DNA from: Rubrivivax sp.
GTDB lineage: Bacteria; Pseudomonadota; Gammaproteobacteria; Burkholderiales; Burkholderiaceae_C
Assembly: GCA_018780805.1 (NCBI GenBank)
Contig: JADMJD010000030.1
Span: 12,940-76,939, forward strand
DNA: 64,000 bases
Direction: 5' to 3'
This document shows positions 1 to 64,000 of this stretch, piece by piece. Within the stretch, counting starts at the first letter, position 1; every line of letters begins with the position of its first letter. The notes below the pieces were generated by a model that saw only the letters and a program-made list of their open reading frames with translations, searched no databases and had not been told where the DNA came from. The position numbers were made by a program, and so were the translations under genes.

Positions 1-2922
1 ACCTTCAAGCTCGGCACCGACCCCGACAAGGCGCAGCAGCTGGTGCAGAACCGCCTTTCGCAGGCCGAACCGCGGCTGCCCGAAGAAGTGCGGCGCCTGG
101 GCGTGACCAGCGTCAAGAGTTCACCCGACCTGACCATGGTGGTGCACCTGCTGTCGCCCAACGACCGCTACGACATGACCTACCTGCGCAACTACGCGGT
201 GCTCAATGTCAAGGACCGCCTGGCGCGGGTGCAGGGCGTGGGCCAGGTGCAGCTGTTCGGCAGCGGCGACTACTCGATGCGCGTCTGGCTGGACCCGCAG
301 AAGGTGGCACAGCGTGGCCTGTCGGCCAACGACGTGGTGCGCGCCATCCGTGAGCAGAACGTGCAGGCCGCCGCTGGTGTGGTGGGTGCGTCGCCGGGGC
401 TGGCAGGCATCGACCTGCAGTTGTCCATCAACGCCCAGGGCCGTTTGCAGAGCGAAGAAGAGTTCGGCGACATCATCGTCAAGACGGGCGATGGCGCCAA
501 TCAGGGTGCCGTGACCCGCCTGCGCGACATCGCCCGGCTGGAACTGGGCGCGGCCGACTACTCGCTGCGTTCGCTGCTGAACAACAAGTCGGCCGTGGCC
601 GTGCCCATCTTCCAGGCGCCCGGCAGCAACGCGATCCAGATCAGCACCGACGTGCGTGCGGCCATGGCCGAGCTGAAGAAGAACATGCCCGAAGGCGTGG
701 ACTACCAGATCGTCTACGACCCGACGCAGTTCGTGCGTGCCTCCATCGAATCGGTGGTGCACACGCTGCTCGAGGCCGTGGCCCTGGTGGTGCTGGTGGT
801 CATCCTCTTCCTCCAGACCTGGCGCGCGTCCATCATCCCGCTGCTGGCGGTGCCGGTGAGCGTGATCGGTACCTTTGCGGTGATGCAGCTGTTCGGCTTT
901 TCGATCAACGCCCTGAGCCTCTTCGGCCTGGTGCTGGCCATTGGCATCGTGGTTGACGACGCCATCGTGGTGGTGGAAAACGTCGAGCGCAACATCGAAG
1001 CCGGCCTGAGCCCGCGCGAGGCGACCTACCGCGCCATGCGCGAGGTGAGCGGCCCCATCATCGCCATCGCCCTGGTGCTGGTGGCGGTGTTCGTGCCGCT
1101 GGCGTTCATCAGTGGTCTGACGGGGCAGTTCTACAAGCAGTTTGCGCTGACCATCGCCATCAGCACGGTGATCTCGGCGGTGAACTCGCTGACGCTGTCG
1201 CCGGCCTTGGCCGCGCTGCTGCTCAAGGGCCACGGGGCGCCGAAAGACGCCTTGACGCGCGGCATGGACAAGGCTTTCGGCTGGCTCTTCCGCGGCTTCA
1301 ACCGCTTCTTCAAGCGTGGCTCGGATGCCTACGGCGGCGGCGTGCAGCGTGTGATCACGCGCAAGGCGCTGATGCTGGCCCTGTACCTGGTGCTGGTGGG
1401 GCTGGCGGCGCTGCTGTTCCGCGTCGTGCCCGGCGGTTTTGTGCCGGCGCAGGACAAGCAGTACCTGATCGGTTTTGCACAGCTGCCCGATGGTGCGACG
1501 CTGGACCGCACCGAGGACGTCATCCGCCGCATGGGCGACATCGCACTGAAACACCCGGGCGTGGAGGCCGCGGTGGCCTTCCCGGGCCTGTCGATCAACG
1601 GCTTCACCAACAGCAGCAATTCCGGCATCGTGTTCGTCACGCTCAAGCCCTTTGCCGAGCGTCAGCGGGCCGACCAGAGTGGTGGCGCCATCGCCGGCCA
1701 GCTGAACCAGCAGTTCGGCGCGATCCAGGACGCCTTCATCGCGATGTTCCCGCCGCCGCCGGTGCAGGGCCTGGGCACCACGGGCGGCTTCAAGCTGCAG
1801 CTGCAGGACCGCGCGGGCCTGGGGCTGGCCGCGCTGGACAGTGCCAGCAAGGCCTTCATGGCCAAGGCCTACCAGGCGCCGGAACTGGCGGGCCTGTTCA
1901 GCAGCCTGCAGGTGAACGTGCCGCAGCTGTATGCCGACATCGACCGCACCAAGGCGCGCCAGCTGGGCGTGCCGGTGACGGAGGTGTTCGACACCATGCA
2001 GATCTACCTCGGCAGCCTCTATGTCGACGACTTCAACAAGTTCGGCCGGACGTATTCCGTCCGTGTGCAGGCCGATGCCGCCTACCGCGCCCGCGCCGAG
2101 GACGTGGGCCTGCTCCAGGTGCGCTCGAACACCGGCGAGATGGTGCCGCTGGCCGCGCTGATGAGCGTGAACAACAGCTACGGCCCCGAGCGTGCCATGC
2201 GCTACAACGGTTTCCCGTCGGCCGACATCAACGGCGGCCCGGCCCCGGGTTACAGCTCGGGCCAGGCGCAGGCGGCGGTGGAACGCATCGCCGCCGAAAC
2301 GCTGCCGCCCGGCATCGGCTACGAGTGGACCGAGCTGACGTACCAGGAGATCCTGGCCGGCAACTCGGCAGCCTGGGTCTTCCCCTTGGCCATCCTGCTG
2401 GTCTTTCTGGTGCTGGCCGCGCAGTACGAAAGCCTGACGCTGCCGGTGGCCATCATCCTGATCGTGCCGATGGGCCTGCTCGCGGCGATGACGGGCGTGT
2501 GGCTCAGCAACGGCGACAACAACGTCTTCACGCAGATCGGCCTCATCGTGCTGGTGGGCTTGAGCGCGAAAAACGCGATCCTGATCGTCGAGTTCGCGCG
2601 CGAGCTGGAGTTTGCCGGCCGCACGCCGGTGCAGGCCGCCATCGAAGCCAGTCGCCTGCGCCTGCGGCCGATCCTGATGACCTCGCTGGCCTTCGTGATG
2701 GGAGTGTTGCCTCTCGCGCTGGCCACCGGCGCCGGTGCGGAGATGCGCCAGGCGATGGGCATCGCGGTCTTCACCGGCATGATCGGCGTGACCGCGTTCG
2801 GGCTCTTCCTCACACCGGTGTTCTACGTGCTGATGCGCCGGCTGACCGGCAACCAGCCGCTGCGCCACCACGGTGAGCTGCCGCAGGCCGCCGCACGGCC
2901 GGCACTCGGCCATGCCGACTGA
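1..2922 (+). CDS. RND multidrug efflux permease (HAE1/AcrB family), 5' partial
   Basis: Inner-membrane proton/drug antiporter of a tripartite efflux pump. The frame is open from base 1, so the N-terminus lies outside the window; about 973 of the usual 1040 or so residues are present. The first residues (TFKLGTDPDKAQ) match the AcrB porter-domain start. The family hallmark GIVVDDAIVVVENVER, with the proton-relay Asp pair at bases 955-960, is visible, as are hydrophobic blocks near 760-1240 and 2370-2850 corresponding to TM2-6 and TM8-12. It is followed after 32 bp by its outer-membrane factor; the periplasmic adaptor is presumably just upstream of the window. Substrate cannot be told. Family assignment is certain; the exact subfamily (MexF- or TtgB-like) is inference. 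Confidence 0.96.
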   Translation, partial: TFKLGTDPDKAQQLVQNRLSQAEPRLPEEVRRLGVTSVKSSPDLTMVVHLLSPNDRYDMTYLRNYAVLNVKDRLARVQGVGQVQLFGSGDYSMRVWLDPQKVAQRGLSANDVVRAIREQNVQAAAGVVGASPGLAGIDLQLSINAQGRLQSEEEFGDIIVKTGDGANQGAVTRLRDIARLELGAADYSLRSLLNNKSAVAVPIFQAPGSNAIQISTDVRAAMAELKKNMPEGVDYQIVYDPTQFVRASIESVVHTLLEAVALVVLVVILFLQTWRASIIPLLAVPVSVIGTFAVMQLFGFSINALSLFGLVLAIGIVVDDAIVVVENVERNIEAGLSPREATYRAMREVSGPIIAIALVLVAVFVPLAFISGLTGQFYKQFALTIAISTVISAVNSLTLSPALAALLLKGHGAPKDALTRGMDKAFGWLFRGFNRFFKRGSDAYGGGVQRVITRKALMLALYLVLVGLAALLFRVVPGGFVPAQDKQYLIGFAQLPDGATLDRTEDVIRRMGDIALKHPGVEAAVAFPGLSINGFTNSSNSGIVFVTLKPFAERQRADQSGGAIAGQLNQQFGAIQDAFIAMFPPPPVQGLGTTGGFKLQLQDRAGLGLAALDSASKAFMAKAYQAPELAGLFSSLQVNVPQLYADIDRTKARQLGVPVTEVFDTMQIYLGSLYVDDFNKFGRTYSVRVQADAAYRARAEDVGLLQVRSNTGEMVPLAALMSVNNSYGPERAMRYNGFPSADINGGPAPGYSSGQAQAAVERIAAETLPPGIGYEWTELTYQEILAGNSAAWVFPLAILLVFLVLAAQYESLTLPVAIILIVPMGLLAAMTGVWLSNGDNNVFTQIGLIVLVGLSAKNAILIVEFARELEFAGRTPVQAAIEASRLRLRPILMTSLAFVMGVLPLALATGAGAEMRQAMGIAVFTGMIGVTAFGLFLTPVFYVLMRRLTGNQPLRHHGELPQAAARPALGHAD

Positions 2923-2954
2923 GCCCTTGAACAACAACAAACAAGGACAAGCAG

Positions 2955-4334
2955 ATGAACATCCCACACCGCCTTGCCGCGATGCTGGCCGCCCTGGTGC
3001 TGGCCGGTTGCGCCAGCGTGCCGGCGCTCGAGCCGCAGGCCTTGCCGGTGGCGCCCGCGGCCTTCAAGCAGACGCAGACCTCCACCACTGCCGCCACCCC
3101 CCAGGCCGCCTGGTGGCTGGCCTTCGCCGATGCGCCGCTGGCCGACCTGCAACAGCGCGCCGAACGCAGCAACAACAACATTCGCCTCGCGTCGGCCCGC
3201 CTGGCACAGGCACGCGCCGTGCTGCGCGGCGTTGAGGCCAACCGCGCGCCACAGCTCGGTGCGGGCGTGGGCGCGGCACGTGAAGCCCTGCCCGGTGCGC
3301 GGCCCGCCACGCTGTTGAGCGTGGGTGCCAACCTCTCCTACGAGGTGGACCTGGCCGGCCGCCTGGCCCAGGCCAGCAGCGCAGCCGAGCTCGACGCGCG
3401 CCAGCAAGAAGCCTTGCTGCGTGAGGCGCAGCTGCTGGTGCAGGCCGAGCTTGCGCGCAGCTACTTTGCGCTGCGCGCGCTGGACGCCGAACATGCCCTG
3501 GTGCTGAGCACCGTGGCCGCCTACCGCGCCACGCTGCAGCTCACCGAACGGCGCTTCGCGGCCGGCGACGTGCCGGAGCTCGACGTGGCGCGCGTGCGGA
3601 GCGAACTGGCGGCCACCGAGTCCGACGCGCTGGCGCTGCAACGCCAGCGCAGCTGGGTGGCACATGCCATCGCGGTGCTGGTCGGCGAGTCGGCGTCGAC
3701 CTTCAGCCTGCCGGCGGCCGAGTGGTCGGCCGCCTTGCCGCAGGTGCCGGCGGGCCTGCCCAGCAGTGTGCTGGCGCGCAGGCCTGATGTGGCGGCAGCG
3801 CAGAGCGCCTGGCTGGCGGCGCAGGCGCGTGTCGGTGTTGCACAGAACGCCTGGTGGCCCAGCCTCACGCTCACGGCGGCGGGTGGCCAGGCCTCGCCGG
3901 AGTTGAGCGATGTTTTCAAGTGGTCGGCGCGCAACTGGGGCGTGGGCGCCTTGTTGTCGCTGCCGATCTTCGACGGCGGCCGGCGAGAGGCCGGTGTGGC
4001 CAGTGCCCGCGCCGATCTCGAGGCCGCGTTGGCGCGCTACCGCGAGCAGGCGCTGGTGGCGTTCAAGGACGTCGAGGACGAACTCGCTGCGTTGCATCTG
4101 CTGGCCGAACAGGCGCAGGCTCAGGCGCGTGCTGTGGGTTCGGCAGAACGTGTGACGTTGCTGTCGGAAAGCCGCTACCGCAATGGCCTCGTCAGCCAGC
4201 TGGAACTGCTGGACGCACGCCGCAGCGAACTGCGCAACCGCCGCCAGGCCTTGCAGGTGCGCGCGGCGCAGTACCAGTCCACCATCGGACTCATCCGTGC
4301 CCTGGGTGGTGGCTGGGGTCCGATGGCGGGCTGA
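2955..4334 (+). CDS. NodT/OprM-family outer-membrane efflux lipoprotein
   Basis: Outer-membrane channel (TolC-like beta-barrel plus alpha-helical tunnel) of the efflux pump encoded just upstream. The start is supported by an AAGGACAAGCAG ribosome-binding stretch before ATG and by a lipoprotein signal peptide (MNIPHRLAAMLAALVLAGC) with lipobox LAGC. At 459 residues it has the normal family length. The two internally repeated OEP domains are recognisable from the long Ala/Leu/Arg-rich helices, such as the first starting after AWWLAF and the second after RRPDVAAAQSAWLAAQARVG. It is cotranscribed with the RND gene, as usual for oprM/nodT-type genes. The adaptor is not in the window. Confidence 0.94.
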   Translation: MNIPHRLAAMLAALVLAGCASVPALEPQALPVAPAAFKQTQTSTTAATPQAAWWLAFADAPLADLQQRAERSNNNIRLASARLAQARAVLRGVEANRAPQLGAGVGAAREALPGARPATLLSVGANLSYEVDLAGRLAQASSAAELDARQQEALLREAQLLVQAELARSYFALRALDAEHALVLSTVAAYRATLQLTERRFAAGDVPELDVARVRSELAATESDALALQRQRSWVAHAIAVLVGESASTFSLPAAEWSAALPQVPAGLPSSVLARRPDVAAAQSAWLAAQARVGVAQNAWWPSLTLTAAGGQASPELSDVFKWSARNWGVGALLSLPIFDGGRREAGVASARADLEAALARYREQALVAFKDVEDELAALHLLAEQAQAQARAVGSAERVTLLSESRYRNGLVSQLELLDARRSELRNRRQALQVRAAQYQSTIGLIRALGGGWGPMAG

Positions 4335-4797
4335 GTCGCACGCCAAGCTGACCCAGCTCCGGCAGAGGCCGGCCCTGCTCAGCCGTCGTCAGAATTCAAG
4401 GTCCTGAAGCGACAAGGGGGTGCAACCTTTCGGTGCAACCCCTTGGGATGACTGGGTGGAGGCGAGGAGGATCGCAATCCGCCCTGTAGGCCGCACCGTT
4501 GCTCGACGATGTGTCTCTCAAGCCCGAGGGTTACTGCAGAAGTTACTGCGGCCATCAAGGCGGTCACGTTGGCAGCCTCTGGGGAGGGGGCGGAGTCCGG
4601 ACGAAGTCCTAGAACACGCGCAAATACCAGCGTTCGGCAATCAACGTTGTGGGAGTTGCCCCCACAGTTGCCCCCAGCGACGGAGCGCTGCAATTTCAGC
4701 CCCGAGCAGCCAGCATCGGGGCACGAGAATGAGAGTTTGCGCTTCTTGGCGAACGCACGCGGGCGTTCGCAATCCCCGGTTTCACGCTGCAGTGGTC

Positions 4798-4825
4798 GCA
4801 GGTTCGCACCCTGCACCGCCCACCA
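4798..4825 (+). pseudogene. tRNA 3'-end fragment (resembles tRNA-Val)
   Basis: The sequence folds as a T-arm (GCAGG, loop TTCGCAC, CCTGC) followed by acceptor strand ACCGCCC and discriminator/CCA (ACCA). This resembles the 3' end of bacterial tRNA-Val(GAC), whose 5' strand would be GGGCGGT. No matching 5' acceptor strand, D-arm or anticodon arm exists upstream, and the T-loop has C where the usual A occurs (TTCGAAY). It is therefore a fragment and not a working tRNA. Such 3' ends are typical leftovers of integration at a tRNA gene. Identity as Val is inferred from the acceptor strand only. Confidence 0.55.
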
Positions 4826-4852
4826 GGATTTCACGGTGAAATGAAAGGCATA

Positions 4853-4880
4853 CGCCACCCTAGAGGTGGCGCCTTTTGTT
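4853..4880 (+). terminator. Rho-independent terminator
   Basis: Perfect 7-bp stem CGCCACC/GGTGGCG with loop CTAGA (4853-4871), followed by CCTTTTGTT. It lies 28 bp after the tRNA-like fragment, where the terminator of a tRNA transcript would be expected. Confidence 0.65.
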
Positions 4881-5374
4881 GACGGCGGGGAAAGAGTGGG
4901 TCAAACAGCCCTGGACGTCCAGGGACGCTGACCTTCGTCGTGGCGTGCTTGGGCACCGAGTCGGTTTCGCCACATCCCGTTGTCTGCGGCACCAACCGCA
5001 GAACTCTGATGGCGCCCCCAGCACCAGGGTGGCGATGATGGGCATCGTGCGCAGGTGCGGCCGGCGAGCTGGATGTCAATGTCAGGGGACGCCATCTCGC
5101 CGACGCCTACTGGCTGCCACACGCCCAGCGGGCTGGGGGCCAGCCGAGCGGCCGGGGCCCACAACGTCATCCGTCCTTGGCGGCAGGTGGCCATCCAAAA
5201 GTAGCAAGGGCTTGCTGTCTTCCGGTCGATAACCAGCCTCGACTCAGTGCTGGTGTGCCCGGTCCGCGTCTGCAGGACAGTGGTGCCACAGGTTCACGCC
5301 TGTTTGCGCACCTTCAGTTCTTCTCCGCACCAATGGCCAGCGCGCTCCCGTGCCTGCCTCCCGAAAGGACCCCT

Positions 5375-6154
5375 GTGAAATCGATCTTCAAGCCCTCCGC
5401 CTTCTTCTTCGCCTTCGGTTTGGCCACGTTGAGTCTCATCGCTCCCGCACATGCTGCAGGCGATGCCGACAAGCCGACCGTGGTGCTGGTGCACGGTGCC
5501 TTCGACGATGGCTCTGGCTGGAATGAGGTCGTGCCGTCTCTGCTGGCCAAGGGCCTGCGGGTCGTGTCCGTGCAGAACCCACTGAGCTCGCTGGCCGATG
5601 ACGTGGCCGCCACCCGTCGCGTGCTTGACGTGCAGACCGGCCCGGTTGTCCTGGTTGGCCACTCCTGGGGCGGCATGGTGATCACCGAGATCGGTGTCCA
5701 CCCGCGCGTGAAGTCGCTGGTCTACGTCGCCGCGTTTGCGCCATCGGTTGGCCAGTCGATCAACGACATGGCCAAGGACTACCCCAAGCCCAGCGGACTG
5801 GACCACGTCGTCGTCGACAAGGAGGGCTTTGTCACGCTGTCCTTTGAAGGCATCTCCAAACACTTCGCCCAGGACGTGCCCGTGGCGAAGCAGCGCCTCA
5901 TGACCGCCGTGCAGGGCCCGATCCGCGGTGCGAACTTCGACGAGAAGGTGAGCGTGGCCGCCTGGTCTTCAAAGCCTTCGTGGTTCATCGTCGCCGACCA
6001 GGACCGCATGATCCAGCCTGCCCTGCAACTGGACAACGCCAAGAAGATTTTGGCCAAGGTCGTGCGTGTGCCCACCAGCCACGTGCCGCAGCTGTCCAAG
6101 TCCAAGCAGGTCACCCAGGCCATCCTGGAAGCCGCTGCCGCCGCGCGGCTCTGA
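5375..6154 (+). CDS. Exported alpha/beta hydrolase
   Basis: A 259-residue alpha/beta-fold hydrolase. The GTG start is chosen because AAAGGA lies a few bases upstream and because it creates a signal peptide (VKSIFKPSAFFFAFGLATLSL, then IAPAHAAG) with cleavage after AHA. The strand/oxyanion motif VLVHGAFDDG and the nucleophile elbow GHSWGG are clear; the acid (ADQDR region) and the His (TSHVPQL) follow at the C-terminus. It resembles the small esterase/hydrolase group often annotated as alpha/beta hydrolase or pimeloyl-ester-like esterase; the substrate is unknown. A GMC oxidoreductase follows after only 21 bp, so the two are probably cotranscribed. Earlier in-frame starts have no ribosome-binding site and would bury the signal peptide. 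Confidence 0.88.
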   Translation: MKSIFKPSAFFFAFGLATLSLIAPAHAAGDADKPTVVLVHGAFDDGSGWNEVVPSLLAKGLRVVSVQNPLSSLADDVAATRRVLDVQTGPVVLVGHSWGGMVITEIGVHPRVKSLVYVAAFAPSVGQSINDMAKDYPKPSGLDHVVVDKEGFVTLSFEGISKHFAQDVPVAKQRLMTAVQGPIRGANFDEKVSVAAWSSKPSWFIVADQDRMIQPALQLDNAKKILAKVVRVPTSHVPQLSKSKQVTQAILEAAAAARL

Positions 6155-6175
6155 GGCGTCGCCGGGAGAACTGCC

Positions 6176-7771
6176 ATGACCCTGACCCACAGCACCGAAC
6201 GTGCAAGCCCGAAGGAGCCGCCGGCGGCGGACGCGGAACGACACTACGACTTCATCGTCTGCGGAGCCGGGACATCCGGCTGCGTGGTGGCCGGCCGGCT
6301 GGCCGAGAACCCCGAGCTGCGGGTGCTGCTGATCGAGGCCGGATCGCACGACGAACACGACGACGTGATGCAGCCCGGCCACTGGCCGCTGAACTTGGGC
6401 AGCGCGCGCGACTGGAACTTCGCCGGCCAGCCCAATGCCCATGTCAACCACCGGCGCATCCCGCTGAACATGGGCCGTGTGCTCGGCGGCGGCTCCAGCG
6501 TCAACGTGATGGTCTGGGCCCGCGGGCACCAGAACGACTGGGAGGACTTCGCCGCCGAGAGCGGTGACCCGGCGTGGAACTACGCCTCCGTGCTGGAGAT
6601 TTACAAGCGCGTGGAGGACTACATCGGCCAGCCCGACCCGGCGCGCCGCGGCCAGGGTGGCCCGGTGCACGTCAGCCCCGCGCGCAACGCCCAGCCGATA
6701 GCGCACGCCATGATCGAGGCCGCGCGCGAGCTGGGCATCCCCAGCTTCGACAACCCCAACGGCCAGATGATGGAAGGCCGCGGAGGTGCTGCCATCAACG
6801 ACCTCATCGTCAAGGACGGCCAGCGCCACTCCATCTACCGCGCCTATGTGCACCCGCGCCGCCACCAGCCCAACCTCACCGTCCTGACAGACACGCAGGT
6901 CAGCCGGGTGTTGTTCGAAGGCACCCGCGTGGTCGGGGTGGAAGCCCTGCGCGAAGGCCGGCTGGAGCGCTACACCGCGCAGCAGGAGGTCATCCTGTCG
7001 CTGGGCGCGGTGAACACCCCCAAGGTCCTGATGCAATCGGGCGTGGGCCCCGAGGACGAGTTGCGCCGGCACGGCATCCCGCTGGTGCAGCACCTGCCCG
7101 GCGTGGGCGCCAACCACCAGGACCACGTGTCCTTCGCGGTGATCTTCGAGTACAGCTCGCCCCAGCCGGTGGGATACGGTGGCTCGGAGGCCACGCTGTA
7201 CTGGAGCAGCAGTGCCGCGCTGCGCCAGCCCGACATGTTCCATTGCCAGGTCGAGTTCCCGGTGCCCAGTGCCGAGAACGCCGGTCTGGGCGTGCCGGCG
7301 CACGGCTGGACCATGTTCGCCGGCCTTGCGCACCCCAAGAGCCGCGGGCGCATCACGCTGTCGGGGGCGAACGTGGGTGATGCGCCCCTCATCGAGCCGA
7401 ACACGCTGAGTGACCCGGACGACCTGCGCTGCGCCTACGACAACATCCGGCTGGTGCAGGAACTCGGCGCGCAGCGGGCGTTCCGGGGGCTGGTGAAGGC
7501 GGAGAGCCTGCCGGGGCGGATGAGTCCGGGGGCGCTGGAGCAGTACGTGCGCAATGCGGCCGTGACCTACTGGCACCAGAGCTGCACGGCCAAGATGGGC
7601 CGTGACGCGATGTCCGTGGTCGATAGCCGGCTACAGGTTTACGGCCTGCAGGGCCTGCGCATTGCGGACGCCTCGGTCATGCCCCACGTCACCAGCGGCA
7701 ACACGATGGCGCCTTGCGTGGTCATTGGCGAGCGTGCCGTCCAGGAGATCCGCACCGTGCATGGCATCTGA
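6176..7771 (+). CDS. GMC-family FAD-dependent oxidoreductase (choline dehydrogenase-like)
   Basis: Flavoprotein of the glucose-methanol-choline family, oxidising an alcohol. The N-terminal FAD-binding Rossmann motif (FIVCGAGTSGCVVAGRLAE, then LLIEAGS) lies near residues 23-55. GMC signature 1 (NMGRVLGGGSSVNVMVWARG) is near residues 98-117, and signature 2 (the GAVNTPKVLMQSG region) near 280. The catalytic C-terminal block contains WHQSCTAKMG (catalytic His) and TSGNTMAPC. At 531 residues it is a full-length member. The gene directly follows the exported hydrolase. There is no signal peptide, so it is cytoplasmic. The substrate is not deducible; choline dehydrogenase itself is only the best-known relative. 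Confidence 0.92.
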   Translation: MTLTHSTERASPKEPPAADAERHYDFIVCGAGTSGCVVAGRLAENPELRVLLIEAGSHDEHDDVMQPGHWPLNLGSARDWNFAGQPNAHVNHRRIPLNMGRVLGGGSSVNVMVWARGHQNDWEDFAAESGDPAWNYASVLEIYKRVEDYIGQPDPARRGQGGPVHVSPARNAQPIAHAMIEAARELGIPSFDNPNGQMMEGRGGAAINDLIVKDGQRHSIYRAYVHPRRHQPNLTVLTDTQVSRVLFEGTRVVGVEALREGRLERYTAQQEVILSLGAVNTPKVLMQSGVGPEDELRRHGIPLVQHLPGVGANHQDHVSFAVIFEYSSPQPVGYGGSEATLYWSSSAALRQPDMFHCQVEFPVPSAENAGLGVPAHGWTMFAGLAHPKSRGRITLSGANVGDAPLIEPNTLSDPDDLRCAYDNIRLVQELGAQRAFRGLVKAESLPGRMSPGALEQYVRNAAVTYWHQSCTAKMGRDAMSVVDSRLQVYGLQGLRIADASVMPHVTSGNTMAPCVVIGERAVQEIRTVHGI

Positions 7772-7804
7772 TTCGAGGGGCGACTCGGCCTGCCGTTGGC
7801 GTTG

Positions 7805-8428
7805 TCACACTCGTTCAAAGCTGGCGAGCCCTCGCTGTACCAGGCCGCGGCCGGCCGCGACGATGACCGCCTGTGTCCTGCTGGACGAGCCGAGCTTGCC
7901 CATGATGGCGCCGACATGCGACTTGATGGTGCCCACCGTCAGGTTCATCTGGCGCGCGATGAGCTTGTTGCTGAGGCCGCTGGCGAGCAGTTCCAGCACC
8001 TCGATCTCGCGCCCGGTGAGTGCCGAGTGCGCCAGACTGCTGGCCATGCGCTCGGTGGCCTGCGCGCAGAAGTAGCGTGCGCCACGGTGCACGGCGTGTA
8101 CGGCCTGGAGGGCGTCTTGTGTGCTGCAGCCTTGGACCAGGTAGCCGAGCACGCCTGCGCGCAGCGCGAAGCGCACGTCGGCTTCGCTGCAGCGCGAGGT
8201 GAACACCAGGACTTTGGGCGCGGACGGTTGGCTGTGGCCAGGACGTTCAGGCTTGCGTGCGGCTGTCAGCCCCTGCTCGTAGTCGGCGACGATCACCTGG
8301 GCATCAGGGAAGTCGCCGCCGTCCATCACATGGAGCCGTGGATCGTTGCGCAGGATGGCGCGCAGGCCGGCCGCGAGCAGCGCGTCGCCATGGCAGATTT
8401 GCACGTGGATGTGGTCAGGTGCGTGCAT
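7805..8428 (-). CDS. LuxR/NarL-type regulator with degenerate receiver domain
   Basis: A 207-residue protein with a C-terminal LuxR HTH (LTGREIEVLELLASGLSNKL, then GTIKSHVGAIMGKLG) and a shortened NarL-like receiver. The receiver keeps the beta-3 Asp (VIVADYEQG) and the beta-4 Thr (VLVFTS). It lacks the acidic pair after beta-1 (QICHGD in place of DD) and the beta-5 Lys (GYLVQG in place of YLLKD), and the helix-2 region is contracted. Phosphorylation by a normal histidine kinase is therefore unlikely. Close paralogues lie at 28016 and 28762. It is convergent with the GMC gene. No sensor kinase is nearby. The cue and targets are unknown. Confidence 0.85.
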   Translation of the reverse strand: MHAPDHIHVQICHGDALLAAGLRAILRNDPRLHVMDGGDFPDAQVIVADYEQGLTAARKPERPGHSQPSAPKVLVFTSRCSEADVRFALRAGVLGYLVQGCSTQDALQAVHAVHRGARYFCAQATERMASSLAHSALTGREIEVLELLASGLSNKLIARQMNLTVGTIKSHVGAIMGKLGSSSRTQAVIVAAGRGLVQRGLASFERV

Positions 8429-8477
8429 CTTTCACTCCCTGGAGAGTCAGTTGAAACAATGGATTCCTGTGCCGGGC

Positions 8478-8957
8478 CTAAAGGCTCAAGGCGCTCAGGC
8501 CCGGGTGATCGTCGGGGCGTCGGCCCAGGCGCCAGTGGAACTGGCGTTGCTCGGGCGTGATGGGCTGGTCATCGGCGCTCGCGTAGCGCAGTGTCATCAA
8601 GCCCTGTGCGTTGAACGCCCAGTTCTCGTCGCCAACGGATCGAAACCAGTGGCCGGCACCGTCATGGAATTCGCAGGCGAAGCGGACCGCGATGCGGTTC
8701 TCAGCACAGGTCCACAGTTCCTTGATCAGGCGGTAGTCCAGTTGGGTGGACCACTTGTGCTTGAGGAACTGCAGGATCTGCGCACGACCCGTCGGGAACT
8801 CCGTGCGGTGGCGCCATCGGCTGTCGACCGTGCAGGCCAGTGTGACGCGCTCAGGATCGCGAGAGTTCCAGGCGTCTTCGGCCATGCGCACCTTCGTGGC
8901 GGCCGTCTCCGTGCTGAAGGGCGGGATGGGGGGGCGGGCCAGTTCCAGTGTGCGCAT
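8478..8957 (-). CDS. NTF2-like protein, DUF1348 family
   Basis: A cytoplasmic protein of about 159 residues with the NTF2/SnoaL-like cone fold. The DUF1348 pattern is clear: [12 protein letters not shown] at the N-terminus, then [36 protein letters not shown] and the C-terminal [14 protein letters not shown]. The start is placed at the ATG giving [10 protein letters not shown]; a GTG 30 bp upstream is also in frame. Members are about 150 residues and have no settled function. The gene lies between a LuxR-type regulator and the tandem STAND regulators, all on the minus strand. Confidence 0.85.
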
Positions 8958-9040
8958 GCCGATGGAGTGTCCTGAACACGGCGCCACAAGTCCCCATCGC
9001 GGCCCAATGGTTTCCCAACGCTTGCCGCTGCACCCCGGGT

Positions 9041-11455
9041 TCAGGATCCGAGCAACTCCCGGACGAGCGGGTCCAGTGCCATCGCATGCCCCTCGGCCCA
9101 GGCGGCTTCGAAGGCCCCATCGCCGATGGTCCGGCGCGCGGCGGCGACATACCCGTCGACAAGTGCGTGCCCCATGGGTGACGTCGGGTAGCCGATGTCC
9201 TCTTGCAGCCGTTCACACCGGCCCCACAAGCGGGCGGCGCGCGCGGCTTGGCCCTGCAGCCAGGCGAGACAGGCAAAACTGTCCAGCGACTGCACGATTT
9301 GCAGGCTGCTGCCCATGTCGTCCCAGATGGCCAACGCCTCTTTCAGATGGGCCAGGGCGTGCGGGTAGTCGCCTTGCATGTAGAGGGTCTGCCCCAGATT
9401 GTTCGTCAGCATGGCGATGGCGGCCTGGTTGCCCTGGGTCCGCTCGATGGCCAGGGCCTCTTCGAACAGGGCCTGGGCGGCCGGAGCGTCACCCAGGAGT
9501 TGGGTGACGACGCCCAGGTTGGTCAAGGTCATGCTGACGCCTTGTGGGTCGCCAAGAGCCCGGAGGATCTGCATGCTCTCTTCCAACAGCAGCCGGGCGG
9601 CCGCATGGTTGGAAAGCTCCGCCTCCATGATGCCGAGCTGGTTCAGCGTGCGGACGATGGCATGCCGATCCCCCAGCGCCCGGGAGATCGCGAGGGCTTC
9701 TTGCTGCAACGTCTTGGCGGCGGCATAGTCGACCTGCTCCATCGCCAGGACACCTGCCCAGCGAAGCGCCGTGGCGCGGCCGGAACTGTCCTGCCCCTTG
9801 GGCGTGGCATCGATAAGCACCGAGAGCCATCGCCGGCCTTCACCGAGATGCCCGCGAGTCCGCCAAAACCAGCCGAGCGCTGCGGCCAGATGCAAGCCGT
9901 CGGCCGCAGGCCCCCCGGCCGTGCCACACCAGGCCAGTGCCGCCCGCAGGTTGTCGTGCTCGGCTTCGAGCCGGTCGAGCCACATCCCTTGCTGGTCGCT
10001 GCGCTGTTGGGCGTCGGCCGCTTTCGCCAGTGCCAGCACATGGTCGAAGTGTCGGCGTGCCAAGGTGGCTTCTTCGCCGCTCTCCGCCAGCCGGTCTCTT
10101 GCGTAGTAGCGCACCGTCTCCAGCAAACCGTAGCGCGTGGCACCGCGGTGGTCCATGGCGAAGACCAGGCTCTTGTCGGCCAGGGAGGTGAGCAGGTCCA
10201 GCAGGTCCTTGCCTTCGACCCCTTCGCCGACGCACACCTGTTCTGCCGCCTCCAACGCCCAGCCGCCGACGAAGATCGAGACCCGGCATAGCAAGGTCCG
10301 CTCGGCGCCGCTCAGGAGGTCGTAGCTCGAGTCGATCAGCGAGCGCAGGGTCTGGTGGCGTGGCAGTGCGGTGCGTGAGCCGTCGGTCAGCAGGTTGAAC
10401 CGCTGGTCGAGACGCCGGCCCACTTCCTCCACCGGCATCCACCGCACGCGAGCGGCCGCCAGTTCGATGGCCAGCGGAATGCCGTCCAGCCGGTGGCAGA
10501 TCGACGCCAGGGCCGCCGCGTTCCCGGCCGTGACCGCGAACTGAGGCTGCTGAAGCCGTGCCCGCTCGATGAACAGGCGTGCGGACTCGCAGGCCCAGAC
10601 CCGTTCTGGCGTGGCCAGCAGCGCCGGATCCGGCGCCGAGAGGGGCGGCACCCGGTAGGTGAGCTCGCCCACGATGCCCAGTCGCTCCCGGCTGGTGACC
10701 AGCACGCTGAGCCTGGCGCTGGCGCGCAACACGGCATCCGTGATCTGGGCGCAGGCCTCGAGCACATGTTCCGCGTTGTCGAGCACCAGCAACAGGTGTT
10801 TGTGCGCCAGGTGCTCGGCGATGGTCTGTGTCAGGTGTTGGCCGGGTTGTTCCTTCAGGCCGAACACCTGGGCCACCGCCTGGGGCACCAGCGTCGGCTC
10901 CGCCAGGGCCGCGAATTCGACGAGCCAGATGCCGTCGGGATAGGCCCTCGTCAGATCCGCAGCCAGCTGCATCGCCAGGCGGGTCTTGCCGCAGCCGCCA
11001 GCGCCCATGAGCGTGAGCAGCCGGGTCCTGCCGAGCAAGGCCTGGAGCTCCGAGAGCTGTTCTTCACGGCCGATGAAGCTGGTCAGCGGCTGGGGCAGGT
11101 TGTGCCTGGTCGCCGCTGGGGGCGTGGCGGGCTCGACGCCGACCCGCGCCACGTCGAGCGCGAATCGATAGCCGCGCCCGGTCACCGTCACGATGGCAGT
11201 GCGCCCCATCAGCTTGCGCAGGGCCGAGATCTGCATCTGCAGTGCCGCTTCTTCGACGATCACCTTGGGCCAGACACGCGCCAGCAGTTGATCCTTGGTG
11301 AGCAGATGTCCAGCGTGTTCCACGAACGTCGCCAGCAGATCGAATGCCCGTGGCCCGATGGCCACGGGCACGCTGGCATCCAGCAGGCGCCGTTCGTCGG
11401 GCTGCAGCTCGAAGCGTGCGAAGCGGTATCTGACCGGTGGTCTTGCGGCGGACAT
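9041..11455 (-). CDS. Winged-helix/STAND-ATPase transcriptional regulator (copy 1)
   Basis: An 804-residue one-component regulator. Residues about 8-100 form an OmpR/PhoB-type winged helix ([43 protein letters not shown]). A P-loop ATPase of the STAND/NB-ARC type follows, with Walker [13 protein letters not shown], Walker [11 protein letters not shown] and VTSRERLGI. The C-terminal half is TPR-like helical repeats ([32 protein letters not shown]), the usual ligand-sensing part. STAND proteins act as ATP-driven switches that oligomerise on inducer binding. The next gene upstream is a close paralogue separated by 12 bp, so the two form a tandem duplication in one operon. Inducer and target genes are unknown. 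Confidence 0.9.
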
Positions 11456-11467
11456 GGACAGTTGGTT

Positions 11468-13876
11468 TCAGGAGGCGAGCAGTTCCCGGACCACCTCGTC
11501 CAGCGCCTTGGCACGCCCCTCGGCCCAGGCCGCCTCGAAGGCCTGACCGCCCATGGCGGCCCGCGCAGCGGCGACGCAGGTGTCGAGGGTGGCCTGTGCG
11601 CTGGGCGAGCGCACGGAGCCGATCTCCTCTCGCAACCGTGCTGCGCGGCCCCACAGACACGCGGCGCGCGCAGCTTGGGCCTGGCGCCAGGCGAGCGATG
11701 CAAACTCTTCGAGCGACAGCGCCAGCCAGAGCCTGCTGGCCAGTTCGTTCCAGATGGCCAGCGCATCCTTGAGCATGGCCTGTGCCCGCGGGTAGTCGCC
11801 TTGCAAGCTGAGCGCAGAGCCCAGGTTGTGTGTCAAGACGGCAATGGTGGCCCGATCACCCAGTGTCCGCTGTATCGCCAGGGCCTCTTCGTACAGTGCC
11901 TGGGCCTTCGAGTGGTTGCCCAGTTGTTGGCAGACTTGGCCAAGGTTGCTCAACACCAGACCTAAGTTGGCGCCGAGCGCTCGGTACAACGCCATGCTCT
12001 CCTCGAACAGCAACTCAGCAGCGGACAGCCGTGCCTGTTCCATGGCCACCAGGCCCAGGCTGTACAGCGCGCGGGCGATGCCCCGCCGATCGCCCACACG
12101 CCTGTAGGTGACCAGGGCTTCTTCAAGCAACGCCTGGGCGGCCGGGTAGTCGGCCTGGTCCATCGCCAACAGGCCGGCCCGGCGCAGCGCGTCTGCGCGG
12201 ATGGGGTTGTCCTGCCCGCCCGCCGTGGCGTTGATCAGCAGCGAGAGCCATCGCCGGCCTTCACTCAGATGGCCACGCGACCGCCAGAACCAGCCCACCG
12301 CGGCAGCCAGTCGCAGGCCTTCGGTGGCGTTCCCTCCGCCTGTGCAACTCCACGCCAGGGCCGCACGCAGGTTGTCGTGTTCGGCATCGAGGCGATCGAG
12401 CCACAGCCTTTGCCCGTCGCCGGCCAGCTTGTCGTCGGCCACTTCTGCCAGCGAGAGCACATGGTCGAAGTGCCGGCGGCTCAAGGCGGTTTCTTCGCCC
12501 CTCTGCGCCAGCCGGTCTCGCGTGTAGTAGCGCATCGTCTCCAGCAGGCTGTAACGCGTCACGCCCCCGTGCGCCTTGGCAGAGACCAGGCTCTTGTCGG
12601 CAAGGGAAGTCATGAGGTTCAGCAGGTCCTTGCCATCGACCGCATCGCCTGTGCACACCTGCGCTGCCGCTTCCAGTGTCCAGCCGCCGGCAAAGATCGA
12701 GGCCCGGCACAGCAGGGCCTGCTCGGCGCTGCTCAGGAGGTCGTAGCTCCAGTCGATCAGCGAGCGCAGGGTCTGGTGGCGGGGCAGTGCGGTGCGTGAG
12801 CCGCCGGTCAACAGGTCGAACCGCTGGTCGAGACGCCGGCCCACCTCCTCCACCGGCATCGACCGCACACGCGCGGCCGCCAGTTCGATGGCCAGCGGAA
12901 TGCCGTCCAGCCGGTGACAGATCGACGCCAGGGCGGTCGCGTTCCCCGCCGTGACGACAAACTGCGGTTGCTGAAACTGCGCGCGTTCGATGAACAGTTG
13001 CGCCGATTCGCAGGCCGAGATCTGCGCTGGCGTGGGCACCTGTTCTGGCGCGGGCACCGACAGCGATGGCACTCGGTAGGTGAACTCACCCACGATGCCC
13101 AGGCGTTCCCGGCTGGTGACCAGCACGCGGAGCCTGGCGCTGGCGCGCAACACGGCATCCGTGATCTGGGCGCAGGCCTCGAGCACATGTTCCGCGTTGT
13201 CCAGCACCAGCAACAGCTGTTGGGGCGCCAGGTGCTCGGCGATGGTCTGCGTCAGGTTTCTGCCCGGCTGGTCCTTCAGCCCGAACACCTGGGCCACCGC
13301 CTGGGGCACCAGCGCCGGCTCCGCCAGGGCCGCAAACTCGACGAGCCAGATGCCGTCGGGGTAGGCCCCCGTCAGATCCACCGCCAGCTGCATGGCCAGA
13401 CGGGTCTTGCCGCAGCCACCGGCGCCCGTGAGTGTGAGCAACCGGGCACTGCCAAGCAAGGCCCGGAGTTCCGAGATCTGGCCTTCACGGCCGATGAAAC
13501 TGGTCAGCGGCTGCGGCAGGTTGTGCCTGGGCGCCGCCGGCAGAGCGGCGGGCTCGGTGCCCACCCACGCAACGTCGAGCGCAAAACGGTAGCCGCAACC
13601 GGTCACCGTCATGATGGTTTCGCGCCCCAGCAGCTTTCGCAGCGCGGAGATCTGCATCTGCAGTGCCGCCTCTTCGACGATCACCTGGGGCCAGACATGC
13701 GCCAGCAATTCATCCTTGGTGACCAGGTGTCCCGCGCGTTCCACCAACATGGTGAGCAGATCGAAAGCACGCGGCCCGATGGCCACGGCGACGCCGGCGT
13801 CCAGCAGGCGCCGCTCGTCGGGCTGCAGCTCGAAACGTCCAAAACGACAACGTGCGGGTGGGACTGCGGCGGACAT
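11468..13876 (-). CDS. Winged-helix/STAND-ATPase transcriptional regulator (copy 2)
   Basis: An 802-residue paralogue of the following gene with the same three parts: an N-terminal winged helix ([37 protein letters not shown]), a STAND ATPase ([24 protein letters not shown]) and C-terminal TPR-like repeats (LYSLGLVAMEQARL, LSNLGQVCQQLGNH). Long stretches of ATPase and winged helix are identical between the two copies, whereas the TPR half has diverged. That pattern fits duplication followed by divergence of the sensing part. It is the promoter-proximal gene of the pair, with about 100 bp to the convergent-side SDR gene. Its translation start matches the one in its paralogue (MSAA..PP). Confidence 0.9.
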   Translation of the reverse strand: MSAAVPPARCRFGRFELQPDERRLLDAGVAVAIGPRAFDLLTMLVERAGHLVTKDELLAHVWPQVIVEEAALQMQISALRKLLGRETIMTVTGCGYRFALDVAWVGTEPAALPAAPRHNLPQPLTSFIGREGQISELRALLGSARLLTLTGAGGCGKTRLAMQLAVDLTGAYPDGIWLVEFAALAEPALVPQAVAQVFGLKDQPGRNLTQTIAEHLAPQQLLLVLDNAEHVLEACAQITDAVLRASARLRVLVTSRERLGIVGEFTYRVPSLSVPAPEQVPTPAQISACESAQLFIERAQFQQPQFVVTAGNATALASICHRLDGIPLAIELAAARVRSMPVEEVGRRLDQRFDLLTGGSRTALPRHQTLRSLIDWSYDLLSSAEQALLCRASIFAGGWTLEAAAQVCTGDAVDGKDLLNLMTSLADKSLVSAKAHGGVTRYSLLETMRYYTRDRLAQRGEETALSRRHFDHVLSLAEVADDKLAGDGQRLWLDRLDAEHDNLRAALAWSCTGGGNATEGLRLAAAVGWFWRSRGHLSEGRRWLSLLINATAGGQDNPIRADALRRAGLLAMDQADYPAAQALLEEALVTYRRVGDRRGIARALYSLGLVAMEQARLSAAELLFEESMALYRALGANLGLVLSNLGQVCQQLGNHSKAQALYEEALAIQRTLGDRATIAVLTHNLGSALSLQGDYPRAQAMLKDALAIWNELASRLWLALSLEEFASLAWRQAQAARAACLWGRAARLREEIGSVRSPSAQATLDTCVAAARAAMGGQAFEAAWAEGRAKALDEVVRELLAS

Positions 13877-13978
13877 CTGGCAGTTGGGAGCTTTCGTTGG
13901 CCAGTATAGGAGTGCCCCCCTGGCACACCGATGTTCAGCCGCGCCACCCCATGCCAGTCCAAGACCAGGATCGGCCGC

Positions 13979-14761
13979 CTAGACCGTCGGCACCGTGCCC
14001 CCGTCGATCACATGCTCCGATCCCGTGATCGACCCGGCGCGCGGGGACACGAGAAAGGCGATCAGGTCCGCGACTTCCCGCGGTCTGGCTGGCCGGCCGA
14101 GCGGGATGCCGCCCAGGGACCGCATGATGATCTGCTTGCCACCTTCGTAGTCCGTGCCGGCCTGTGCCGCCAGGCGCTCGGCCATCGCCACCGCGGCCTC
14201 GGTCTCGACCCAGCCGGGGGAGACGCTCAACACACGCACACCCTGGGGCGTCACCTCCTTCGACAAGGACTTGCTGTAGGTCGACAGAGCGGCCTTGGCC
14301 GCCGCATACGCGGTGGTCGATTCCGGCAGCGGCAACACGCGCTGGATCGAGCTGACGTGAACGATGACGCCCGAACCCTGGGCCAGCATCGCCGGCAACA
14401 GCGCGCGGTCCAGGCGAACGGCCGGCATCAGGTTCTGGTTCAGGGCATCGAACCATTGCGCATCGTCCAAGGCGGCAAAGCCGCCGCCCGGCGCGCTGGA
14501 GCCGCCGAGCACATTGACGAGGATGTCCACGCCGCCCCAGCGCTGGTGCACAGCCTGCGTGACAACGGCCACACCCTGGGCGGTGCTGAGATCGGCTGCG
14601 GTGTAGACGACGTCCGGGTTCGCGTGGGCGGGCACGGCGCGCGCTGTGGTCATCACCTGCACGCCGGCGTCATGCAGCGCCTGCACCACCGCGGCGCCAA
14701 CGCCCTTGGTGCCACCTGTGACCAGCGCGCGCCGGCCTTGCAGTTCGAGATTGAAGCTCAT
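13979..14761 (-). CDS. Short-chain dehydrogenase/reductase (SDR)
   Basis: A 260-residue classical SDR. The start ([17 protein letters not shown]) overlaps the stop of the preceding SnoaL-like gene in an ATGA, so the two are translationally coupled. NAD(P) motif TGGTKGVG is near residue 16, the NNAG equivalent is NVLGGS, the catalytic Ser is in VHVSSIQ, and the Tyr/Lys pair is in [11 protein letters not shown]. The C-terminal IDGGT is typical. SDRs of this type oxidise or reduce hydroxyl/keto groups; the substrate is unknown. It belongs to a two-gene unit divergent from the LysR gene at 15190, its probable regulator. Confidence 0.92.
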
Positions 14762-15087
14762 GCCGTGATCTCCAGTGCTGCGATCAGGCCGCGCTCCAGG
14801 CGGAACTGGAAGCGAAGATTCACCGGGCTGCCCGGGAAATCGCCGACCACATGGCCGCTGACGATGTGGTGCTGGTTGTTCTGCACCACGGCGAAGGGCT
14901 CGGCCGTGTAGCGGTACTTGGCCGCAGAGGCTGCCTTCCATTGCCTGATGGCCTCCAGGCCGGTGTGGGTCCGGCCCTCATCTTTCACCACAGCCTGTGG
15001 TGTGAAGCAGTGGGCCACCGCTGCCGGGTTCTGCGGGTCCGCCGCAAAGTACGCGGCAATCGGTTCGGGCAGGTTCAGCGCATTCAT
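14758..15087 (-). CDS. SnoaL/NTF2-like polyketide-cyclase-fold protein
   Basis: A 109-residue small protein with the SnoaL-like pattern: [52 protein letters not shown] and a C-terminal beta-rich part ([16 protein letters not shown]). The start is the ATG preceded by GAAGGAG eight bases upstream; an earlier in-frame ATG has no such site. Proteins of this sort often accompany SDRs and LysR regulators, as here. No enzymatic role can be assigned. It is the first gene of the coupled pair with the SDR and divergent from lysR. Confidence 0.88.
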
Positions 15088-15189
15088 CGTGAAGACTCCT
15101 TCGTGTGGTGGGAGTTCACAGGTTGCGCCTTCTGAATCGATCAGTGAATCCATTAGAATCTGAATGCACTACTTAGCAAATCGTACAGA

Positions 15190-16119
15190 ATGCGTGGATC
15201 GGACTTTGCCGAGCTGAAGGCCTTCGTGGCGGTGGTTGAGCGCCAGAGCTTCGCGCGCGCGGCCGAGCACCTCGGGCTGTCGCCTTCGGCCTTGAGCCAG
15301 ACCATCCGCCAGCTCGAAGACCGGCTCGGCGCGCGCTTGCTGAACCGCACGACACGTAGCGTGGCGCCCACGGCCAGCGGGCAACGGCTGTACGGCCGGG
15401 TGGCGCCGCTGTTTCGCGAGATGGCCGATGCGGTGGCCGAAGCCAGTGCGGCCACAGGGCGGATGAGCGGCAGCCTGCGGATCAACACGCTGGGCATGGC
15501 GGCGCGGCAGCTCATCGCGCCGCGGCTGGGACGTTTCCACCACGCGCATCCTCACGTGGCGCTGGACATCGTGGTGGATGACAGCTTGAGCGACATCGTG
15601 GCGGGCCGTTTCGACGCCGGCATCCGCGTCGGGGGCCAGCTGCAGAAGGACATGGTGGCCGTGCGCCTGACGCCCGACCTGCCGATGCTCGCCGTGGCAT
15701 CGCCGGGCTACCTGGAACGTTGCGGCACGCCGCATTCACCCGCCGATCTGCCCCACCATGCCTGCATCAATTGGCGGCTGCTGGTGGACGGCCCGTGTTA
15801 CCGCTGGGCGTTCGAGAAGAAGGGCAAGCGGACCGAGATCGCCGTCGAAGGACCGCTGGTCACCAACCACGCCGACATCGGCATCGCGGCCGCGCTGCAA
15901 GGGCTTGGCATTGCCTATGTCTTCGATCAGGAGGGGGTCGACGAGCCGCTGGCGCAGGGGCGGCTGGTGCGGGTCCTGGCCGACTGGGCGATCACCCGCC
16001 CGGGGCTCTTTCTGTACTACTCGAACCGGCGCCACCAGGCTGCCACGTTGGGCGCGTTCATCGACTGTCTGCTGGACCGTGACCTCCCCGCGCCTGCGCG
16101 CCGGGCCGTCGCCCAGTGA
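15190..16119 (+). CDS. LysR-family transcriptional regulator
   Basis: A 309-residue LTTR. The N-terminal winged HTH (FAELKAFVAVVERQSFARAA, LGLSPSALSQTIRQLE, LGARLLNRTTRSVAPT) is followed by a LysR substrate-binding domain. It is close in style to the CrgA/AphB-like subgroup, with VALDIVVDDSLSDIVAGRFD and DAGIRVGGQL. It is transcribed away from the SnoaL-SDR pair with about 100 bp between the starts, the usual place for LTTR autoregulation and target control. The AT-richer stretch 15150-15185 (TTAGAATCTGAATGCACTAC) is the likely shared promoter. The ligand is unknown. Confidence 0.93.
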   Translation: MRGSDFAELKAFVAVVERQSFARAAEHLGLSPSALSQTIRQLEDRLGARLLNRTTRSVAPTASGQRLYGRVAPLFREMADAVAEASAATGRMSGSLRINTLGMAARQLIAPRLGRFHHAHPHVALDIVVDDSLSDIVAGRFDAGIRVGGQLQKDMVAVRLTPDLPMLAVASPGYLERCGTPHSPADLPHHACINWRLLVDGPCYRWAFEKKGKRTEIAVEGPLVTNHADIGIAAALQGLGIAYVFDQEGVDEPLAQGRLVRVLADWAITRPGLFLYYSNRRHQAATLGAFIDCLLDRDLPAPARRAVAQ

Positions 16120-16461
16120 ATGCGCCGGCCGGAGCGCCGATGCTCGAGCAGGTTCGCCGACCGGCCATCGACGGAACGGCGCAGCGCCCGACGTACTGAT
16201 CCTCCGATGCGGGCACGGCGGCCTCCTTGGCCCGTGCAGACCCAGCAACACGCTGGCGGCCGGGCTGGCCGTCCCTCTCCAAGGTCGGGGGTCTGGGCAG
16301 ACCCAGGGTCGCGGCGCCGCGCCGGACTTGCTGTGCAGCGAGGGCCCCAACCGTGGGGCGATGTGCGGCAGGGCGGCAGGAATCAAAGTGGAGGCACAGG
16401 TTGATGACCTCGGCCTGTGTGATTCCCACCCACCCCAACCCTTTGCACCTGGAGCTTCCTC
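16120..16461. other. Intergenic stretch, nothing recognised
   Basis: A 342-bp GC-rich gap between lysR and the DUF4148 gene. I see no RNA gene, clear terminator or conserved small frame. The last 70 bp presumably hold the promoter and leader of the DUF4148 gene. Confidence 0.4.
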
Positions 16462-17013
16462 ATGAACACCATCCCCACCCTCGCCATCGCCCTGGTCGCC
16501 GCCACCCTGTTTGGCGCGACGTCCGCTGCCAACGCACAAGGCCTGACCCGTGCGCAGGTGCTGGCCGAACTGGCCGAAGCCCAACGCACCGGCAACATCG
16601 TGCTGGGCGGTGAAACCGGCCTCAAGGCCAACGAGCTGTATCCGCAGCTGTACCCGGCGCCGGAGATGCCTACCGCCAAGACGCGCCAGCAGGTGCGCGA
16701 TGAACTGGCTGCGGCCCTGCGCAGCGGTGACTTCATCGCCGATGGCGAAAGCGGCTTGAAGGCCCATGAAGTCTTTCCGCATCGCTACCCGGCTCGCCCG
16801 GTGGTGATGGGCAAGACCCGGCAGCAGGTCCGCGACGAGCTGTTGCTGGCCATCCGCCTGGGTGACGCCCCCAGCCTCGGGGAACACGGCCTGACCCCGG
16901 CGCAGCGTTCGCCTGAGAGCTTCGCGGCCGTGCGTGCCGAACACCAGCGCGCCCTGATGGCCCAGCAGGCGAGCACGGTGTCGCAGAACGCCCGCGACAC
17001 CACGCCGCGCTGA
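16462..17013 (+). CDS. DUF4148-domain exported protein
   Basis: A 183-residue periplasmic protein typical of Burkholderiales. The signal peptide MNTIPTLAIALVAATLFGA is cleaved after ANA. Two to three DUF4148-like repeats follow: LTRAQVLAELAEAQRTGNI, KTRQQVRDELAAALRSGDF and KTRQQVRDELLLAIRLGDA, the first two followed by a GETGLKANELYPQLYP or GESGLKAHEVFPHRYP block. Single-repeat versions are about 100 residues; this copy has internal duplication. Function is unknown. It is followed by a strong hairpin, so it is probably monocistronic. Confidence 0.88.
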   Translation: MNTIPTLAIALVAATLFGATSAANAQGLTRAQVLAELAEAQRTGNIVLGGETGLKANELYPQLYPAPEMPTAKTRQQVRDELAAALRSGDFIADGESGLKAHEVFPHRYPARPVVMGKTRQQVRDELLLAIRLGDAPSLGEHGLTPAQRSPESFAAVRAEHQRALMAQQASTVSQNARDTTPR

Positions 17014-17023
17014 TGTCGTGGCG

Positions 17024-17058
17024 GCCACCATCGGCTGCGCGTTGCAGCCGGTGGTGGC
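17024..17058 (+). terminator. Strong hairpin after the DUF4148 gene, possible terminator
   Basis: A 15-bp stem (GCCACCATCGGCTGC pairing with GCAGCCGGTGGTGGC, one G-U pair) around loop GCGTT, 10 bp after the stop codon. There is no T-run afterwards, so it may stabilise the mRNA end or act with Rho and is not a classical intrinsic terminator. Confidence 0.5.
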
Positions 17059-17170
17059 TGATCCCGACCCCCGACCTTCGGCGGAGCGTCGGTCGGCCCT
17101 TCAGGGCTGGGGCCGCGCACAGCCTGCGCTGACGATCGTCAACACCCACCACCACTCCCCGGGCCACCCC

Positions 17171-18667
17171 ATGAACCTCCCGTTTGTGCCACCCGTTGCC
17201 ACCGGCAGCCTGACGCTCACCACCGCGTCCGGCATGCCCGTGGCTGACGACCAGAACAGCCTGAGCGCCGGCGTGCGCGGCCCGCTGCTGCTGCAGGATG
17301 TGCACCTGATCGAAAAACTGCAGCACTTCAACCGTGAGCGCATCCCGGAACGCGTCGTGCACGCCAAGGGCAGCGGCGCACACGGCAGTTTCACCGTCAC
17401 CCACGACATCACCCGCTTCACCAAGGCCCGGCTGTTCGCGGCCCTGGGCAAGCGCACGGCGGTTTTCGTGCGCTTCTCGACCGTGGGCGGCGAGCGCGGC
17501 AGCGCCGACACCGAACGCGACCCGCGCGGCTTCGCGGTGAAGTTCTACACCGAAGAAGGCAACTGGGACCTGGTGGGCAACAACACGCCGGTCTTCTTCA
17601 TCAAGGACCCCGTCAAGTTCCCCGACTTCGTGCACACGCAAAAGCGTGACCCGCAGACGAATCTTAAGTCGCCGACGATGATGTGGGACTTCTGGAGCCG
17701 CGCGCCCGAGAGCCTGCACCAGGTGACGATGCTTTTCAGCGACCGCGGCACGCCCGACGGCTACCGCTTCATGCACGGGTTCGGCAGCCACACCTTCAGC
17801 CTCGTCAACGCGGCCGGCGAGCGTGTGTGGGTCAAGTGGCACCTGCGCTCGATGCAGGGCATCCGCAACCTCGACGCAGCGCAGGCCCAGCGGCTCGCCG
17901 GTGCGGACCCGGACCACGCGCAGCGTGACCTGGTCGACGCCATCGCGCGAGGCGATTTTCCACGCTGGGAGCTGAGCGTGCAGGTGGCCACCGATGCCGA
18001 GCTGGCCGTGTGGGGCCAGCGCACGGGCTGGAACCCCTTCGACCTCACCAAGGTGTGGCCCCATGCCGACTTTCCGCGCAAGCCTGTCGGTGTGCTGGAA
18101 CTCGACCGCAACGTGGAGAACTACCACGCCGAAACCGAGCAGGCGGCCTTCAGCCCTGCCAACGTGGTGCCGGGCATGGGCTACAGTCCCGACAAGATGC
18201 TGCAGGGCCGGCTGTTCGGCTACCACGATGCCCAGCTCTACCGCGTGGGCACCAACCACCAGCACCTGCCCGTGAACGCGCCGCGGTGCCCGTTTCACAA
18301 CCACCAGCGCGACGGGCAGATGGCCATCGCCCCGGTGGGTGCCGCGCCGAACTACGCGGCCGTGCGCGCTGAGGGCACGCAGCCGCAGGGCCTGGGCCAC
18401 GGCGAGCCCGGGTTGGCACTGCAGGGCAGCGCCGGCCGCTTCGATGCCCGTGGCCATGAAGACGACACCTCGCAGGCCGGCCTGTTGTTCCGCCTGATGG
18501 ATGCGTCCGCCCAGCGCCGCCTGTGCGACAACATGGCGGCCTCCTTGAGCCAGGTGTCGGCAGCGCATTCGGCAGAGATCCGGGCGCGCTGGATGATGCT
18601 GCTCTACCAGGCCGACAAGGCCTATGGCGACGGTGTGCTGCAGGCGCTGACGCGCATCGATGCTTGA
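17171..18667 (+). CDS. katA: Monofunctional haem catalase
   Basis: Small-subunit catalase of 498 residues that decomposes hydrogen peroxide. The start is at MNLPFVPPVATG. The catalytic His lies in RVVHAKGSGAHGSFTV, the distal Asn in VGNNTPVFF, and the proximal haem Tyr in the motif RLFGYHDAQLYRVGTNH (Arg-x3-Tyr). Further family blocks are FVRFSTVGGERGSADTERD, RGFAVKFYTEEGNWD and GYRFMHGFGSHTF. The length fits the small-subunit clade. There is no signal peptide, so it is cytosolic. No OxyR-like regulator is adjacent. The symbol is given by family resemblance. Confidence 0.95.
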   Translation: MNLPFVPPVATGSLTLTTASGMPVADDQNSLSAGVRGPLLLQDVHLIEKLQHFNRERIPERVVHAKGSGAHGSFTVTHDITRFTKARLFAALGKRTAVFVRFSTVGGERGSADTERDPRGFAVKFYTEEGNWDLVGNNTPVFFIKDPVKFPDFVHTQKRDPQTNLKSPTMMWDFWSRAPESLHQVTMLFSDRGTPDGYRFMHGFGSHTFSLVNAAGERVWVKWHLRSMQGIRNLDAAQAQRLAGADPDHAQRDLVDAIARGDFPRWELSVQVATDAELAVWGQRTGWNPFDLTKVWPHADFPRKPVGVLELDRNVENYHAETEQAAFSPANVVPGMGYSPDKMLQGRLFGYHDAQLYRVGTNHQHLPVNAPRCPFHNHQRDGQMAIAPVGAAPNYAAVRAEGTQPQGLGHGEPGLALQGSAGRFDARGHEDDTSQAGLLFRLMDASAQRRLCDNMAASLSQVSAAHSAEIRARWMMLLYQADKAYGDGVLQALTRIDA

Positions 18668-18692
18668 GCCTCGCCAGGTGAGCTGGGCCGCG

Positions 18693-18710
18693 GTGTGACT
18701 TGTTTCACAC
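18693..18710. promoter_or_regulatory. CRP/FNR-type palindrome
   Basis: GTGTGA, six bases (CTTGTT), TCACAC: an exact match to the CRP-family consensus TGTGA-N6-TCACA. It lies 25 bp after the catalase stop and about 142 bp before the di-haem lipoprotein gene. It could activate that gene or sit in the catalase 3' region by chance; the perfect 6-bp arms favour a real site for a CRP/Vfr/Clp-like regulator. Confidence 0.55.
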
Positions 18711-18851
18711 CTCGCCAGCGACCGCAGCCACAGGTGGCGCAATGGGCAAGCGAGAAGCGCAACAAGCAGCAATTCCACTGGACCCGGCAGGGTCGGCTGG
18801 ACACGATCCCGGCACCCTGTCAACCAAGCGCCACCTGCGGCACTTCGCAAG

Positions 18852-21821
18852 ATGAACACACGATCGCTGCCCGGCGTGGATCTCCCTCCACGCCGGTTGT
18901 TGTCCGCCCTGATGCTGGCCGCTGTGCTGAGCGCCTGTGGTGGTGGGGGTGGCCAGGGGTCGGAGCCTGTCGTCGTGACACCTGCGCCAACACCCGTTCC
19001 GGCGCCCGCTCCGCCGCCGCCCGCTCCGCCGCCACCCGTGGGCGGCAGCCCGGTCGAGCCCGTTCTGGAAACCCCCGCACCCGCGCCCGCGCCTGCGCTG
19101 CCGACACCGGGTGCGCCACCGGCCGCCCCGGTGCCACCGCCCTTGATGCAACTGCCCACGGGTGTGGACCTCAGCCGGCCCGGCGTGGCCGTGCGCCCCA
19201 CGGCGGCCAGTGCATCGAGCTCGATCAACGCCGGCAGCGATGCCGCCAAGGCCGTCGATGGCAGCCTGGGCACCCGCTGGGAGAGCGCGCACAGCGACGC
19301 GCAGTCCATCCAGTTCGACTTCGGCGCCAAGACGCACCTGGGCGCGATGAAGCTGGTCTGGGAGGCGGCCTATGGCAAGGAGTACGCCATCGAGTTCTCC
19401 GACGACGGCAGCACCTGGTACCAGGCGCGCTACGTCACCGGCGCCAAGGGCGGCACGGAAGAGTTCTTCAACCTGCGTGCCCATGTGCGTCACGTCCGCA
19501 TCCGTGGCGTGGCGCGGGCCACGCAATACGGCTATTCGCTCTTCGAGGTGGAGTTCAAGTCGCCCGGCAGCGACAACACCTCGGCGCTGATGGCCACCTC
19601 GGCCGAACCTTTCCCCGCCGACGGCGCGGCGCTGGCGCTGGCGCCCACGGCCCGTGCACCGCTGGAGATGGTGCAGTTCACACTGCCGGATGGCCGCCTG
19701 GTCACGCGCTTCGGCATGGTCGGCCGCTCGCGCCATGCCCGTGAGCGCGGCGAGGAGTGGAACGAGATCGGCCACGGGCCGAACGACACCGTCGATGCGG
19801 CCGGTCGGCCTGTCGACAAGGGCCCGGGCGCGCACCTGAACTTTGTCGCCAACTACTTCAAGAACCGCACCTGGGGCGTGGAGTTCATCGACGACAGCCA
19901 GGTGCCCGGCGTGACACGGCCCAAGCTCATCGTCAACCAGTACTACCTGCAGGCCCAGAAGGGCGGCGGCCACGCCTTTGTGCGCCGCTTCGACAGCGTC
20001 GGCGTCACCGGCTTCGGCTGGATGACGCCGGGCACCCTGCTCGACAACAGCACCTACAGCGATCCGGGCACCGCCTGCCCCGTGGTGCCCAAGCCGCCCG
20101 AAGGCGCGCTGCGCCGGCCCACCAGCGGCTTCGCCAACGTGGTGGGTGCCAACGACGGCTGCAGCGTGGTGCTGGACCAGTACCCGTCGCACTCCGCCCT
20201 CGCGCCAGACGCTAACGGCGTGCTGCTGCCCAATGGTGTGAACGTGCCTGCGCGCGCGCTGAAAGCAGGCGATGTGCTCGAGTTCACCGGCTCGTTCTTC
20301 TCCAGCCCCGAGGCCATGCGCGCGGTCGGGGACGACGGCGCCTTCCGCTACTACACCAACGAACTGACCTATGTCGTCGGCGCCGGCTTGAAGCCCTGGT
20401 ACGGCGTGCAGCCGCGCCTGATGAACGCGCCCTTGCCCAACGAGACCCTGGCCGGTGGCATCGGCTCGGTGTCCTACGACTACGCCGACAACGCGCAGTT
20501 CATTTTCCAGCAGCCGTTCAACCACATCGGCATCCAGAACATGCAGCGTTTTGTCGAGGGCCGGCGTCTGATCCACACCCACATGTGGACCGGGCAGCAC
20601 ACCGAGGCCGGCAACGACCGCTACGACGCCGCGGTGGGCCTGCAGGGCCCGCGGTTCAACCAGCCGAGCTGTTTCGGTTGCCACGTGAACAATGGCCGTG
20701 GCGTGGCGCCGGCCTTCATCAACCAGCGGCTGGACACGATGTCCGTGCACGCTGCGGCCGTGGGCGCCGGCGGTGAGCAGGTGCCGCACCCGGCCTACGG
20801 CGCGACCGTGCAGATGAACGCACGTTCGCTCACCACCGGCCAGCTGCAGGACTGGGGCAACAGTGTCCGCGTGGCCGGCTTCGAGACACGGTCCGTGCAG
20901 CTGGCCGACGGCACCGCGGTGGAACTGAGCAAGCCGCTGCTCAGTTTCGACGGGCCCCGGCCCGAGCTGTTTTCGCTGCGCAGCGCGCAGCCGATGGTTG
21001 GCATGGGTCTGCTCGAGGCGGTCGCCGACGCGGAGATCCTCTCGCGGGTGCGCACCAGCCCCGATGCCGACGGCGTGCTGGGCAGCGCCAACTATGCCTA
21101 CGACCCCGAGACGCGCGAAGTGAAGCTCGGGCGGTACGGCTGGAAGGCCGCCAAGGCGAGTCTGCGCCACCAGGCCGCATCGGCCGCGCTGTTCGACATG
21201 GGGGTGACCTCACCGCTGTACCCCTCGCGCGATTGCCAGGCGGGCCCGGCGGCCTGTGCCGCGGGCGCGCCGGCGCGCGGCCTCAGCGAAGAAGAGCTCA
21301 CGCTGATCACGCGCTACCTGCGCCTGCTGGCCGTGCCGGCACAGCGCAGCGTGCCCAGCGGCTTCCCCAAGGGCGTGGCGCCGCTGCCGTACCTGGACGT
21401 GAACGCGGCGCAGGTGGCGCAGGGCGCTCGCCTGTTTGAGAGCACAGGCTGCGCCGCCTGCCACACCAGCTCGATGGGCACCGGTGGTCTGTCGGAGATG
21501 GACGAGGCCCGCAACCAGCTGATCAAGCCCTACACCAACCTGCTGCTGCACGACATGGGCCCGGGCCTGGCGGACGGGCTGGTGGAAGGCCAGGCCAGCG
21601 GCAGCATGTGGCGCACACCGCCGCTGTGGGGCATCGGCTACACCGAGTTGCTGGCGGCCAGTGCCGGCGTACCCGTGGGCTATCTGCACGACAGCCGCGC
21701 GCGCTCGCTCACCGAAGCCATCTTGTGGCACGACGGTGAAGCGGCGGCGAGCCGCCGGCGCTTCGAGGCACTGCCCAAGGCGGATCGCGACGCGCTGCTG
21801 GCCTTCCTGCGTTCGTTGTGA
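18852..21821 (+). CDS. Large di-haem cytochrome-c lipoprotein with discoidin-like domain
   Basis: A 989-residue exported lipoprotein. The signal region ends in LMLAAVLSACGGGG (lipobox Cys), followed by a long Pro/Ala linker to about residue 105. Residues about 118-240 look like an F5/8 type C (discoidin) domain (ASSSINAGSDAAKAVDGSLGTRW, IQFDFGAKTHLGAMKLVWE, YSLFEVEFKS). The C-terminal half is a di-haem oxidoreductase (DHOR, formerly DUF1111) with two CxxCH sites: CFGCH at residue 607 and CAACH at residue 867. DHOR proteins resemble di-haem peroxidases and often serve in extracellular oxidation. The next gene overlaps the stop. A carbohydrate-binding module in front of a DHOR suggests action on a polysaccharide surface, which is inference. 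Confidence 0.85.
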   Translation: MNTRSLPGVDLPPRRLLSALMLAAVLSACGGGGGQGSEPVVVTPAPTPVPAPAPPPPAPPPPVGGSPVEPVLETPAPAPAPALPTPGAPPAAPVPPPLMQLPTGVDLSRPGVAVRPTAASASSSINAGSDAAKAVDGSLGTRWESAHSDAQSIQFDFGAKTHLGAMKLVWEAAYGKEYAIEFSDDGSTWYQARYVTGAKGGTEEFFNLRAHVRHVRIRGVARATQYGYSLFEVEFKSPGSDNTSALMATSAEPFPADGAALALAPTARAPLEMVQFTLPDGRLVTRFGMVGRSRHARERGEEWNEIGHGPNDTVDAAGRPVDKGPGAHLNFVANYFKNRTWGVEFIDDSQVPGVTRPKLIVNQYYLQAQKGGGHAFVRRFDSVGVTGFGWMTPGTLLDNSTYSDPGTACPVVPKPPEGALRRPTSGFANVVGANDGCSVVLDQYPSHSALAPDANGVLLPNGVNVPARALKAGDVLEFTGSFFSSPEAMRAVGDDGAFRYYTNELTYVVGAGLKPWYGVQPRLMNAPLPNETLAGGIGSVSYDYADNAQFIFQQPFNHIGIQNMQRFVEGRRLIHTHMWTGQHTEAGNDRYDAAVGLQGPRFNQPSCFGCHVNNGRGVAPAFINQRLDTMSVHAAAVGAGGEQVPHPAYGATVQMNARSLTTGQLQDWGNSVRVAGFETRSVQLADGTAVELSKPLLSFDGPRPELFSLRSAQPMVGMGLLEAVADAEILSRVRTSPDADGVLGSANYAYDPETREVKLGRYGWKAAKASLRHQAASAALFDMGVTSPLYPSRDCQAGPAACAAGAPARGLSEEELTLITRYLRLLAVPAQRSVPSGFPKGVAPLPYLDVNAAQVAQGARLFESTGCAACHTSSMGTGGLSEMDEARNQLIKPYTNLLLHDMGPGLADGLVEGQASGSMWRTPPLWGIGYTELLAASAGVPVGYLHDSRARSLTEAILWHDGEAAASRRRFEALPKADRDALLAFLRSL

Positions 21822-22783
21822 AGACGCACATGACGCCCGATCAACCATCCGAGCCCGTGCATCCCGACCGCCGCCGGCTGCTGGTGCTGGCGGCGGCCGG
21901 CGCCGCCGTGGCCGCTTGCGGCGGTGGTGGTGCACCGACGCCACCGCCACTGGCTCCCGCGCCAGTCCCCGCTCCGCCAGACCCCACGGCGCCGGGCCCG
22001 ACCAAGAGCGCCAAACGTGGCATCGCCTACGACCTGGTCTCGGACGCCGACCAGGCGGCGTTGGCGCCCGGGGTCAGCTGGTGGTACGACTGGAGCGCCC
22101 AGGTGCACGGTGGCGACACCGCCGCCTTGCGTGCGCGCCATGGCATGGACTTTGTGCCCATGCTCTGGAACGACAACTTCGACGATGCGCAGATCCGCCA
22201 GCTGCTGCTGGCCGACCCGTTGATCCGCCATCTGCTGGTGCTCAACGAACCCAACCTGGTGGACCAGGCCAACATGAGTCCGGCCGCCGCCGCCGCAGTC
22301 TGGCCCCGCTTCGAGGCCCTGGCCAGCGCCACCGGCGTGCAGATCGTCGGGCCGCAGATGACCTGGGGCACCATGCCGGGTTACCAGGACCCCATCGTCT
22401 GGCTGGATGCCTTCTACGCGGCCTATCGCGGCGCCAACGGCGGCCGCGATCCGCGCATCGACTGCCTGGGCTTTCACTGGTACGACTACGGCCTGGCCGC
22501 GCAGCTGGATCGCCTGGCCCCGTACGGCAAGCCGTTCTGGGTGACCGAGTTCGCCAACTGGCATGTCGGTGATGGTGCGGCGCAGATTGACACGGTGGCC
22601 AAACAACTGGCGCAGATGCGCGAGCTGGTGGCCCTGTGCGAGGCGCGGGCCGATGTATTGCGCTACGCCTGGTTCACCGGGCGCTGGCAACCGGATCCGC
22701 ACTTCACCAGCCTGTTGCAGGGTCCGGGCGAACTTTCGGAGCTGGGGCGGGCTTATCTCGAACTGCCTGCTCGCGCTGCTTGA
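21818..22783 (+). CDS. Asl1-like glycoside hydrolase, exported lipoprotein
   Basis: About 321 residues. The N-terminus has a twin-arginine-like run (DRRRLLVLAAAGAAVAAC) ending in a lipobox Cys and then a Pro-rich linker. The rest resembles the Glyco_hydro_cc/Asl1 family (PF11790, related to GH128 beta-1,3-glucanases): KRGIAYDL, WWYDWSAQ, FVPMLWND, LLVLNEPNLVDQANMSP (putative acid/base Glu), LGFHWYDYG and PFWVTEFANW (putative nucleophile Glu), KQLAQMRE, LRYAWFTGRW. The GTG start overlaps the stop of the di-haem lipoprotein gene, implying coupling; an ATG 12 bp later is the alternative. Paired with the preceding carbohydrate-binding oxidase-like protein it suggests a glucan-active surface pair. 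Confidence 0.82.
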   Translation: MKTHMTPDQPSEPVHPDRRRLLVLAAAGAAVAACGGGGAPTPPPLAPAPVPAPPDPTAPGPTKSAKRGIAYDLVSDADQAALAPGVSWWYDWSAQVHGGDTAALRARHGMDFVPMLWNDNFDDAQIRQLLLADPLIRHLLVLNEPNLVDQANMSPAAAAAVWPRFEALASATGVQIVGPQMTWGTMPGYQDPIVWLDAFYAAYRGANGGRDPRIDCLGFHWYDYGLAAQLDRLAPYGKPFWVTEFANWHVGDGAAQIDTVAKQLAQMRELVALCEARADVLRYAWFTGRWQPDPHFTSLLQGPGELSELGRAYLELPARAA

Positions 22784-23733
22784 AGGCCTTCAGGTTCAGA
22801 AGCTCTTCCTGGGCTCGATTGCAGGCTGTCGGCGTGTCCCCACCGGAGCTGTTCCGGCGCAGCGGCTTGCCGTGGGCGGGCGCCAGCCAGGGCCTGACCC
22901 TCAACCCGGCGCAGTGGTTCGCCCTCTGGCGCACGATGGCCAGCATGGGCGTCGACCCGGGCATCGCGTTCAGTCTTGCGGCCGACGAATTGGCCGCTCC
23001 GCAGCCCCTGGGCCTGGTCTTGCAACATGCACGCAGCCTGGGGGACGCGCTGGCGCGCATCCAGCGTTATCTGCATGCCTGCACACCTGCCACGATGGTG
23101 ATGCAGGTGGTCGCCGAGGAGTGCTTGATCAGCTTTGTTTGGCCGCCCTCTCATGACGCCGTGCCGGCGCTGCTGCTCGACGCCACGCTCGGCGCGATGG
23201 CCGAGGTAGGGCGCCGCGGGGTCGGCCCGGCCTTCGCCCCTGCACGCGTGGAGCTGTGCCGCCGCGCCGCGCATGGCGACTGCCACGTCGCGTTTTTCCA
23301 GGGCCCGGTGGCATTCGGTGCCACGCGCGATGCCATCGTGTTTCGCAGCGAGCAACTGAGCCTGCCGTTCCAGACCTACCAGGCGGGCCTCTCTGCCTTG
23401 CTGCCGACGCCGAGCGCAGCCGAGCAGGCCCAGTGGGTGTTGGCGCGGCTGCTCAGCGGGTGCCGGCCCGACATCGCCCAGGTCGCCCACGAGCTGGGCG
23501 TCAGCAGACGCACCCTTCAAAGGCGAATCACCGATGAAGGCCAGACCTTCCGTGGTCTGCTCACCGGGACCCGCCAGGGCCTGGCCCGTGGGTACCTCGC
23601 GCAGCGCTGCCTGGGGCTGGACGAGGTGGCCTTCCTGCTGGGCTTCGAAGACGGCAACTCGTTCTTCCGCGCCTTCAGGCGTTGGGAAGGGCAGACGCCC
23701 GGGGCGTGGCGCGCCGACGCCGTGAGGCCTTGA
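22780..23733 (+). CDS. AraC-family regulator with Arabinose_bd-like N-terminal domain
   Basis: About 317 residues. The C-terminal AraC HTH pair is clear (IAQVAHELGVSRRTLQRRI, then GLDEVAFLLGFEDGNSFFRA, FRRWEGQTPGAWR). The N-terminal part matches the PF12625 type seen in OruR/ToxT-like regulators (GVSPPELFRRSGL, LTLNPAQWFALWR, LGLVLQHARSLGDALARIQRYL, DAVPALLLDATLGAM). No ATG suits the domain start. A TTG overlapping the stop of the glycosidase gene is chosen because homology-like sequence begins right after it; GTG at 22834 is the alternative. It probably controls the upstream genes. Inducer unknown. Confidence 0.8.
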   Translation: MKAFRFRSSSWARLQAVGVSPPELFRRSGLPWAGASQGLTLNPAQWFALWRTMASMGVDPGIAFSLAADELAAPQPLGLVLQHARSLGDALARIQRYLHACTPATMVMQVVAEECLISFVWPPSHDAVPALLLDATLGAMAEVGRRGVGPAFAPARVELCRRAAHGDCHVAFFQGPVAFGATRDAIVFRSEQLSLPFQTYQAGLSALLPTPSAAEQAQWVLARLLSGCRPDIAQVAHELGVSRRTLQRRITDEGQTFRGLLTGTRQGLARGYLAQRCLGLDEVAFLLGFEDGNSFFRAFRRWEGQTPGAWRADAVRP

Positions 23734-23907
23734 ACCGCAGCCCACACGGCTGAAGCGTTCCTGCGTCGGTCGGAGGGCCGTGTCGGCAAAAGGTCGGGGT
23801 CTGGATGGGGACCTGCAGGCGATGCCGGGCGCGGGGCCGGCCGGCACGATGAGCCTGTCGAAATCGAGCACGCCCACACCGGGGTGCGACACCCGAAGGA
23901 GATCCCG

Positions 23908-24927
23908 ATGAACCCCACCGAGCCTGCGCCGGCCCTGTCGACGACGCGCCGTCGTGTGCTGGTTGGCGGCGCTGCGGCAGCGGCGTCCCTCGGCCTGCCG
24001 TTGACGGCCTGGGGCGATGCCAGGCCCCGCATGCGACCCACGGCCCCGACCACCACCACGACCACCACGTCCACCACCACGACCCACCCTGAAAGGCAAA
24101 CCATGAGCACCTTCACCACCCGCGACGGCACCCAGCTCTACTACAAGGACTGGGGCACCGGCCCCGTCATCAGCTTCAGCCACGGCTGGCCGCTGAACAG
24201 CGACGCCTGGGAGTCGCAGATGTTCCACCTGGCGTCCAACGGCTTCCGCTGCATCGCGCACGACCGCCGTGGCCATGGCCGCTCCAGCCAGCCCTGGAAC
24301 GGCAACGACATGGACACCTACGCCGACGACCTGAACGAGCTGTTCACCGCGCTGGACGTGAAGAACGTGATGATGGTGGGCCACTCCACCGGCGGTGGCG
24401 AGGTGGCGCGTTACCTCGGCCGCCACGGCAGCGCACGTGTGTCCAAGGCCGTGCTGATGGGCGCCGTGACGCCCATCATGCTGAAGAGCCCCAACAACCC
24501 CCAGGGCCTGCCGATGGAAGTGTTCGACGGCTTCCGCCAGGCCTACCTGGCCGACCGCGCGCAGTTCTTCCTCGACATCGCCAGCGGCCCGTTCTTCAAC
24601 TTCAACCGACCGGGCGCCAAGGTGTCGCAGGGCATGATCCAGTCCTGGGTGTCGCAGGGCCTGATGACGGGCCACAAAAACGCCTACGACTGCATCAAGG
24701 CCTTCTCGGAAACCGACTTCACCGAAGACCTGAAGAAGATCGACGTGCCCACGCTGATCATCCATGGCGACGATGACCAGATCGTGCCGATCGCCGGTTC
24801 GGCGCTGCTGGCGGCCAAGCTGGTGCGCAAGGCCGAGCTGAAGGTCTACCCGGGTGGCTCGCACTCGCTGGGCGACACCTCGCGCGAGCGCTTCAACGCC
24901 GACCTGCTGGCCTTCGCCCGCGCCTGA
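23908..24927 (+). CDS. Tat-exported alpha/beta hydrolase, non-haem chloroperoxidase-like
   Basis: 339 residues. The ATG start has AAGGAG eight bases upstream and opens a twin-arginine signal ([20 protein letters not shown]). A low-complexity Thr-rich linker (residues about 50-62) leads to a typical cofactor-free haloperoxidase/esterase: [51 protein letters not shown], nucleophile elbow [12 protein letters not shown], acid in HGDDDQIVP, and His in GGSHSLGD. Homologues are usually about 275 residues and cytosolic and begin at the [12 protein letters not shown] equivalent, so here an export leader has been added. The STAND regulator gene overlaps its stop by one base. Confidence 0.9.
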
Positions 24928-27836
24928 TGGCGGCGGGCAGCTCGTCAGGCCGAGACGGATCCGTCTTCCGTTTCGGTGGGTTCGAGCTCCGCGCGGTGCA
25001 GCGAAGCCTGCGCTGCGAAGGTCAGCCCGTCCACCTGGGCAGCCGGGCCTTCGATCTGCTGGTGGCGCTGTGCCGCCGCCCGGGCCAGGTGGTCTCCAAC
25101 CGCGAGCTGCTGGCGGCGGCCTGGCCGAACCGGGTGGTGGACGAGGGCAGCGTGCGCGTGCACATTGCCAGCCTGCGCAAGACCCTGGGCGACGGCATCG
25201 GCGAGCGGCGCTACATCAGCAACGTGCCCATGCGCGGCTATTGCCTGGTGGTGCCGGTCGAGACGGTCAGCGAGGCGGCGGCCAGCTCACCCGCGGACGA
25301 AGGGCCTGATGCGCCGCCCGCGGAGCGCCGCGTCGCGCCGGCAGCGGGCCCGAGCTGGCGCCTGCCGGCGGGCGCCGGCCTCGTGGGACGCGACCGCGAG
25401 GCCGCCCTCCTGCTGCAGGACCTGCACCAACACCCTTGCGTGACGCTGGTGGGTGCTGGCGGCATCGGCAAGACCAGTGTCGCGCTGCCCGTGGCGCGGC
25501 GTTTCGCCGAAACGCAGGGTGCCGAGCTCGTGCTGGTCGAGCTGGCCGCCTTGAGCAAGGGCAGCAAGGGCGAAGGGGTGCCCATGGCCATCGCATCGGC
25601 CTTGGGCGTGGTGGTGACCGACCAGCAGCCCTTGCCGGCCATCACGCGGCAGCTGGTCGCCACGCGGCGTGTGCTGCTGGTGTTGGACAACTGCGAGCAT
25701 GTGATCGACGGCGTGGCCATCGCGGCCGAGCACATCCTGTCCCAGACGACGGGCCTGCACATCCTGGCCACCAGCCGCGAGTCTCTGCGCATCCAGGGCG
25801 AGTGGGTGCGGCGCCTGGAGCCGCTGCCCGTGCCACCGCTGGCCAGCCCAGGCAGCCGGTGCAGCCTGGAGGAGGCGCGGGGTTACGCCTCGGTGCGGCT
25901 GTTCCTCGACCGGGCGGGCGCCGCGGCGGGCGGCTTCGAGCTGGCTGACGATGAGGTGTCGCTGCTGTGCCAGTTGTGCCGACGCCTGGACGGCATTCCG
26001 CTGGCCATCGAGCTCGCGGCCGGGGCCGTCGACGCCGTCGGGCTGCGTGGCCTGGTCGAGCGCTTGGGCAGCCGGCTGGGCAGCCGCCTGGTGCTGGTGG
26101 GGCGTGGCCGTCGCACCGCGTTGCCGCGCCACCAGACCCTGCGTGCCACGCTGGACTGGAGCCACAGCCTGTTGCCCGAGGCCGAGCAGGCGCTGCTGGC
26201 CCGGCTGTCGATCTTCCGCGGCGTGTTCACGCATGCGGCCGCGCTGGCGGTCTTCGATCGGCCGCCCGAGGTGCTGGACGAAGGCCTTGCGGGCCTGGTG
26301 GCCAAGTCGCTGGTGGTCAGCGAGAAGAGCGGGAGCGAGCGGGTCTACCGTCTCCTGGAGACCACGCGCGAGTACGCCGCCGAACGCCTGGTGGCCAGCG
26401 GCGAGCTTGATGCCGTGGCCTTGCTGCACGCAAATTTCCTGCTGCAGTTGCTGCGCGCGGCGCAGCCGGGACGCGAAGAAACACCCGCAGCGCAGCGTGG
26501 CGTCTCGACGCTGCGCTGGATCGACGATCTGCGCGAGGCCGTGTCATGGGCCACGGGCAGCGACCACACGCGTGGGCTCAGCGTGTCGCTGGTGGCGGGG
26601 TCGGCGCCGCTGTGGTTTGCTCATTCGCTGCTGGCGGAGTACCGGCTACTGGCCGAAGCGGCACTGGCCACCCTCACCGCCAGCCCGCCGGCCAGCCCAC
26701 CGGCCAGCGTCAACGCCGAGGACGAGATGCGCCTCAGCGAGGCCTTGGGCCACGCGCTCTGGCACACCCATGGCGGGGGGGCCGCCATGAACGCGGCCTT
26801 CCACCGCGGCCTGGTGCTGGCCGAGCGGCTGCAGGCCACGGCCTACCGCCTGCGGTGCCGCTGGGGGCTTTGGCTGGTGTGCAACGCCGAAGGCGACCAC
26901 GCCGGCTCGCTCCGCCTGGCCGAGCAGTTCGGCGACATCGCCGCGGCCAGCGACGACGCAGGCGTGCACCTGGCACACGAACGCATGATGGCGCTGGGCT
27001 GCCACTTCCAAGGCGACCAGGCGCAGGCACGCCGATACGCGCAGCGCGTGCTGCAAGGGGTGCCGACACGTGCTGCCGTGGCGCCGCGCGGCGATGCCCA
27101 GTTCGACCCCCGCGTGGCCGGTCTCACGGTGATGGCGCGTGTGCTCTGGCTGCAGGGCCTGCCATGGCAGGCCCTGCGCCATGCTGAAGAAGCGGTGAAC
27201 GAGGCGCTGGCGATCGACCACGGCCTGTCGCTGTGTTTCGCCATCGCCATCGGCGCCGCACCCGTTGCCTTCTGGTGTGGCGGCCACGAACGTGCGCGCG
27301 CCTGGTCCGGCCTGCTGAAGCAGCGTGCTGACGAACGGGCCTTCCACTACTGGCAGGCCTTTGGCGATGGCTACCAGCGTGTGCTCGGGCTCCAGCCGGG
27401 CGACGCACTGCCGGCACTGGCCTTGGTGGGCCTGGCGCCGGTCGTGCCGCTGCGCGAGACCTTGAGCACCTTCCACCCCGGCTTTCTGGATGACGACCTG
27501 GCCGCGCGTGCCGAGCAGGGCATCGCGGGCTGGTGTGCGCCGGAGCTGTTGCGCCTGGTCGGCGAGCGTCAACGGCGCAGCCAGGCCCCGGCTTTGGCAG
27601 CGGCCACGTTTCGCCGCGGACTGGCGCTCGCACGGCAGCAGCATGCGCTGGCCTGGGAGCTGCGGTGTGCGACCAGCCTGGCGCAGATGAGCCTGGATCA
27701 AACAAGCCTGGCGCGGGGGCGCCGCGCCGAGGCCCACGCCAGCCTGCACGCGGTGTTGGCCCAGTTCACCGAAGGGCATGACACGCAGGACCTGCGCCGC
27801 GCCGGCGCAGTGCTCGAGCAACTGGCACGCCCCTGA
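24927..27836 (+). CDS. Winged-helix/STAND-ATPase transcriptional regulator (copy 3)
   Basis: A 969-residue regulator of the same architecture as the pair at 9041-13876 but more distant. The winged helix (VFRFGGFELRAVQRSLRCEG, RAFDLLVALCRRPGQVVSNR, GERRYISNVPMRGYCL) is followed by a STAND ATPase (Walker A GAGGIGKTSVAL, Walker [45 protein letters not shown]). A long helical C-terminus carries only weak TPR character. Its ATG overlaps the hydrolase stop (TGATG), so it is coupled to the hydrolase gene and probably regulates it. Ligand unknown. Confidence 0.88.
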   Translation: MAAGSSSGRDGSVFRFGGFELRAVQRSLRCEGQPVHLGSRAFDLLVALCRRPGQVVSNRELLAAAWPNRVVDEGSVRVHIASLRKTLGDGIGERRYISNVPMRGYCLVVPVETVSEAAASSPADEGPDAPPAERRVAPAAGPSWRLPAGAGLVGRDREAALLLQDLHQHPCVTLVGAGGIGKTSVALPVARRFAETQGAELVLVELAALSKGSKGEGVPMAIASALGVVVTDQQPLPAITRQLVATRRVLLVLDNCEHVIDGVAIAAEHILSQTTGLHILATSRESLRIQGEWVRRLEPLPVPPLASPGSRCSLEEARGYASVRLFLDRAGAAAGGFELADDEVSLLCQLCRRLDGIPLAIELAAGAVDAVGLRGLVERLGSRLGSRLVLVGRGRRTALPRHQTLRATLDWSHSLLPEAEQALLARLSIFRGVFTHAAALAVFDRPPEVLDEGLAGLVAKSLVVSEKSGSERVYRLLETTREYAAERLVASGELDAVALLHANFLLQLLRAAQPGREETPAAQRGVSTLRWIDDLREAVSWATGSDHTRGLSVSLVAGSAPLWFAHSLLAEYRLLAEAALATLTASPPASPPASVNAEDEMRLSEALGHALWHTHGGGAAMNAAFHRGLVLAERLQATAYRLRCRWGLWLVCNAEGDHAGSLRLAEQFGDIAAASDDAGVHLAHERMMALGCHFQGDQAQARRYAQRVLQGVPTRAAVAPRGDAQFDPRVAGLTVMARVLWLQGLPWQALRHAEEAVNEALAIDHGLSLCFAIAIGAAPVAFWCGGHERARAWSGLLKQRADERAFHYWQAFGDGYQRVLGLQPGDALPALALVGLAPVVPLRETLSTFHPGFLDDDLAARAEQGIAGWCAPELLRLVGERQRRSQAPALAAATFRRGLALARQQHALAWELRCATSLAQMSLDQTSLARGRRAEAHASLHAVLAQFTEGHDTQDLRRAGAVLEQLARP

Positions 27837-28015
27837 CGCGGCCGCGCGCCGCTGCGCGCCTTCACTCGACGCACCACAGCGCCCCACACCGCACCACAGC
27901 ACATCACGCGCCTTGCCAAGGCTTGACAAGCCCTCACTGGCTGTTCGGGGCCGACGGCGACACCATGCAGCCATGCCCTGGACGGTGGTCGTCCGGGGCC
28001 CCGCAAGGAGTAGCC

Positions 28016-28654
28016 ATGAACCCCGATCAAAACTGCCAGACGCTGCGCGTGGGCATCGTGCACAACGACGCCATCGTGGCCTTCGGCCTGCGCGCCATGC
28101 TGGAAACACAGCCCGACCTGGACATCCACCCGGCTGCCAAGGCAGCCAGCCTGCCCGGTGGTTGCGCCCTGGTCGTCTGCGATTTCGACACCGGCCTGGC
28201 GCTGGCGCAGGCCGCGCGCCGGGCCGCCGGCATGCTGTTCGGCGGCGCATCGCCGCGCATCCTGGTCTTCACGTCCAGCTTCAGTGAACAGGGCATCTGT
28301 CGGGCGCTGTCGCTCGGCGTTCACGGCTGCCTGCTGTCGGACGCATCGATGGACGAGGTCGTGCGCGGCGTGCGCACGGTCGCCAGGGGGCAGCGCTTCC
28401 TGAGCGCGGCGGTGGCCGACCGGGTGGCCGAAAGTTTTGTCTACGCGCCGCTGACACCGCGCGAGTCCGACGTGCTGGGTGGCCTGGGCGCCGGGCAGTG
28501 CAACAAGGCCATCGCACGCCACCTGGGCATCTCGGTGGGCACGGTGAAGGCGCATGTGAGCGCCCTCATGGACAAGATGAACGCCGGCAGCCGCACCCGT
28601 GTGGTCAGTGTGGCGGCGCAGCGTGGTCTGCTCGACGCCACGCGCCCGGCCTGA
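28016..28654 (+). CDS. LuxR/NarL-type regulator with degenerate receiver domain
   Basis: 212 residues. The ATG is chosen because AAGGAG lies eight bases upstream. The receiver-like half keeps beta-3 Asp (LVVCDFDTGLAL) and beta-4 Thr (ILVFTSSFSE) but has HND in place of the acidic pair (RVGIVHNDAIVAFGL) and SD in place of the beta-5 Lys (GCLLSDAS). The LuxR HTH is intact (LTPRESDVLGGLGAGQCNKA, GTVKAHVSALMDKMNAGSRT). It is the first of two adjacent paralogues and follows the STAND regulator by about 180 bp. The same pairing with STAND regulators occurs at 7805-13876. Confidence 0.85.
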   Translation: MNPDQNCQTLRVGIVHNDAIVAFGLRAMLETQPDLDIHPAAKAASLPGGCALVVCDFDTGLALAQAARRAAGMLFGGASPRILVFTSSFSEQGICRALSLGVHGCLLSDASMDEVVRGVRTVARGQRFLSAAVADRVAESFVYAPLTPRESDVLGGLGAGQCNKAIARHLGISVGTVKAHVSALMDKMNAGSRTRVVSVAAQRGLLDATRPA

Positions 28655-28761
28655 CAAGGCTTCACAAGGCTTAACTCGCCATCGGGCACCGCGCCAGCCA
28701 GCATGGCGCCATGCACTGCGGCCTTGGCAGCGGTGCCCACAGCCACCCCGGGAGACCCCGA

Positions 28762-29394
28762 ATGTTCACTTCAACACCCGTCAGCCGCACCCGGGTCCGG
28801 ATCCAGCATGCCGACGCCGTCACCGCGGCAGGGCTGCGCTTCGCGATGCGCAACCGCGCCGACATCGAACTGTGCGAGGGCGACCTGCCCGCGGCCGGCT
28901 GCGATGCCGACATGACCATCTGCGATTACGCCACCGGCCTGGCCCTGGCACTCGCCAGCCGCCCGGCCGGCGCCCGGCCTGCGCCGATCCGGCTGCTGAT
29001 CCTGACTGACCGCGACGGCGAACAGCAGGTGCGCCATGCCCTGCAACACGGCGTGCAGGGCTACCTGTTGCACGGCACCAGCGTCGAGGAGCTGATCCGC
29101 GCGGTGCATGCGGTGGGGCGCGGCCAGCGCTGCCTCAGCCCCGAGGTGGCGCAGCGCATGGTCGACAGCATGGCCCGTGAAGCGCTCACCAGCCGTGAAG
29201 CGCAGGTGCTGCAGCTGCTGGCCGTCGGCCACTGCAACAGGACCATCGCCGCGCAGCTGGGCATCGCGGCAGGCACGGTGAAGAGCCACGTGAGATGCAT
29301 CCTGTGCAAGCTGGACGCCACCAGCCGGACCCAGGCCGCCAGCATCGCGTCGCAGCGCGGGCTGGTGGCACAAGGCAGGACCGCCTTGCACTGA
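28762..29394 (+). CDS. LuxR/NarL-type regulator with degenerate receiver domain
   Basis: 210 residues; the start has GGGAG upstream and gives MFTSTPVSRTRVRI. The receiver-like part keeps beta-3 Asp (MTICDYATGLALAL) and beta-4 Thr (LLILTDRDGE), with HAD replacing the acidic pair and HG replacing the beta-5 Lys (GYLLHGTS). The LuxR HTH is intact (LTSREAQVLQLLAVGHCNRT, GTVKSHVRCILCKLDATSRT). It is about 107 bp downstream of a sister gene, probably from a duplication. Both are near the third STAND regulator. Function in signalling is unknown; DNA binding as a dimer is expected from the family. Confidence 0.85.
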   Translation: MFTSTPVSRTRVRIQHADAVTAAGLRFAMRNRADIELCEGDLPAAGCDADMTICDYATGLALALASRPAGARPAPIRLLILTDRDGEQQVRHALQHGVQGYLLHGTSVEELIRAVHAVGRGQRCLSPEVAQRMVDSMAREALTSREAQVLQLLAVGHCNRTIAAQLGIAAGTVKSHVRCILCKLDATSRTQAASIASQRGLVAQGRTALH

Positions 29395-29476
29395 AACACC
29401 CTCGGCCATCGCAACGTCCACTGCGTCGCCCATCCCCACGGCGCGCCAACCCCAAAGACCATCAAGAGACACCGTC

Positions 29477-30436
29477 ATGGACCACTTGCAGTCGATGCGC
29501 GCCTTCGTCCACATTGCCGAGGGCGGCGGTGTTGCCCGTGCAGCCCATTTGCTGGGCCTGGTACCGGCAGATGCCGCGAAAGCCCTGTCCGACCTGGAGG
29601 CACATCTTGGCACCCGGCTGCTCAAGCGCCCCGGGGGCTTGACTCTCACGGCCAGCGGGCGCGCCTACCTGGCGCGCAGCCGCGCCATCCTGGCGGAACT
29701 GGCCGCTGCGGATGGCGAGGCTCGGGCGCGCGGCATGCCGGTCGAGCCCTCGGGCACGCTGCGCATCGTGGTGCCCATGGTCTTTGCTGTGCACCAGCTG
29801 GCCAAGCACCTGCCGGACTTCCACGCGCGGTTCCCGAAGGTGACCGTGGAGCTGAGTGCACCAGGTCTCGGGGCCGACGCTGAAGAAGGCCACGACCTGG
29901 CGATCCACTGGCGCCGTCTTCCGCAACGCCAATCGGCTCGGGCGCGACACCTGGCCCGTACCGATGTGATCCTCTGCGCCGCGCCGGAGTACCTGGACCG
30001 GCATGGTCGACCCGATGCGCCGGGCATGTTGTGCGAGCACAGCTTGCTGCTGCCGCCCAGGCCGGGTGGTCGCAGCAAACATCTTGAGCTCATGCGCAGG
30101 TCCAGCGGAGGCGGAGGAGGGCGCTTGGCCCGCGCACTTGTGCCCATCGGTATCGCTGCGCCCGTCAGCACCTCCCACGCTGAACTTGCCTATGCCAGCG
30201 CGCTGGCGGGGCTGGGCATCTGCGGCTTGCCATCGTTCATGGCCGAAGACGCGGTGCTGGAAGGCGCGCTCGAGCGAGTGCTGCCAGACTGGCATGTGGA
30301 TCACCACGTGATCTGGGCCTGCACGCCGGCCCGCAGGCCCGAAGCCAGCCTCTCGCAAACGATGGTGGGCTTTCTGGTCGAGGCCTTCGGCGGCCAAGAC
30401 CGCGATCCCTGGTTGAGTCCGCAGGTGGCGCAGTGA
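29477..30436 (+). CDS. LysR-family transcriptional regulator
   Basis: 319 residues with an N-terminal LTTR winged HTH (MDHLQSMRAFVHIAEGGGVA, RAAHLLGLVPADAAKALSDL, LGTRLLKRPGGLTLTASGRA) and a substrate-binding domain (LRIVVPMVFAVHQLAKHLPD, FPKVTVELSAPG). The recognition helix is slightly unusual (PADAAKALSDL in place of the common PSAVSRQIAAL). Its neighbour 3' is another LysR gene in convergent orientation. No obvious target gene is adjacent; possible targets are the LuxR pair upstream or distant genes. Confidence 0.9.
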   Translation: MDHLQSMRAFVHIAEGGGVARAAHLLGLVPADAAKALSDLEAHLGTRLLKRPGGLTLTASGRAYLARSRAILAELAAADGEARARGMPVEPSGTLRIVVPMVFAVHQLAKHLPDFHARFPKVTVELSAPGLGADAEEGHDLAIHWRRLPQRQSARARHLARTDVILCAAPEYLDRHGRPDAPGMLCEHSLLLPPRPGGRSKHLELMRRSSGGGGGRLARALVPIGIAAPVSTSHAELAYASALAGLGICGLPSFMAEDAVLEGALERVLPDWHVDHHVIWACTPARRPEASLSQTMVGFLVEAFGGQDRDPWLSPQVAQ

Positions 30437-30505
30437 TCGGTTGCCCGCCGATCTTCTGGCCAGCCCGTCGTACTTCCAGGGCTGAAATCTGCGCGATGAA
30501 GCCTG

Positions 30506-31447
30506 TCAATGGGCAGCCTGAGGCGGCACCCACGCCGACAGCGGTGCATGCCGGGCCACCAAGGCCTCCAGCCAGCTGACGAAGACACGCAGACGGGCGC
30601 TCATGTGCCGTCCTGGCGGGAACACCAGGTGCAAGGGCATGTGGCCGGCGTCCCAGCCGTCGAACAGCGGCAGCAGCTCGCCGCGCGCCAGGGGCGCATG
30701 GGCCATGTACTTCGGCAGCCAGAGCACGCCCATGCCGGCGAGGCCAGCGGCAAGGTAGGCATTGCCGTCGTCGATGGCCACCACATGGCGGCCCTGCACG
30801 ACCAACTGCACCCCTTGGCGTGACAGCACCAGTGGCAGCGCCTTGCCGGTGCGGGCATTCAGGAAGCCCACCACGCGGTGCGGGGTCTCGCCCTCCAGAT
30901 CGCGCGGGTCCCGCGGGGTGCCTGCGCGCGCCACGTAACGGGGCGCCGCATACACGCCCAGAGGCAGCTCACCCACCCGGCGGGCGCGCAGCGACGAGTC
31001 GGACAGTTCGCCACCGCGCAGCACGCAATCCACGTTGTCGCCGATCACGTCCACGTGCCTGTCGCTGACGCCCAGGTCCAGCTGGATGTCCGGATAGCGG
31101 GCATGGAAGGTGGGCAGCGCAGGCACCAGCAAGGTCAACGCAAAGGGACTGGGCACATCCACGCGCAGCCGGCCCTTGGGGGCGGCCATGGCGCCGGTGA
31201 GGCTGGCATCAGCGTCCTGCAGGTCGGCCAGCAGCCTGACCACGCGCTCGTAGTAGGCCGCGCCTTCGGGCGTGACCTGCACCTGCCTGGTCGTGCGGTT
31301 CATCAGCCGAACCCGCAGCCGGCCTTCGAGCTGCTGCACCAGCTGGGACACGGTCGTCTTGCTCAGGTTGAGCGTCTGCGCCGCCTTTGTGAAGCTGCCG
31401 GCTTCCACCACGCGTGCAAAGGCCTGCAAGGTGCTGAAACGGTCCAT
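30506..31447 (-). CDS. LysR-family transcriptional regulator
   Basis: 313 residues, canonical LTTR: MDRFSTLQAFARVVEAGSFT, KAAQTLNLSKTTVSQLVQQL, LRVRLMNRTTRQVQVTPEG, then a CrgA/DmlR-like effector domain (LRVDVPSPFALTLLVPALP, YPDIQLDLGVSDRHVDVIGD, DCVLRGGELSDSSLRARRVG). It is divergent from the ridA-type gene with about 110 bp between starts, and the gap holds a perfect 14-bp palindrome, so ridA is its likely target. Confidence 0.93.
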   Translation of the reverse strand: MDRFSTLQAFARVVEAGSFTKAAQTLNLSKTTVSQLVQQLEGRLRVRLMNRTTRQVQVTPEGAAYYERVVRLLADLQDADASLTGAMAAPKGRLRVDVPSPFALTLLVPALPTFHARYPDIQLDLGVSDRHVDVIGDNVDCVLRGGELSDSSLRARRVGELPLGVYAAPRYVARAGTPRDPRDLEGETPHRVVGFLNARTGKALPLVLSRQGVQLVVQGRHVVAIDDGNAYLAAGLAGMGVLWLPKYMAHAPLARGELLPLFDGWDAGHMPLHLVFPPGRHMSARLRVFVSWLEALVARHAPLSAWVPPQAAH

Positions 31448-31488
31448 CAGGTCACCTCATTGTCTGGATTTGCCAAACAGTGATTGTG

Positions 31489-31502
31489 AAACAGGCCTGT
31501 TT
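31489..31502. promoter_or_regulatory. 14-bp palindrome between divergent lysR and ridA genes
   Basis: AAACAGGCCTGTTT is a perfect palindrome, 42 bp from the lysR start and 55 bp from the ridA start. A related half (CCAAACAG) lies just to its left at 31474. Its place fits an operator for the LysR protein or another dimeric regulator. Confidence 0.45.
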
Positions 31503-31556
31503 ATCCATCAGCCGTGCACTTCTAGAGTCGCTCCATTGTTTCTGAAAGGACGTGCC

Positions 31557-31949
31557 ATGTCTGCTGCCCGCGACGCCGTGTTTCCCGCCGACCGCCATGC
31601 GCTGTATGCGCTGCACCGCTATTCACCGGCCATCCGCGCCCATGGGCTGCTGTTCGTCTCCGGTCAGGTGGGCAGCCGGCCCGATGGTTCGCCCGAGCCG
31701 CAGCTCGATGACCAGGTGCACCTGGCATTCCAGAACCTCAACGGCATCCTGGCGGCGGCGGGTTGCAGCTTCGCTGACGTCATCGACGTCACGGTGTTCA
31801 TGGTCAACCCGGAGGCGCACTTCGAGCGCGCGTGGGCCGTGGCGGCGGCGTACTGGGGCGAAGCCCCGTATCCCACGGCAACAGCGGTGGGTGTGACCTG
31901 GCTGTCCGGGTTCCAGTTCGAGATCAAGGTGGTGGCGAAGCTGCCTTGA
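31557..31949 (+). CDS. RidA family protein (YjgF/YER057c/UK114)
   Basis: 130 residues, normal for the family of trimeric enamine/imine deaminases. The start follows GAAAGGA by eight bases. Visible blocks: YSPAIRAHGLLFVSGQVGSR, DDQVHLAFQNLNGILAAAGC, DVIDVTVFMVNP, YPTATAVGVTWL and the C-terminal FEIKVVAKLP. The Arg that binds the substrate carboxylate in archetypal RidA (the ER or VR motif near the C-terminus) is not obvious here, where VGVTWLSG stands, so this belongs to a divergent Rid subgroup with an uncertain substrate. Divergent from a LysR gene that probably controls it. Confidence 0.88.
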   Translation: MSAARDAVFPADRHALYALHRYSPAIRAHGLLFVSGQVGSRPDGSPEPQLDDQVHLAFQNLNGILAAAGCSFADVIDVTVFMVNPEAHFERAWAVAAAYWGEAPYPTATAVGVTWLSGFQFEIKVVAKLP

Positions 31950-32143
31950 TCCGCCCGAGCCCTGTCCGCGCCCGCGTCTGCGATGCGCGCTGGAGACGGG
32001 TGGTGTTTGCAGCCACGATACGCTGGAGACAGCCTACCGGGTGCAGGATGGCTCAGCTGCTGTGGACCGACGCAGCGCCTGCCACGGCTCACCCTGTTGG
32101 TTTCGCGGCGGGTGGCGACCAGGGGCTGAGTCGGTGGGCCCCT

Positions 32144-32170
32144 CGACGGGCCACAGACATGGGCCCGTCG
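32144..32170 (-). terminator. Hairpin downstream of the TetR gene
   Basis: A perfect 9-bp stem CGACGGGCC/GGCCCGTCG around a 9-base loop, starting 10 bp beyond the TetR stop codon (minus strand). There is no clear U-tract, so termination strength is uncertain. The remaining 230 bp between ridA and the TetR stop contain nothing else recognisable. Confidence 0.4.
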
Positions 32171-32179
32171 CCGAGAGAA

Positions 32180-32872
32180 TCACGCGGCCAGCGCCTGCCC
32201 GCGTTTCTTGCGGAGCACCGGCGCGGCGTCTACCGGCGCGGCGACCACTTGCGCGATGACCACTTGCGAGATGACCACTTGCGAGATGACCATGCGCACG
32301 CTGCTCTGCAAAACCGCCACCGCCTTCTTGTCGCCCGACAGGTGCTTCAGCAGGGCCTGCTGGAACAAGCCGTCGAACATGGCGTAGGCCACGGCGCTCG
32401 GCACGCGGACCGGTTCGCCGGCGATCTCTGCCAGGCGTGACAAGACACGCCAGATCATCTTCTCCAGACTCTTGTCGATCTCGCCCACGTCGTCACGGAA
32501 CGCCGGCTCGAACAAGGATTGCGCGCGCAGGTCGTACCAGAGCCGGTGCATCGGCGCCTCGTCGCGCAAGGTGTCGCCCAGTGCGGTGACAAAACCATCG
32601 AGCAGTTCCCCAAACTCGGTGGCCTGCGCCGTGATGTCGTCGTAGCGGTGCACACAACGCGCCTTGTACTGCCTCACGCTGCACAGGATCAGGTCGACCT
32701 TGTCGGTGAAGTAGTAGTGCAGCACACCGTGCGAGAACTCGGAGTTCTGTGCGATCTCGCGCAGGCTGGTGCGGGCATAACCGAGTTCGGCCAGCGTGGT
32801 CAGCGCCGCTTCGCCGAGCTCGGCGCGGCGTTCGGCGAACTTGTGGTCGCGGGGGCGGGGAGGCGTGGCCAT
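32180..32872 (-). CDS. TetR-family repressor
   Basis: 230 residues. The N-terminal TetR HTH (DHKFAERRAELGEAALTTL, TSLREIAQNSEFSHGVLHYY, FTDKVDLILCSVRQYK) is followed by an all-helical ligand domain resembling the BetI/TetR_C_6-like type. The C-terminal tail is odd: after HLSGDKKAVAVLQSSVRM come near-repeated VISQVV, VISQVV and VIAQVV segments produced by a 15-bp DNA repeat, then a basic end (LRKKRGQALAA). It is divergent from the SDR operon, with three repeated operator-like sequences in the shared gap. It most likely represses that operon and itself; the inducer would be a pathway acyl-CoA or substrate. Confidence 0.9.
   Translation of the reverse strand: MATPPRPRDHKFAERRAELGEAALTTLAELGYARTSLREIAQNSEFSHGVLHYYFTDKVDLILCSVRQYKARCVHRYDDITAQATEFGELLDGFVTALGDTLRDEAPMHRLWYDLRAQSLFEPAFRDDVGEIDKSLEKMIWRVLSRLAEIAGEPVRVPSAVAYAMFDGLFQQALLKHLSGDKKAVAVLQSSVRMVISQVVISQVVIAQVVAAPVDAAPVLRKKRGQALAA
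32240..32292. repeat. 15-bp tandem repeat inside the TetR gene
   Basis: Unit GATGACCACTTGCGA occurs at 32255-32269 and 32270-32284 with partial copies on both sides. The unit length is a multiple of three, so copy-number change lengthens or shortens the tail without breaking the frame. Confidence 0.85.
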
Positions 32873-32934
32873 GCCCAGATTGTAAGGAGACCGGCCGCAC
32901 GTGTACCAGCGTCGAACATCTGCGCACACAGCGG

Positions 32935-33015
32935 CTTGACACCCGTCCAAACCCTGCTTGACACCTGTCCAGACGGCTCCTAGGATCAAACCGCTTTCCT
33001 TGACAAGTGTCCAAA
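32935..33015. promoter_or_regulatory. Three operator-like repeats between TetR gene and SDR operon
   Basis: Near-identical 17-bp elements CTTGACACCCGTCCAAA (32935), CTTGACACCTGTCCAGA (32957) and CTTGACAAGTGTCCAAA (32999) lie in the divergent gap. Each is roughly a dyad (TTGACA and TGTCCA). Their spacings of 22 and 42 bp are about two and four helical turns, so bound dimers would lie on one face. This is the expected layout for the adjacent TetR protein. Confidence 0.65.
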
Positions 33016-33031
33016 AACGACTGGAGACAGC

Positions 33032-33835
33032 ATGAACAAGTTTGATCTGAGTGGCCGCAAGGCCTTGGTGACCGGCGGCGCGCGTGGCCTTGGTGAAGGC
33101 ATGGCACGGGCCCTCGCGGCGGCCGGTGCGTCGGTGATGATCGGCGACGTGCTGACGTCGCTGGGCCGTGACGTGGCCGGCAGCCTGGCCGCAGGCGGTG
33201 TCAAGGCCGGCTTCGTGCCACTGGACGTGACGAAGGAGGATGACTGGCTGGCGGCCGTGCAGGCCACGGTCGACACGCTGGGTGGCTTCGACATCCTGAT
33301 CAACAACGCCGGCATCGAGGTCACCGCACTGGTGGCCGACATCGAGGCGGCCGACCTGCGCCGCATGCTGGACGTCAACATCGTCGGCACCGCGCTGGGC
33401 CTGAAACACGCCTTCCGGGCGATGCGCCCGGGTGGCGCTGCCGGCCGGGGCGGCGCAGTGGTCAACATCTCGTCGGTGGCCGCGACCATCGCGTTCCCGG
33501 CGATCGCGGGGTATTCGGCCACCAAGTCGGCGGTGGACCGGCTCACACGGGTCGCGGCGATGGAGTCCGGCAAGCTGGGTTACGGCGTGCGGGTCAACTG
33601 CATCTACCCGGGCCTGGTGCCCACCGAGATGGGCATGAAGCTGGCCGCCGATGTGGTGGCCGCCGGCCTCTTCGCCTCGGCCGAGGCCGCGGTGGGCGCG
33701 ATCATCGAACAGACCCCGGCGGGTCGCCTGGGCGAGGTGGCCGACATGGCCGATGCGGTGGTTTTCCTGTGCTCCGACGCCTCGCGCTTCATCACCGGCG
33801 CGGGCCTGCCGGTGGACGGCGGCATGGGCATGTGA
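33032..33835 (+). CDS. Short-chain dehydrogenase/reductase (SDR), first gene of operon
   Basis: 267 residues. Motifs: cofactor site LVTGGARGLGEG, DV of the adenine pocket (PLDVTKEDDW), NNAG (ILINNAGIEVT), Ser in VNISSVA, Tyr/Lys in YSATKSAVDRL, and C-terminal GLPVDGGMGM. Fits the 3-oxoacyl/hydroxysteroid-type classical SDRs, oxidising a hydroxyl on a ring or acyl chain. It leads a tightly spaced operon with a saccharopine-dehydrogenase-like reductase, an acyl-CoA ligase and a thiolase, under a TetR-type regulator. Confidence 0.93.
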   Translation: MNKFDLSGRKALVTGGARGLGEGMARALAAAGASVMIGDVLTSLGRDVAGSLAAGGVKAGFVPLDVTKEDDWLAAVQATVDTLGGFDILINNAGIEVTALVADIEAADLRRMLDVNIVGTALGLKHAFRAMRPGGAAGRGGAVVNISSVAATIAFPAIAGYSATKSAVDRLTRVAAMESGKLGYGVRVNCIYPGLVPTEMGMKLAADVVAAGLFASAEAAVGAIIEQTPAGRLGEVADMADAVVFLCSDASRFITGAGLPVDGGMGM

Positions 33836-33860
33836 ACCCGCAGCAACAGGAGACAACCCC

Positions 33861-34994
33861 ATGAGCAGCAACAAAAAGCCCGTCGTCGTCTACGGTGCCT
33901 CGGGCTACACCGGCCGTCTGGTCTGCGAGTACCTGCGCGAGTACGGCATTCCCTTCATCGCCGCGGGCCGCAGCGGCGAGAACCTGCACGCCGCGATGCG
34001 TGCCCATGTGCCTGGCATCGAGACGGCCAGCTACGAGGTGGCGGAGGTGCCGCACACGGTCGAGGCATTGACCACCCTCTTCAAGGGTGCGTCGGTGGTG
34101 CTGAACACCGTCGGGCCCTTCGCCCGGTTTGGCCACGAAGTGGTGCAGGCCTGCCTGGCCAGCCAGTGCCACTACACCGATACCACCGGCGAGCAGGACT
34201 GGCTGATCACGCTGGACCAGGAATACGGCGCACGCTTTGCGGCCGCCGGCCTGCTGCTGTCACCGGGCCTGGCCCACATGTACACCACGGGCGAGATCGC
34301 GGCGCAGCTGTGCCTGGAGACCCCGGGGCTGGACACGCTGGACATCGCAGTGTTCTGGGGCGGCAGCCCGACCATCGCGTCGACGCAGACCATCCTGGTC
34401 AACGCCGCGATGGCCAAGGCCTACCACCTGGTGCAGAACGAATACGTCGAACACCAGCCCGATGCCGGCCTGTACAGCCTGAACTTGCCCGGGCAGCACG
34501 AAGCGGCGCTGGCCTTGCCCTGGGGTGGCACCTCGCACCCGGTCTGGTTCAAGCGCGATCCGCGTGTGGCCAACGTCAAGGTGCTGGGCGGGGTCTTCAA
34601 CAAGGGCCTGATGCAGGCCGTGCCGCAGATCGTGGCGGCCGCGATCCAGGCCACCGAGGGCATGGACGCCGATCAGCGATATGCCGCGCTGGCGAAGACA
34701 GCATCCGAGGTCATGAACAGCATGCCGCCGCGCGAGAACCCACGGCTCAACAAGTCTGTGGACTCGGTGCATGCCTCGGGCCCGCTGGCGCGGGCGCACT
34801 GTGTGATCTATGGCAACTGCAACTACAAGCAGACCGGTCTGCTGCAGGCCTTTGCGGCGGCATCCCTGCTGCAGCAGGCGCCGCGCCGCGCGGGTTTTGC
34901 GTCGGGCTGCCAGGCCTTCGGCCACCACGAGCTGCTGGGCGCCTTGCGCAGTTTCGGGTTGGTGCAGCCGCCGGTGCTGACGGTGCACCGCTGA
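33861..34994 (+). CDS. Saccharopine dehydrogenase-like NAD(P)-binding protein (trans-acting enoyl reductase type)
   Basis: 377 residues. The start has AGGAGA upstream. The N-terminal Rossmann motif VVYGASGYTGRLVCEYL and GPFARFGHEVVQAC, CHYTDTTGEQDW place it in the Sacchrp_dh_NADP group that includes mycobacterial trans-acting enoyl reductases; true lysine-pathway saccharopine dehydrogenase is unlikely in this setting. It sits 25 bp after the SDR and 12 bp before the acyl-CoA ligase gene, so it is part of the same catabolic unit. Its reaction on the pathway intermediate is inference (enoyl or keto reduction). Confidence 0.85.
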   Translation: MSSNKKPVVVYGASGYTGRLVCEYLREYGIPFIAAGRSGENLHAAMRAHVPGIETASYEVAEVPHTVEALTTLFKGASVVLNTVGPFARFGHEVVQACLASQCHYTDTTGEQDWLITLDQEYGARFAAAGLLLSPGLAHMYTTGEIAAQLCLETPGLDTLDIAVFWGGSPTIASTQTILVNAAMAKAYHLVQNEYVEHQPDAGLYSLNLPGQHEAALALPWGGTSHPVWFKRDPRVANVKVLGGVFNKGLMQAVPQIVAAAIQATEGMDADQRYAALAKTASEVMNSMPPRENPRLNKSVDSVHASGPLARAHCVIYGNCNYKQTGLLQAFAAASLLQQAPRRAGFASGCQAFGHHELLGALRSFGLVQPPVLTVHR

Positions 34995-35006
34995 GCAGGC
35001 GCGGCC

Positions 35007-36593
35007 ATGCGCTTGATCGACTACCTCGACAAGGGGGCGATGCTGGGTGAGGGCTCGCCCTGCCTGAGCATGGGTGCGGTGCACTGGTCCTACGGCGACG
35101 TGCAGCGTTTCAGCCACCGTGTGGCGCGTGGGCTGCAGCGCAGTGGCATCGCACCCGGCGACAAGGTGGCCGTGCTATCGAGCAACCACCTGCAGGCGTT
35201 TGCCTGTGTCTTCGGCATCTCGCGGGCGGCGGCCGTGTGGTGCCCGGTGAACCCGCGCAACGAGGCGGCCGAGAACCGCTTCGTGCTCGACGCCTTCGAC
35301 TGCGTGGCGCTGATCTTCCACAGTGCCTACGCGCCGATGGTGGCGCAGATGCTGGGGCAGGGGGTGGGGCAGGGGGTGGAGAAGACGCACGCAGGCCTGC
35401 AGAAGCTGCGGGTGCTGGTCTGCATCGACCAGCCCTGCGACTTCGCGCCCTCGCTGGACCAGTGGCTGGAAGCCGTGGACGACACGCCGCTGGCCGTCAC
35501 GCCGGCCGACGAGCTGGTCATGATCGCCGGCACCGGCGGCACCACCGGCAGCCCCAAGGGCGTGATGCTGTCGGCGCAAAACCTCGAGACCATGACGGCG
35601 CTCACCCTGATGGGTTACCCGTTCGACGGCCGGCCGTGTTACCTGGCGCTGGCGCCGCTGACCCATGCCGCCGGGGTCTTGTGCCTGCCGGTGATGGCGC
35701 TCGGCGGCCGGGTGGTGATCCTGCCCAAACCAGACCTGACGGACTTCCTCGCATCGATCGCGCAGCACCGCGTCACGCACACCTTCCTGCCGCCGACGCT
35801 GATCTACATGCTGCTCGAACACCCGCTGCTGGCGCAGACCCCGCGCGATTCGCTGCAGTGTTTTTGGTACGGTGCGGCGCCGATCTCGGCCGCACGGCTG
35901 GAAGAGGCGCTGACGAAGATCGGCCCGGTGATGGCGCAGCTCTTCGGCCAGACCGAAGCGCCGATGATGATCTCAATGATGGCGCCACGCGACCACTTCC
36001 ATGCCGACGGCTCGGTGGCGCGGCAGCGCTTGACGTCGGCCGGCCGGCCCGGGCCGCTGGTGCAGGTGGCGACCATGGACCCGGAGGGCCGCCTGCTGGC
36101 GCGTGGCGACACCGGCGAGATCGTGGTCCGCAGCTCGCTGGTGATGATGGGCTACTACAAGGACCCGCCCGCCACCCAGGAGGCGGGCCGCTTCGGCTGG
36201 CACCACACCGGCGACATCGGCCGCATCGACGACGAAGGCTTTCTGCACATCGTCGACCGCGCCAAGGACATGATCATCACCGGCGGCTTCAACGTCTACA
36301 GCGTCGAGGTCGAACAGGCGCTGATGCAGCACCCCGACATCCAGGACAGTGCGGTGATCGGCCTGCCGGACGACAAATGGGGCGAGAAGGTCGTGGCGGT
36401 GGTGCAGCTGCGCGCGGGGCGCCAGCTGCAGCCGGATGAGATCGTTGCCTTCGTGAAGTCTCGCATCGGCAGCGTGAAGGCGCCCAAGTGGGTGGACGTG
36501 TGGCCGGACCTGCCGCGCTCCAAGGTGGGCAAGGTGCTCAAGAAGGACATCCGCACCGAGCTGCTGAAACGTGCCGCCGGGGATCTGCAATGA
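35007..36593 (+). CDS. Acyl-CoA synthetase (AMP-forming)
   Basis: 528-residue ANL-superfamily ligase activating a carboxylic acid to acyl-AMP and then acyl-CoA. The P-loop-like motif TGGTTGSPKGVMLS is near residue 175; the adenylation motif is LFGQTEAPMM; the hinge/Asp motif GWHHTGDIGRID; and the C-terminal Lys in PRSKVGKVLKKDI. GGFNVYSVEVE and the ending are standard. It lies between the reductase-like gene and the thiolase, with the thiolase ATG overlapping its stop. Substrate chain or ring type cannot be told; FadD3/cyclohexanecarboxylate-type ligases are possible relatives. Confidence 0.93.
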   Translation: MRLIDYLDKGAMLGEGSPCLSMGAVHWSYGDVQRFSHRVARGLQRSGIAPGDKVAVLSSNHLQAFACVFGISRAAAVWCPVNPRNEAAENRFVLDAFDCVALIFHSAYAPMVAQMLGQGVGQGVEKTHAGLQKLRVLVCIDQPCDFAPSLDQWLEAVDDTPLAVTPADELVMIAGTGGTTGSPKGVMLSAQNLETMTALTLMGYPFDGRPCYLALAPLTHAAGVLCLPVMALGGRVVILPKPDLTDFLASIAQHRVTHTFLPPTLIYMLLEHPLLAQTPRDSLQCFWYGAAPISAARLEEALTKIGPVMAQLFGQTEAPMMISMMAPRDHFHADGSVARQRLTSAGRPGPLVQVATMDPEGRLLARGDTGEIVVRSSLVMMGYYKDPPATQEAGRFGWHHTGDIGRIDDEGFLHIVDRAKDMIITGGFNVYSVEVEQALMQHPDIQDSAVIGLPDDKWGEKVVAVVQLRAGRQLQPDEIVAFVKSRIGSVKAPKWVDVWPDLPRSKVGKVLKKDIRTELLKRAAGDLQ

Positions 36594-37771
36594 GCAAGGC
36601 CTTTGTCGCGGGTGTCGGCATGGTCCCGTTTGCCAAGCCCGGTGCCAGCCTGCCCTACAACGAGATGGGTGCCGCTGCCGGCCGGCTGGCGCTGGCGGAC
36701 GCCGGCATCGGCTTCGATGCGCTGCAACAGGCTTATGTCGGTTATGTCTACGGGGACTCCACCAGCGGGCAGAAGGCGGTCTATGCGCTGGGCATGACGG
36801 GCATCCCGGTCTTCAACGTCAACAACAACTGTTCGACCGGCTCGACGGCCTTGTTCCTGGCCCGCCAGGCCATCGAGAGCGGTGCTGCCGACTGCGTGCT
36901 GGTGCTGGGTTTCGAGCAGATGAAGCCGGGGGCGCTGGGCACGGTGTTCGACGACCGCCCAAGTCCTTTCGAGGACTTCGACAGGGCGGCCGAGGCCTTG
37001 GTCGGCATGCCTGACTTGCCACTGGCCTTGCGTTACTTCGGCGGTGCCGGCCTCAGCCACATGCAGAAGTACGGCACCCCGCTCGAAGCCTTTGCCAGCG
37101 TGCGCGCCAAGGCCAGCCGGCACGCCGCGCGCAACCCGCTGGCCCTGCTGCGCCGGGAGCTCACGGTCGACGATGTGATGCATGCGCCGGTGTTGTGGCC
37201 CGGTGTGTTGACGCGGCTGATGGCTTGCCCGCCGACCTGTGGCGCGGCCGCCGCGGTGCTGGTGTCCGAGCGTTTTGCGAGGACCCGGGGCCTGCGGGCC
37301 GATGTCTGCATCGCTGCGCAGGCCATGACCACCGACCGGCCCGACACCTTCGACAGCCAGGACATGATGAAACTCGTCGGGTACGGCATGAGCCAAACCG
37401 CGGCGCAGCTGGTGTATGAACAGGCGGGCATTGGCCCGGAGGACCTGGATGTGGTCGAACTGCACGACTGCTTTGCGCAGAACGAACTCATCAGCTACGA
37501 AGCGCTGGGCCTGTGCGCCGAGGGTGAAGCGGCCGCCTTCATCGCCCGCGGCGACAACACCTACGGCGGCAAGACCGTCACCAACCCGTCCGGCGGCCTG
37601 CTGTCCAAGGGGCACCCGCTGGGCGCAACCGGACTGGCCCAGTGTTTCGAGCTGACGCAGCAACTGCGGGGCCAGGCCGAGCAGCGGCAGGTCCCGGGCG
37701 CCCGGGTGGCCCTGCAGCACAACCTGGGGCTGGGCGGGGCCTGCGTGGTGACCTTGTACCAGCAGGTGTGA
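36590..37771 (+). CDS. Thiolase of the SCP-x/lipid-transfer type
   Basis: 393 residues; its ATG overlaps the ligase stop. Active-site Cys is in NNNCSTGSTALFLA (near residue 82); HDCFAQNE and the C-terminal GHPLGATG follow, as in SCP2-type thiolases which cleave branched or steroid-side-chain 3-ketoacyl-CoAs. The second Cys of ordinary thiolases (CxG near the C-terminus) is replaced by GLGGACVVTLYQ, as usual for this subgroup. Together with SDR, reductase and ligase it completes a beta-oxidation-like set for a branched or cyclic acid, though no acyl-CoA dehydrogenase or hydratase is present here. Confidence 0.9.
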   Translation: MSKAFVAGVGMVPFAKPGASLPYNEMGAAAGRLALADAGIGFDALQQAYVGYVYGDSTSGQKAVYALGMTGIPVFNVNNNCSTGSTALFLARQAIESGAADCVLVLGFEQMKPGALGTVFDDRPSPFEDFDRAAEALVGMPDLPLALRYFGGAGLSHMQKYGTPLEAFASVRAKASRHAARNPLALLRRELTVDDVMHAPVLWPGVLTRLMACPPTCGAAAAVLVSERFARTRGLRADVCIAAQAMTTDRPDTFDSQDMMKLVGYGMSQTAAQLVYEQAGIGPEDLDVVELHDCFAQNELISYEALGLCAEGEAAAFIARGDNTYGGKTVTNPSGGLLSKGHPLGATGLAQCFELTQQLRGQAEQRQVPGARVALQHNLGLGGACVVTLYQQV

Positions 37772-37807
37772 GCGGGGCCGAGCGGCGCTCGCCCCGCCGC
37801 GCGCCTG

Positions 37808-38764
37808 TCATCCCGGTGCCAGGGGGCCGGTGCCGAAATGGGCGTGCAGCGCCGCCCGCAGCGCCGGCAGCCGCTCGCGGGCATGTGCTTCGCCGCGCGC
37901 CCGGGCGTCGATGAAATAGCGGTGCCTCGGGCCTGCCCAGTAGTCGAGATCAGGATGCAGCAGGAAGTCGGCCTGTGCCACCTCCGGATCAATGCGGGCA
38001 CGGCGCCGCATGTCGCGCTCACGCATTGCCGCGGAGGCCTCGGCGGGCGTGCTGTCTGGCCGTGCGCTGACATCGACGGCGATGACGAACTGCGCGCCGG
38101 TGGCCCGCGCTGCCGACACTGGCACCGGGTAGGCTTCATCGCCGTCTTCGTACTCGATGCCAGCGATGCCCACTGGCGAGATGATCCCCGGCATGGCGCC
38201 GGATGCACGCACCGCCACACCTGTGTTGCCCTGGGTGAAGAAGCGCCCGGCCTTGTCGACACGCCGCGTGGCGGTGACGACCAGCCGGCGCGGCAGGTCT
38301 TCAATGCGCTGGCCGCCCACGCCCCGGTTGACGTAGTCCTGCAGCTTCTGGCCGTGGATCCAGCCCCGGTCGGCGAACAATGACGGGTCGAACACGGTCA
38401 GCGGCCCGCCATCGAATGAGCGCCGGTCGATCTCGGCGGCGCTCAGGCCGCTGGCCCAGAACGCGCCGATCAAGGCGCCCACGCTGCTGCCCACCACGAG
38501 GTCGGGCGTGATGCCGGCTTCCTCCAGCACGCGCAGCACCCCGATGTGGGCATAACCACGTGGCCCGCCGCTGCCGAGCACCAGCGCGATGCGAGGCACG
38601 GGCGCCAGGCGTGGCGGCATTGGCAGCGCCAGCGGTGCATCGGCGGACGTGTAGTCGAAGGCCGCGCAACCACCCAGCAGGGCAGCCAGCGGGCCGAGGA
38701 GGGAGACCACCACGGTGCGGCGCCCGACGCCCGCCGGCGGATGCTTGAAGGGGCTCGCATTCAT
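37808..38764 (-). CDS. Patatin-like phospholipase lipoprotein
   Basis: 318 residues. An N-terminal signal with lipobox ([15 protein letters not shown]) precedes a patatin domain: oxyanion loop [10 protein letters not shown], nucleophile elbow [11 protein letters not shown], and the Asp of the dyad in the [13 protein letters not shown] region (commonly DGG/A). Such proteins hydrolyse acyl esters of lipids. The start is the ATG at MNASPFKH, chosen because it begins the signal peptide; the upstream frame crosses the promoter palindromes. It is divergent from an SDR gene, sharing a gap that carries two identical palindromic operators. Confidence 0.9.
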
Positions 38765-38791
38765 GATGTGGCGCCATTGGGTTGGCGTTGA

Positions 38792-38837
38792 GTTGACAGT
38801 GTCAACACTGTATCGGATCATGGTTGACGGCGTCAAC
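38792..38837. promoter_or_regulatory. Paired palindromic operators between patatin and SDR genes
   Basis: GTTGACAGTGTCAAC (38792-38806) and GTTGACGGCGTCAAC (38823-38837) share perfect 6-bp arms GTTGAC/GTCAAC around three bases. Their starts are 31 bp apart, about three helical turns. TATCGG between them may be part of a -10 element. The TetR protein encoded at 39744, third gene of the rightward unit, is the best candidate binder. Confidence 0.7.
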
Positions 38838-38900
38838 TTTGGTTCGCCATGCGACTTCCCATCCGGTCCATCGCCGGCCACGCGCGTCAGGAGACTTGTC

Positions 38901-39716
38901 ATGAGCAGCACATCTGGGTCACTTCTTCAGCGCTTCGGCCCGTGGGCGCTTGTCACGGGGGCCTCTGACGGCATTGGCCTGGCGTTTGCGGCCGAACTGG
39001 CCGCCGCGGGGCTGAACCTGGTGCTGGTCGCGCGGCGTGCTGCGCCGTTGGAAGAACTCGCCACCGACCTGGAGCGCCGCCACGGCATCCGCTGCCAGGT
39101 CATGCCGCTGGACTTGGCCAGCCCGGATGCGATGCAAACGCTGGCGACGGCCACCGCCGGTCTTGAGGTTGGGTTGCTCGTGGCCGCCGCCGGCTTCGGG
39201 AGTGCCGGGCCGCTGATCGCGCAGCAGCCTGAGAACGAGACCGACATGGTGGCCGTCAATTGCACGGCTGTGCTGGCGCAGTGCCTGCACTTCGGCGCGC
39301 GCATGGCGCAGCGCCAAGGCGGTGGCGTGGTGCTGCTGAGCTCGGTGGTGGCCTTCCAGGGCACGCCGTGGTCAGCCAACTACGCGGCCACCAAGGCCTA
39401 TGTGCAGTCGCTGGCCGAAGGCCTGCGGCGTGAGTGGGCACCGCAGGGGGTGGAGGTCATCGCCTGCGCACCGGGCCCGGTGGCCAGCGGGTTTGCGCGC
39501 CGCGCCGGCATGACGATGGCGCAGACGGTGGCGCCGGCGGTGGTGGCGCGGCAGACGCTGGCGGCGCTCGGCCGCCGGGGCACGGTTCGGCCGGGTGCCT
39601 TGTCCAAGCTGCTGGGCTGGGGCCTGGCGATGGCACCGCGCGTGCTGCGCGTCGCGATCATGGGCCGCGTCATGCAAGGCATGGTGGGCCAGGCCGGGCA
39701 TGCGGCACGACAATGA
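38901..39716 (+). CDS. Short-chain dehydrogenase/reductase (SDR)
   Basis: 271 residues; AGGAGACTTGTC precedes the ATG. Motifs: [33 protein letters not shown] (NNAG position), VLLSSVVAF, and the Tyr/Lys pair in [12 protein letters not shown]. It resembles the DltE/YqjQ-like SDR group with a C-terminal tail of about 50 residues ([20 protein letters not shown]) that may associate with the membrane. It forms a unit with the TetR gene 27 bp downstream and is divergent from the patatin gene. Substrate unknown; a lipid-derived ketone or aldehyde would fit the neighbour. Confidence 0.9.
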
Positions 39717-39743
39717 GGGGTACACCGTGCTGCCACACCGCTC

Positions 39744-40391
39744 ATGCCCAAACCCGAAACAAACGACGTTCCTGTCGACTTGAAGGAGGCTTGTGTCCGT
39801 GCGGCGCACGGCGTCATCGCCGAGCATGGGCTCGAGCGCCTGAGCCTGCGCGAGGTGGCGCGGCGCTTGGGGGTGTCGCACCAGGCACCCTACAAACACT
39901 ACCCGAGCCGCGACCATCTGCTGGCCGAGGTGATCCGGCGCTGCTTTCGGCAGTTTGCCGACTACCTCGATGACCGGGGCGTCCATGCCGACCCGCGCGA
40001 GGACCTGGGCGCGTTGGGGCACCGTTACCTCTTGTTTGCGGCGGAGCACCCGCTGGAGTACCGGTTGATGTTTGGCACGCCCTGGCCGGCGCCAGCCGGG
40101 CAGCCGGGCTTGGTGGAAGATGCTCGCCACGCACTGGAGGTGCTTCGAACGGTGCTGCGCCGCCTCCACGGCGCGGGCCGGGCCCAGCGCACGCGGGTCG
40201 ATCTGGACGCGATGTTCATCTGGTCGCAGATGCATGGCCTGGCCTCGATCACGCAGGCCAACGTCATGGACCACCTTGGCCTGGTGCCGCAGGCCAGCCG
40301 GCAGATGGTGCCGCACGCGATGCACATGCTGTCCCTGGCGCTGGGAGCGGCGCTGGTCGATCCAGGTGTTTTGGCTCGAGGTTCGGATTGA
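39744..40391 (+). CDS. TetR-family regulator with WHG-type C-terminal domain
   Basis: 215 residues. HTH: VDLKEACVRAAHGVIAEHGL, LSLREVARRLGVSHQAPYKH, YPSRDHLLAEVIRRCFRQFA. The C-terminal part (YLLFAAEHPLEYRLMFGTPW, MFIWSQMHGLASI) is the TetR_C_33/WHG type, with W-S-Q-M-H-G as the signature. It is cotranscribed with the SDR and probably binds the paired GTTGAC palindromes upstream of that gene, controlling the SDR, itself and the patatin gene. Confidence 0.92.
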   Translation: MPKPETNDVPVDLKEACVRAAHGVIAEHGLERLSLREVARRLGVSHQAPYKHYPSRDHLLAEVIRRCFRQFADYLDDRGVHADPREDLGALGHRYLLFAAEHPLEYRLMFGTPWPAPAGQPGLVEDARHALEVLRTVLRRLHGAGRAQRTRVDLDAMFIWSQMHGLASITQANVMDHLGLVPQASRQMVPHAMHMLSLALGAALVDPGVLARGSD

Positions 40392-40394
40392 GTG

Positions 40395-40604
40395 TCAGAC
40401 CGTCGCGGCCCGGCCGAGGCGCCAGTGGATGGCCGCAACCGCCCAGACCGGACTGTCCTGGCTGACCGCCATCAGCGCGGTGAACGTCGCCAGCAAGTTC
40501 ACGGCTGTCCCTGCGGCGAACATGTCACGCCACAGGACCGTCCGCACAGGCACTTCGCCATGCCAGCGTCGGGCGAAGAACGCGTTCAATTGCGCGGAGC
40601 GCAT
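40395..40604 (-). CDS. Small putative membrane protein, possibly truncated
   Basis: 69 residues from the ATG used here (the frame extends 30 codons further up). FFARRWHGEVPVRTVLWRDM followed by FAAGTAVNLLATFTALMAVS and PVWAVAAIHW looks like a small inner-membrane protein family of betaproteobacteria with an amphipathic start and two TM helices. The second helix breaks off after IHWRLGRAATV, so the C-terminus may be lost or replaced. The stop is 3 bp from the convergent TetR stop. I place the family from memory of the WHGEVP..WRDM pattern; function unknown. Confidence 0.45.
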   Translation of the reverse strand: MRSAQLNAFFARRWHGEVPVRTVLWRDMFAAGTAVNLLATFTALMAVSQDSPVWAVAAIHWRLGRAATV

Positions 40605-40843
40605 TCTGGCGCGCCTGGCCTTTTGTGAGGCGAACCGCGCCACTGTTCGACGTCGGCCGACGGGGCTGCTGCTCGGTTTTGGCGCGAGTGTCAAAGTGGT
40701 CTGCGCAGATCAACATGCATCGCACCTGGCGCGAGGGGTCACGTTTTGACGATTCCTGGTGGGAGCTCAAGTGTCGCTGGGTCGCCATCGATGGCGCACA
40801 AGCAAGGGCACCGTGACCTTGCCAGGGATTGCGGAGTTGGTGG

Positions 40844-42109
40844 TCAGCGCCGGCTGGGCGGCAGCACGGGACTCATCCGCGCCAGCACCACGCGGCCATC
40901 GTCCAGGAGGCCGGCCCAGGCCGTGCCATCGGACAGCGCCGTGGCCTGCACCACGCGCGCAGGCAGGGGCAGGGCGCCTTCGTCGGCCCAGTCCCGTGCG
41001 GGGTTCACATGCAGCAGGGCCTGACCGTCCTGGCTGGGCAGCAGCAGCTGACCCTGCAGCCAGACGGCCAGGTCGGTTTCGCGCGCGCCGATGTGGTGGG
41101 TGCTGATGTCGGCCAGCAGCCGGCGGCGCAGCAGCCGCGCCCCGTCCAGGCGGTAGCTGTGCAGCACGCCGCCGATGTGTGGCGTGTGCACCGCCAACAG
41201 GTGCCGGCCGTCGGTGGTCGGTGCCAGCCAGCGGTGAAAGCCACCGACCGGCTCGCCCAGCGCGGCCAGATGCAGATGAGCGGGCCGTGCCGGGTCTGCG
41301 CTCAACAGGGCCAGCTGGCCGCCGTCCGGGCCGGAACGCACCGTCAGCAGGCCGACGGCAGCGGGCGGCCCGGGCAGCGCCACGGGTCGCGGTGCGATGT
41401 CCTCGAACACATGTGGTGCGGGCAGGTCCAGCGCACGCAGGACCTGCAGGCCATGGCGTTCCAGCCACAGGATGCGCGTCGCCTCGACGGTGTCGCCCAG
41501 CACACCATGCCTGTAGCGCTGCGCATCGGGGCCGGCGAGCACCACGATGTGGCCGCCATCGCCGCGGCCATCAAGGTCGGCCTGCAGTGGACGCGCATCG
41601 GGCAACAGCGCTTCGGACGACCGGGCCACGGCCAGCCAGCGCCCGTCGGCCGCAGGCTCGAAGCGCACCAGCAGGTGCCCGGCCGCCACCACGCCCAGGA
41701 CGGCGAGCGGCAGGACCAGCAGACCGGCGTGCGGAGCCAGGCCTGCATCCGGCAGAACCCGGGCCCGGCCGGCGGCGATGTCGAACACCCACAGGCCGCC
41801 GCTGGCCGTGCGCGCGGCGACGCGCCCATGGCCGCTGGCCAGCGGTGTCTGCGGGTCCACGCCTTCGGCCAGGCGGCGTGGCACAGCGGGTGCGGGTGCC
41901 AAGGCCCAGAGCCCGCCATCCCGCGTCACACCCAGCAGGCCGGTGGGGCCACCCGCATGCAGCTGAGCCATCGGCGCGTGCGCCGGCAGCGCCTGCAGGC
42001 GCAGGGCCGTGTCCGCGGCTGGCGCTGCCAGGGCGCGGCGCCATGCCGTGACCAGCAGGCTGCTCGCCAGGCCGGTCAGCAGCGCGCTGCGTCGCAAGAG
42101 GGGCGGCAT
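40844..42109 (-). CDS. Exported protein with WD/beta-propeller-like repeats
   Basis: 421 residues. N-terminal signal MPPLLRRSALLTGLASSLLV leads to AWRRALAAPA. The rest is rich in short beta-strand repeats of GLLGVTRDGGLWALA, RVAARTASGGLWVFDIAAGR, GLLTVRSGPDGGQLALLSAD and WLAPTTDGRHLLAVHTPHIG type, as in beta-propeller proteins. No catalytic motif is evident. It lies 26 bp downstream of the peroxiredoxin gene on the same strand and is probably cotranscribed with it. A redox or metal-related role would be guesswork. Confidence 0.65.
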   Translation of the reverse strand: MPPLLRRSALLTGLASSLLVTAWRRALAAPAADTALRLQALPAHAPMAQLHAGGPTGLLGVTRDGGLWALAPAPAVPRRLAEGVDPQTPLASGHGRVAARTASGGLWVFDIAAGRARVLPDAGLAPHAGLLVLPLAVLGVVAAGHLLVRFEPAADGRWLAVARSSEALLPDARPLQADLDGRGDGGHIVVLAGPDAQRYRHGVLGDTVEATRILWLERHGLQVLRALDLPAPHVFEDIAPRPVALPGPPAAVGLLTVRSGPDGGQLALLSADPARPAHLHLAALGEPVGGFHRWLAPTTDGRHLLAVHTPHIGGVLHSYRLDGARLLRRRLLADISTHHIGARETDLAVWLQGQLLLPSQDGQALLHVNPARDWADEGALPLPARVVQATALSDGTAWAGLLDDGRVVLARMSPVLPPSRR

Positions 42110-42135
42110 GTCGTGCGCGCTCAGGCCGTGCGCGC

Positions 42136-42693
42136 TCAGACGGCGGCGGCGTACTCGCCACGCGCCGGGTAGGCCTTTGCCAGCGCAAAGTCGATGGCCG
42201 CCAGGAGCTCGTCGAAGTGGGGCCGTGCAAACGGCATGGTCTGCACGGCGCCGTAGTACAGCGTGCCATCGGGGCGCACGAGGAACACGCCCGGCTCGGA
42301 GAACAGTGCCGGCTCCTCGATGCCGATGGACGTGGTGCCGCGCGAGCTGCTGATGTACAGCCCCCACGCGCGGGCCTGGTCCAGCGGCAGGCTGTGGGCC
42401 ATGCGCAGGCCCGGGGCCTTCAGCTTGTCGGCCATCGCACGCGCGCGCTCGGGTGTGTCGCCCGACAGCACGATGGGCTTGACGCCGCGTTGTTCGACAT
42501 CGGCTTGCAGCCGGCCCAGCTCCAGCAGGTACTTCAGGCAAATGGGGCAGTGCAGGCCGCGGTAGAAGACCAGCAGCGTGAAGTTCGGGGCGGCATCGGC
42601 CGCCAGATCGAACAGGCCGTGGTCCAGCGTGGGCAGCTGCAGTGGCGGCACGGCCTGGCGCGGCATCAGCGGGCGGGGGGCGATGGTGGTCAT
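42136..42693 (-). CDS. Peroxiredoxin-like (AhpC/TSA family) protein
   Basis: About 185 residues with a thioredoxin fold. The active-site segment FYRGLHCPICLKYLLELG has CxxC (HCPIC) in place of the single peroxidatic Cys motif P-x3-T-x2-C of true 2-Cys peroxiredoxins, as in the DUF899/AhpC-TSA-like branch. VLSGDTPERARAMADKL, WGLYISSSRG and the C-terminal PGVFLVRPDGTLYY complete the fold. No signal peptide, so cytosolic. It is divergent from the AraC gene, which probably controls it, and precedes the propeller gene. Confidence 0.9.
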   Translation of the reverse strand: MTTIAPRPLMPRQAVPPLQLPTLDHGLFDLAADAAPNFTLLVFYRGLHCPICLKYLLELGRLQADVEQRGVKPIVLSGDTPERARAMADKLKAPGLRMAHSLPLDQARAWGLYISSSRGTTSIGIEEPALFSEPGVFLVRPDGTLYYGAVQTMPFARPHFDELLAAIDFALAKAYPARGEYAAAV

Positions 42694-42742
42694 GGCAGGG
42701 GTTTGAGGTGGCATCGACCGCTGGCACTCTAGCGCAGACAGT

Positions 42743-42767
42743 GAGATGATTTGCCGCGTATCGTCTC
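42743..42767. promoter_or_regulatory. Imperfect dyad between peroxiredoxin and AraC genes
   Basis: GAGATGAT and ATCGTCTC form an 8-bp inverted repeat with one mismatch across a 9-base spacer. A further CGTCTCA copy abuts the AraC start at 42784. The placement suggests binding by the adjacent AraC regulator. Confidence 0.4.
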
Positions 42768-42788
42768 AAGTTATTGTCCGTTCGTCTC

Positions 42789-43637
42789 ATGCCTGAACGT
42801 TCGTCAGACCGCTTGTCCGCCCTGCTGCAGCGCTTTGAGCTGCGTTCGCAGCTCGTCTTGGGCGGCGTGCTGCAGCACGAGCTCGCCATCCAGCCGCAGG
42901 CCGGCACCAGCCACCTTCACCTGGTGCGGCGCGGCCCGGTGCGCCTGAGCGGACCACAACGGCAACGCCTGCGCCTGAGCGTGCCCAGCGTCGTCTTCAT
43001 GCCCAGACCGCAGGCCCATCGGGTCGCTGCCCTGTCGGCCGAGGGCGCCGAGCTCGTCACCGCCACCATCCACTTCGGCGCTGGCGACGAAAATCCGCTG
43101 CTTCACAGCCTGCCGGCCCTGCTGTGTGTGCCGACGGCGCAGCTGCCCGGCCTGGCGCTTACCCAGGACCTGCTGTTCGCTGAAGCGCTGGCCAGCCGCT
43201 GTGGGCATGCGGCCGTGCTGGACCGGCTGGTCGAGGTGCTGCTGATTCAGTTGCTGCGCCACGCGATGGCCGAACGGCTGGTGGACGCGGGTGTCATGGC
43301 CGGGTTGTCCGATGCCCGCCTGGCCAAGACCCTCAGCGCCTTGCACGCCGAGCCTGCCAGGCGCTGGACGCTGGAAGCGATGGCCTCGGTGGCCGGCATG
43401 TCGCGGGCGCGTTTTGCCGCGCACTTTGCGCAAACGGTCGGTGCACTGCCGGGCGACTACCTCACGGGCTGGCGGCTCGGGCTGGCGCGTCGACTTCTGC
43501 GGCGCGGCATGGCAGTCAAGCAGGTGGCCGCCGAGGTGGGCTACGCCAGCTCGGGCGCCTTCGGGCGTGTGTTCCAGCAACGTGTGGGCAGCTCGCCCCG
43601 CGATTGGCAACGGGCGGTGGGCCCATCGCCCGCTTGA
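42789..43637 (+). CDS. AraC-family regulator with cupin-type sensor
   Basis: 282 residues. The N-terminal part resembles the AraC cupin_6 type (LVLGGVLQHELAIQPQAGTS, HLHLVRRGPVRLSG) and carries HFGAGDENPLLHSLPALLCV. The C-terminal HTH pair is clear: WTLEAMASVAGMSRARFAAH, LPGDYLTGWRLGLARRLL, VKQVAAEVGYASSGAFGRVF. The ATG start at MPERSSDR is chosen; an in-frame earlier start would overlap the operator dyad. It is divergent from the peroxiredoxin/propeller pair and probably their activator. Confidence 0.9.
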   Translation: MPERSSDRLSALLQRFELRSQLVLGGVLQHELAIQPQAGTSHLHLVRRGPVRLSGPQRQRLRLSVPSVVFMPRPQAHRVAALSAEGAELVTATIHFGAGDENPLLHSLPALLCVPTAQLPGLALTQDLLFAEALASRCGHAAVLDRLVEVLLIQLLRHAMAERLVDAGVMAGLSDARLAKTLSALHAEPARRWTLEAMASVAGMSRARFAAHFAQTVGALPGDYLTGWRLGLARRLLRRGMAVKQVAAEVGYASSGAFGRVFQQRVGSSPRDWQRAVGPSPA

Positions 43638-43733
43638 TGAAGGAGTGTTCCCATGGGATGGTCGAAGTGGATGGCGTCGATCTGCACCATGGCCGCCCTT
43701 GCGGGATGTGCCCACGCGCCCGCGCCGACGAAA

Positions 43734-43755
43734 CCGGGCCCGGACCGGGCCCGGA
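43734..43755. repeat. 11-bp tandem repeat in lipoprotein gene
   Basis: Two exact copies of CCGGGCCCGGA followed by a partial third copy (CCGGGTCC). As 11 is not a multiple of three, gain or loss of one unit switches the frame; loss of one restores the gene up to the second break. Confidence 0.9.
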
Positions 43756-44112
43756 CCGGGTCCAGCTGCCGCTGTTGACCGGCTGGTTTGAAGGCGAGGC
43801 CGTGCTGAAGGTGACGACCGATGTCTCGCATGCCGATGTGGCCGCCGCCAAGGGGGCCAACTTCGCGCCGCGCCTGGCGCAGGCCCTGCCCAGCGGGCCG
43901 CCACAGCCTGGCAGGCGCTCGTCGGTCGACAAGGTCTATGCCGTGACCAACTTCGAGCAGGCCAGCGTCTTCGCCTCGGCGCCATCACCGGTGGGCCGGG
44001 CAGCCGCGACGGGCTCTACAGCCCCTTGTGGCAGATGGTCAAGGTCATCTGGCAGCCCAGCTTGACCTCAAGTGCGGTCAGAGGCTTGGCAATCCGCGGC
44101 ATTTCCGTCCCC

Positions 44113-44152
44113 CCATCCGTACCGCCATCCGTACTGCCATCCGTACCGCCAT
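44113..44152. repeat. 12-bp tandem repeat
   Basis: CCATCCGTACCG, CCATCCGTACTG, CCATCCGTACCG and a partial CCAT, three full copies with one substitution, at the end of the broken lipoprotein gene. The frame through it reads as a Val/Pro/Ser repeat. Confidence 0.85.
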
Positions 44153-44266
44153 AAAGCGATGCGGTTGTATGGCATCACCTTGGACGACGAAAATCGAACC
44201 CTAGAGGGAGAGCGGTGGAGTTTTTGGGGGGTCTGAGACGTCCTGAGCCTGTACGGGATCGTCTTT

Positions 44267-44298
44267 TGGCGGAAGCGGTGTCTGTCGCATTCGAACTC
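44267..44298. repeat. Left attachment-site region
   Basis: TGGCGGAAGCGGTG (44267-44280) repeats the 3' end of tRNA-Ser at 58039-58052. Four bases later TCGCATTCGAACTC (44285-44298) repeats 57941-57954. Either 14-bp pair could be the recombination core. GTCTG/CAGAC flank the second repeat, giving a T-arm-like hairpin. Between here and the integrase there is also a TTTTTT-GGCGGGTT-GATGGCGGGTG-like stretch (44397-44422) that recurs at 57965-57995. Confidence 0.6.
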
Positions 44299-44460
44299 CA
44301 GACCGTGTCTTGACGTGTCATAGGCGACCGTTTCACCTATGAGAGACGGAAAAAATCGGATCACGTCATCTCACCCCGTATCATCACACCACCTGCTTTT
44401 TTGGCGGGTTAGATGGCGGGTGCGATAACCCGCGGTTTTCTGCGGGAGTTCGACGGAGAC

Positions 44461-45651
44461 ATGCCTAAAGCAGCAAAGGAACTGGGGGCCGGCGCGGTCA
44501 GTGCATTGACCGCTCCTGGCATGTACGCCGTGGGCCGTGTGCCTGGCCTGCATCTGCAGGTTCTGCCCTCTGGTGGCCGCTCGTGGATTCTGCGTGCCAA
44601 GGTCGGCAACAAGCGCCGCGAGATCGGACTCGGGGGCTATCCCGCCGTGTCGTTGTCGCAGGCCCGGGAGCGGGCACAGGAGACGCGGGCGAGCATCGAC
44701 AAGGGCATAGACCCCGTGGCCGAACGCAAGGCCGCCAAGAGCGCATTGCAGGCTGCGCAGGCGAGCGGGAAGACGTTCAAGGAATGCGCCGCCGCGTACA
44801 TGGCCGCCCACGAGTCGGGGTGGAAGAACGTCAAGCACGGGCAGCAGTGGCGCAACACCTTGGAGAGCTACGCTTACCCGGTTGTCGGGCACCTGATGGT
44901 GCGCGACGTGGCCCTGGCCCACGTGACGCGGATTCTTGAACCCATCTGGACCGAAAAGAACGAGACGGCGGTTCGCCTGCGTGGGCGCATCGAGCTCGTG
45001 CTCGACTGGGCTGCGGTGCGTGGCTACCGCGACAAGGACAACCCGGCGCGCTGGCGGGGGCATCTCGACAAGTTGCTACCGCGCCCATCCAAGGTCAACG
45101 CCCGGGAGCATCACAGCGCGCTGCCCGTCAACGACATGGTGTCGTTCATGGCCCGCCTACGCGCATCCGATGGCATCGGCGCCCGCGCCCTGGAGTTCGC
45201 GATTCTCACGGCCGCGAGATCCGGGGAAGTTCGCGGCGCAGAGTGGTCTGAGATCGATCTAGAAGCGAAGGTGTGGACGGTCCCCGCCGCGCGAATGAAG
45301 GCAGGCAAGGAACACCGCGTGCCCCTCTCTGACGCCGCCGTCGTGCTGGTCAAGGCACTGCCTCGGATGGCTGGCACAGAACTGGTTTTCTCGTCACCAC
45401 GCGGGGGGACTCTCTCCGACATGACGCTGTCGGCGGTTCTGCGGCGCATGAGCGTCGCGGCCGTCCCCCACGGGTTCCGATCCACGTTCAGAGACTGGGT
45501 GTCGGAGTGCACGGCATACCCGAACCAAGCTGCCGAGATGGCACTCGCGCATGCGATCGGCGACAAGGTGGAAGCCGCCTATCGCCGTGGCGACCTGTTC
45601 GAAAAGCGCCGCCAGATGATGGCCGATTGGGCTGCATTCCTGGCCGGCTAA
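44461..45651 (+). CDS. Tyrosine-type integrase, P4/DUF4102 family
   Basis: 396 residues from ATG at MPKAAKELGAG. An in-frame ATG 48 bp upstream lies in the attachment-region repeat and is disfavoured, since family members start at this point. The N-terminal DUF4102 arm-binding domain (LTAPGMYAVGRVPGLHLQVL, GLGGYPAVSLSQARERA) is followed by the catalytic domain with Arg253 (TAARSGEVRGAEW), His337-x-x-Arg340 (PHGFRSTFRDW), His364 (ALAHAIGDK) and Tyr374 (AAYRRGD). All catalytic residues are present, so the enzyme looks active. It integrates and, with an excisionase, excises the element at tRNA-Ser. It is at the end of the element away from the tRNA gene. Confidence 0.95.
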   Translation: MPKAAKELGAGAVSALTAPGMYAVGRVPGLHLQVLPSGGRSWILRAKVGNKRREIGLGGYPAVSLSQARERAQETRASIDKGIDPVAERKAAKSALQAAQASGKTFKECAAAYMAAHESGWKNVKHGQQWRNTLESYAYPVVGHLMVRDVALAHVTRILEPIWTEKNETAVRLRGRIELVLDWAAVRGYRDKDNPARWRGHLDKLLPRPSKVNAREHHSALPVNDMVSFMARLRASDGIGARALEFAILTAARSGEVRGAEWSEIDLEAKVWTVPAARMKAGKEHRVPLSDAAVVLVKALPRMAGTELVFSSPRGGTLSDMTLSAVLRRMSVAAVPHGFRSTFRDWVSECTAYPNQAAEMALAHAIGDKVEAAYRRGDLFEKRRQMMADWAAFLAG

Positions 45652-45660
45652 ATAACTAGA

Positions 45661-45816
45661 CCGGCAGGACACGCCACGGGAGTTCTTAGAGCATCCCCTC
45701 ATGTCACCGCAACCCATGAGGTGGTGCTCGACGGCCGCAGGCCAAGCGAAATATCCCGGCAGGACATCTAGCCGGGCTTCGCAGAGCATCCCCTCATGTC
45801 ACCGCAACCCATGAGG
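45661..45816. repeat. Two 61-bp repeats in front of alpA
   Basis: 45661-45721 and 45756-45816 are 61-bp direct repeats. The last 34 bp (from AGAGCATCCCC) are identical and contain the inverted pair CCTCATG/CATGAGG. The first 11 bp (CCGGCAGGACA) are also identical, the middle less so. The 25 bp from 45647 match 50270-50294 at 22 positions. No gene lies between integrase and alpA here. They are probably regulator-binding sites or excision-related sites. Confidence 0.8.
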
Positions 45817-45825
45817 AATCAGCCG

Positions 45826-46119
45826 ATGTCCACGCCCCTGCAGCTACCCGCGACCGGGTACATCCGCCAGAACATCCTGATCGGTGAAAGCTCTGTGTCC
45901 GAAGAGCAAGCCGAGAACAACGCCGCCGCTGGCCGCTCGCCGCGACGCCCGCGCCCGGGTCGGCCGCCCATCGTGCCATTCAGCAGCGCGACCCTCTGGC
46001 GCAAAGTCAGGGCAGGGGAGTTCCCCGCGCCGGTCAAGCTCTCCGACCGGGTCACGGCCTGGCGCTGCGAGGACGTGGCCGCGTGGATCAAGGCGCAGGG
46101 CAACAAGCCGCGCCGCTGA
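45826..46119 (+). CDS. AlpA-family prophage regulator
   Basis: 97-residue MerR-like small HTH protein: PPIVPFSSATLWRKVRAGEF, PAPVKLSDRVTAWRCEDV, AAWIKAQGN. AlpA proteins activate integrase/excision genes in CP4-57 and serve as directionality factors in P4-type satellites. The N-terminal 40 residues (to GRSPRRPRPGRP) are Arg-rich and longer than usual. The start has CATGAGG, part of the second 61-bp repeat, as a possible ribosome-binding site. It overlaps the next gene by one base. Confidence 0.88.
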   Translation: MSTPLQLPATGYIRQNILIGESSVSEEQAENNAAAGRSPRRPRPGRPPIVPFSSATLWRKVRAGEFPAPVKLSDRVTAWRCEDVAAWIKAQGNKPRR

Positions 46120-46337
46120 TGACCCCCGCCGACACACCGGCCCCGCAGCCTGCGCGAGTGCTGGCCGAGTCCATGGGCTACGTGCTGGCCGACGACGTGG
46201 CCGCGCTGGCGGGCGTGAAGCTGGGCACGCTGGCCACATGGGCGAGACACGGAGAGGGCCCGCCGTTTGTCATGTTCGGCCGCCGCCGGCTGTACACGCG
46301 CGAAGGGCTGCGCCGGTATCTCGCCAGCATCGACTGA
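46119..46337 (+). CDS. Helix-turn-helix (excisionase-like) DNA-binding protein
   Basis: 72 residues. ADDVAALAGVKLGTLATWAR, HGEGPPFVMFGRRRLYTREG and LRRYLASID form a MerR/HTH_17-type winged helix, the fold used by excisionases and small phage repressors. The ATG overlaps the AlpA stop (TGATG), so the pair is coupled. Two such proteins side by side suggest one controls excision and the other expression, which cannot be separated from the sequence. Confidence 0.85.
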   Translation: MTPADTPAPQPARVLAESMGYVLADDVAALAGVKLGTLATWARHGEGPPFVMFGRRRLYTREGLRRYLASID

Positions 46338-46362
46338 CACCTACTGCACTGGGAAGCTAACC

Positions 46363-46824
46363 ATGACCACGCTCGCCTGGCACTACACCATCGCGGAAAA
46401 GGTCGATTCGATCTTGACGGCGGGACACCTTTGGGGGACTGCCGACGAAGTCCTATTCCCCGGGGAGCGGCCCGTCGTTTGGTTTTCTCTGAACCAGACT
46501 TTTGAGCCGGCTGCGACCAAGCGAGTGATCGACGCGGCGACGGGGCTGTTGCGGGATATGACCTGGCGCGAGATGCGTGCGGAGGGTCTGTATCGGTTCG
46601 GGGTGTCCCCGAGAGCGCTGCTATGTGGCGACCGATTGCGCCGCGCCGCCCGCATCCCTGCGCACCTGTGGCGGGATCTCCATACGGTCGGACTGCAGAT
46701 GAAGGCAGACCCGACTGATTGGTTCGGCCACGTCGGCAGCATGTCGATTGACGGTCTGCGAGTAGAGCGGATAAGTGACGCTGGAACTTGGTCCCTCTGG
46801 CCGCCGCACCGTCTTGCTGCCTGA
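46363..46824 (+). CDS. Unknown protein, possible ADP-ribosyltransferase-like fold
   Basis: 153 residues. It starts WHYTIAEKVDSILTAGHLWG, followed by ERPVVWFSLNQTFEPAATKR, MRAEGLYRFGVSP and PTDWFGHVGSMSIDGLRVER. The H-Y-T start with I-L-x-x-G-x-L and the later VWFS strand recall the H-Y/F-T...IL.G.L layout of ADP-ribosyltransferase-like proteins such as DarT, but the catalytic Glu equivalent is not clear. I know unnamed proteins with similar phrases in other accessory regions. Its function may be a toxin, anti-phage factor or modifier of a helper; all are inference. It lies between the HTH genes and the replication gene. Confidence 0.6.
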   Translation: MTTLAWHYTIAEKVDSILTAGHLWGTADEVLFPGERPVVWFSLNQTFEPAATKRVIDAATGLLRDMTWREMRAEGLYRFGVSPRALLCGDRLRRAARIPAHLWRDLHTVGLQMKADPTDWFGHVGSMSIDGLRVERISDAGTWSLWPPHRLAA

Positions 46825-46835
46825 CAACTGACCCC

Positions 46836-46867
46836 CAAAAGAAAAGGCCCGCCACTGAGGACGGGCC
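46836..46867 (-). terminator. Minus-strand intrinsic terminator
   Basis: Hairpin GGCCCGCC/GACGGGCC-like (46846-46867) with a T-rich tract on the minus strand (TTTTCTTTT reading leftward from 46845). On the plus strand it has no U-tract. It would stop transcripts entering leftwards from the replication gene, although no leftward gene is seen just to the right. Confidence 0.55.
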
Positions 46868-46915
46868 AAACATACTAGCCATGCAATTCTACAAAGCCCC
46901 GGGGGGTGCGTTACA

Positions 46916-49288
46916 ATGACTGCACTTGCACCCCTGGCCGCCTGGCGGCAATTCATCGTCTGCAAGCTGGTGCCGTTGCCCGATGGGCGGACCGACAAAA
47001 TCCCGTGTGACTACAGGGACGGCCGCACGGGCATCGATGCCCACGACCCGCAGCATTGGACCGACTGGCAGACCGCCGAAGCAATGGCCAAGCTCTGGGG
47101 TGAGTCGTTCCGGGTCGGGTTTGTGCTGACCGAAAGAGACCCGTTCTTTTGCCTGGACATCGACGGCGCGCTGACGCCGCAGGGCACCTGGTCGACGCTC
47201 TCGCATCAGCTGCTCGCTGCGCTGCCGGGCACGGCCTGCGAGGTCTCTCAGTCGGGGCGTGGCCTCCACATTTGGGGTCAAGGCCCCGTGCCCGAGCACT
47301 CTAAGAAAAACATCCCGCTGCATATCGAGCTATATCACGAGCGCCGGTTCTTCTGCCTCGGCCGCTGGTGGGAAGCCACGGGCGACATGACGCAGCCATG
47401 CCCGCAGATTGCAGCCGTGGCCGCCGCCTACTTCCCGGCCCGCGAGCGCTCGGGAGAGCCGACGCCGGGGGACGGGCCGCGCGCCGACTGGCGGGGGCCT
47501 GCAGACGATGATGAAATCGTCCGCCGCGCGCTGGCTTCCCGGTCATTGGCGAAGAAGCTCGGGGCCGCCAACGACCGGGCATCCTTCGCCGATCTCTGGA
47601 ACAACAACGTTGAAGTGCTGGCCCGGGCCTACCCCGCCAACGCCAACGCCAACAGTGACGAGCCTTTCGACCGCAGCACCGCCGACTCTGCGCTCGCGTC
47701 GCACCTTGCCTTTTGGGTGGGCTGTGACCGAGAGCGCATGGAACGACTCATGCGCCGCTCGGCGCTGGCGCGTGACAAGTGGGATACGCATTCGGGCTAT
47801 CTGCGCGGGAACACATGGTCCTGCATCGACGCCGCGTGCGCAGTGCAGGTTGACGTGCTGCAAGACCCGGAGACGAAAAGCCCGTTCGATACGTCGGCGC
47901 CCAGCGCTGCGCCGGGCATGTCGCAGCGCGAGGGGGCTACGTTCATCGGCCCGGAGAGGGCCGCCGAAATCTTCAAGGGCTGTGTCTATGTGACTGACGC
48001 ACACCGGGTGCTGGTGCCCGGTGGGAAGCTGCTGAGGCCCGAACAGTTCAACGCCCGATTCGGGGGCTACACGTTCGCCATGGATGCACGCAACGAGCGC
48101 ACATCTCGAAAGGCGTTCGAGGCATTCACAGAGAACCAAGTCCTCGTTGCACCAACGGTTGACAGCACCTGCTTTCGGCCGCTGCTGGAACCCGGGGCGA
48201 TCATCGAGACCGAAGGCCGCAAGCGGGTCAACACGTGGTGCCCGCCAAAGGTTGACTCTGTGGCCGGCGACGTTGGGCCGTTCCTGCAGCACCTGGCGAA
48301 GCTGCTGCCCGACCAACGGGACCGAGATCTCGCGCTGTACTACTTGGCAAACATGGTGCAGCACGCGGGCCACAAATTTCAGTGGGCGATGGTGCTGCAG
48401 GGCACGGAGGGCAACGGTAAGTCTTTCCTCTCGCGCTGCGTCGCCGCCGCGCTGGGCAGCGATCTCGTGACCTGGCCAGACGCGACCAAGCTGGCCGGCC
48501 GCTTCAATGCGTGGCTGTTCGGAAAGATGGCCTATTTGGTGGAGGACTTCAAGGTAGACGACGACGGCCGTCTACTCGAAAAGCTAAAGCCAATGATTAC
48601 CGGCGACGCGCTGGAAATAGAAGCCAAAGGCGTAGACCAGCGCACCGACGAAATCTGCGGCAATTGGCTGTTCAATGCCAACGCTAGAGGGGCGATGCCT
48701 CTCACCCGAGACACGCGCCGGTACATGGTCCTGTGGTCGGCACAACAGACTGCAGAGGACCTTGCCCGCGACGGAATGCACGGGGGCTATTTCGACGCCC
48801 TCTACAGCTGGGCAGGCAGGGGCAAGGGATACGCCCACATCACGCACTACCTGCAGAGCCTGGCCTTGCCGACCGAGTACGGCCTTTCATGGGTGCAAGG
48901 CCGCGCGCCCAAGACCACCGCCACGAGCGCAATCGTCGAGACGACCCGACCGCCGGCAGAGCAAGCCGTTCTAGACGCCATCGAGGCCGAGCATCTAGGG
49001 TTCAAAGGTGGCTGGGCGTCGAGTTGGTTTTTGGGCCAGTTGTGGAGCAGCCAACGGCCCGCCGTCAAGATCGTCGGCGCCGACCGGGACGACCTCATGG
49101 CACGTCTGGGCTACATCCGTCACCCGGCGCTGGGACCCTCTGGTCAGGTGCACAACATCGTGATGCCCGACGGCAGGAAGCCGCAGCTGTACCTGGCCAA
49201 AGCACACCCGGCCCTGGCCCTCGCCAAGCCGGCAGAAGTCGCCGCCGCGTACTCAAGGGCCCAAGGGATCGGCGCCGCGCCGGGCTGA
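46916..49288 (+). CDS. Phage-type primase-polymerase fused to SF3/D5-like helicase
   Basis: 790 residues. The N-terminal part (1-170) resembles the archaeo-eukaryotic primase/primase-polymerase type found in phage replication proteins: FVLTERDPFFCLDIDGAL with D81 and D83, and SGRGLHIWGQG with H118, the DxD and His layout of that fold. A linker domain follows (KKLGAANDRASFADLWN, SHLAFWVGCDRERMERLMRR). The C-terminal half is DUF5906/SF3-type helicase: Walker A QGTEGNGKSFLSR at residue 496, Walker B AYLVEDF, FNANARGAMPLTRDTRRYMV. It would prime and unwind the element's own DNA at the repeats just downstream. Full length and undamaged. Confidence 0.88.
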   Translation: MTALAPLAAWRQFIVCKLVPLPDGRTDKIPCDYRDGRTGIDAHDPQHWTDWQTAEAMAKLWGESFRVGFVLTERDPFFCLDIDGALTPQGTWSTLSHQLLAALPGTACEVSQSGRGLHIWGQGPVPEHSKKNIPLHIELYHERRFFCLGRWWEATGDMTQPCPQIAAVAAAYFPARERSGEPTPGDGPRADWRGPADDDEIVRRALASRSLAKKLGAANDRASFADLWNNNVEVLARAYPANANANSDEPFDRSTADSALASHLAFWVGCDRERMERLMRRSALARDKWDTHSGYLRGNTWSCIDAACAVQVDVLQDPETKSPFDTSAPSAAPGMSQREGATFIGPERAAEIFKGCVYVTDAHRVLVPGGKLLRPEQFNARFGGYTFAMDARNERTSRKAFEAFTENQVLVAPTVDSTCFRPLLEPGAIIETEGRKRVNTWCPPKVDSVAGDVGPFLQHLAKLLPDQRDRDLALYYLANMVQHAGHKFQWAMVLQGTEGNGKSFLSRCVAAALGSDLVTWPDATKLAGRFNAWLFGKMAYLVEDFKVDDDGRLLEKLKPMITGDALEIEAKGVDQRTDEICGNWLFNANARGAMPLTRDTRRYMVLWSAQQTAEDLARDGMHGGYFDALYSWAGRGKGYAHITHYLQSLALPTEYGLSWVQGRAPKTTATSAIVETTRPPAEQAVLDAIEAEHLGFKGGWASSWFLGQLWSSQRPAVKIVGADRDDLMARLGYIRHPALGPSGQVHNIVMPDGRKPQLYLAKAHPALALAKPAEVAAAYSRAQGIGAAPG

Positions 49289-49290
49289 AC

Positions 49291-49467
49291 TTACCTATTA
49301 CCTTTTACCTATGGCCTTCTCACTCCGGCTGGCGGGCGCCACGCGCTGGCCACGCTGGCGGGCTTGGCGCTACAGCACGCTATTCCTGTAGACATCACTC
49401 TATCCATAGGTAAAAGGTAAATAGAGAAAAAGACATTAGCGACAAGCACTTAGCTTACCTATGGCCT
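49291..49467. other. Origin-like inverted repeats downstream of replication gene
   Basis: TTACCTTTTACCTATGG (49298-49314) and CCATAGGTAAAAGGTAA (49404-49420) form a perfect 17-bp inverted repeat across a 89-bp GC-rich spacer containing GCTGGCGGG twice. TTACCTATGGCCT recurs at 49455-49467 as a direct copy of 49305-49317. Further TTACCTATT starts at 49291. AT-rich DNA (49400-49455) follows. Iteron-like repeats plus an AT-rich stretch directly behind a primase-helicase gene are what a replication origin would look like; no experiment is implied. Confidence 0.6.
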
Positions 49468-49602
49468 CAAGGTGTGGCCAAGGTGCAAAGGTGAATCAGG
49501 CCCGCAAAGCCCGACCGCCGCCAAAGGTTGTACGTTTGTACCTAGTAGTCGTGTGGATAGTCGGCCGTGCGCCTGAATTGGGCGATCAACCGGAAGCCGA
49601 CC

Positions 49603-49830
49603 ATGAGCAAAGCAGACCCCGTGTGGGTGCCCACCAAACCGACCGCCCCCGGCATCTACCCCGCATCGACCGAACGCTGCCCGCAGGCCCGCCGATATTG
49701 GAGCGGCCGGCGCTGGTCTGCCCCATGGTTCGAGGGCGACCCCAAAGACATCGCAGAGCGTGCCCAGCGGACACCGGCCCGTCTGGAGCGTGGTCTGCGC
49801 GTCGAGTGGGTTAGCGATGCGCAAGCCTGA
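49603..49830 (+). CDS. Hypothetical small element protein
   Basis: 75 residues starting MSKADPVWVPTKPTAPGIYP. It is rich in Trp, Pro and Arg (RRYWSGRRWSAPWFEGDPKD), a pattern seen in unnamed phage proteins that recall a short SH3-like or zinc-free beta-barrel segment. No catalytic motif. It lies after the origin-like repeats on the element's main strand. Confidence 0.55.
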   Translation: MSKADPVWVPTKPTAPGIYPASTERCPQARRYWSGRRWSAPWFEGDPKDIAERAQRTPARLERGLRVEWVSDAQA

Positions 49831-49963
49831 AGCCGGGCCCTTGTGGCGTGGCGTGCGCTTCGCCGCGCCACGTGCCCAGCGATGCGTGAAGCTGCGCCAG
49901 CGCCAGCGCGCACGCCCCTGGCTGACACACCGGCCCCCGTGCCTGTGGCCGCCGTCGGCGTAG
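49817..49963 (+). CDS. Doubtful small open frame
   Basis: 48 residues (MRKPEAGPLWRGVRFAAP, then Arg-rich). It overlaps the end of the previous gene, but has no good ribosome-binding site and the sequence looks like GC-rich filler. Kept only because overlapping small genes are the rule in this element. Confidence 0.2.
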   Translation: MRKPEAGPLWRGVRFAAPRAQRCVKLRQRQRARPWLTHRPPCLWPPSA

Positions 49964-50217
49964 CCCGTGCCAGCGCCCGCAGCCGGCACACGCCCTGCGG
50001 GCGTTTCTACGCGCACAGGCCGGCGCAGCTACAGGGGCGCGGAGATCGGGGCGCCGCGGAGCCGCTACGCCTGCGCGCGGGCCATCGGCGAGCACTGGGT
50101 CGGCGTGGGCCGCGGCTGAAATCTGGGCGACCTGGAGAGCGGCGGGGCCCCTGAATAGCGATGCCGACCGGGGGGAAGAATAGGCCCGATAGTCAGACGT
50201 TTTTCGGGTCGAAAATC

Positions 50218-50245
50218 TTGATTAGATTTGACTATGACGTAATAG
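50218..50245 (+). promoter_or_regulatory. Putative sigma70 promoter of the right-hand operon
   Basis: -35 TTGATT, 16-bp spacer, -10 TAATAG, in the AT-rich stretch 25 bp before the dispersed repeat and about 145 bp before the first gene of the operon. Confidence 0.5.
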
Positions 50246-50269
50246 GGCATCACGCACGGGTATCGCGAC

Positions 50270-50294
50270 GCTAAATAAGTGAACCGGCAGGACA
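50270..50294. promoter_or_regulatory. 25-bp repeat shared with the alpA leader
   Basis: Matches 45647-45671 at 22 of 25 positions (GCTAAATAA-N4-ACCGGCAGGACA-like). A second partial copy CGGCAGGACTAATTAGAGAT follows at 50330. The position just past the promoter suggests a binding site for an element regulator. Confidence 0.6.
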
Positions 50295-50388
50295 AGCGAG
50301 ACGCATCCAACGAGAGTAGCGAAACGCAGCGGCAGGACTAATTAGAGATCCCGCAATAGGCTGCAATCCTGCATCAATTGGAGGCCCA

Positions 50389-50607
50389 ATGCACCCCCTG
50401 CAATCTGACCCGCACGCGTGGGCGCCGCTGCCCGCCGCAGCGCGCGAACGTGGTTTGAAGCGCACTCTCCTACTCAACGAGATGCAGGCCCGACAAGCCC
50501 GAATCGTGCGGCTGGGCCAGCGTGGGCTGATCCACCTGTCCCGTGAAGACCTGGCCGCATTCGACCGCGACTTGCAGGCGCAGGCCGCGAACGGGGGCCA
50601 GCGATGA
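50389..50607 (+). CDS. Hypothetical small element protein, first gene of operon
   Basis: 72 residues. TTGGAGGCCCA precedes the ATG, a strong ribosome-binding site. Sequence MHPLQSDPHAWAPLPAAARE, RTLLLNEMQARQARIVRL, GLIHLSREDLAAFDRDLQ suggests an alpha-helical protein of DNA-binding or assembly-chaperone type. The stop overlaps the next ATG. Not recognised. Confidence 0.75.
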   Translation: MHPLQSDPHAWAPLPAAARERGLKRTLLLNEMQARQARIVRLGQRGLIHLSREDLAAFDRDLQAQAANGGQR

Positions 50608-50837
50608 CCACCGCCACACGCGCCGACCTGAAGCGGCTATTCGTGGACCTCGCCCAGCTGCCCGCCAGTTTCATCGACCGGGGCGAGGCAATCGGCATCT
50701 CCCTGGAACACGCACGCACCGTGCACTCCGCAGCCGTCCGCGCCCAGTTCGGCGACCGTGTGGCCGCCGCCAGCGCCGCAATGGATGCAGCCGGGTGGAA
50801 CGCAATTCGGGCGCAAGCCTACGGGAACACCAGATGA
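50604..50837 (+). CDS. Hypothetical small element protein
   Basis: 77 residues, ATG overlapping the previous stop. TRADLKRLFVDLAQLPASFI, RGEAIGISLEHARTVHSAAV. The latter resembles a short HTH segment (EAIGISLEHARTV). It is overlapped by the next gene (ATGA). Function unknown. Confidence 0.75.
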   Translation: MTTATRADLKRLFVDLAQLPASFIDRGEAIGISLEHARTVHSAAVRAQFGDRVAAASAAMDAAGWNAIRAQAYGNTR

Positions 50838-51409
50838 GCACGAACGACAAGACCGACACGACCGCCGCACCCCTTGCGCCGACCTGGCGCGACCGCGCCG
50901 AAGCCGAACGCAAAGCCACCGCGCAAGCCCGCGCAAGCGAGCGCACCTATCCGGCTGGCGCCGCTGGCTACGGCAAGACGCTGCGGTCCGGCGTGGACCT
51001 GGCCAAGATGGACCGCATCGAGGTTCAAGCCGTGGCAGCCCGCGGTCGGGCCCGCGCTCTGGATGAAGAGGCAGGCATCTACCGCCGCGAGGCGCAGGCC
51101 CACGCCATCGCAGCGTTTGCAGGCAGTCTGTACACACCGGCAAGTGAGCGCTACGACCTGGCGAGCATCCGGCCGTTCCTGGAAGACCCGGCATGGCCCG
51201 AGCGGAAGCTCATCGCCGAAAACATCGGCGTGCACGACCTGCGCCTGGCCGTGCGCGAGTACGAGCTCGCCGCCGCAATGGCCGCCGCTGCGAACGGAGC
51301 GTCGCGCGAGTACGCGACGCTGAATCAACTGCTGGCGAACCTGAAGCGCTACGCCGACCCGTCGCCGTCTGCGCCTATCCCGAACGCTGGCCCGCGCATG
51401 GCGGTCTGA
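50834..51409 (+). CDS. Hypothetical element protein, helical
   Basis: 191 residues. The N-terminus is low-complexity and charged (MSTNDKTDTTAAPLAPTW, AEAERKATAQARASERTYPA). The rest is helical (LAKMDRIEVQAVAARGRARA, SLYTPASERYDLASIRPFLE, RLAVREYELAAAMAAAANGA). Not recognised; size and position before the tape measure gene would suit an assembly or scaffold-like component, but no homology supports that. Confidence 0.75.
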   Translation: MSTNDKTDTTAAPLAPTWRDRAEAERKATAQARASERTYPAGAAGYGKTLRSGVDLAKMDRIEVQAVAARGRARALDEEAGIYRREAQAHAIAAFAGSLYTPASERYDLASIRPFLEDPAWPERKLIAENIGVHDLRLAVREYELAAAMAAAANGASREYATLNQLLANLKRYADPSPSAPIPNAGPRMAV

Positions 51410-51428
51410 GCCCACAACAAAGGCCCCA

Positions 51429-52019
51429 ATGATGAACACCCCAGACCGTGACTACTCCGCCGACGTGGCCGCCGTGCGCGTCGAGATCGCCGAAGTCGGC
51501 GCCAGCATCCAGACGCGGCAACGTGTCGCCGCGAACCTTGACGAAGCCCGGGGCCGCGCCGCTGCCTTTGCCGCTGCAGCGCATGCCAAAGGTGCCGAAT
51601 GGGTCCGACAAGCAGGCCGGGCTGCTGCGAGCGGGCAGGACATTGGCGAAGTCTTCCGCCCGTATGGGCACGTCACAGGTCCCGACCTCGTCAAGCGCGC
51701 GGGACCGCCCGCCGCGAGCGGCGGAGACGCTGGCGACGTGTTTCACCTGCCCACGCAATGGGCCCGCATGGACCTGGCCCCGTGGCTGGCCGTGCTCATG
51801 GGGGCCGACACGTTCGCCGAACTGATTTGCGCGAACGTCGGCGACTATGCCAAGCCCGGGCCGAACGCCGCAGCGCGCGCCGCTGAGATCGCCGAGTTGC
51901 AGCGCTTGTTGCTGGACGCCGAACGCCGCGAGGAAGCGCTCATTGTCGAGAGCGAGGCGACCCGCTCGCCTGTCCTGCGCCGCGCCGATGCGCGCCCTGA
52001 GATCGTGTTGGGGGCCTGA
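51429..52019 (+). CDS. Hypothetical element protein, coiled-coil rich
   Basis: 196 residues. A coiled-coil-like N-terminus (DVAAVRVEIAEVGASIQTRQ, RVAANLDEARGRAAAFAAAA) is followed by a central segment (GDVFHLPTQWARMDLAPWLA, VLMGADTFAELICANVGDYA) and a C-terminal helix with heptad pattern (AAEIAELQRLLLDAERREEA). Two ATGs lie three bases apart. Unknown role; no domain recognised. Confidence 0.72.
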   Translation: MMNTPDRDYSADVAAVRVEIAEVGASIQTRQRVAANLDEARGRAAAFAAAAHAKGAEWVRQAGRAAASGQDIGEVFRPYGHVTGPDLVKRAGPPAASGGDAGDVFHLPTQWARMDLAPWLAVLMGADTFAELICANVGDYAKPGPNAAARAAEIAELQRLLLDAERREEALIVESEATRSPVLRRADARPEIVLGA

Positions 52020-52021
52020 CT

Positions 52022-52825
52022 GTGGGCGCCGCCTACCTCCTGTCCGGCCCGCCCGGCGGAAAGCTGCAACTCGCCGTCGGCATGCTGGCGTTCGGGGGCT
52101 TTCAAATCGAGCCCGTCACGTTCGGGCATGCCTATCGTGTGCTTGAAACCGAGGCGTTGCTTTTGAAGCCCGACCTGTTCTTTGACCGCACGACGATTGC
52201 TGCATTTGCGTATCGAATCGCCGCGGACAAAGAACCGGCCTGGGTCGCAGAGATGCAGGCGAAAGTGCGAAAGGTGGCGCAGGGCATGAAGGAACGCGAC
52301 GCGAACATGGCGAACCTTGCTCGACTGGACCCGGCCTGGGCCGAGAAGATTCAGAAGGCCCAGCCCAAGGCTGGCGACCTCTTCGAGAGGGCCCGCGCGA
52401 CCATTCCCGAGGGCATCAGCTATGGCCCCATGCCAATCGCCGGGGGCGCTGTCTTTCGATCAAACATCAAACGCGAGCGGCCCTATCGACGGTCTGAGAT
52501 CTCGGGCCGTGTCGGTCTGCACTATCTCGCATCGGCAATTGACCTCGGTCTGACTGTGACGATCTGTGATCCGGAGACTTTGCGATATGAAGTCACCGGC
52601 CCGACGGCACTGCAAGTGCGGTTGCTGGCGCAGATGCAGGGCAAGAGCGAAGCAGACGCCATGGCCGCACTTGGCATCACAGCCGGGACCGTGGCCGAAG
52701 AGGACCGCCCCGACGTTCCCGAGATCAAGGTCACGCTGCCGACCCGAGTTACCAAGTCGTCAATCTCGCACGACGGGCAGGGCCGAATCTCCGAAGTGAC
52801 ACAGACCGAGACCTCGGAGGACTGA
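52022..52825 (+). CDS. Hypothetical element protein before the tape measure gene
   Basis: 267 residues from a GTG start 2 bp after the previous stop. Parts: GAAYLLSGPPGGKLQLAVGM, EPVTFGHAYRVLETEALLLK, a charged helical middle (VAEMQAKVRKVAQGMKERDA), ISYGPMPIAGGAVFRSNIKR, and a C-terminal ALGITAGTVAEEDRPDVPEI, KVTLPTRVTKSS. No TM segment or catalytic motif. In a tail operon a tape measure gene is normally preceded by the tail assembly chaperone pair with a programmed frameshift; I see no slippery site here. Confidence 0.72.
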   Translation: MGAAYLLSGPPGGKLQLAVGMLAFGGFQIEPVTFGHAYRVLETEALLLKPDLFFDRTTIAAFAYRIAADKEPAWVAEMQAKVRKVAQGMKERDANMANLARLDPAWAEKIQKAQPKAGDLFERARATIPEGISYGPMPIAGGAVFRSNIKRERPYRRSEISGRVGLHYLASAIDLGLTVTICDPETLRYEVTGPTALQVRLLAQMQGKSEADAMAALGITAGTVAEEDRPDVPEIKVTLPTRVTKSSISHDGQGRISEVTQTETSED

Positions 52826-52831
52826 CGCACC

Positions 52832-55800
52832 ATGGCAACGAACCGCCGCGATGTAGTGCTGGGCGTCAAGATCGAGAGCGACGGCGCGCCTGTACTGACC
52901 GAACTTGCGGGCGCCGTGCGGGGCCTTGGAGCCAGCGCGGGCAACAGTCAAGCCGACCTCGACCGTCTGGCCGCCGAACTGGACCAGCTGACCGCCGCCA
53001 AGAAAGCCGCGCGTGAAGTCGAGCGCTCTCAAGCCGCCGCCCTTGCAGAGACTCGCCGCGAACTCGGCGCCCAGCGCAGCGCGCTGGAACTTTTGAACGC
53101 AGGCGCGGACAAGGCGACAAGGTCTACTGTCGAGTATCAAGCTGCATTGCGTGCAGCCAACACGGCAATTGCTCAAAGCAGGGCGGCACTGCGCGAAAAG
53201 ACCGCCGCCCTTGCCACCGCGGCCGCCAGCACGCGTGCCGCCGTCGCAGCAGAGGCCGACCACGTCGCCGCGATCCAGCGCACCGCCGCCGCAGCGCGCG
53301 CCAGCGCAGCCACGCAGGCCGCCGCGGGCGCTACTGTTCGGGGCGAGCTCGACAAGATCGGCGCTGCGCTGAACACTGTTCAGACCCTGGCTGGCGCAGC
53401 ACTTGGCGGGACGCTGCTGACGAGCGCCGCGCGAGACGTTGCCGACGCGGCAGACGCTTTCAACAACCTAGGCGCACGGGTGCGCCTGGCCACTGGGGAC
53501 AGTGCCGACTTTCAGAGCACGTTCGCCCAAGTGTTCGAGATCGCCCAGCGTACCGGCGTGGCCGTTGACGACGTGGGCGCGCTGTTCGTCAAGCTGGCGC
53601 AGGCTGGCCGCGAACTGAACCTGACGAACCGCGACGCGCTGGCCCTGACCGAGAGCATCACGCAGGCCCTGCAGTTGTCGGGCGCCAGTGCTTCAGAGGC
53701 CGCGTCAGGCGTCCAGCAGTTCGCCCAAGCGTTGGCGTCGGGCCGGCTGCAAGGCGACGAACTGCGGTCCATTCTGGAGAACGCCCCCCGGCTTGCGCGC
53801 GCACTTTCGGAAGGGCTGGGCGTGACCGTGGGCCAGTTGCGCGAACTGGGTTCACAGGGTGCACTGACCGCTGCGCAAGTCATCAACGCCCTGCAAGGCC
53901 AGTCGGCCGCGCTGCAGTCGGAGTTCGATCAGCTGCCCCCCACGGTGGGCCGTGCGCTGGCCAACCTTTCTACAGCCTGGACCCGGTACGTGGGCGAGGT
54001 AGACCAAGCCAACGGGGTAAGCGCCGCCGCTGCGGAGGCAATCAACTCGCTTGCTTCCAACCTCGACACTCTGGGCACGCTGCTGTTTTCCGCCGGCAAG
54101 GCCGCCGCCGCCTGGCAGGCCCTGAAGCTCGCTCAGACCATGCTGGGCATCGCGACCGCGACCCGGGCCGCGACCGTTGAAACCGTGGCGCTGGCCACGG
54201 CCCAGACCGCCGCCGGCACCGCCGCCACGGGCGCCGCAGCATCGGCCGGCAGGTTCGCCGCGATCCTGGGCGGGTTCAAAGTCGCCGCGCTGCTGGCGAT
54301 CATCACGAACTTCCGGGAACTGGGCACGTGGATAGGCGAAGGCATCGCCAAGTTGGCCGGCTATGACGACAAGCTGAAAGAGACCGAGGAAGAGCTCGCC
54401 GCCAATGACCGGGCCGCCCGCGCCATGGCCGCCAGCGTCGCCGCCCTGGCTCAAGAGTCGGCAAAGGCTGCAGAGGAAGCCGCCGGCCTGACGACCGAAT
54501 CCCGCCGCCTGCTGGGCGAGTTCGACCAAGTGCGCCAGAAGGGCGAGAGCGTGGCCGACGCACTGGGCAAGGTGCAAAAGGCCCTGGACCTGTCGGACCT
54601 CTCAGGCATCACCGCGGCCGGCGCTGCACTCGACGTGCTGGCGCAGCGTGGCGCTATCACCGGGGCCCAGTTGCGCGACACGCTGGCCGGCGCGCTGAAG
54701 GACGTAGACCTCGGAGTGTTTGAGGCTCAGGCCCGCGCTGCGTTCGATTCGAGCACCCAAGGGGCCCGCCGCCTGGCCGCCGCACTCGACGCCCTGGCCG
54801 ACGAATCGTTGCGCCGCGCAGGCACGAGCGTTCGAGAGCTCGAAACCGGGTTCACAGAGGCCGCGTCGAGTGCAATCAACGACGTCGACGCCCTGGCCAC
54901 ATCCCTGGAAGCGCTGGGCGCCGACGCAGGCACGACCGGGCGCCTGCTGGCCGCAGCACTCGACAGAGCCACCGACGCCGCCGGGACGGAGCGCGCACTT
55001 CAAGCCGTCATCGACCGAGTCGAAGAACTGGGCCGTCAGGGCAAGCTCTCCGGCGAGACGTTGACCGCCGCACTTGAAGGCGCGCGCAAGAAATTGGACG
55101 AGCTCAAGCCCGGCGTGGACAGCCTGGCGGAGGCGCTGCGAACGTTCGGCATCAAGACCCGCGACGAACTGCAGGCCACGGCTGACACACTGGGCAAGGC
55201 ATACCGTGTGATCGCCAACGACGTGTCGGTGTCGCTGGCTGACAAGGCCCGGGCCTTCGCCCAGTTTCGCGATGCAGCCATCGCCGCGAATGGTGGCGTC
55301 GAGTCTTCAGAGATCAAGCTGCAGGCCCGCATCATCGAAGCGCAAGCTGCCGCGGCTGGCCTTGGCAGTGTGATCGAGTCGTCAATGGGCCGTGCCAAGC
55401 GCGCGACCGATGCCGCTACTGAGGCCGTCAACCGATACGGGGAGCGGCTGAACCAAGCCGCCGGCAGCCTGGGCGGTACGTCGGCCGGCGTGGCTGGCCC
55501 TGGGGGCGAGATCAACGGCGGGAAGACTGACTCGGTCCTAGGCCCGACCGGGAGCTCTGACTTCGGCGTCGATTTGCAAGTGCCTGTCCCTGAGGGCTAC
55601 TACTACACGTTGAACGGCAGTGATCCGAACGTCGAGCGGAGCGCCGGCTATGACCCGCTGGGCCGGCCCTATGGCGGGTACTTCGCCAAGATCCCCGGGT
55701 ATCGCCCCGACGGCGCCAACGCGCCCGGCGTGGGGCCCTTTGGAGGCACGGCAGGCGCCCGTGCACCTACCCCCGCCCCCGCGCCCATCTCGACGCCTGC

Positions 55801-55942
55801 GCCGGCCCCTGCGGGCGCAGCTGGGGTCATCCGGGTAGAACTGACCTTCGCAGGCCGCACCGCCAGCGTGCCCACGACTGAAGAGGGCGCCGCTGCCCTC
55901 GTTGCGCTGCTCAAGGAAGCCGAGAGGCAGACGGGGGCATGA
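52832..55942 (+). CDS. Phage tail tape measure protein
   Basis: 1036 residues, full length for the family. It sets the length of a siphovirus or myovirus tail. Residues 30-160 form a coiled coil. The tape measure domain is at about 190-380: FNNLGARVRLATGDSADFQS, VFEIAQRTGVAVDDVGALFV, ALALTESITQALQLSGASAS, SGRLQGDELRSILENAPRLA and INALQGQSAALQSEFDQLPP. Hydrophobic segments (around 420-500, KVAALLAIITNFRELGTWIG) are typical and may act in membrane passage. The C-terminus has a Pro/Ala linker and a short beta domain. It is the only virion gene in the element. The next gene overlaps its stop. Confidence 0.93.
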   Translation: MATNRRDVVLGVKIESDGAPVLTELAGAVRGLGASAGNSQADLDRLAAELDQLTAAKKAAREVERSQAAALAETRRELGAQRSALELLNAGADKATRSTVEYQAALRAANTAIAQSRAALREKTAALATAAASTRAAVAAEADHVAAIQRTAAAARASAATQAAAGATVRGELDKIGAALNTVQTLAGAALGGTLLTSAARDVADAADAFNNLGARVRLATGDSADFQSTFAQVFEIAQRTGVAVDDVGALFVKLAQAGRELNLTNRDALALTESITQALQLSGASASEAASGVQQFAQALASGRLQGDELRSILENAPRLARALSEGLGVTVGQLRELGSQGALTAAQVINALQGQSAALQSEFDQLPPTVGRALANLSTAWTRYVGEVDQANGVSAAAAEAINSLASNLDTLGTLLFSAGKAAAAWQALKLAQTMLGIATATRAATVETVALATAQTAAGTAATGAAASAGRFAAILGGFKVAALLAIITNFRELGTWIGEGIAKLAGYDDKLKETEEELAANDRAARAMAASVAALAQESAKAAEEAAGLTTESRRLLGEFDQVRQKGESVADALGKVQKALDLSDLSGITAAGAALDVLAQRGAITGAQLRDTLAGALKDVDLGVFEAQARAAFDSSTQGARRLAAALDALADESLRRAGTSVRELETGFTEAASSAINDVDALATSLEALGADAGTTGRLLAAALDRATDAAGTERALQAVIDRVEELGRQGKLSGETLTAALEGARKKLDELKPGVDSLAEALRTFGIKTRDELQATADTLGKAYRVIANDVSVSLADKARAFAQFRDAAIAANGGVESSEIKLQARIIEAQAAAAGLGSVIESSMGRAKRATDAATEAVNRYGERLNQAAGSLGGTSAGVAGPGGEINGGKTDSVLGPTGSSDFGVDLQVPVPEGYYYTLNGSDPNVERSAGYDPLGRPYGGYFAKIPGYRPDGANAPGVGPFGGTAGARAPTPAPAPISTPAPAPAGAAGVIRVELTFAGRTASVPTTEEGAAALVALLKEAERQTGA

Positions 55943-56181
55943 ACGAGCCAACCACACACCAGATAGGCCCGCTCACGATGCGAGTGTGGCCGCCGGAGCC
56001 GCTGCCCCCGCGTGACCTGGCCGCGCTGAACCTGACCGCGGGCGAACTGCTGCGCCTGCTGGACGCCCTCGCAGGCGACGGTGCGCCGCAGGCCGCCGGG
56101 CTGCTGACCGCCGCGCGTGGTCTGGCCTACAGCCTGCAGCAGCGCCTGCAACGAATCACCACAGAGAGGACCACCCAATGA
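55939..56181 (+). CDS. Hypothetical small element protein
   Basis: 80 residues; ATG overlaps the tape measure stop. IGPLTMRVWPPEPLPPRDLA, LNLTAGELLRLLDALAGDGA, GLAYSLQQRLQRITTERTTQ. The helical pattern is unremarkable. The overlap with both neighbours argues for a genuine gene. Function unknown. Confidence 0.7.
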   Translation: MNEPTTHQIGPLTMRVWPPEPLPPRDLAALNLTAGELLRLLDALAGDGAPQAAGLLTAARGLAYSLQQRLQRITTERTTQ

Positions 56182-56522
56182 GATCCGAACGAATCGACGC
56201 CCTGGCCGCGCAACTGCGCAAGTCGAGGACCACGACTGCAGCACTAGACCCGGCATCCCGGGCGCAGCGCCTGGCCGCCGCTCGCTTGTTCGGGCAACGA
56301 CTCGCGTCTGAGCGGCTGACGTTGGAACAGATCGAAGAGGCGGCCGGGTTCGTCGGGGTGCCGATGTTCGAGTGCCAGATGCACCACCGCCTGCTGTGGC
56401 TGGTGCCCATGGTGCCCTCGGAGTTCTTCAGGCCCCACGACCCCGACGTTCAACAAGAGCTCATCTGGGGCATTGCCGACGTTTGGCAGGCCGTGCAGGA
56501 ACGGGCTGCGGCCACCGGTTGA
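56178..56522 (+). CDS. Hypothetical element protein
   Basis: 114 residues; ATG overlaps the previous stop. RIDALAAQLRKSRTTTAALD, RLAAARLFGQRLASERLTLE, QIEEAAGFVGVPMFECQMHH, LLWLVPMVPSEFFRPHDPDV. The region LTLEQIEEAAGFVGVP is HTH-like, and a hydrophobic patch with His/Met (MHHRLLWLVPM) follows. No family recognised. Confidence 0.7.
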   Translation: MRSERIDALAAQLRKSRTTTAALDPASRAQRLAAARLFGQRLASERLTLEQIEEAAGFVGVPMFECQMHHRLLWLVPMVPSEFFRPHDPDVQQELIWGIADVWQAVQERAAATG

Positions 56523-56526
56523 GATC

Positions 56527-57207
56527 ATGCCCGAACCATTGTGGTCAGGGTCAGGCGCAAATACACTGACGATTCACAATCGGAGTTCGTATGACGCTGC
56601 CAAGAGCCCCGGGCACCTCACCCCCGCCAACGGACATTCGCCACTGGACCCCCCACCGGCCGATACAACCAGCGCCGGCACCTGCGCCCAGCCCGTCGCC
56701 GTCGAGTACACCACCGCCACAACCGGGAAGATGATCATGCCTGAAAGAACGCTCGGCATAGCGATTGCGGAAGTGCGTTTTGCCATTGAGTTTGGATCTC
56801 TGAACGAGCGTTTTTGGCAGCGTCTGGACACGACGTTCAATGTCGTGCAATGCCTGTTTGGAATGCTTGCGCTAGCTGGCGTGTTCTCGTTGCACGAGGC
56901 GCTACTTGCAATCGCAGGTACGGTGATCGCTGTCATTAGCGCCCTGCAGTTGACCTTGCGCCCGCTGCAGACCTCAATAGAGTTTCGCGACGCAAGGCGA
57001 AAGTTTCAAGACTTGAATCGACGAGTGGCTTTGCTGACCCTAACCGAGATCGACGGTGAGCTTGAAGATCTCCGACGCGAGGCACCACATGGCTTACATG
57101 CGCTGGAGCGCCCGGCGTTCAATCGCGTGAACGAACGTCACCATGGCGACCAAGCCATTGTTGAGCCGCTGAACTGGCGGGAGAAGTTTGCGGTCGCAAT
57201 GGCCTAG
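56527..57207 (+). CDS. Two-TM SLATT-like membrane protein
   Basis: 226 residues from the first ATG; an ATG 68 codons later (56731) may be the real start, since the leading segment is low-complexity. The core is a helix (FGSLNERFWQRLDTTFNVVQ), two TM helices (QCLFGMLALAGVFSL and LLAIAGTVIAVISALQLTL) and a charged helical tail (FRDARRKFQDLNRRVALLTL, EIDGELEDLRREAPHGLHAL). This is the layout of SLATT two-TM effectors, which are linked to anti-phage systems through membrane pore formation. Base composition is less GC-rich than neighbouring genes, as for accessory cargo. SLATT assignment is by pattern only. Confidence 0.6.
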   Translation: MPEPLWSGSGANTLTIHNRSSYDAAKSPGHLTPANGHSPLDPPPADTTSAGTCAQPVAVEYTTATTGKMIMPERTLGIAIAEVRFAIEFGSLNERFWQRLDTTFNVVQCLFGMLALAGVFSLHEALLAIAGTVIAVISALQLTLRPLQTSIEFRDARRKFQDLNRRVALLTLTEIDGELEDLRREAPHGLHALERPAFNRVNERHHGDQAIVEPLNWREKFAVAMA

Positions 57208-57267
57208 CCCGGCGAGCCGGACTTCTGTCGAGCGGCGGGAATTCGTCGGTCGAAGTACCCGGCACAC

Positions 57268-57837
57268 TTACGGCACATATTCGTCGAGGGATTCCGAAGC
57301 ATGCCTCAAGGCGCCGAGCGCAGGCACGATCAACTCGAGCACGAATGGCCAGTCTGTCGAGACAATCGGTTCCGCATCGTAGTGCCTCAGGTCGGCATCG
57401 ATATGTCGCTGAAGTTGCACCAGAAGGCCCCGACCCCGCACTAGGTCGATGGCGCAAGCAGGTAACGCGAGCGCCAGCGCATGCAAGGCGGCATCATCCA
57501 AGAATGAGACTTGCCCAAGCGTTCGCGCAAGCCAACGTAGGTTGTCGATATCCAGAGGCGCCCCGCCGGCATCCAGCGCGGCACGTTCGATTGCTGTCGC
57601 GGCGCCGAGGATCTGACTCATGTTCAGCAGTTGGCCCGCCGCAACAACTTTGGCCGCGGCGTCAATCACTTCGTCTGCCGCCTTGCGCCTAGCCCGCAGT
57701 TGGACGAGCGGCACTGCCAGTGCAACACAAACCGCGAGGACGGTGCCTATTGCTTGTGCCCACGCTGACCACTCTTGCTTGGACATGCAGGTAGCCCACG
57801 AGTCAATCCAAAAGAGGCAGTACTGAGTTTCAGCCAC
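57268..57837 (-). CDS. Membrane-anchored hypothetical protein on the opposite strand
   Basis: 189 residues. N-terminal MAETQYCLFWIDSWATCMSK, then a TM helix (QAIGTVLAVCVALAVPLVQL) and a basic flank (RARRKAADEV). The rest is soluble and helical (LARTLGQVSFLDDAALHALA, LVQLQRHIDADLRHYDAEPI). Phage and satellite ends often carry a membrane-anchored cargo gene read from the far strand. The N-terminal W...W.TCM..EW pattern recalls other single-TM phage cargo proteins, from memory. Function unknown; superinfection exclusion or abortive infection are guesses. Confidence 0.65.
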   Translation of the reverse strand: MAETQYCLFWIDSWATCMSKQEWSAWAQAIGTVLAVCVALAVPLVQLRARRKAADEVIDAAAKVVAAGQLLNMSQILGAATAIERAALDAGGAPLDIDNLRWLARTLGQVSFLDDAALHALALALPACAIDLVRGRGLLVQLQRHIDADLRHYDAEPIVSTDWPFVLELIVPALGALRHASESLDEYVP

Positions 57838-58038
57838 GGTGATGCAGGCGGTTCGGATGTTGGTGCGCGGCTAAGGCCGGATCCCGCGGCAGGTTCTGGC
57901 AAAGTGGGCCCCACTTGCCTTGTGGGCGAGAGGCGCTGCTTCGCATTCGAACTCTGCCCCCTCGTTTTTTTGGATGGCGGGTTTGATGGCGGGTGAGGGG
58001 GTCTAGAAGCCTTGAAACCCGCATGAATGCTGGGTCTC
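57838..58038. other. Right attachment region
   Basis: About 200 bp. TCGCATTCGAACTC (57941-57954) and the TTTTTTTGG-ATGGCGGGTT-TGATGGCGGGTG-like stretch (57965-57995) repeat sequences of the left end; the tRNA-Ser 3' end follows. GCAAAGTGGGCCCCACTTGC (57899-57918) is a near-perfect palindrome (stem CAAGTGGGG-like), possibly a terminator-like hairpin. Confidence 0.5.
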
Positions 58039-58126
58039 TGGCGGAAGCGGTGAGATTCGAACTCACGGGCCCTTGCGAGCCGCCGGTTTTCAAGACCGGT
58101 GCAATCGACCACTCTGCCACGCTTCC
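58039..58126 (-). tRNA. tRNA-Ser (anticodon UGA)
   Basis: Complete cloverleaf read leftward: acceptor GGAAGCG pairing with CGCTTCC, G73-CCA encoded, anticodon loop CTTGAAA giving UGA (reads UCA and related codons), a long class-II variable arm, and T-loop TTCGAAT. The tRNA 3' end is the target of the integrated element, and the gene remains intact. Confidence 0.95.
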
Positions 58127-58141
58127 GATGCAACGCGGATT

Positions 58142-58966
58142 CTAGGCGCCCGGGCGTTGGGCCTGGGGGCAGGGCTGCTGGAGGGCCTCGCGCCGGCCGC
58201 CGTCTACGCGCACGGCCGTGAGCGCGCCGCCCCACAGGCAGCCGGTGTCGGTGGCCAGCAGGTCGGGGCGGTTGATCAGGCCCAGCGTGCTCCAGTGGCC
58301 AAACGCGATGGGGGTGCCGGCGGTGCGGCGGTGCGCGTGCTGGAACCAGGGCGCCATGCCGGGCGGCGCGGCGTCCAGGCCTTCCTTGGCGTCAAAGTCC
58401 AGTGTGCCGTCGGCGGCGCAGAAGCGGATGCGCGTGAAGACGTTGATGGCACATCGCCAGCGGTCCGGGCCCTGCAGGCCGTCGTCCCAGCGTGCGGGGC
58501 GGTTGCCGTACATCACGTTCAGGAAGGCGGGCAGGTCGGGGCCGGCCAGCAGGCCTTCGAGTTCTGATGCCAGCGCCAGCGTCTGCGCCGCATCCCAGGC
58601 CGGCACCACCCCGGCGTGCACACACAACCAGCCGGCGCGTTGCAGCGCGAGGCGTCGGGTGCGCAGCCAATCCAGCCATTCGCTGCGGTCGGGTGCGTCC
58701 AGGATGGGGCCCAGCGTGTCGCTGCGGTGCGGCTTGCGCACACCATGGGCCACGGCCAGCAGGTGCAGGTCGTGGTTGCCCAGCAGGCAGCTGGCGGCGC
58801 TGCCGTAGCCGCGCAGGCGGCGCAGCACACCCAGCGAATCGGGCCCGCGGTTGACCAGGTCGCCCAGCAGCACGATGTGGTCGCGCGACGGGGAAAAGCC
58901 GATCTTGTCCAGCAGCAAGCCGAGCGCGCCGTCACAGCCTTGCACGTCGCCGATGAGGTAGTCCAT
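58142..58966 (-). CDS. apaH: Bis(5'-nucleosyl)-tetraphosphatase, symmetrical
   Basis: 274 residues, normal for ApaH, which cleaves Ap4A to two ADP. The metallophosphatase motifs are all present: IGDVQGC (GDxxG), LLGDLVNRGPDS (GDxxDRG-like with N in place of D), LLGNHDLHLL (GNHD), and CVHAGVVPAWD, FGHWSTLG. The ATG start at MDYLIGDVQG follows GGAGAC. Stands alone, 13 bp beyond the tRNA-Ser gene and divergent from the CNNM-CBS gene. Confidence 0.95.
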   Translation of the reverse strand: MDYLIGDVQGCDGALGLLLDKIGFSPSRDHIVLLGDLVNRGPDSLGVLRRLRGYGSAASCLLGNHDLHLLAVAHGVRKPHRSDTLGPILDAPDRSEWLDWLRTRRLALQRAGWLCVHAGVVPAWDAAQTLALASELEGLLAGPDLPAFLNVMYGNRPARWDDGLQGPDRWRCAINVFTRIRFCAADGTLDFDAKEGLDAAPPGMAPWFQHAHRRTAGTPIAFGHWSTLGLINRPDLLATDTGCLWGGALTAVRVDGGRREALQQPCPQAQRPGA

Positions 58967-59050
58967 GTCTCCATTGTCACGGGCCGCGGGTAAGCGTCTG
59001 TTAATCTCCGCGTCCCGCAACCGCTCCCGGCCACTGGCGCCGGGGCCCTG

Positions 59051-60358
59051 ATGGACACTGCCTTACTGGTCTTCCTCATCCTGCTGAATGGCGCGTTCGC
59101 GATGGCGGAGATGGGTTTGACGGCGGCGCGCAAGGCGCGTCTGCAGGTGATGGTTGAAACGGGGGACGGCGGTGCGGCGGCAGCGATGGCGCTGCACGAG
59201 GACCCGACGCGCTGGCTGTCCACGGTGCAGATCGGCATCACCTCCATCGGCTTGCTGAACGGCATCGTCGGCGAGGCCGCGTTCGCCGGCCCCTTCGGTG
59301 ATTGGCTGGAGCAGACCTTCGCCATCGGCGAGCGCCCGGCCGACATCGCGGCCACGGCCGGCGTGGTGGTGCTGATCACGTTCTGCACCATCATCTTCGG
59401 CGAGCTGGTGCCCAAGCGCATCGGGCAGATGTTCCCCGAGGCCGTGGCGCGCGTCGTTGCGCGGCCGATGAACCTGATCTCCATCGCCGCCAAGCCCTTT
59501 GTGTGGATGTTGTCGGCTTCCACCCACGGTGTGCTCAAGCTGCTGGGCCTGGCTGGCCGCACGCCGGGTGCCAGCGTGACGGAAGAAGAGATCGCGGCCC
59601 AGCTGGAAGAAGGCCTGGACGCCGGCGTGATCGAGGCCCAGGAGCACCAGATGGTGCGCAACGTGTTCCGGCTGGACGATCGCCAGATCGGCTCGATGAT
59701 GATCCCGCGCGCCGAGCTGGTGTGGCTGGACGCGAACGAACCCATCGCACACATGCTGGCCAAGATGGTGGAACACGGCCACTCGCGTTACCCGGTGTGC
59801 CGTGGCGGCCTGGACGACGTGATCGGCGTGGTGGGCACCACCGACCTGCTGGGCCCGCTGTCGCGTGGCGAGCCGCCCTCGCTGCTGGAGCTGTTGCACG
59901 CGCCGGTGTTCGTGCCCGAGACGCTCAACGGCATGGAGCTGGTCGAACATTTCCGGCGCAACGACGTGGACATGGTCTTCGTCGTCGATGAATACGGCGC
60001 CGTGCAAGGCCTGATCAGCGAACGTGACGTGCTCGAGGCCATTGCCGGCGAGCTCGGCGAAGGTTCACCTGACGAGGCTTGGGCCACGCAGCGTGCCGAC
60101 GGCAGCTGGCTGATGGATGGCCTGATCCCGGTGCCCGAGCTGAAGGACCGCCTTGAAGTCAAGGAACTGCCCGAAGAAGACCGCGGGCGCTACAACACCC
60201 TGGCCGGCATGATCATGCTGCTGCTCGGGCGCCTGCCCGCCACCACCGACACCGTCGAGTGGGGCGGCTGGTGCTTCGAGGTCGTCGACCTCGACGGCAA
60301 GCGCGTGGACAAGGTGCTGGTCAGCCGCATCGAAGAACCTGGAGATACTCGACCATGA
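59051..60358 (+). CDS. CNNM-CBS hemolysin-family membrane protein (CorC/HlyC, YtfL type)
   Basis: 435 residues. N-terminal DUF21/CNNM transmembrane domain (MDTALLVFLILLNGAFAMAE with further helices to about 140; LSTVQIGITSIGLLNGI; VVVLITFCTIIFGELVPKRI), then a pair of CBS domains (ARAELVWLDANEPI, HSRYPVCRGGLDDVIGVV; LLELLHAPVFVPETLNGMEL; DMVFVVDEYGAVQGLISE) and a C-terminal CorC_HlyC domain (WGGWCFEVVDLDGKRVDKVL). Thought to work in magnesium/cobalt efflux or metal homeostasis; the hemolysin name is historical. It overlaps the SapC gene by four bases. Confidence 0.93.
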   Translation: MDTALLVFLILLNGAFAMAEMGLTAARKARLQVMVETGDGGAAAAMALHEDPTRWLSTVQIGITSIGLLNGIVGEAAFAGPFGDWLEQTFAIGERPADIAATAGVVVLITFCTIIFGELVPKRIGQMFPEAVARVVARPMNLISIAAKPFVWMLSASTHGVLKLLGLAGRTPGASVTEEEIAAQLEEGLDAGVIEAQEHQMVRNVFRLDDRQIGSMMIPRAELVWLDANEPIAHMLAKMVEHGHSRYPVCRGGLDDVIGVVGTTDLLGPLSRGEPPSLLELLHAPVFVPETLNGMELVEHFRRNDVDMVFVVDEYGAVQGLISERDVLEAIAGELGEGSPDEAWATQRADGSWLMDGLIPVPELKDRLEVKELPEEDRGRYNTLAGMIMLLLGRLPATTDTVEWGGWCFEVVDLDGKRVDKVLVSRIEEPGDTRP

Positions 60359-61110
60359 TCACCCCCCAACTGCACCGCGAAGCCGTCCCGCTTGACAGCG
60401 TCAAACACCGTTCCACCGTGGTGCGTTTCCCGGTCGAGGACTGGTCCCACCTGGCGGGCATGAACTCGCTGTTCCTGACCGCCGACGAATGCATCCTGGC
60501 CGCGGCCGACTACCCCATCGTCTTCATCCAGGGCAGCCCCGATGCGCAGGGTGTGCCGGAGTTTGTGCCTATCGCGGTGTTCGGCATGAGCCAGGGTGAG
60601 AACCTGTACCTGGAGCAGGGCCGCTGGCGCGGCGTGCAGATGCCGGCGCTGATGGCCACCTACCCGTTCTGCATCGCCCAGCTGGGCACCACCGACCGCA
60701 TGGCGGTGTGTGTGGACAACGCGTCATCGGCCCTGGCCAGCAGTGGCGCCGGCCAGCGCCTGTTCGACGACCAGGGCCAGGCCACCGCCTTTGCAGGCCA
60801 GGTGCAAAAGGAGCTGGAGCAACTGGAGCGGCAGATCGCCAACACACGTGCCATCGTGCGCCGGCTCGCGGCGCTGGACCTGTTCCGCCCACGCAGCTTC
60901 GACGCCACCTTGCCCGACGGCAGCAAGCTCGGCGTGGACGGCTTTTTCACCATCGACGAAGAGCGTGTGCGCCAGCTGCCCGACGCCCAGGTGCTGGAGC
61001 TGCACCGCGACGGCATCCTCACGCTGGTGTCGGCGCATTGGGTGTCGCTGGCCCAGATGCGGCGCCTGCTGCAGTGGCGGGTGGAGCGCATGGCCCAGAA
61101 CAAGGGTTAA
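60355..61110 (+). CDS. SapC family protein
   Basis: 251 residues, ATG overlapping the previous stop. VKHRSTVVRFPVEDWSHLAG, MNSLFLTADECILAAADYPI, VFIQGSPDAQGVPEFVPIAV, FGMSQGENLYLEQGRWRGVQ, MPALMATYPFCIAQL and IAVCVDN-like positions match PF07277 (SapC of Campylobacter S-layer loci), which in proteobacteria is mostly uncharacterised. The C-terminal half carries a coiled-coil (FAGQVQKELEQLERQIANTR). No signal peptide. Coupled to the CNNM-CBS gene; role unknown. Confidence 0.88.
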   Translation: MITPQLHREAVPLDSVKHRSTVVRFPVEDWSHLAGMNSLFLTADECILAAADYPIVFIQGSPDAQGVPEFVPIAVFGMSQGENLYLEQGRWRGVQMPALMATYPFCIAQLGTTDRMAVCVDNASSALASSGAGQRLFDDQGQATAFAGQVQKELEQLERQIANTRAIVRRLAALDLFRPRSFDATLPDGSKLGVDGFFTIDEERVRQLPDAQVLELHRDGILTLVSAHWVSLAQMRRLLQWRVERMAQNKG

Positions 61111-61139
61111 CCCGAGAAGCGGTCTGCCGACCGTGCGGT

Positions 61140-61167
61140 ATCCTGTCTGTATACATTCAGACAGGAT
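61140..61167. promoter_or_regulatory. 28-bp palindromic operator before vanA-like gene
   Basis: Perfect 10-bp arms ATCCTGTCTG and CAGACAGGAT around eight bases (TATACATT). It ends 8 bp before the start codon of the Rieske gene, over the ribosome-binding region or promoter. The GntR-family protein encoded just downstream is the obvious binder; GntR/FadR-type regulators bind such palindromes and repress. Confidence 0.7.
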
Positions 61168-61175
61168 GCTTGGCC

Positions 61176-62252
61176 ATGAACACCCACCCGCTGAACGCCT
61201 GGTACGCCGCTGCCTACGATGTGGAGGTGCAGCGCCAGCTGACCTCCCGCACGGTGGCGAACCAGAAAATGGTGCTGTACCGCCAGCTGGATGGCCAGGT
61301 GGTCGCGCTGGAGGATGCCTGCTGGCACCGCCTGCTGCCACTGTCCATGGGCCGGCTGGACGGGGACGAGCTGGTCTGCGGTTACCATGGTTTGGTATAC
61401 AACGCCCAGGGGCAGTGCACACACATGCCCTCGCAAGAGACCATCAACCCGTCGGCCTGCGTGCGCGCCTACCCGGTGGCGGAGAAACACCGCTTCGTCT
61501 GGGTCTGGCCCGGCGACCCGCTGCTGGCCGACCCGGCGCTGATCCCCGACCTGCACTGGAACCACGACCCGGCCTGGGCGGCCGACGGCAAGCTGATCAC
61601 CGTGGCCTGCGATTACCGTCTGGTGCTGGACAACCTGATGGACCTGACGCACGAAACCTTTGTGCACGGCAGCTCCATCGGCAACCGCGAGGTGGCCGAG
61701 GCGCCCTTTGTCACCACCCATGGCGACCGTTTTGCCACCGTCACGCGCTGGATGGAAAACATCGAGCCGCCGCCGTTCTGGGCCAGCCAGCTCTACCAGG
61801 CACGCGGTTACCGCGGCAAGGTCGACCGCTGGCAGATCATCCGCTTCGAGGCGCCGTGCACCGTGACCATCGACGTGGGCGTGGCGCCAGCCGGCAGCGG
61901 CGCGCCGCAGGGTGACCGCAGCCAGGGTGTGAACGGCTTCGTGCTGAACACCATCTCGCCGCAGACCGACACCACCTGCCACTACTTCTGGGCCTTTGCC
62001 CGCAACTACTGCCTGACGGAACAGCGCCTGACGCACCAGCTGCGCGAGGGCGTGGCCGGCATCTTCCGCGAAGACGAAGCGGTGCTCGAAGCGCAGCAAC
62101 AGGCCATCAACGCCCGTCCGGGCCACCGTTTCTACAACCTCAACATCGATGCTGGTGCGATGTGGGCCCGCAAGTTGATCGACCGCCTGGTGGCTGCCGA
62201 AACCCCCGACGACCCGCAGCGCCGCGTGATCCCGCTGCGGAGCGTGGCGTGA
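61176..62252 (+). CDS. vanA: Rieske oxygenase component, VanA-like (vanillate O-demethylase type)
   Basis: 358 residues. Rieske 2Fe-2S cluster ligands are in CWHRLLPLSMG and CGYHG (CxH...CxxH, near residues 49-72). The mononuclear iron site is NLMDLTHETFVHGSS (Asp, His, His). Length, N-terminal NTHPLNAWYAAAYDVEV and the C-terminal ring-hydroxylase domain match VanA and dicamba monooxygenase. It would demethylate a methoxylated aromatic (vanillate to protocatechuate) with electrons from the reductase encoded downstream. Gene order is unusual, as a GntR regulator separates it from vanB. Aromatic substrate is inference. Confidence 0.88.
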   Translation: MNTHPLNAWYAAAYDVEVQRQLTSRTVANQKMVLYRQLDGQVVALEDACWHRLLPLSMGRLDGDELVCGYHGLVYNAQGQCTHMPSQETINPSACVRAYPVAEKHRFVWVWPGDPLLADPALIPDLHWNHDPAWAADGKLITVACDYRLVLDNLMDLTHETFVHGSSIGNREVAEAPFVTTHGDRFATVTRWMENIEPPPFWASQLYQARGYRGKVDRWQIIRFEAPCTVTIDVGVAPAGSGAPQGDRSQGVNGFVLNTISPQTDTTCHYFWAFARNYCLTEQRLTHQLREGVAGIFREDEAVLEAQQQAINARPGHRFYNLNIDAGAMWARKLIDRLVAAETPDDPQRRVIPLRSVA

Positions 62253-63022
62253 TCAGCGAAATCGGCCGCGGCACGGGCGCGGCGGAAGGCGACGGCTCGG
62301 CCACCGTGAAGGCCCAGCTGGGCCTGCGTGCGCTGATCGTCAGCGGCGAGTTGCCGCCCGGCGAGCGCCTGGCCGAGCTGGTGCTGGTGGAGCGCCTGGG
62401 TGTGTCGCGCACGCCGGTGCGCGCGGCGCTGATCAAGCTGCAGGACGAAGGCCTGCTGGAGCCCATCCCCGGCGGCGGTTTTGCCGTCAAGGCCTTCAGC
62501 GAGGCCGATGTGCGCGACGCCATCGAGGTGCGCGGCACGCTGGAGGGCCTGGCCGCGCGCCTGGCCGCCGAGCGCGGCGTGGCGGCGTCGCTGATGGCCG
62601 AGGCCCGGCGCTGCCTGGCCGCCATCGACGCCGTGCTCGCTGGCCCTGCCCTGGACGACACCGCGTTTGGCACCTACGCCGCCCAGAACGCACGTTTCCA
62701 CGTGCTGCTGGGCGAGATGGCTGGCAGCCCCGTGGTGCGCCGCCAGCTGGAGCGCGCGGCGGCCCAGCCTTTTGCATCGCCCAGCGGCTTTGTGATGGCG
62801 CAGAGCCTGGGCCCGCAGGCGCGCGACATGCTCGTCGTCGCGCAGCACCAGCACCAGGCCGTGCTGCAGGCCATCGAGCAGCGCGAGGGTGCCCGCGCCG
62901 AGGCGCTGCTGCGCGAACACGCCCGCCTGGCCCAAGGCAACCTCAGCCAGGCCCTGGGCAGCCACGAAAGCCTGGCCCGCCTGCCCGGCGGCGCGCTGAT
63001 CCAGCGCTTCGGGACCCGCTGA
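62249..63022 (+). CDS. GntR-family regulator (FCD type), VanR-like
   Basis: 257 residues; GTG start overlaps the vanA stop. GntR winged HTH (VKAQLGLRALIVSGELPPGE, LVERLGVSRTPVRAALIKLQ, EGLLEPIPGGGFAVKAFSEA) followed by a FadR/FCD helical domain with metal-type ligands (DAIEVRGTLEGLAARLAAER; AAQNARFHVLLGEMAGSPVV; VVAQHQHQAVLQAIEQREGA). It most likely represses the cluster through the palindrome upstream of vanA and is relieved by vanillate or a related acid. Confidence 0.9.
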   Translation: MISEIGRGTGAAEGDGSATVKAQLGLRALIVSGELPPGERLAELVLVERLGVSRTPVRAALIKLQDEGLLEPIPGGGFAVKAFSEADVRDAIEVRGTLEGLAARLAAERGVAASLMAEARRCLAAIDAVLAGPALDDTAFGTYAAQNARFHVLLGEMAGSPVVRRQLERAAAQPFASPSGFVMAQSLGPQARDMLVVAQHQHQAVLQAIEQREGARAEALLREHARLAQGNLSQALGSHESLARLPGGALIQRFGTR

Positions 63023-63070
63023 CGTGCCTGCTGACGTACGCGCTGACAAGACCAACCAGGAGTCCCCGCC

Positions 63071-64000
63071 ATGAAGATCGATGACCAGTGGGCCGAGGCC
63101 CGCGTTGAAGCCACGCGCGACCTCAGCGCCACGGTGCGCGAGTTCACGCTGCGCCCCGCCGCCGGCGTGGCCCCGTGGAACGTGGGCAGCCATTTGCGCG
63201 TGCGCCTGTCGGCCGATGGCCAGGACCTGCTGCGCTCCTACTCGCTGGTGGGTCTGCCGCAGGACAGCGTGCGCGACGGTGTCTACCGCATCGCCGTCAA
63301 ACGTGTGGACCCCAGCCGCGGCGGCTCGCGCTGCATGTGGCGGCTGAGCGCCGGCGCGGTGCTGCGCATCGCCGGGCCCGACAACCACTTCGAGCTGCCG
63401 CTGGCCGCGCCCTTCACGCTGCTGGTGGCCGGTGGCATCGGCATCACGCCGATGCTGGGCATGGCGCTCACGCTGGCCCGCCGCGGCACACCGGTGCGCA
63501 TGCTCTACGCCGCGCGCAGCCCGGACGAGCTGGTCTATGCCGACCGGCTGCGCGCCGCGCTCGGCGACCGCCTGGCCACCTTCACCGATGCCGAAGGCAC
63601 GCGCATCGATCTGGACGCTGAAATCGCGGCGCTGCCCGCCGGCGCGCAGATGCTGGTCTGCGGCCCGGCGCCGCTGCTGCAAGGCGCGCAATCGGCCTGG
63701 CAGCGTGCCGACCGGCCGACCACAGCGCTGCGTTTCGAGACCTTCGGCTCCGGCGGCCTGAAGGGTGCCGAGCCCTTCTGGGTGCAGGTGGGCGGGCAGA
63801 AGGATGGGAGGATGGCTGCGCGCATCGAGGTGCCGGCCGACCGCTCGCTGCTGCAGGTGCTGGCCGAGCACGGCATCGACACCATGTCCGACTGCGAACG
63901 CGGCGAATGTGGCCTGTGCGTGGTGGACGTGCTGGCGCTGGAAGGTGAGATCGACCACCGCGATGTCTTCTTCAGTGCCGAAGAAAAATGTGCCAACCGC
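63071..64000 (+). CDS. vanB: Reductase component, VanB-like, 3' partial
   Basis: 310 codons visible; the frame is open at the window end. The ferredoxin-NADP reductase-like front carries LRSYSLVGLPQD (flavin site RxYS) and GGIGITPMLGMALTLARRGT (NAD(P)H site). The C-terminal plant-type 2Fe-2S ferredoxin has CERGECGLC (CxxxxCxxC start), with the fourth Cys in KCANR just at the edge. This is the phthalate-dioxygenase-reductase/VanB architecture, passing electrons from NAD(P)H to the Rieske oxygenase. Nearly complete; only a few residues should be missing. Confidence 0.93.
   Translation, partial: MKIDDQWAEARVEATRDLSATVREFTLRPAAGVAPWNVGSHLRVRLSADGQDLLRSYSLVGLPQDSVRDGVYRIAVKRVDPSRGGSRCMWRLSAGAVLRIAGPDNHFELPLAAPFTLLVAGGIGITPMLGMALTLARRGTPVRMLYAARSPDELVYADRLRAALGDRLATFTDAEGTRIDLDAEIAALPAGAQMLVCGPAPLLQGAQSAWQRADRPTTALRFETFGSGGLKGAEPFWVQVGGQKDGRMAARIEVPADRSLLQVLAEHGIDTMSDCERGECGLCVVDVLALEGEIDHRDVFFSAEEKCANR

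What the first reader, a model, noticed from the sequence alone, without database searches (positions are those of the whole stretch)
44267..58052. Integrated element with own replication but a lone tape measure gene: candidate new phage-satellite type
Seen: intact P4-type integrase, AlpA/HTH pair, primase-polymerase/helicase, origin-like repeats, a full-length 1036-residue tape measure protein within an unbroken overlapping operon, and cargo-like membrane genes. Not seen: terminase, portal, capsid, tail tube, baseplate, lysis. Known satellites (P4, PICI, cfPICI, PLE) carry integrase, AlpA-type regulators and replication genes, some with capsid or packaging genes. A satellite that brings only its own tape measure would redirect the tail length or assembly of a helper. 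That is inference.
Basis: partly seen in the sequence, partly recalled or inferred. Interest (0 to 1): 0.85.

Follow-up and report, generated by a model that had tools for sequence, protein, structure and literature searches.

The report
Phage satellite with own tape measure
A 13.8-kb mobile DNA element in a Rubrivivax bacterium belongs to a recurring group of small elements that carry their own replication gene and a substitute for one or two parts of a phage particle, above all the protein that sets tail length, which suggests that they travel in phage particles rebuilt with their own part.

Summary
Confirmed: an intact element (44267-58052), bounded by a 14-bp repeat of a tRNA-Ser end, carries integrase, AlpA/HTH genes, an NrS-1-type primase-helicase, an origin-like inverted repeat and an unbroken 1036-aa TMP_3 tape measure, and no other virion gene that Pfam or PHROGs recognises. 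The layout recurs: seven complete elements (12.4-14.7 kb; Rubrivivax, Ideonella, Aquabacterium, Ramlibacter, one unnamed genus), each between exact tRNA-end repeats (Ser, Lys, Asn, Val), each with one intact tape measure of 1031-1055 aa. A deletion remnant of one prophage is therefore very unlikely. "Only a tape measure" is not the whole story: two sisters add a major capsid protein, one a portal, and the window's 52022-52825 family shares a C-terminal tail with a phage portal. Capsid, portal and the tape measure's N-terminus point to siphophages like Curvibacter phage PCA1; one sister also has a homologue of PCA1's late activator. The tape measure is mosaic: PCA1-type N-terminus, middle like another prophage group. 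A satellite-encoded tape measure has precedent (Vibrio cholerae PLEs, 2026), so this is a new variant of a known kind. Helper dependence, packaging and transfer are untested; no terminase or cos/pac was found; two related elements lack the tape measure.

The parts
44267..44280 (.). left att: 14-bp copy of the tRNA-Ser 3' end
   Evidence: exact repeat with 58039-58052
58039..58052 (.). right att: 3' end of the tRNA-Ser gene
58039..58126 (-). tRNA-Ser (TGA), integration target
   Evidence: ARAGORN
44413..45651 (+). tyrosine integrase, P4 type (Arm-DNA-bind_3 + Phage_int_M + Phage_integrase)
   Evidence: Pfam; phrog_1
45661..45671 (+). operator-like site CCGGCAGGACA, copy 1 (between int and alpA)
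   Evidence: only 3 copies in 64 kb; 0 of 100 shuffles with 3
45756..45766 (+). operator-like site, copy 2 (just before alpA)
45796..46119 (+). AlpA-family regulator/excisionase
   Evidence: PF05930 E 2e-5; phrog_66
46083..46337 (+). HTH_17 regulator
   Evidence: Pfam
46916..49288 (+). primase-polymerase/helicase (NrS1-pol HBD, DUF5906)
   Evidence: Pfam; phrog_1829 E 1e-110
49285..49467 (.). candidate replication origin: TTACCT iterons and a perfect 17-nt inverted repeat
   Evidence: function inferred
50284..50294 (+). operator-like site, copy 3, about 100 bp before the late operon
50389..50607 (+). small HTH-like gene that opens the late operon
   Evidence: profile of 5 elements finds it in 7 of 7 and in G017; no Pfam hit
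50604..50837 (+). small gene, unknown
   Evidence: overlapping ORF; no hits
50834..51409 (+). 191-aa gene, unknown
   Evidence: no hits
51429..52019 (+). 196-aa gene of a family found in 7 of 7 elements (possible tape-measure partner)
52022..52825 (+). 267-aa gene of a family found in 4 of 7 elements; C-terminal tail like that of a phage portal
52832..55942 (+). tape measure protein, 1036 aa, mosaic
55939..56181 (+). small gene after the tape measure
   Evidence: profile hits in 4 elements used to build it and weakly in L013
56178..56522 (+). 114-aa gene, unknown
56473..57207 (+). cargo: SLATT-like two-helix membrane protein, defence-effector-like
   Evidence: NCBIfam SLATT_4 E 3e-5, below cut-off; PADLOC 2TM effector E 5e-4
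57268..57837 (-). cargo: 189-aa protein, unknown

Best explanation
The element is a phage satellite. It sits at a tRNA gene, excises and re-inserts through its tyrosine integrase under AlpA/HTH control, and replicates from its own origin with its own primase-helicase. When a siphophage with a PhiCap_E-type capsid (the kind of Curvibacter phage PCA1) grows in the cell, the late operon supplies the satellite's tape measure, and in sister elements also a capsid or portal protein. The tape measure's PCA1-type N-terminus would let it join the helper's tail, while the fixed length of about 1040 residues sets the tail; particles are then made of helper parts plus the satellite's part and carry satellite DNA, at the helper's cost. 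Shown here: gene content, tRNA-end repeats, recurrence, intact and length-constrained tape measures, PCA1-like affinities of capsid, portal and tape-measure end. Inferred: helper dependence, incorporation in virions, packaging, transfer and interference.
For: Seven complete elements, 12.4-14.7 kb, each between exact repeats of 14-50 bp of a tRNA end: window and Aquabacterium tRNA-Ser, two Rubrivivax at Lys and Asn, Ideonella Lys, G314 Lys, Ramlibacter Val. Each has a primase: NrS1-type in 5 of 7, D5_N-type in 2 of 7. Tape measures are open in 7 of 7, 1031-1055 aa, against 981-1707 aa in 18 comparison tape measures; 3 of 200000 random draws of 7 from the 25 were as tight; median length difference 7.5 aa in 20 element pairs (mean identity 47%) against 84 aa in 42 comparison pairs (44%). 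Of 768 element ORFs of 50 aa or more searched against 2565 phage ORFs at E 1e-4, the virion genes hit were the tape measure (7 of 7), MCP (2 of 7) and portal (1 of 7); no terminase, protease, neck, tube or tail-tip gene. Portal of the Aquabacterium element: best phage hits are PCA1 (50.8%) and ACF1 (50.1%). MCPs of G314 and Ramlibacter elements: nearest held phage MCP is PCA1 (39.6, 40.5%). C-terminus of the G314 tape measure: only PCA1 of 50,697 phage records at E 0.01. N-terminal 60-aa profile of the seven: PCA1, ACF1, ACPWH and contig L018 at E 2e-11 to 1e-9, weakly L020 (2e-3), none of the other 14 tape measures. G314 element has a Mor-family late activator 48% identical to PCA1's, as P4's delta resembles P2's Ogr (recalled). 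PLE precedent: own TMP in virions, deletion cuts transduction 96-99.9% (PMC12987554).
Against: No terminase subunit, cos/pac site or head-size factor was found, so how it would be packaged is unknown. TMP_3 search: in 5 of 6 element-bearing genomes no second tape measure of this kind, so no resident helper is seen; in G314 the resident prophage has only 32-34% similar capsid and portal. The N-terminal match fails a plain tblastn of one element against the phage collection and with a longer 170-aa profile a non-PCA1 tape measure (G243) also scores (E 4e-9). The C-termini are mixed: 3 of 7 nearest the PCA1 group, 3 of 7 nearest the other group, the window's own unmatched. In the middle-only tree the seven are not one clade. 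The elements were mostly found through the tape measure; a related primase element (G017) and a 51429-type locus (G369) lack it. No excision, induction or particle data.
Confidence: 0.6

Rival explanations
1. The element is mobile in another way (for example by conjugal helpers or rare transduction) and the tape measure, capsid, portal and portal-tail proteins are decoys that poison the assembly of incoming phages: a virion-assembly defence, not parts of the element's own particle.
For: Single virion parts without the rest; no packaging gene found; cargo of defence type at the end of several elements (SLATT-like; HEPN_Swt1; Fic). Tail-assembly interference is a known defence on satellites (Tai, PMC11364771, abstract and passages). 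The 52022 family could mimic a portal tail.
Against: Tape-measure length is tightly kept, which a decoy would not need; the PLE tape measure is a working virion part; defence genes are common satellite cargo. The two readings can both be true.
Confidence: 0.2
2. Prophage remnants: each element is what is left of an integrated siphophage after loss of its structural genes.
For: All recognisable virion parts come from siphophage late operons; related elements without tape measure exist.
Against: Seven elements at four kinds of tRNA with exact end repeats, intact genes, shared companion genes (51429 family and late HTH in 7 of 7) that were not found in 3238 ORFs of 21 phage loci at E below 0.01, narrow size range; the same gene kept each time.
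Confidence: 0.05
3. An integrative element of another kind in which the tape-measure-like protein has been re-used for a cell function (for instance a membrane or cell-wall protein), unrelated to phage particles.
For: No direct evidence of particles; 5 of 6 genomes show no other TMP_3 gene.
Against: Sisters carry capsid or portal in the same operon; late-activator homologue; PCA1-type ends of the tape measure.
Confidence: 0.1

Closest known systems
PLE satellites of Vibrio cholerae (PMC12987554; section 8 read in full, other passages)
   Same: Satellite-encoded tape measure, different in length from the phage's; only part of a tail pathway encoded.
   Different: Paper's PLEs also encode tail chaperone and baseplate hub and use the myophage ICP1; here the tape measure is of siphophage type in Burkholderiales with a P4-type tyrosine integrase and AlpA; no chaperone or hub recognised; sisters add MCP or portal.
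Gram-negative PICIs and cf-PICIs (definitions recalled; named in passages of PMC11389934; cf-PICIs with putative tmp genes in Extended Data Fig. 10 legend of PMC12987554)
   Same: Integrase, AlpA-type regulator, primase, tRNA or chromosomal site, 10-15 kb, defence cargo.
   Different: cf-PICIs carry a whole head module with terminase parts; here at most one head gene, and the window element has none; no terS found.
P4-like satellites (recalled; AH14b of Pseudomonas, passages of PMC4936722)
   Same: P4-type integrase, AlpA, primase-helicase with own origin; G314 element has a late-activator homologue, in the manner of P4 delta.
   Different: No psu, sid or epsilon homologue recognised; P4 carries no tape measure; primase is NrS1-type or D5_N-type, with P4-family primase_Cterm only at E 0.006.
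SaPIbov5 (PMC8569155; passages)
   Same: Precedent for a satellite that carries a homologue of the helper's capsid protein (Ccm) which enters the capsid.
   Different: Gram-positive; no tape measure of its own mentioned in the passages seen.

Membership tests
phage satellite (general) | integrated mobile element with own integrase and precise ends | tested here: met
   tRNA-end repeats in 7 of 7; integrase Pfam hits in window, L011, L013, L077, 57% homologue in L057, 23% in L070; only sub-threshold in L058
phage satellite (general) | lacks a full set of virion genes | tested here: met
   Pfam and PHROGs on 16 of 16 window ORFs
phage satellite (general) | depends on and is packaged by a helper | not testable with these tools
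   needs induction or infection
PLE | encodes a tape measure that differs from the helper's | tested here: met
   present; helper not known
PLE | PLE integrase (large serine recombinase, recalled) and Vibrio host | tested here: not met
   tyrosine integrase; Rubrivivax (one search names the sister contigs)
PLE | tail chaperone and baseplate hub beside the tape measure | tested here: inconclusive
   none recognised; 51429 family sits in a chaperone-like place but has no homologue
cf-PICI | own capsid module (MCP, portal, protease, terminase parts) | tested here: not met
   none in the window; one gene of it at most in sisters
Gram-negative PICI | int, alpA, primase early module | tested here: met
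Gram-negative PICI | terS or other packaging module, cos/pac of helper | tested here: inconclusive
   no terminase family hit; cos/pac not tested as helper unknown
P4-like | P4-family alpha primase, psu/sid/delta/epsilon | tested here: not met
   no such Pfam or PHROG hit in the window; TIGR01613 E 0.006 against cut-off 108.7 bits

The most novel reading that the evidence does not exclude
An undescribed group of Burkholderiales satellites that live by part substitution: each brings one or two replacement virion parts, always with a tape measure in the complete elements found here, plus a capsid protein, a portal or a portal-tail protein, and leaves all else to a PCA1-like siphophage. The tape measure is a mosaic with a helper-type N-terminal docking end joined to a middle taken from other phages at least twice, held to one length of about 1040 residues, so that docking and ruler have evolved apart. 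The portal-tail protein would act at the head end in the same way.
Probability: 0.45. Interest if true: 0.85.

Novelty: new variant of a known kind. Interest (0 to 1): 0.72.

Why it matters
Satellites are known to change a helper's head and packaging; tail manipulation through an own tape measure was first shown for PLEs in 2026 (PMC12987554). An independent group with siphophage parts in other bacteria would make tail substitution a general satellite strategy. It also offers natural experiments: seven tape measures of nearly one length but mosaic origin, which bear on how a tape measure finds its own tail and how length is set, and single swapped capsid or portal genes that show which virion interfaces can be exchanged.

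Tried and rejected
Homology of 52022-52825: no match in phages at E 0.01, none by exact-peptide scan in genome contigs, own genome only of 100. Structure prediction: pLDDT 41 single and 59.5 with four rows; Foldseek gave no match at E 0.001 in PDB or viral structures; nothing was concluded from it. 51429 family: no hit below E 0.3 among 3238 phage ORFs, so 'tail chaperone' stays a guess. Peptide scans of viral contigs with primase, 51429 and profile A2 gave 0, 0 and 1 relative. A shared operator in the sisters: not found; best shared words are no better than shuffles in L011, L057, L070, L077 and absent in L013 and L058, so the CCGGCAGGACA site holds for the window only. Conserved non-coding words across the seven: no 12-mer in 6 or more.

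Results that went against me and changed the text: the full-length tree puts the seven tape measures in one clade (100/100; 100% of 200 bootstraps), but the tree of the middle alone does not (Ramlibacter falls with six phages, 96/95; the other six lie unresolved among seven comparison rows), so a single capture of the whole gene is not claimed. I had counted G058 (L030) among the phages; on re-check its contig shows no phage tail neighbour and a transposase, so 13 of 14 comparison loci are confirmed tail modules and G058 is of unknown context. It is the best middle match of six elements (44-52%); against confirmed phage ORFs the whole tape measures reach 38-47%. The first motif script found nothing because its pattern was wrong; the second found only the four 52022-family proteins, and by eye PCA1 and ACF1 portals lack the tail. 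Tape-measure lengths use the first start codon, so a few comparison lengths may be some residues too long.

Sampling limits: order search 1 of 399, the own genome, at E 1e-15; genus of G364 2 of 21, genus of G314 1 of 7. Of the 25 of 399 family genomes hit, I read the loci of ten (G000, G100, G364, G314, G404, G287, G243, G128, G367, G205). The 51429 profile hit 5 of 399, of which four were in its own alignment; the one new hit, G369, has no tape measure. The primase query hit 4 of 148: own, G100 and G119 with tape measure, G017 without. Not every ORF of the sister elements was run through Pfam or PHROGs.

Print: searches for satellite with tape measure, chimeric tail, tail length, cf-PICI and Burkholderiales and for PCA1 showed no description of these elements; only open-licence PMC papers are held.
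Full report
Observation. The element is real and intact. Integrase, AlpA, HTH, primase and tape measure are open and carry the expected Pfam and PHROG families. It ends in a tRNA-Ser gene whose last 14 bp recur exactly 146 bp before the integrase. Nine of 2000 shuffles give such a repeat, so chance is unlikely, and its place at the tRNA end makes it less so. Right after the primase stop lies a perfect 17-nt inverted repeat with TTACCT iterons. The word CCGGCAGGACA occurs three times in 64 kb, twice before alpA and once before the late operon, which suggests one regulator for both; sisters show no such shared word.

Recurrence. A primase search of 148 relatives found three other genomes; two of them (G100, G119) hold the same order with a tape measure and one (G017) lacks it. 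A profile of tape-measure residues 640-786 hit 6 of 81 genomes of the genus and 25 of 399 of the family. The four best of the family search (E below 1e-50) are elements with a lone tape measure (own, G100, G364, G314); six lower ones that I read are phage tail modules. Further elements came from the genus of G364 (G863) and a genome-contig scan (Ramlibacter, and a partial Rhizobacter). Contig lengths equate G100 with Rubrivivax albus ICH-3, G863 with Ideonella sp. A 288, G119 with Rubrivivax sp. ACE_PRO12 and G364 with Aquabacterium terrae S2. Seven are complete, each between exact repeats of 14 to 50 bp of a tRNA end, 12.4-14.7 kb.

What they carry. Five have NrS1-type primases, two D5_N-type. 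All seven have a small HTH-like gene at the head of the late operon and a 51429-family gene (the profiles were built from five of them each). The G314 and Ramlibacter elements carry a Phage_cap_E major capsid protein (E 5e-72, 6e-67), the Aquabacterium element a lambda-type portal (E 2e-99). Window, R. albus, PRO12 and Ideonella elements carry the 52022 family. Its last 45 residues match the end of a portal in viral contig L018 (E 7e-7 among 3238 ORFs) and of the Aquabacterium portal (E 3e-4 among 1858); L018's ORF is a portal by its match to PCA1 (58% over 48 aa). Of 768 element ORFs, no other virion gene matched 2565 ORFs of 20 phage loci. Cargo: SLATT-like (window), HEPN_Swt1 (Aquabacterium), Fic (Ideonella), weakly AbiJ-like (PRO12).

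Which phage. The Aquabacterium portal is closest to Curvibacter phage PCA1 and Acidovorax phage ACF1 (50.8, 50.1%) and 22-34% to the prophages held. The two capsid proteins are closest to each other (45%) and then to PCA1 (40%); in the phage collection PCA1 has the highest bit score of the ten rows shown. The C-terminus of the G314 tape measure hits PCA1 alone among 50,697 records. The N-terminal 60 residues of the seven find PCA1, ACF1, ACPWH and L018 and, weakly, L020, and not the other 14 of 19 tape measures. The middle is unlike PCA1 and like another group of prophages. The G314 element has a Mor-family late activator 48% identical to PCA1's. So head proteins and the tape measure's N-terminus share one phage kind, the tape measure's middle another.

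Tree and length. Over the full length the seven form one clade, over the middle they do not. The shared N-terminus thus carries the unity, and the middle came in at least twice. Yet all seven are 1031-1055 residues; the 18 comparison tape measures range from 981 to 1707. Selection on length is the simplest reading, though shared architecture could add to it.

Mechanism. I hold that these are satellites that replicate alone and substitute parts in a helper's particle. The PLE precedent shows that a satellite's tape measure can enter tails, shorten them and be needed for transfer (PMC12987554, section 8), and SaPIbov5 shows a capsid homologue entering capsids (PMC8569155, passages). Helper dependence is inferred. 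Tape-measure search shows no second TMP_3 gene in 5 of 6 element genomes; G314 has a prophage with terminase, portal, cap_E and tape measure but it is not a close match.

Placement. It works like a PLE at the tail and like a PICI or P4 in its early genes, but fails a defining feature of PLE (integrase kind), cf-PICI (capsid module) and P4 (primase and size genes). I therefore file it as a satellite candidate of its own group, a new variant of a known kind. The literature held shows no description of it.

Noticed in passing
window 57941-58000: Close to the right end lies a second 14-bp copy of TCGCATTCGAACTC (also at 44285) and a GATGGCGGGT stretch like that before the integrase, as if the att region had been built up by an earlier insertion.
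   Followed up: partly
L057:14854-16062 and window 44413-45651: Integrases 57% identical, both at tRNA-Ser(TGA), but the gene lies next to the tRNA in Aquabacterium and at the far end in the window.
   Followed up: no
L012 (G017) 5980-13984: Element by tRNA-Asn with an integrase 69% identical to the window's, primase, late HTH and 51429-type gene but no tape measure; a 50-bp tRNA repeat at 707/5865 marks another element beside it.
   Followed up: partly
L030 (G058) 3345-6884: A long tape measure gene of the prophage type without recognisable phage neighbours on a 12-kb contig that has a transposase; best middle match of most element tape measures.
   Followed up: partly
window 9041-13876: Two neighbouring minus-strand genes for near-identical long regulators of about 800 aa with the same N-terminus, and a similar one at 24927-27836 (listing).
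   Followed up: no
L099 (G369) 107-3751: A 51429-type gene next to a DUF927 helicase-like gene without tape measure: perhaps another branch of the group.
   Followed up: partly
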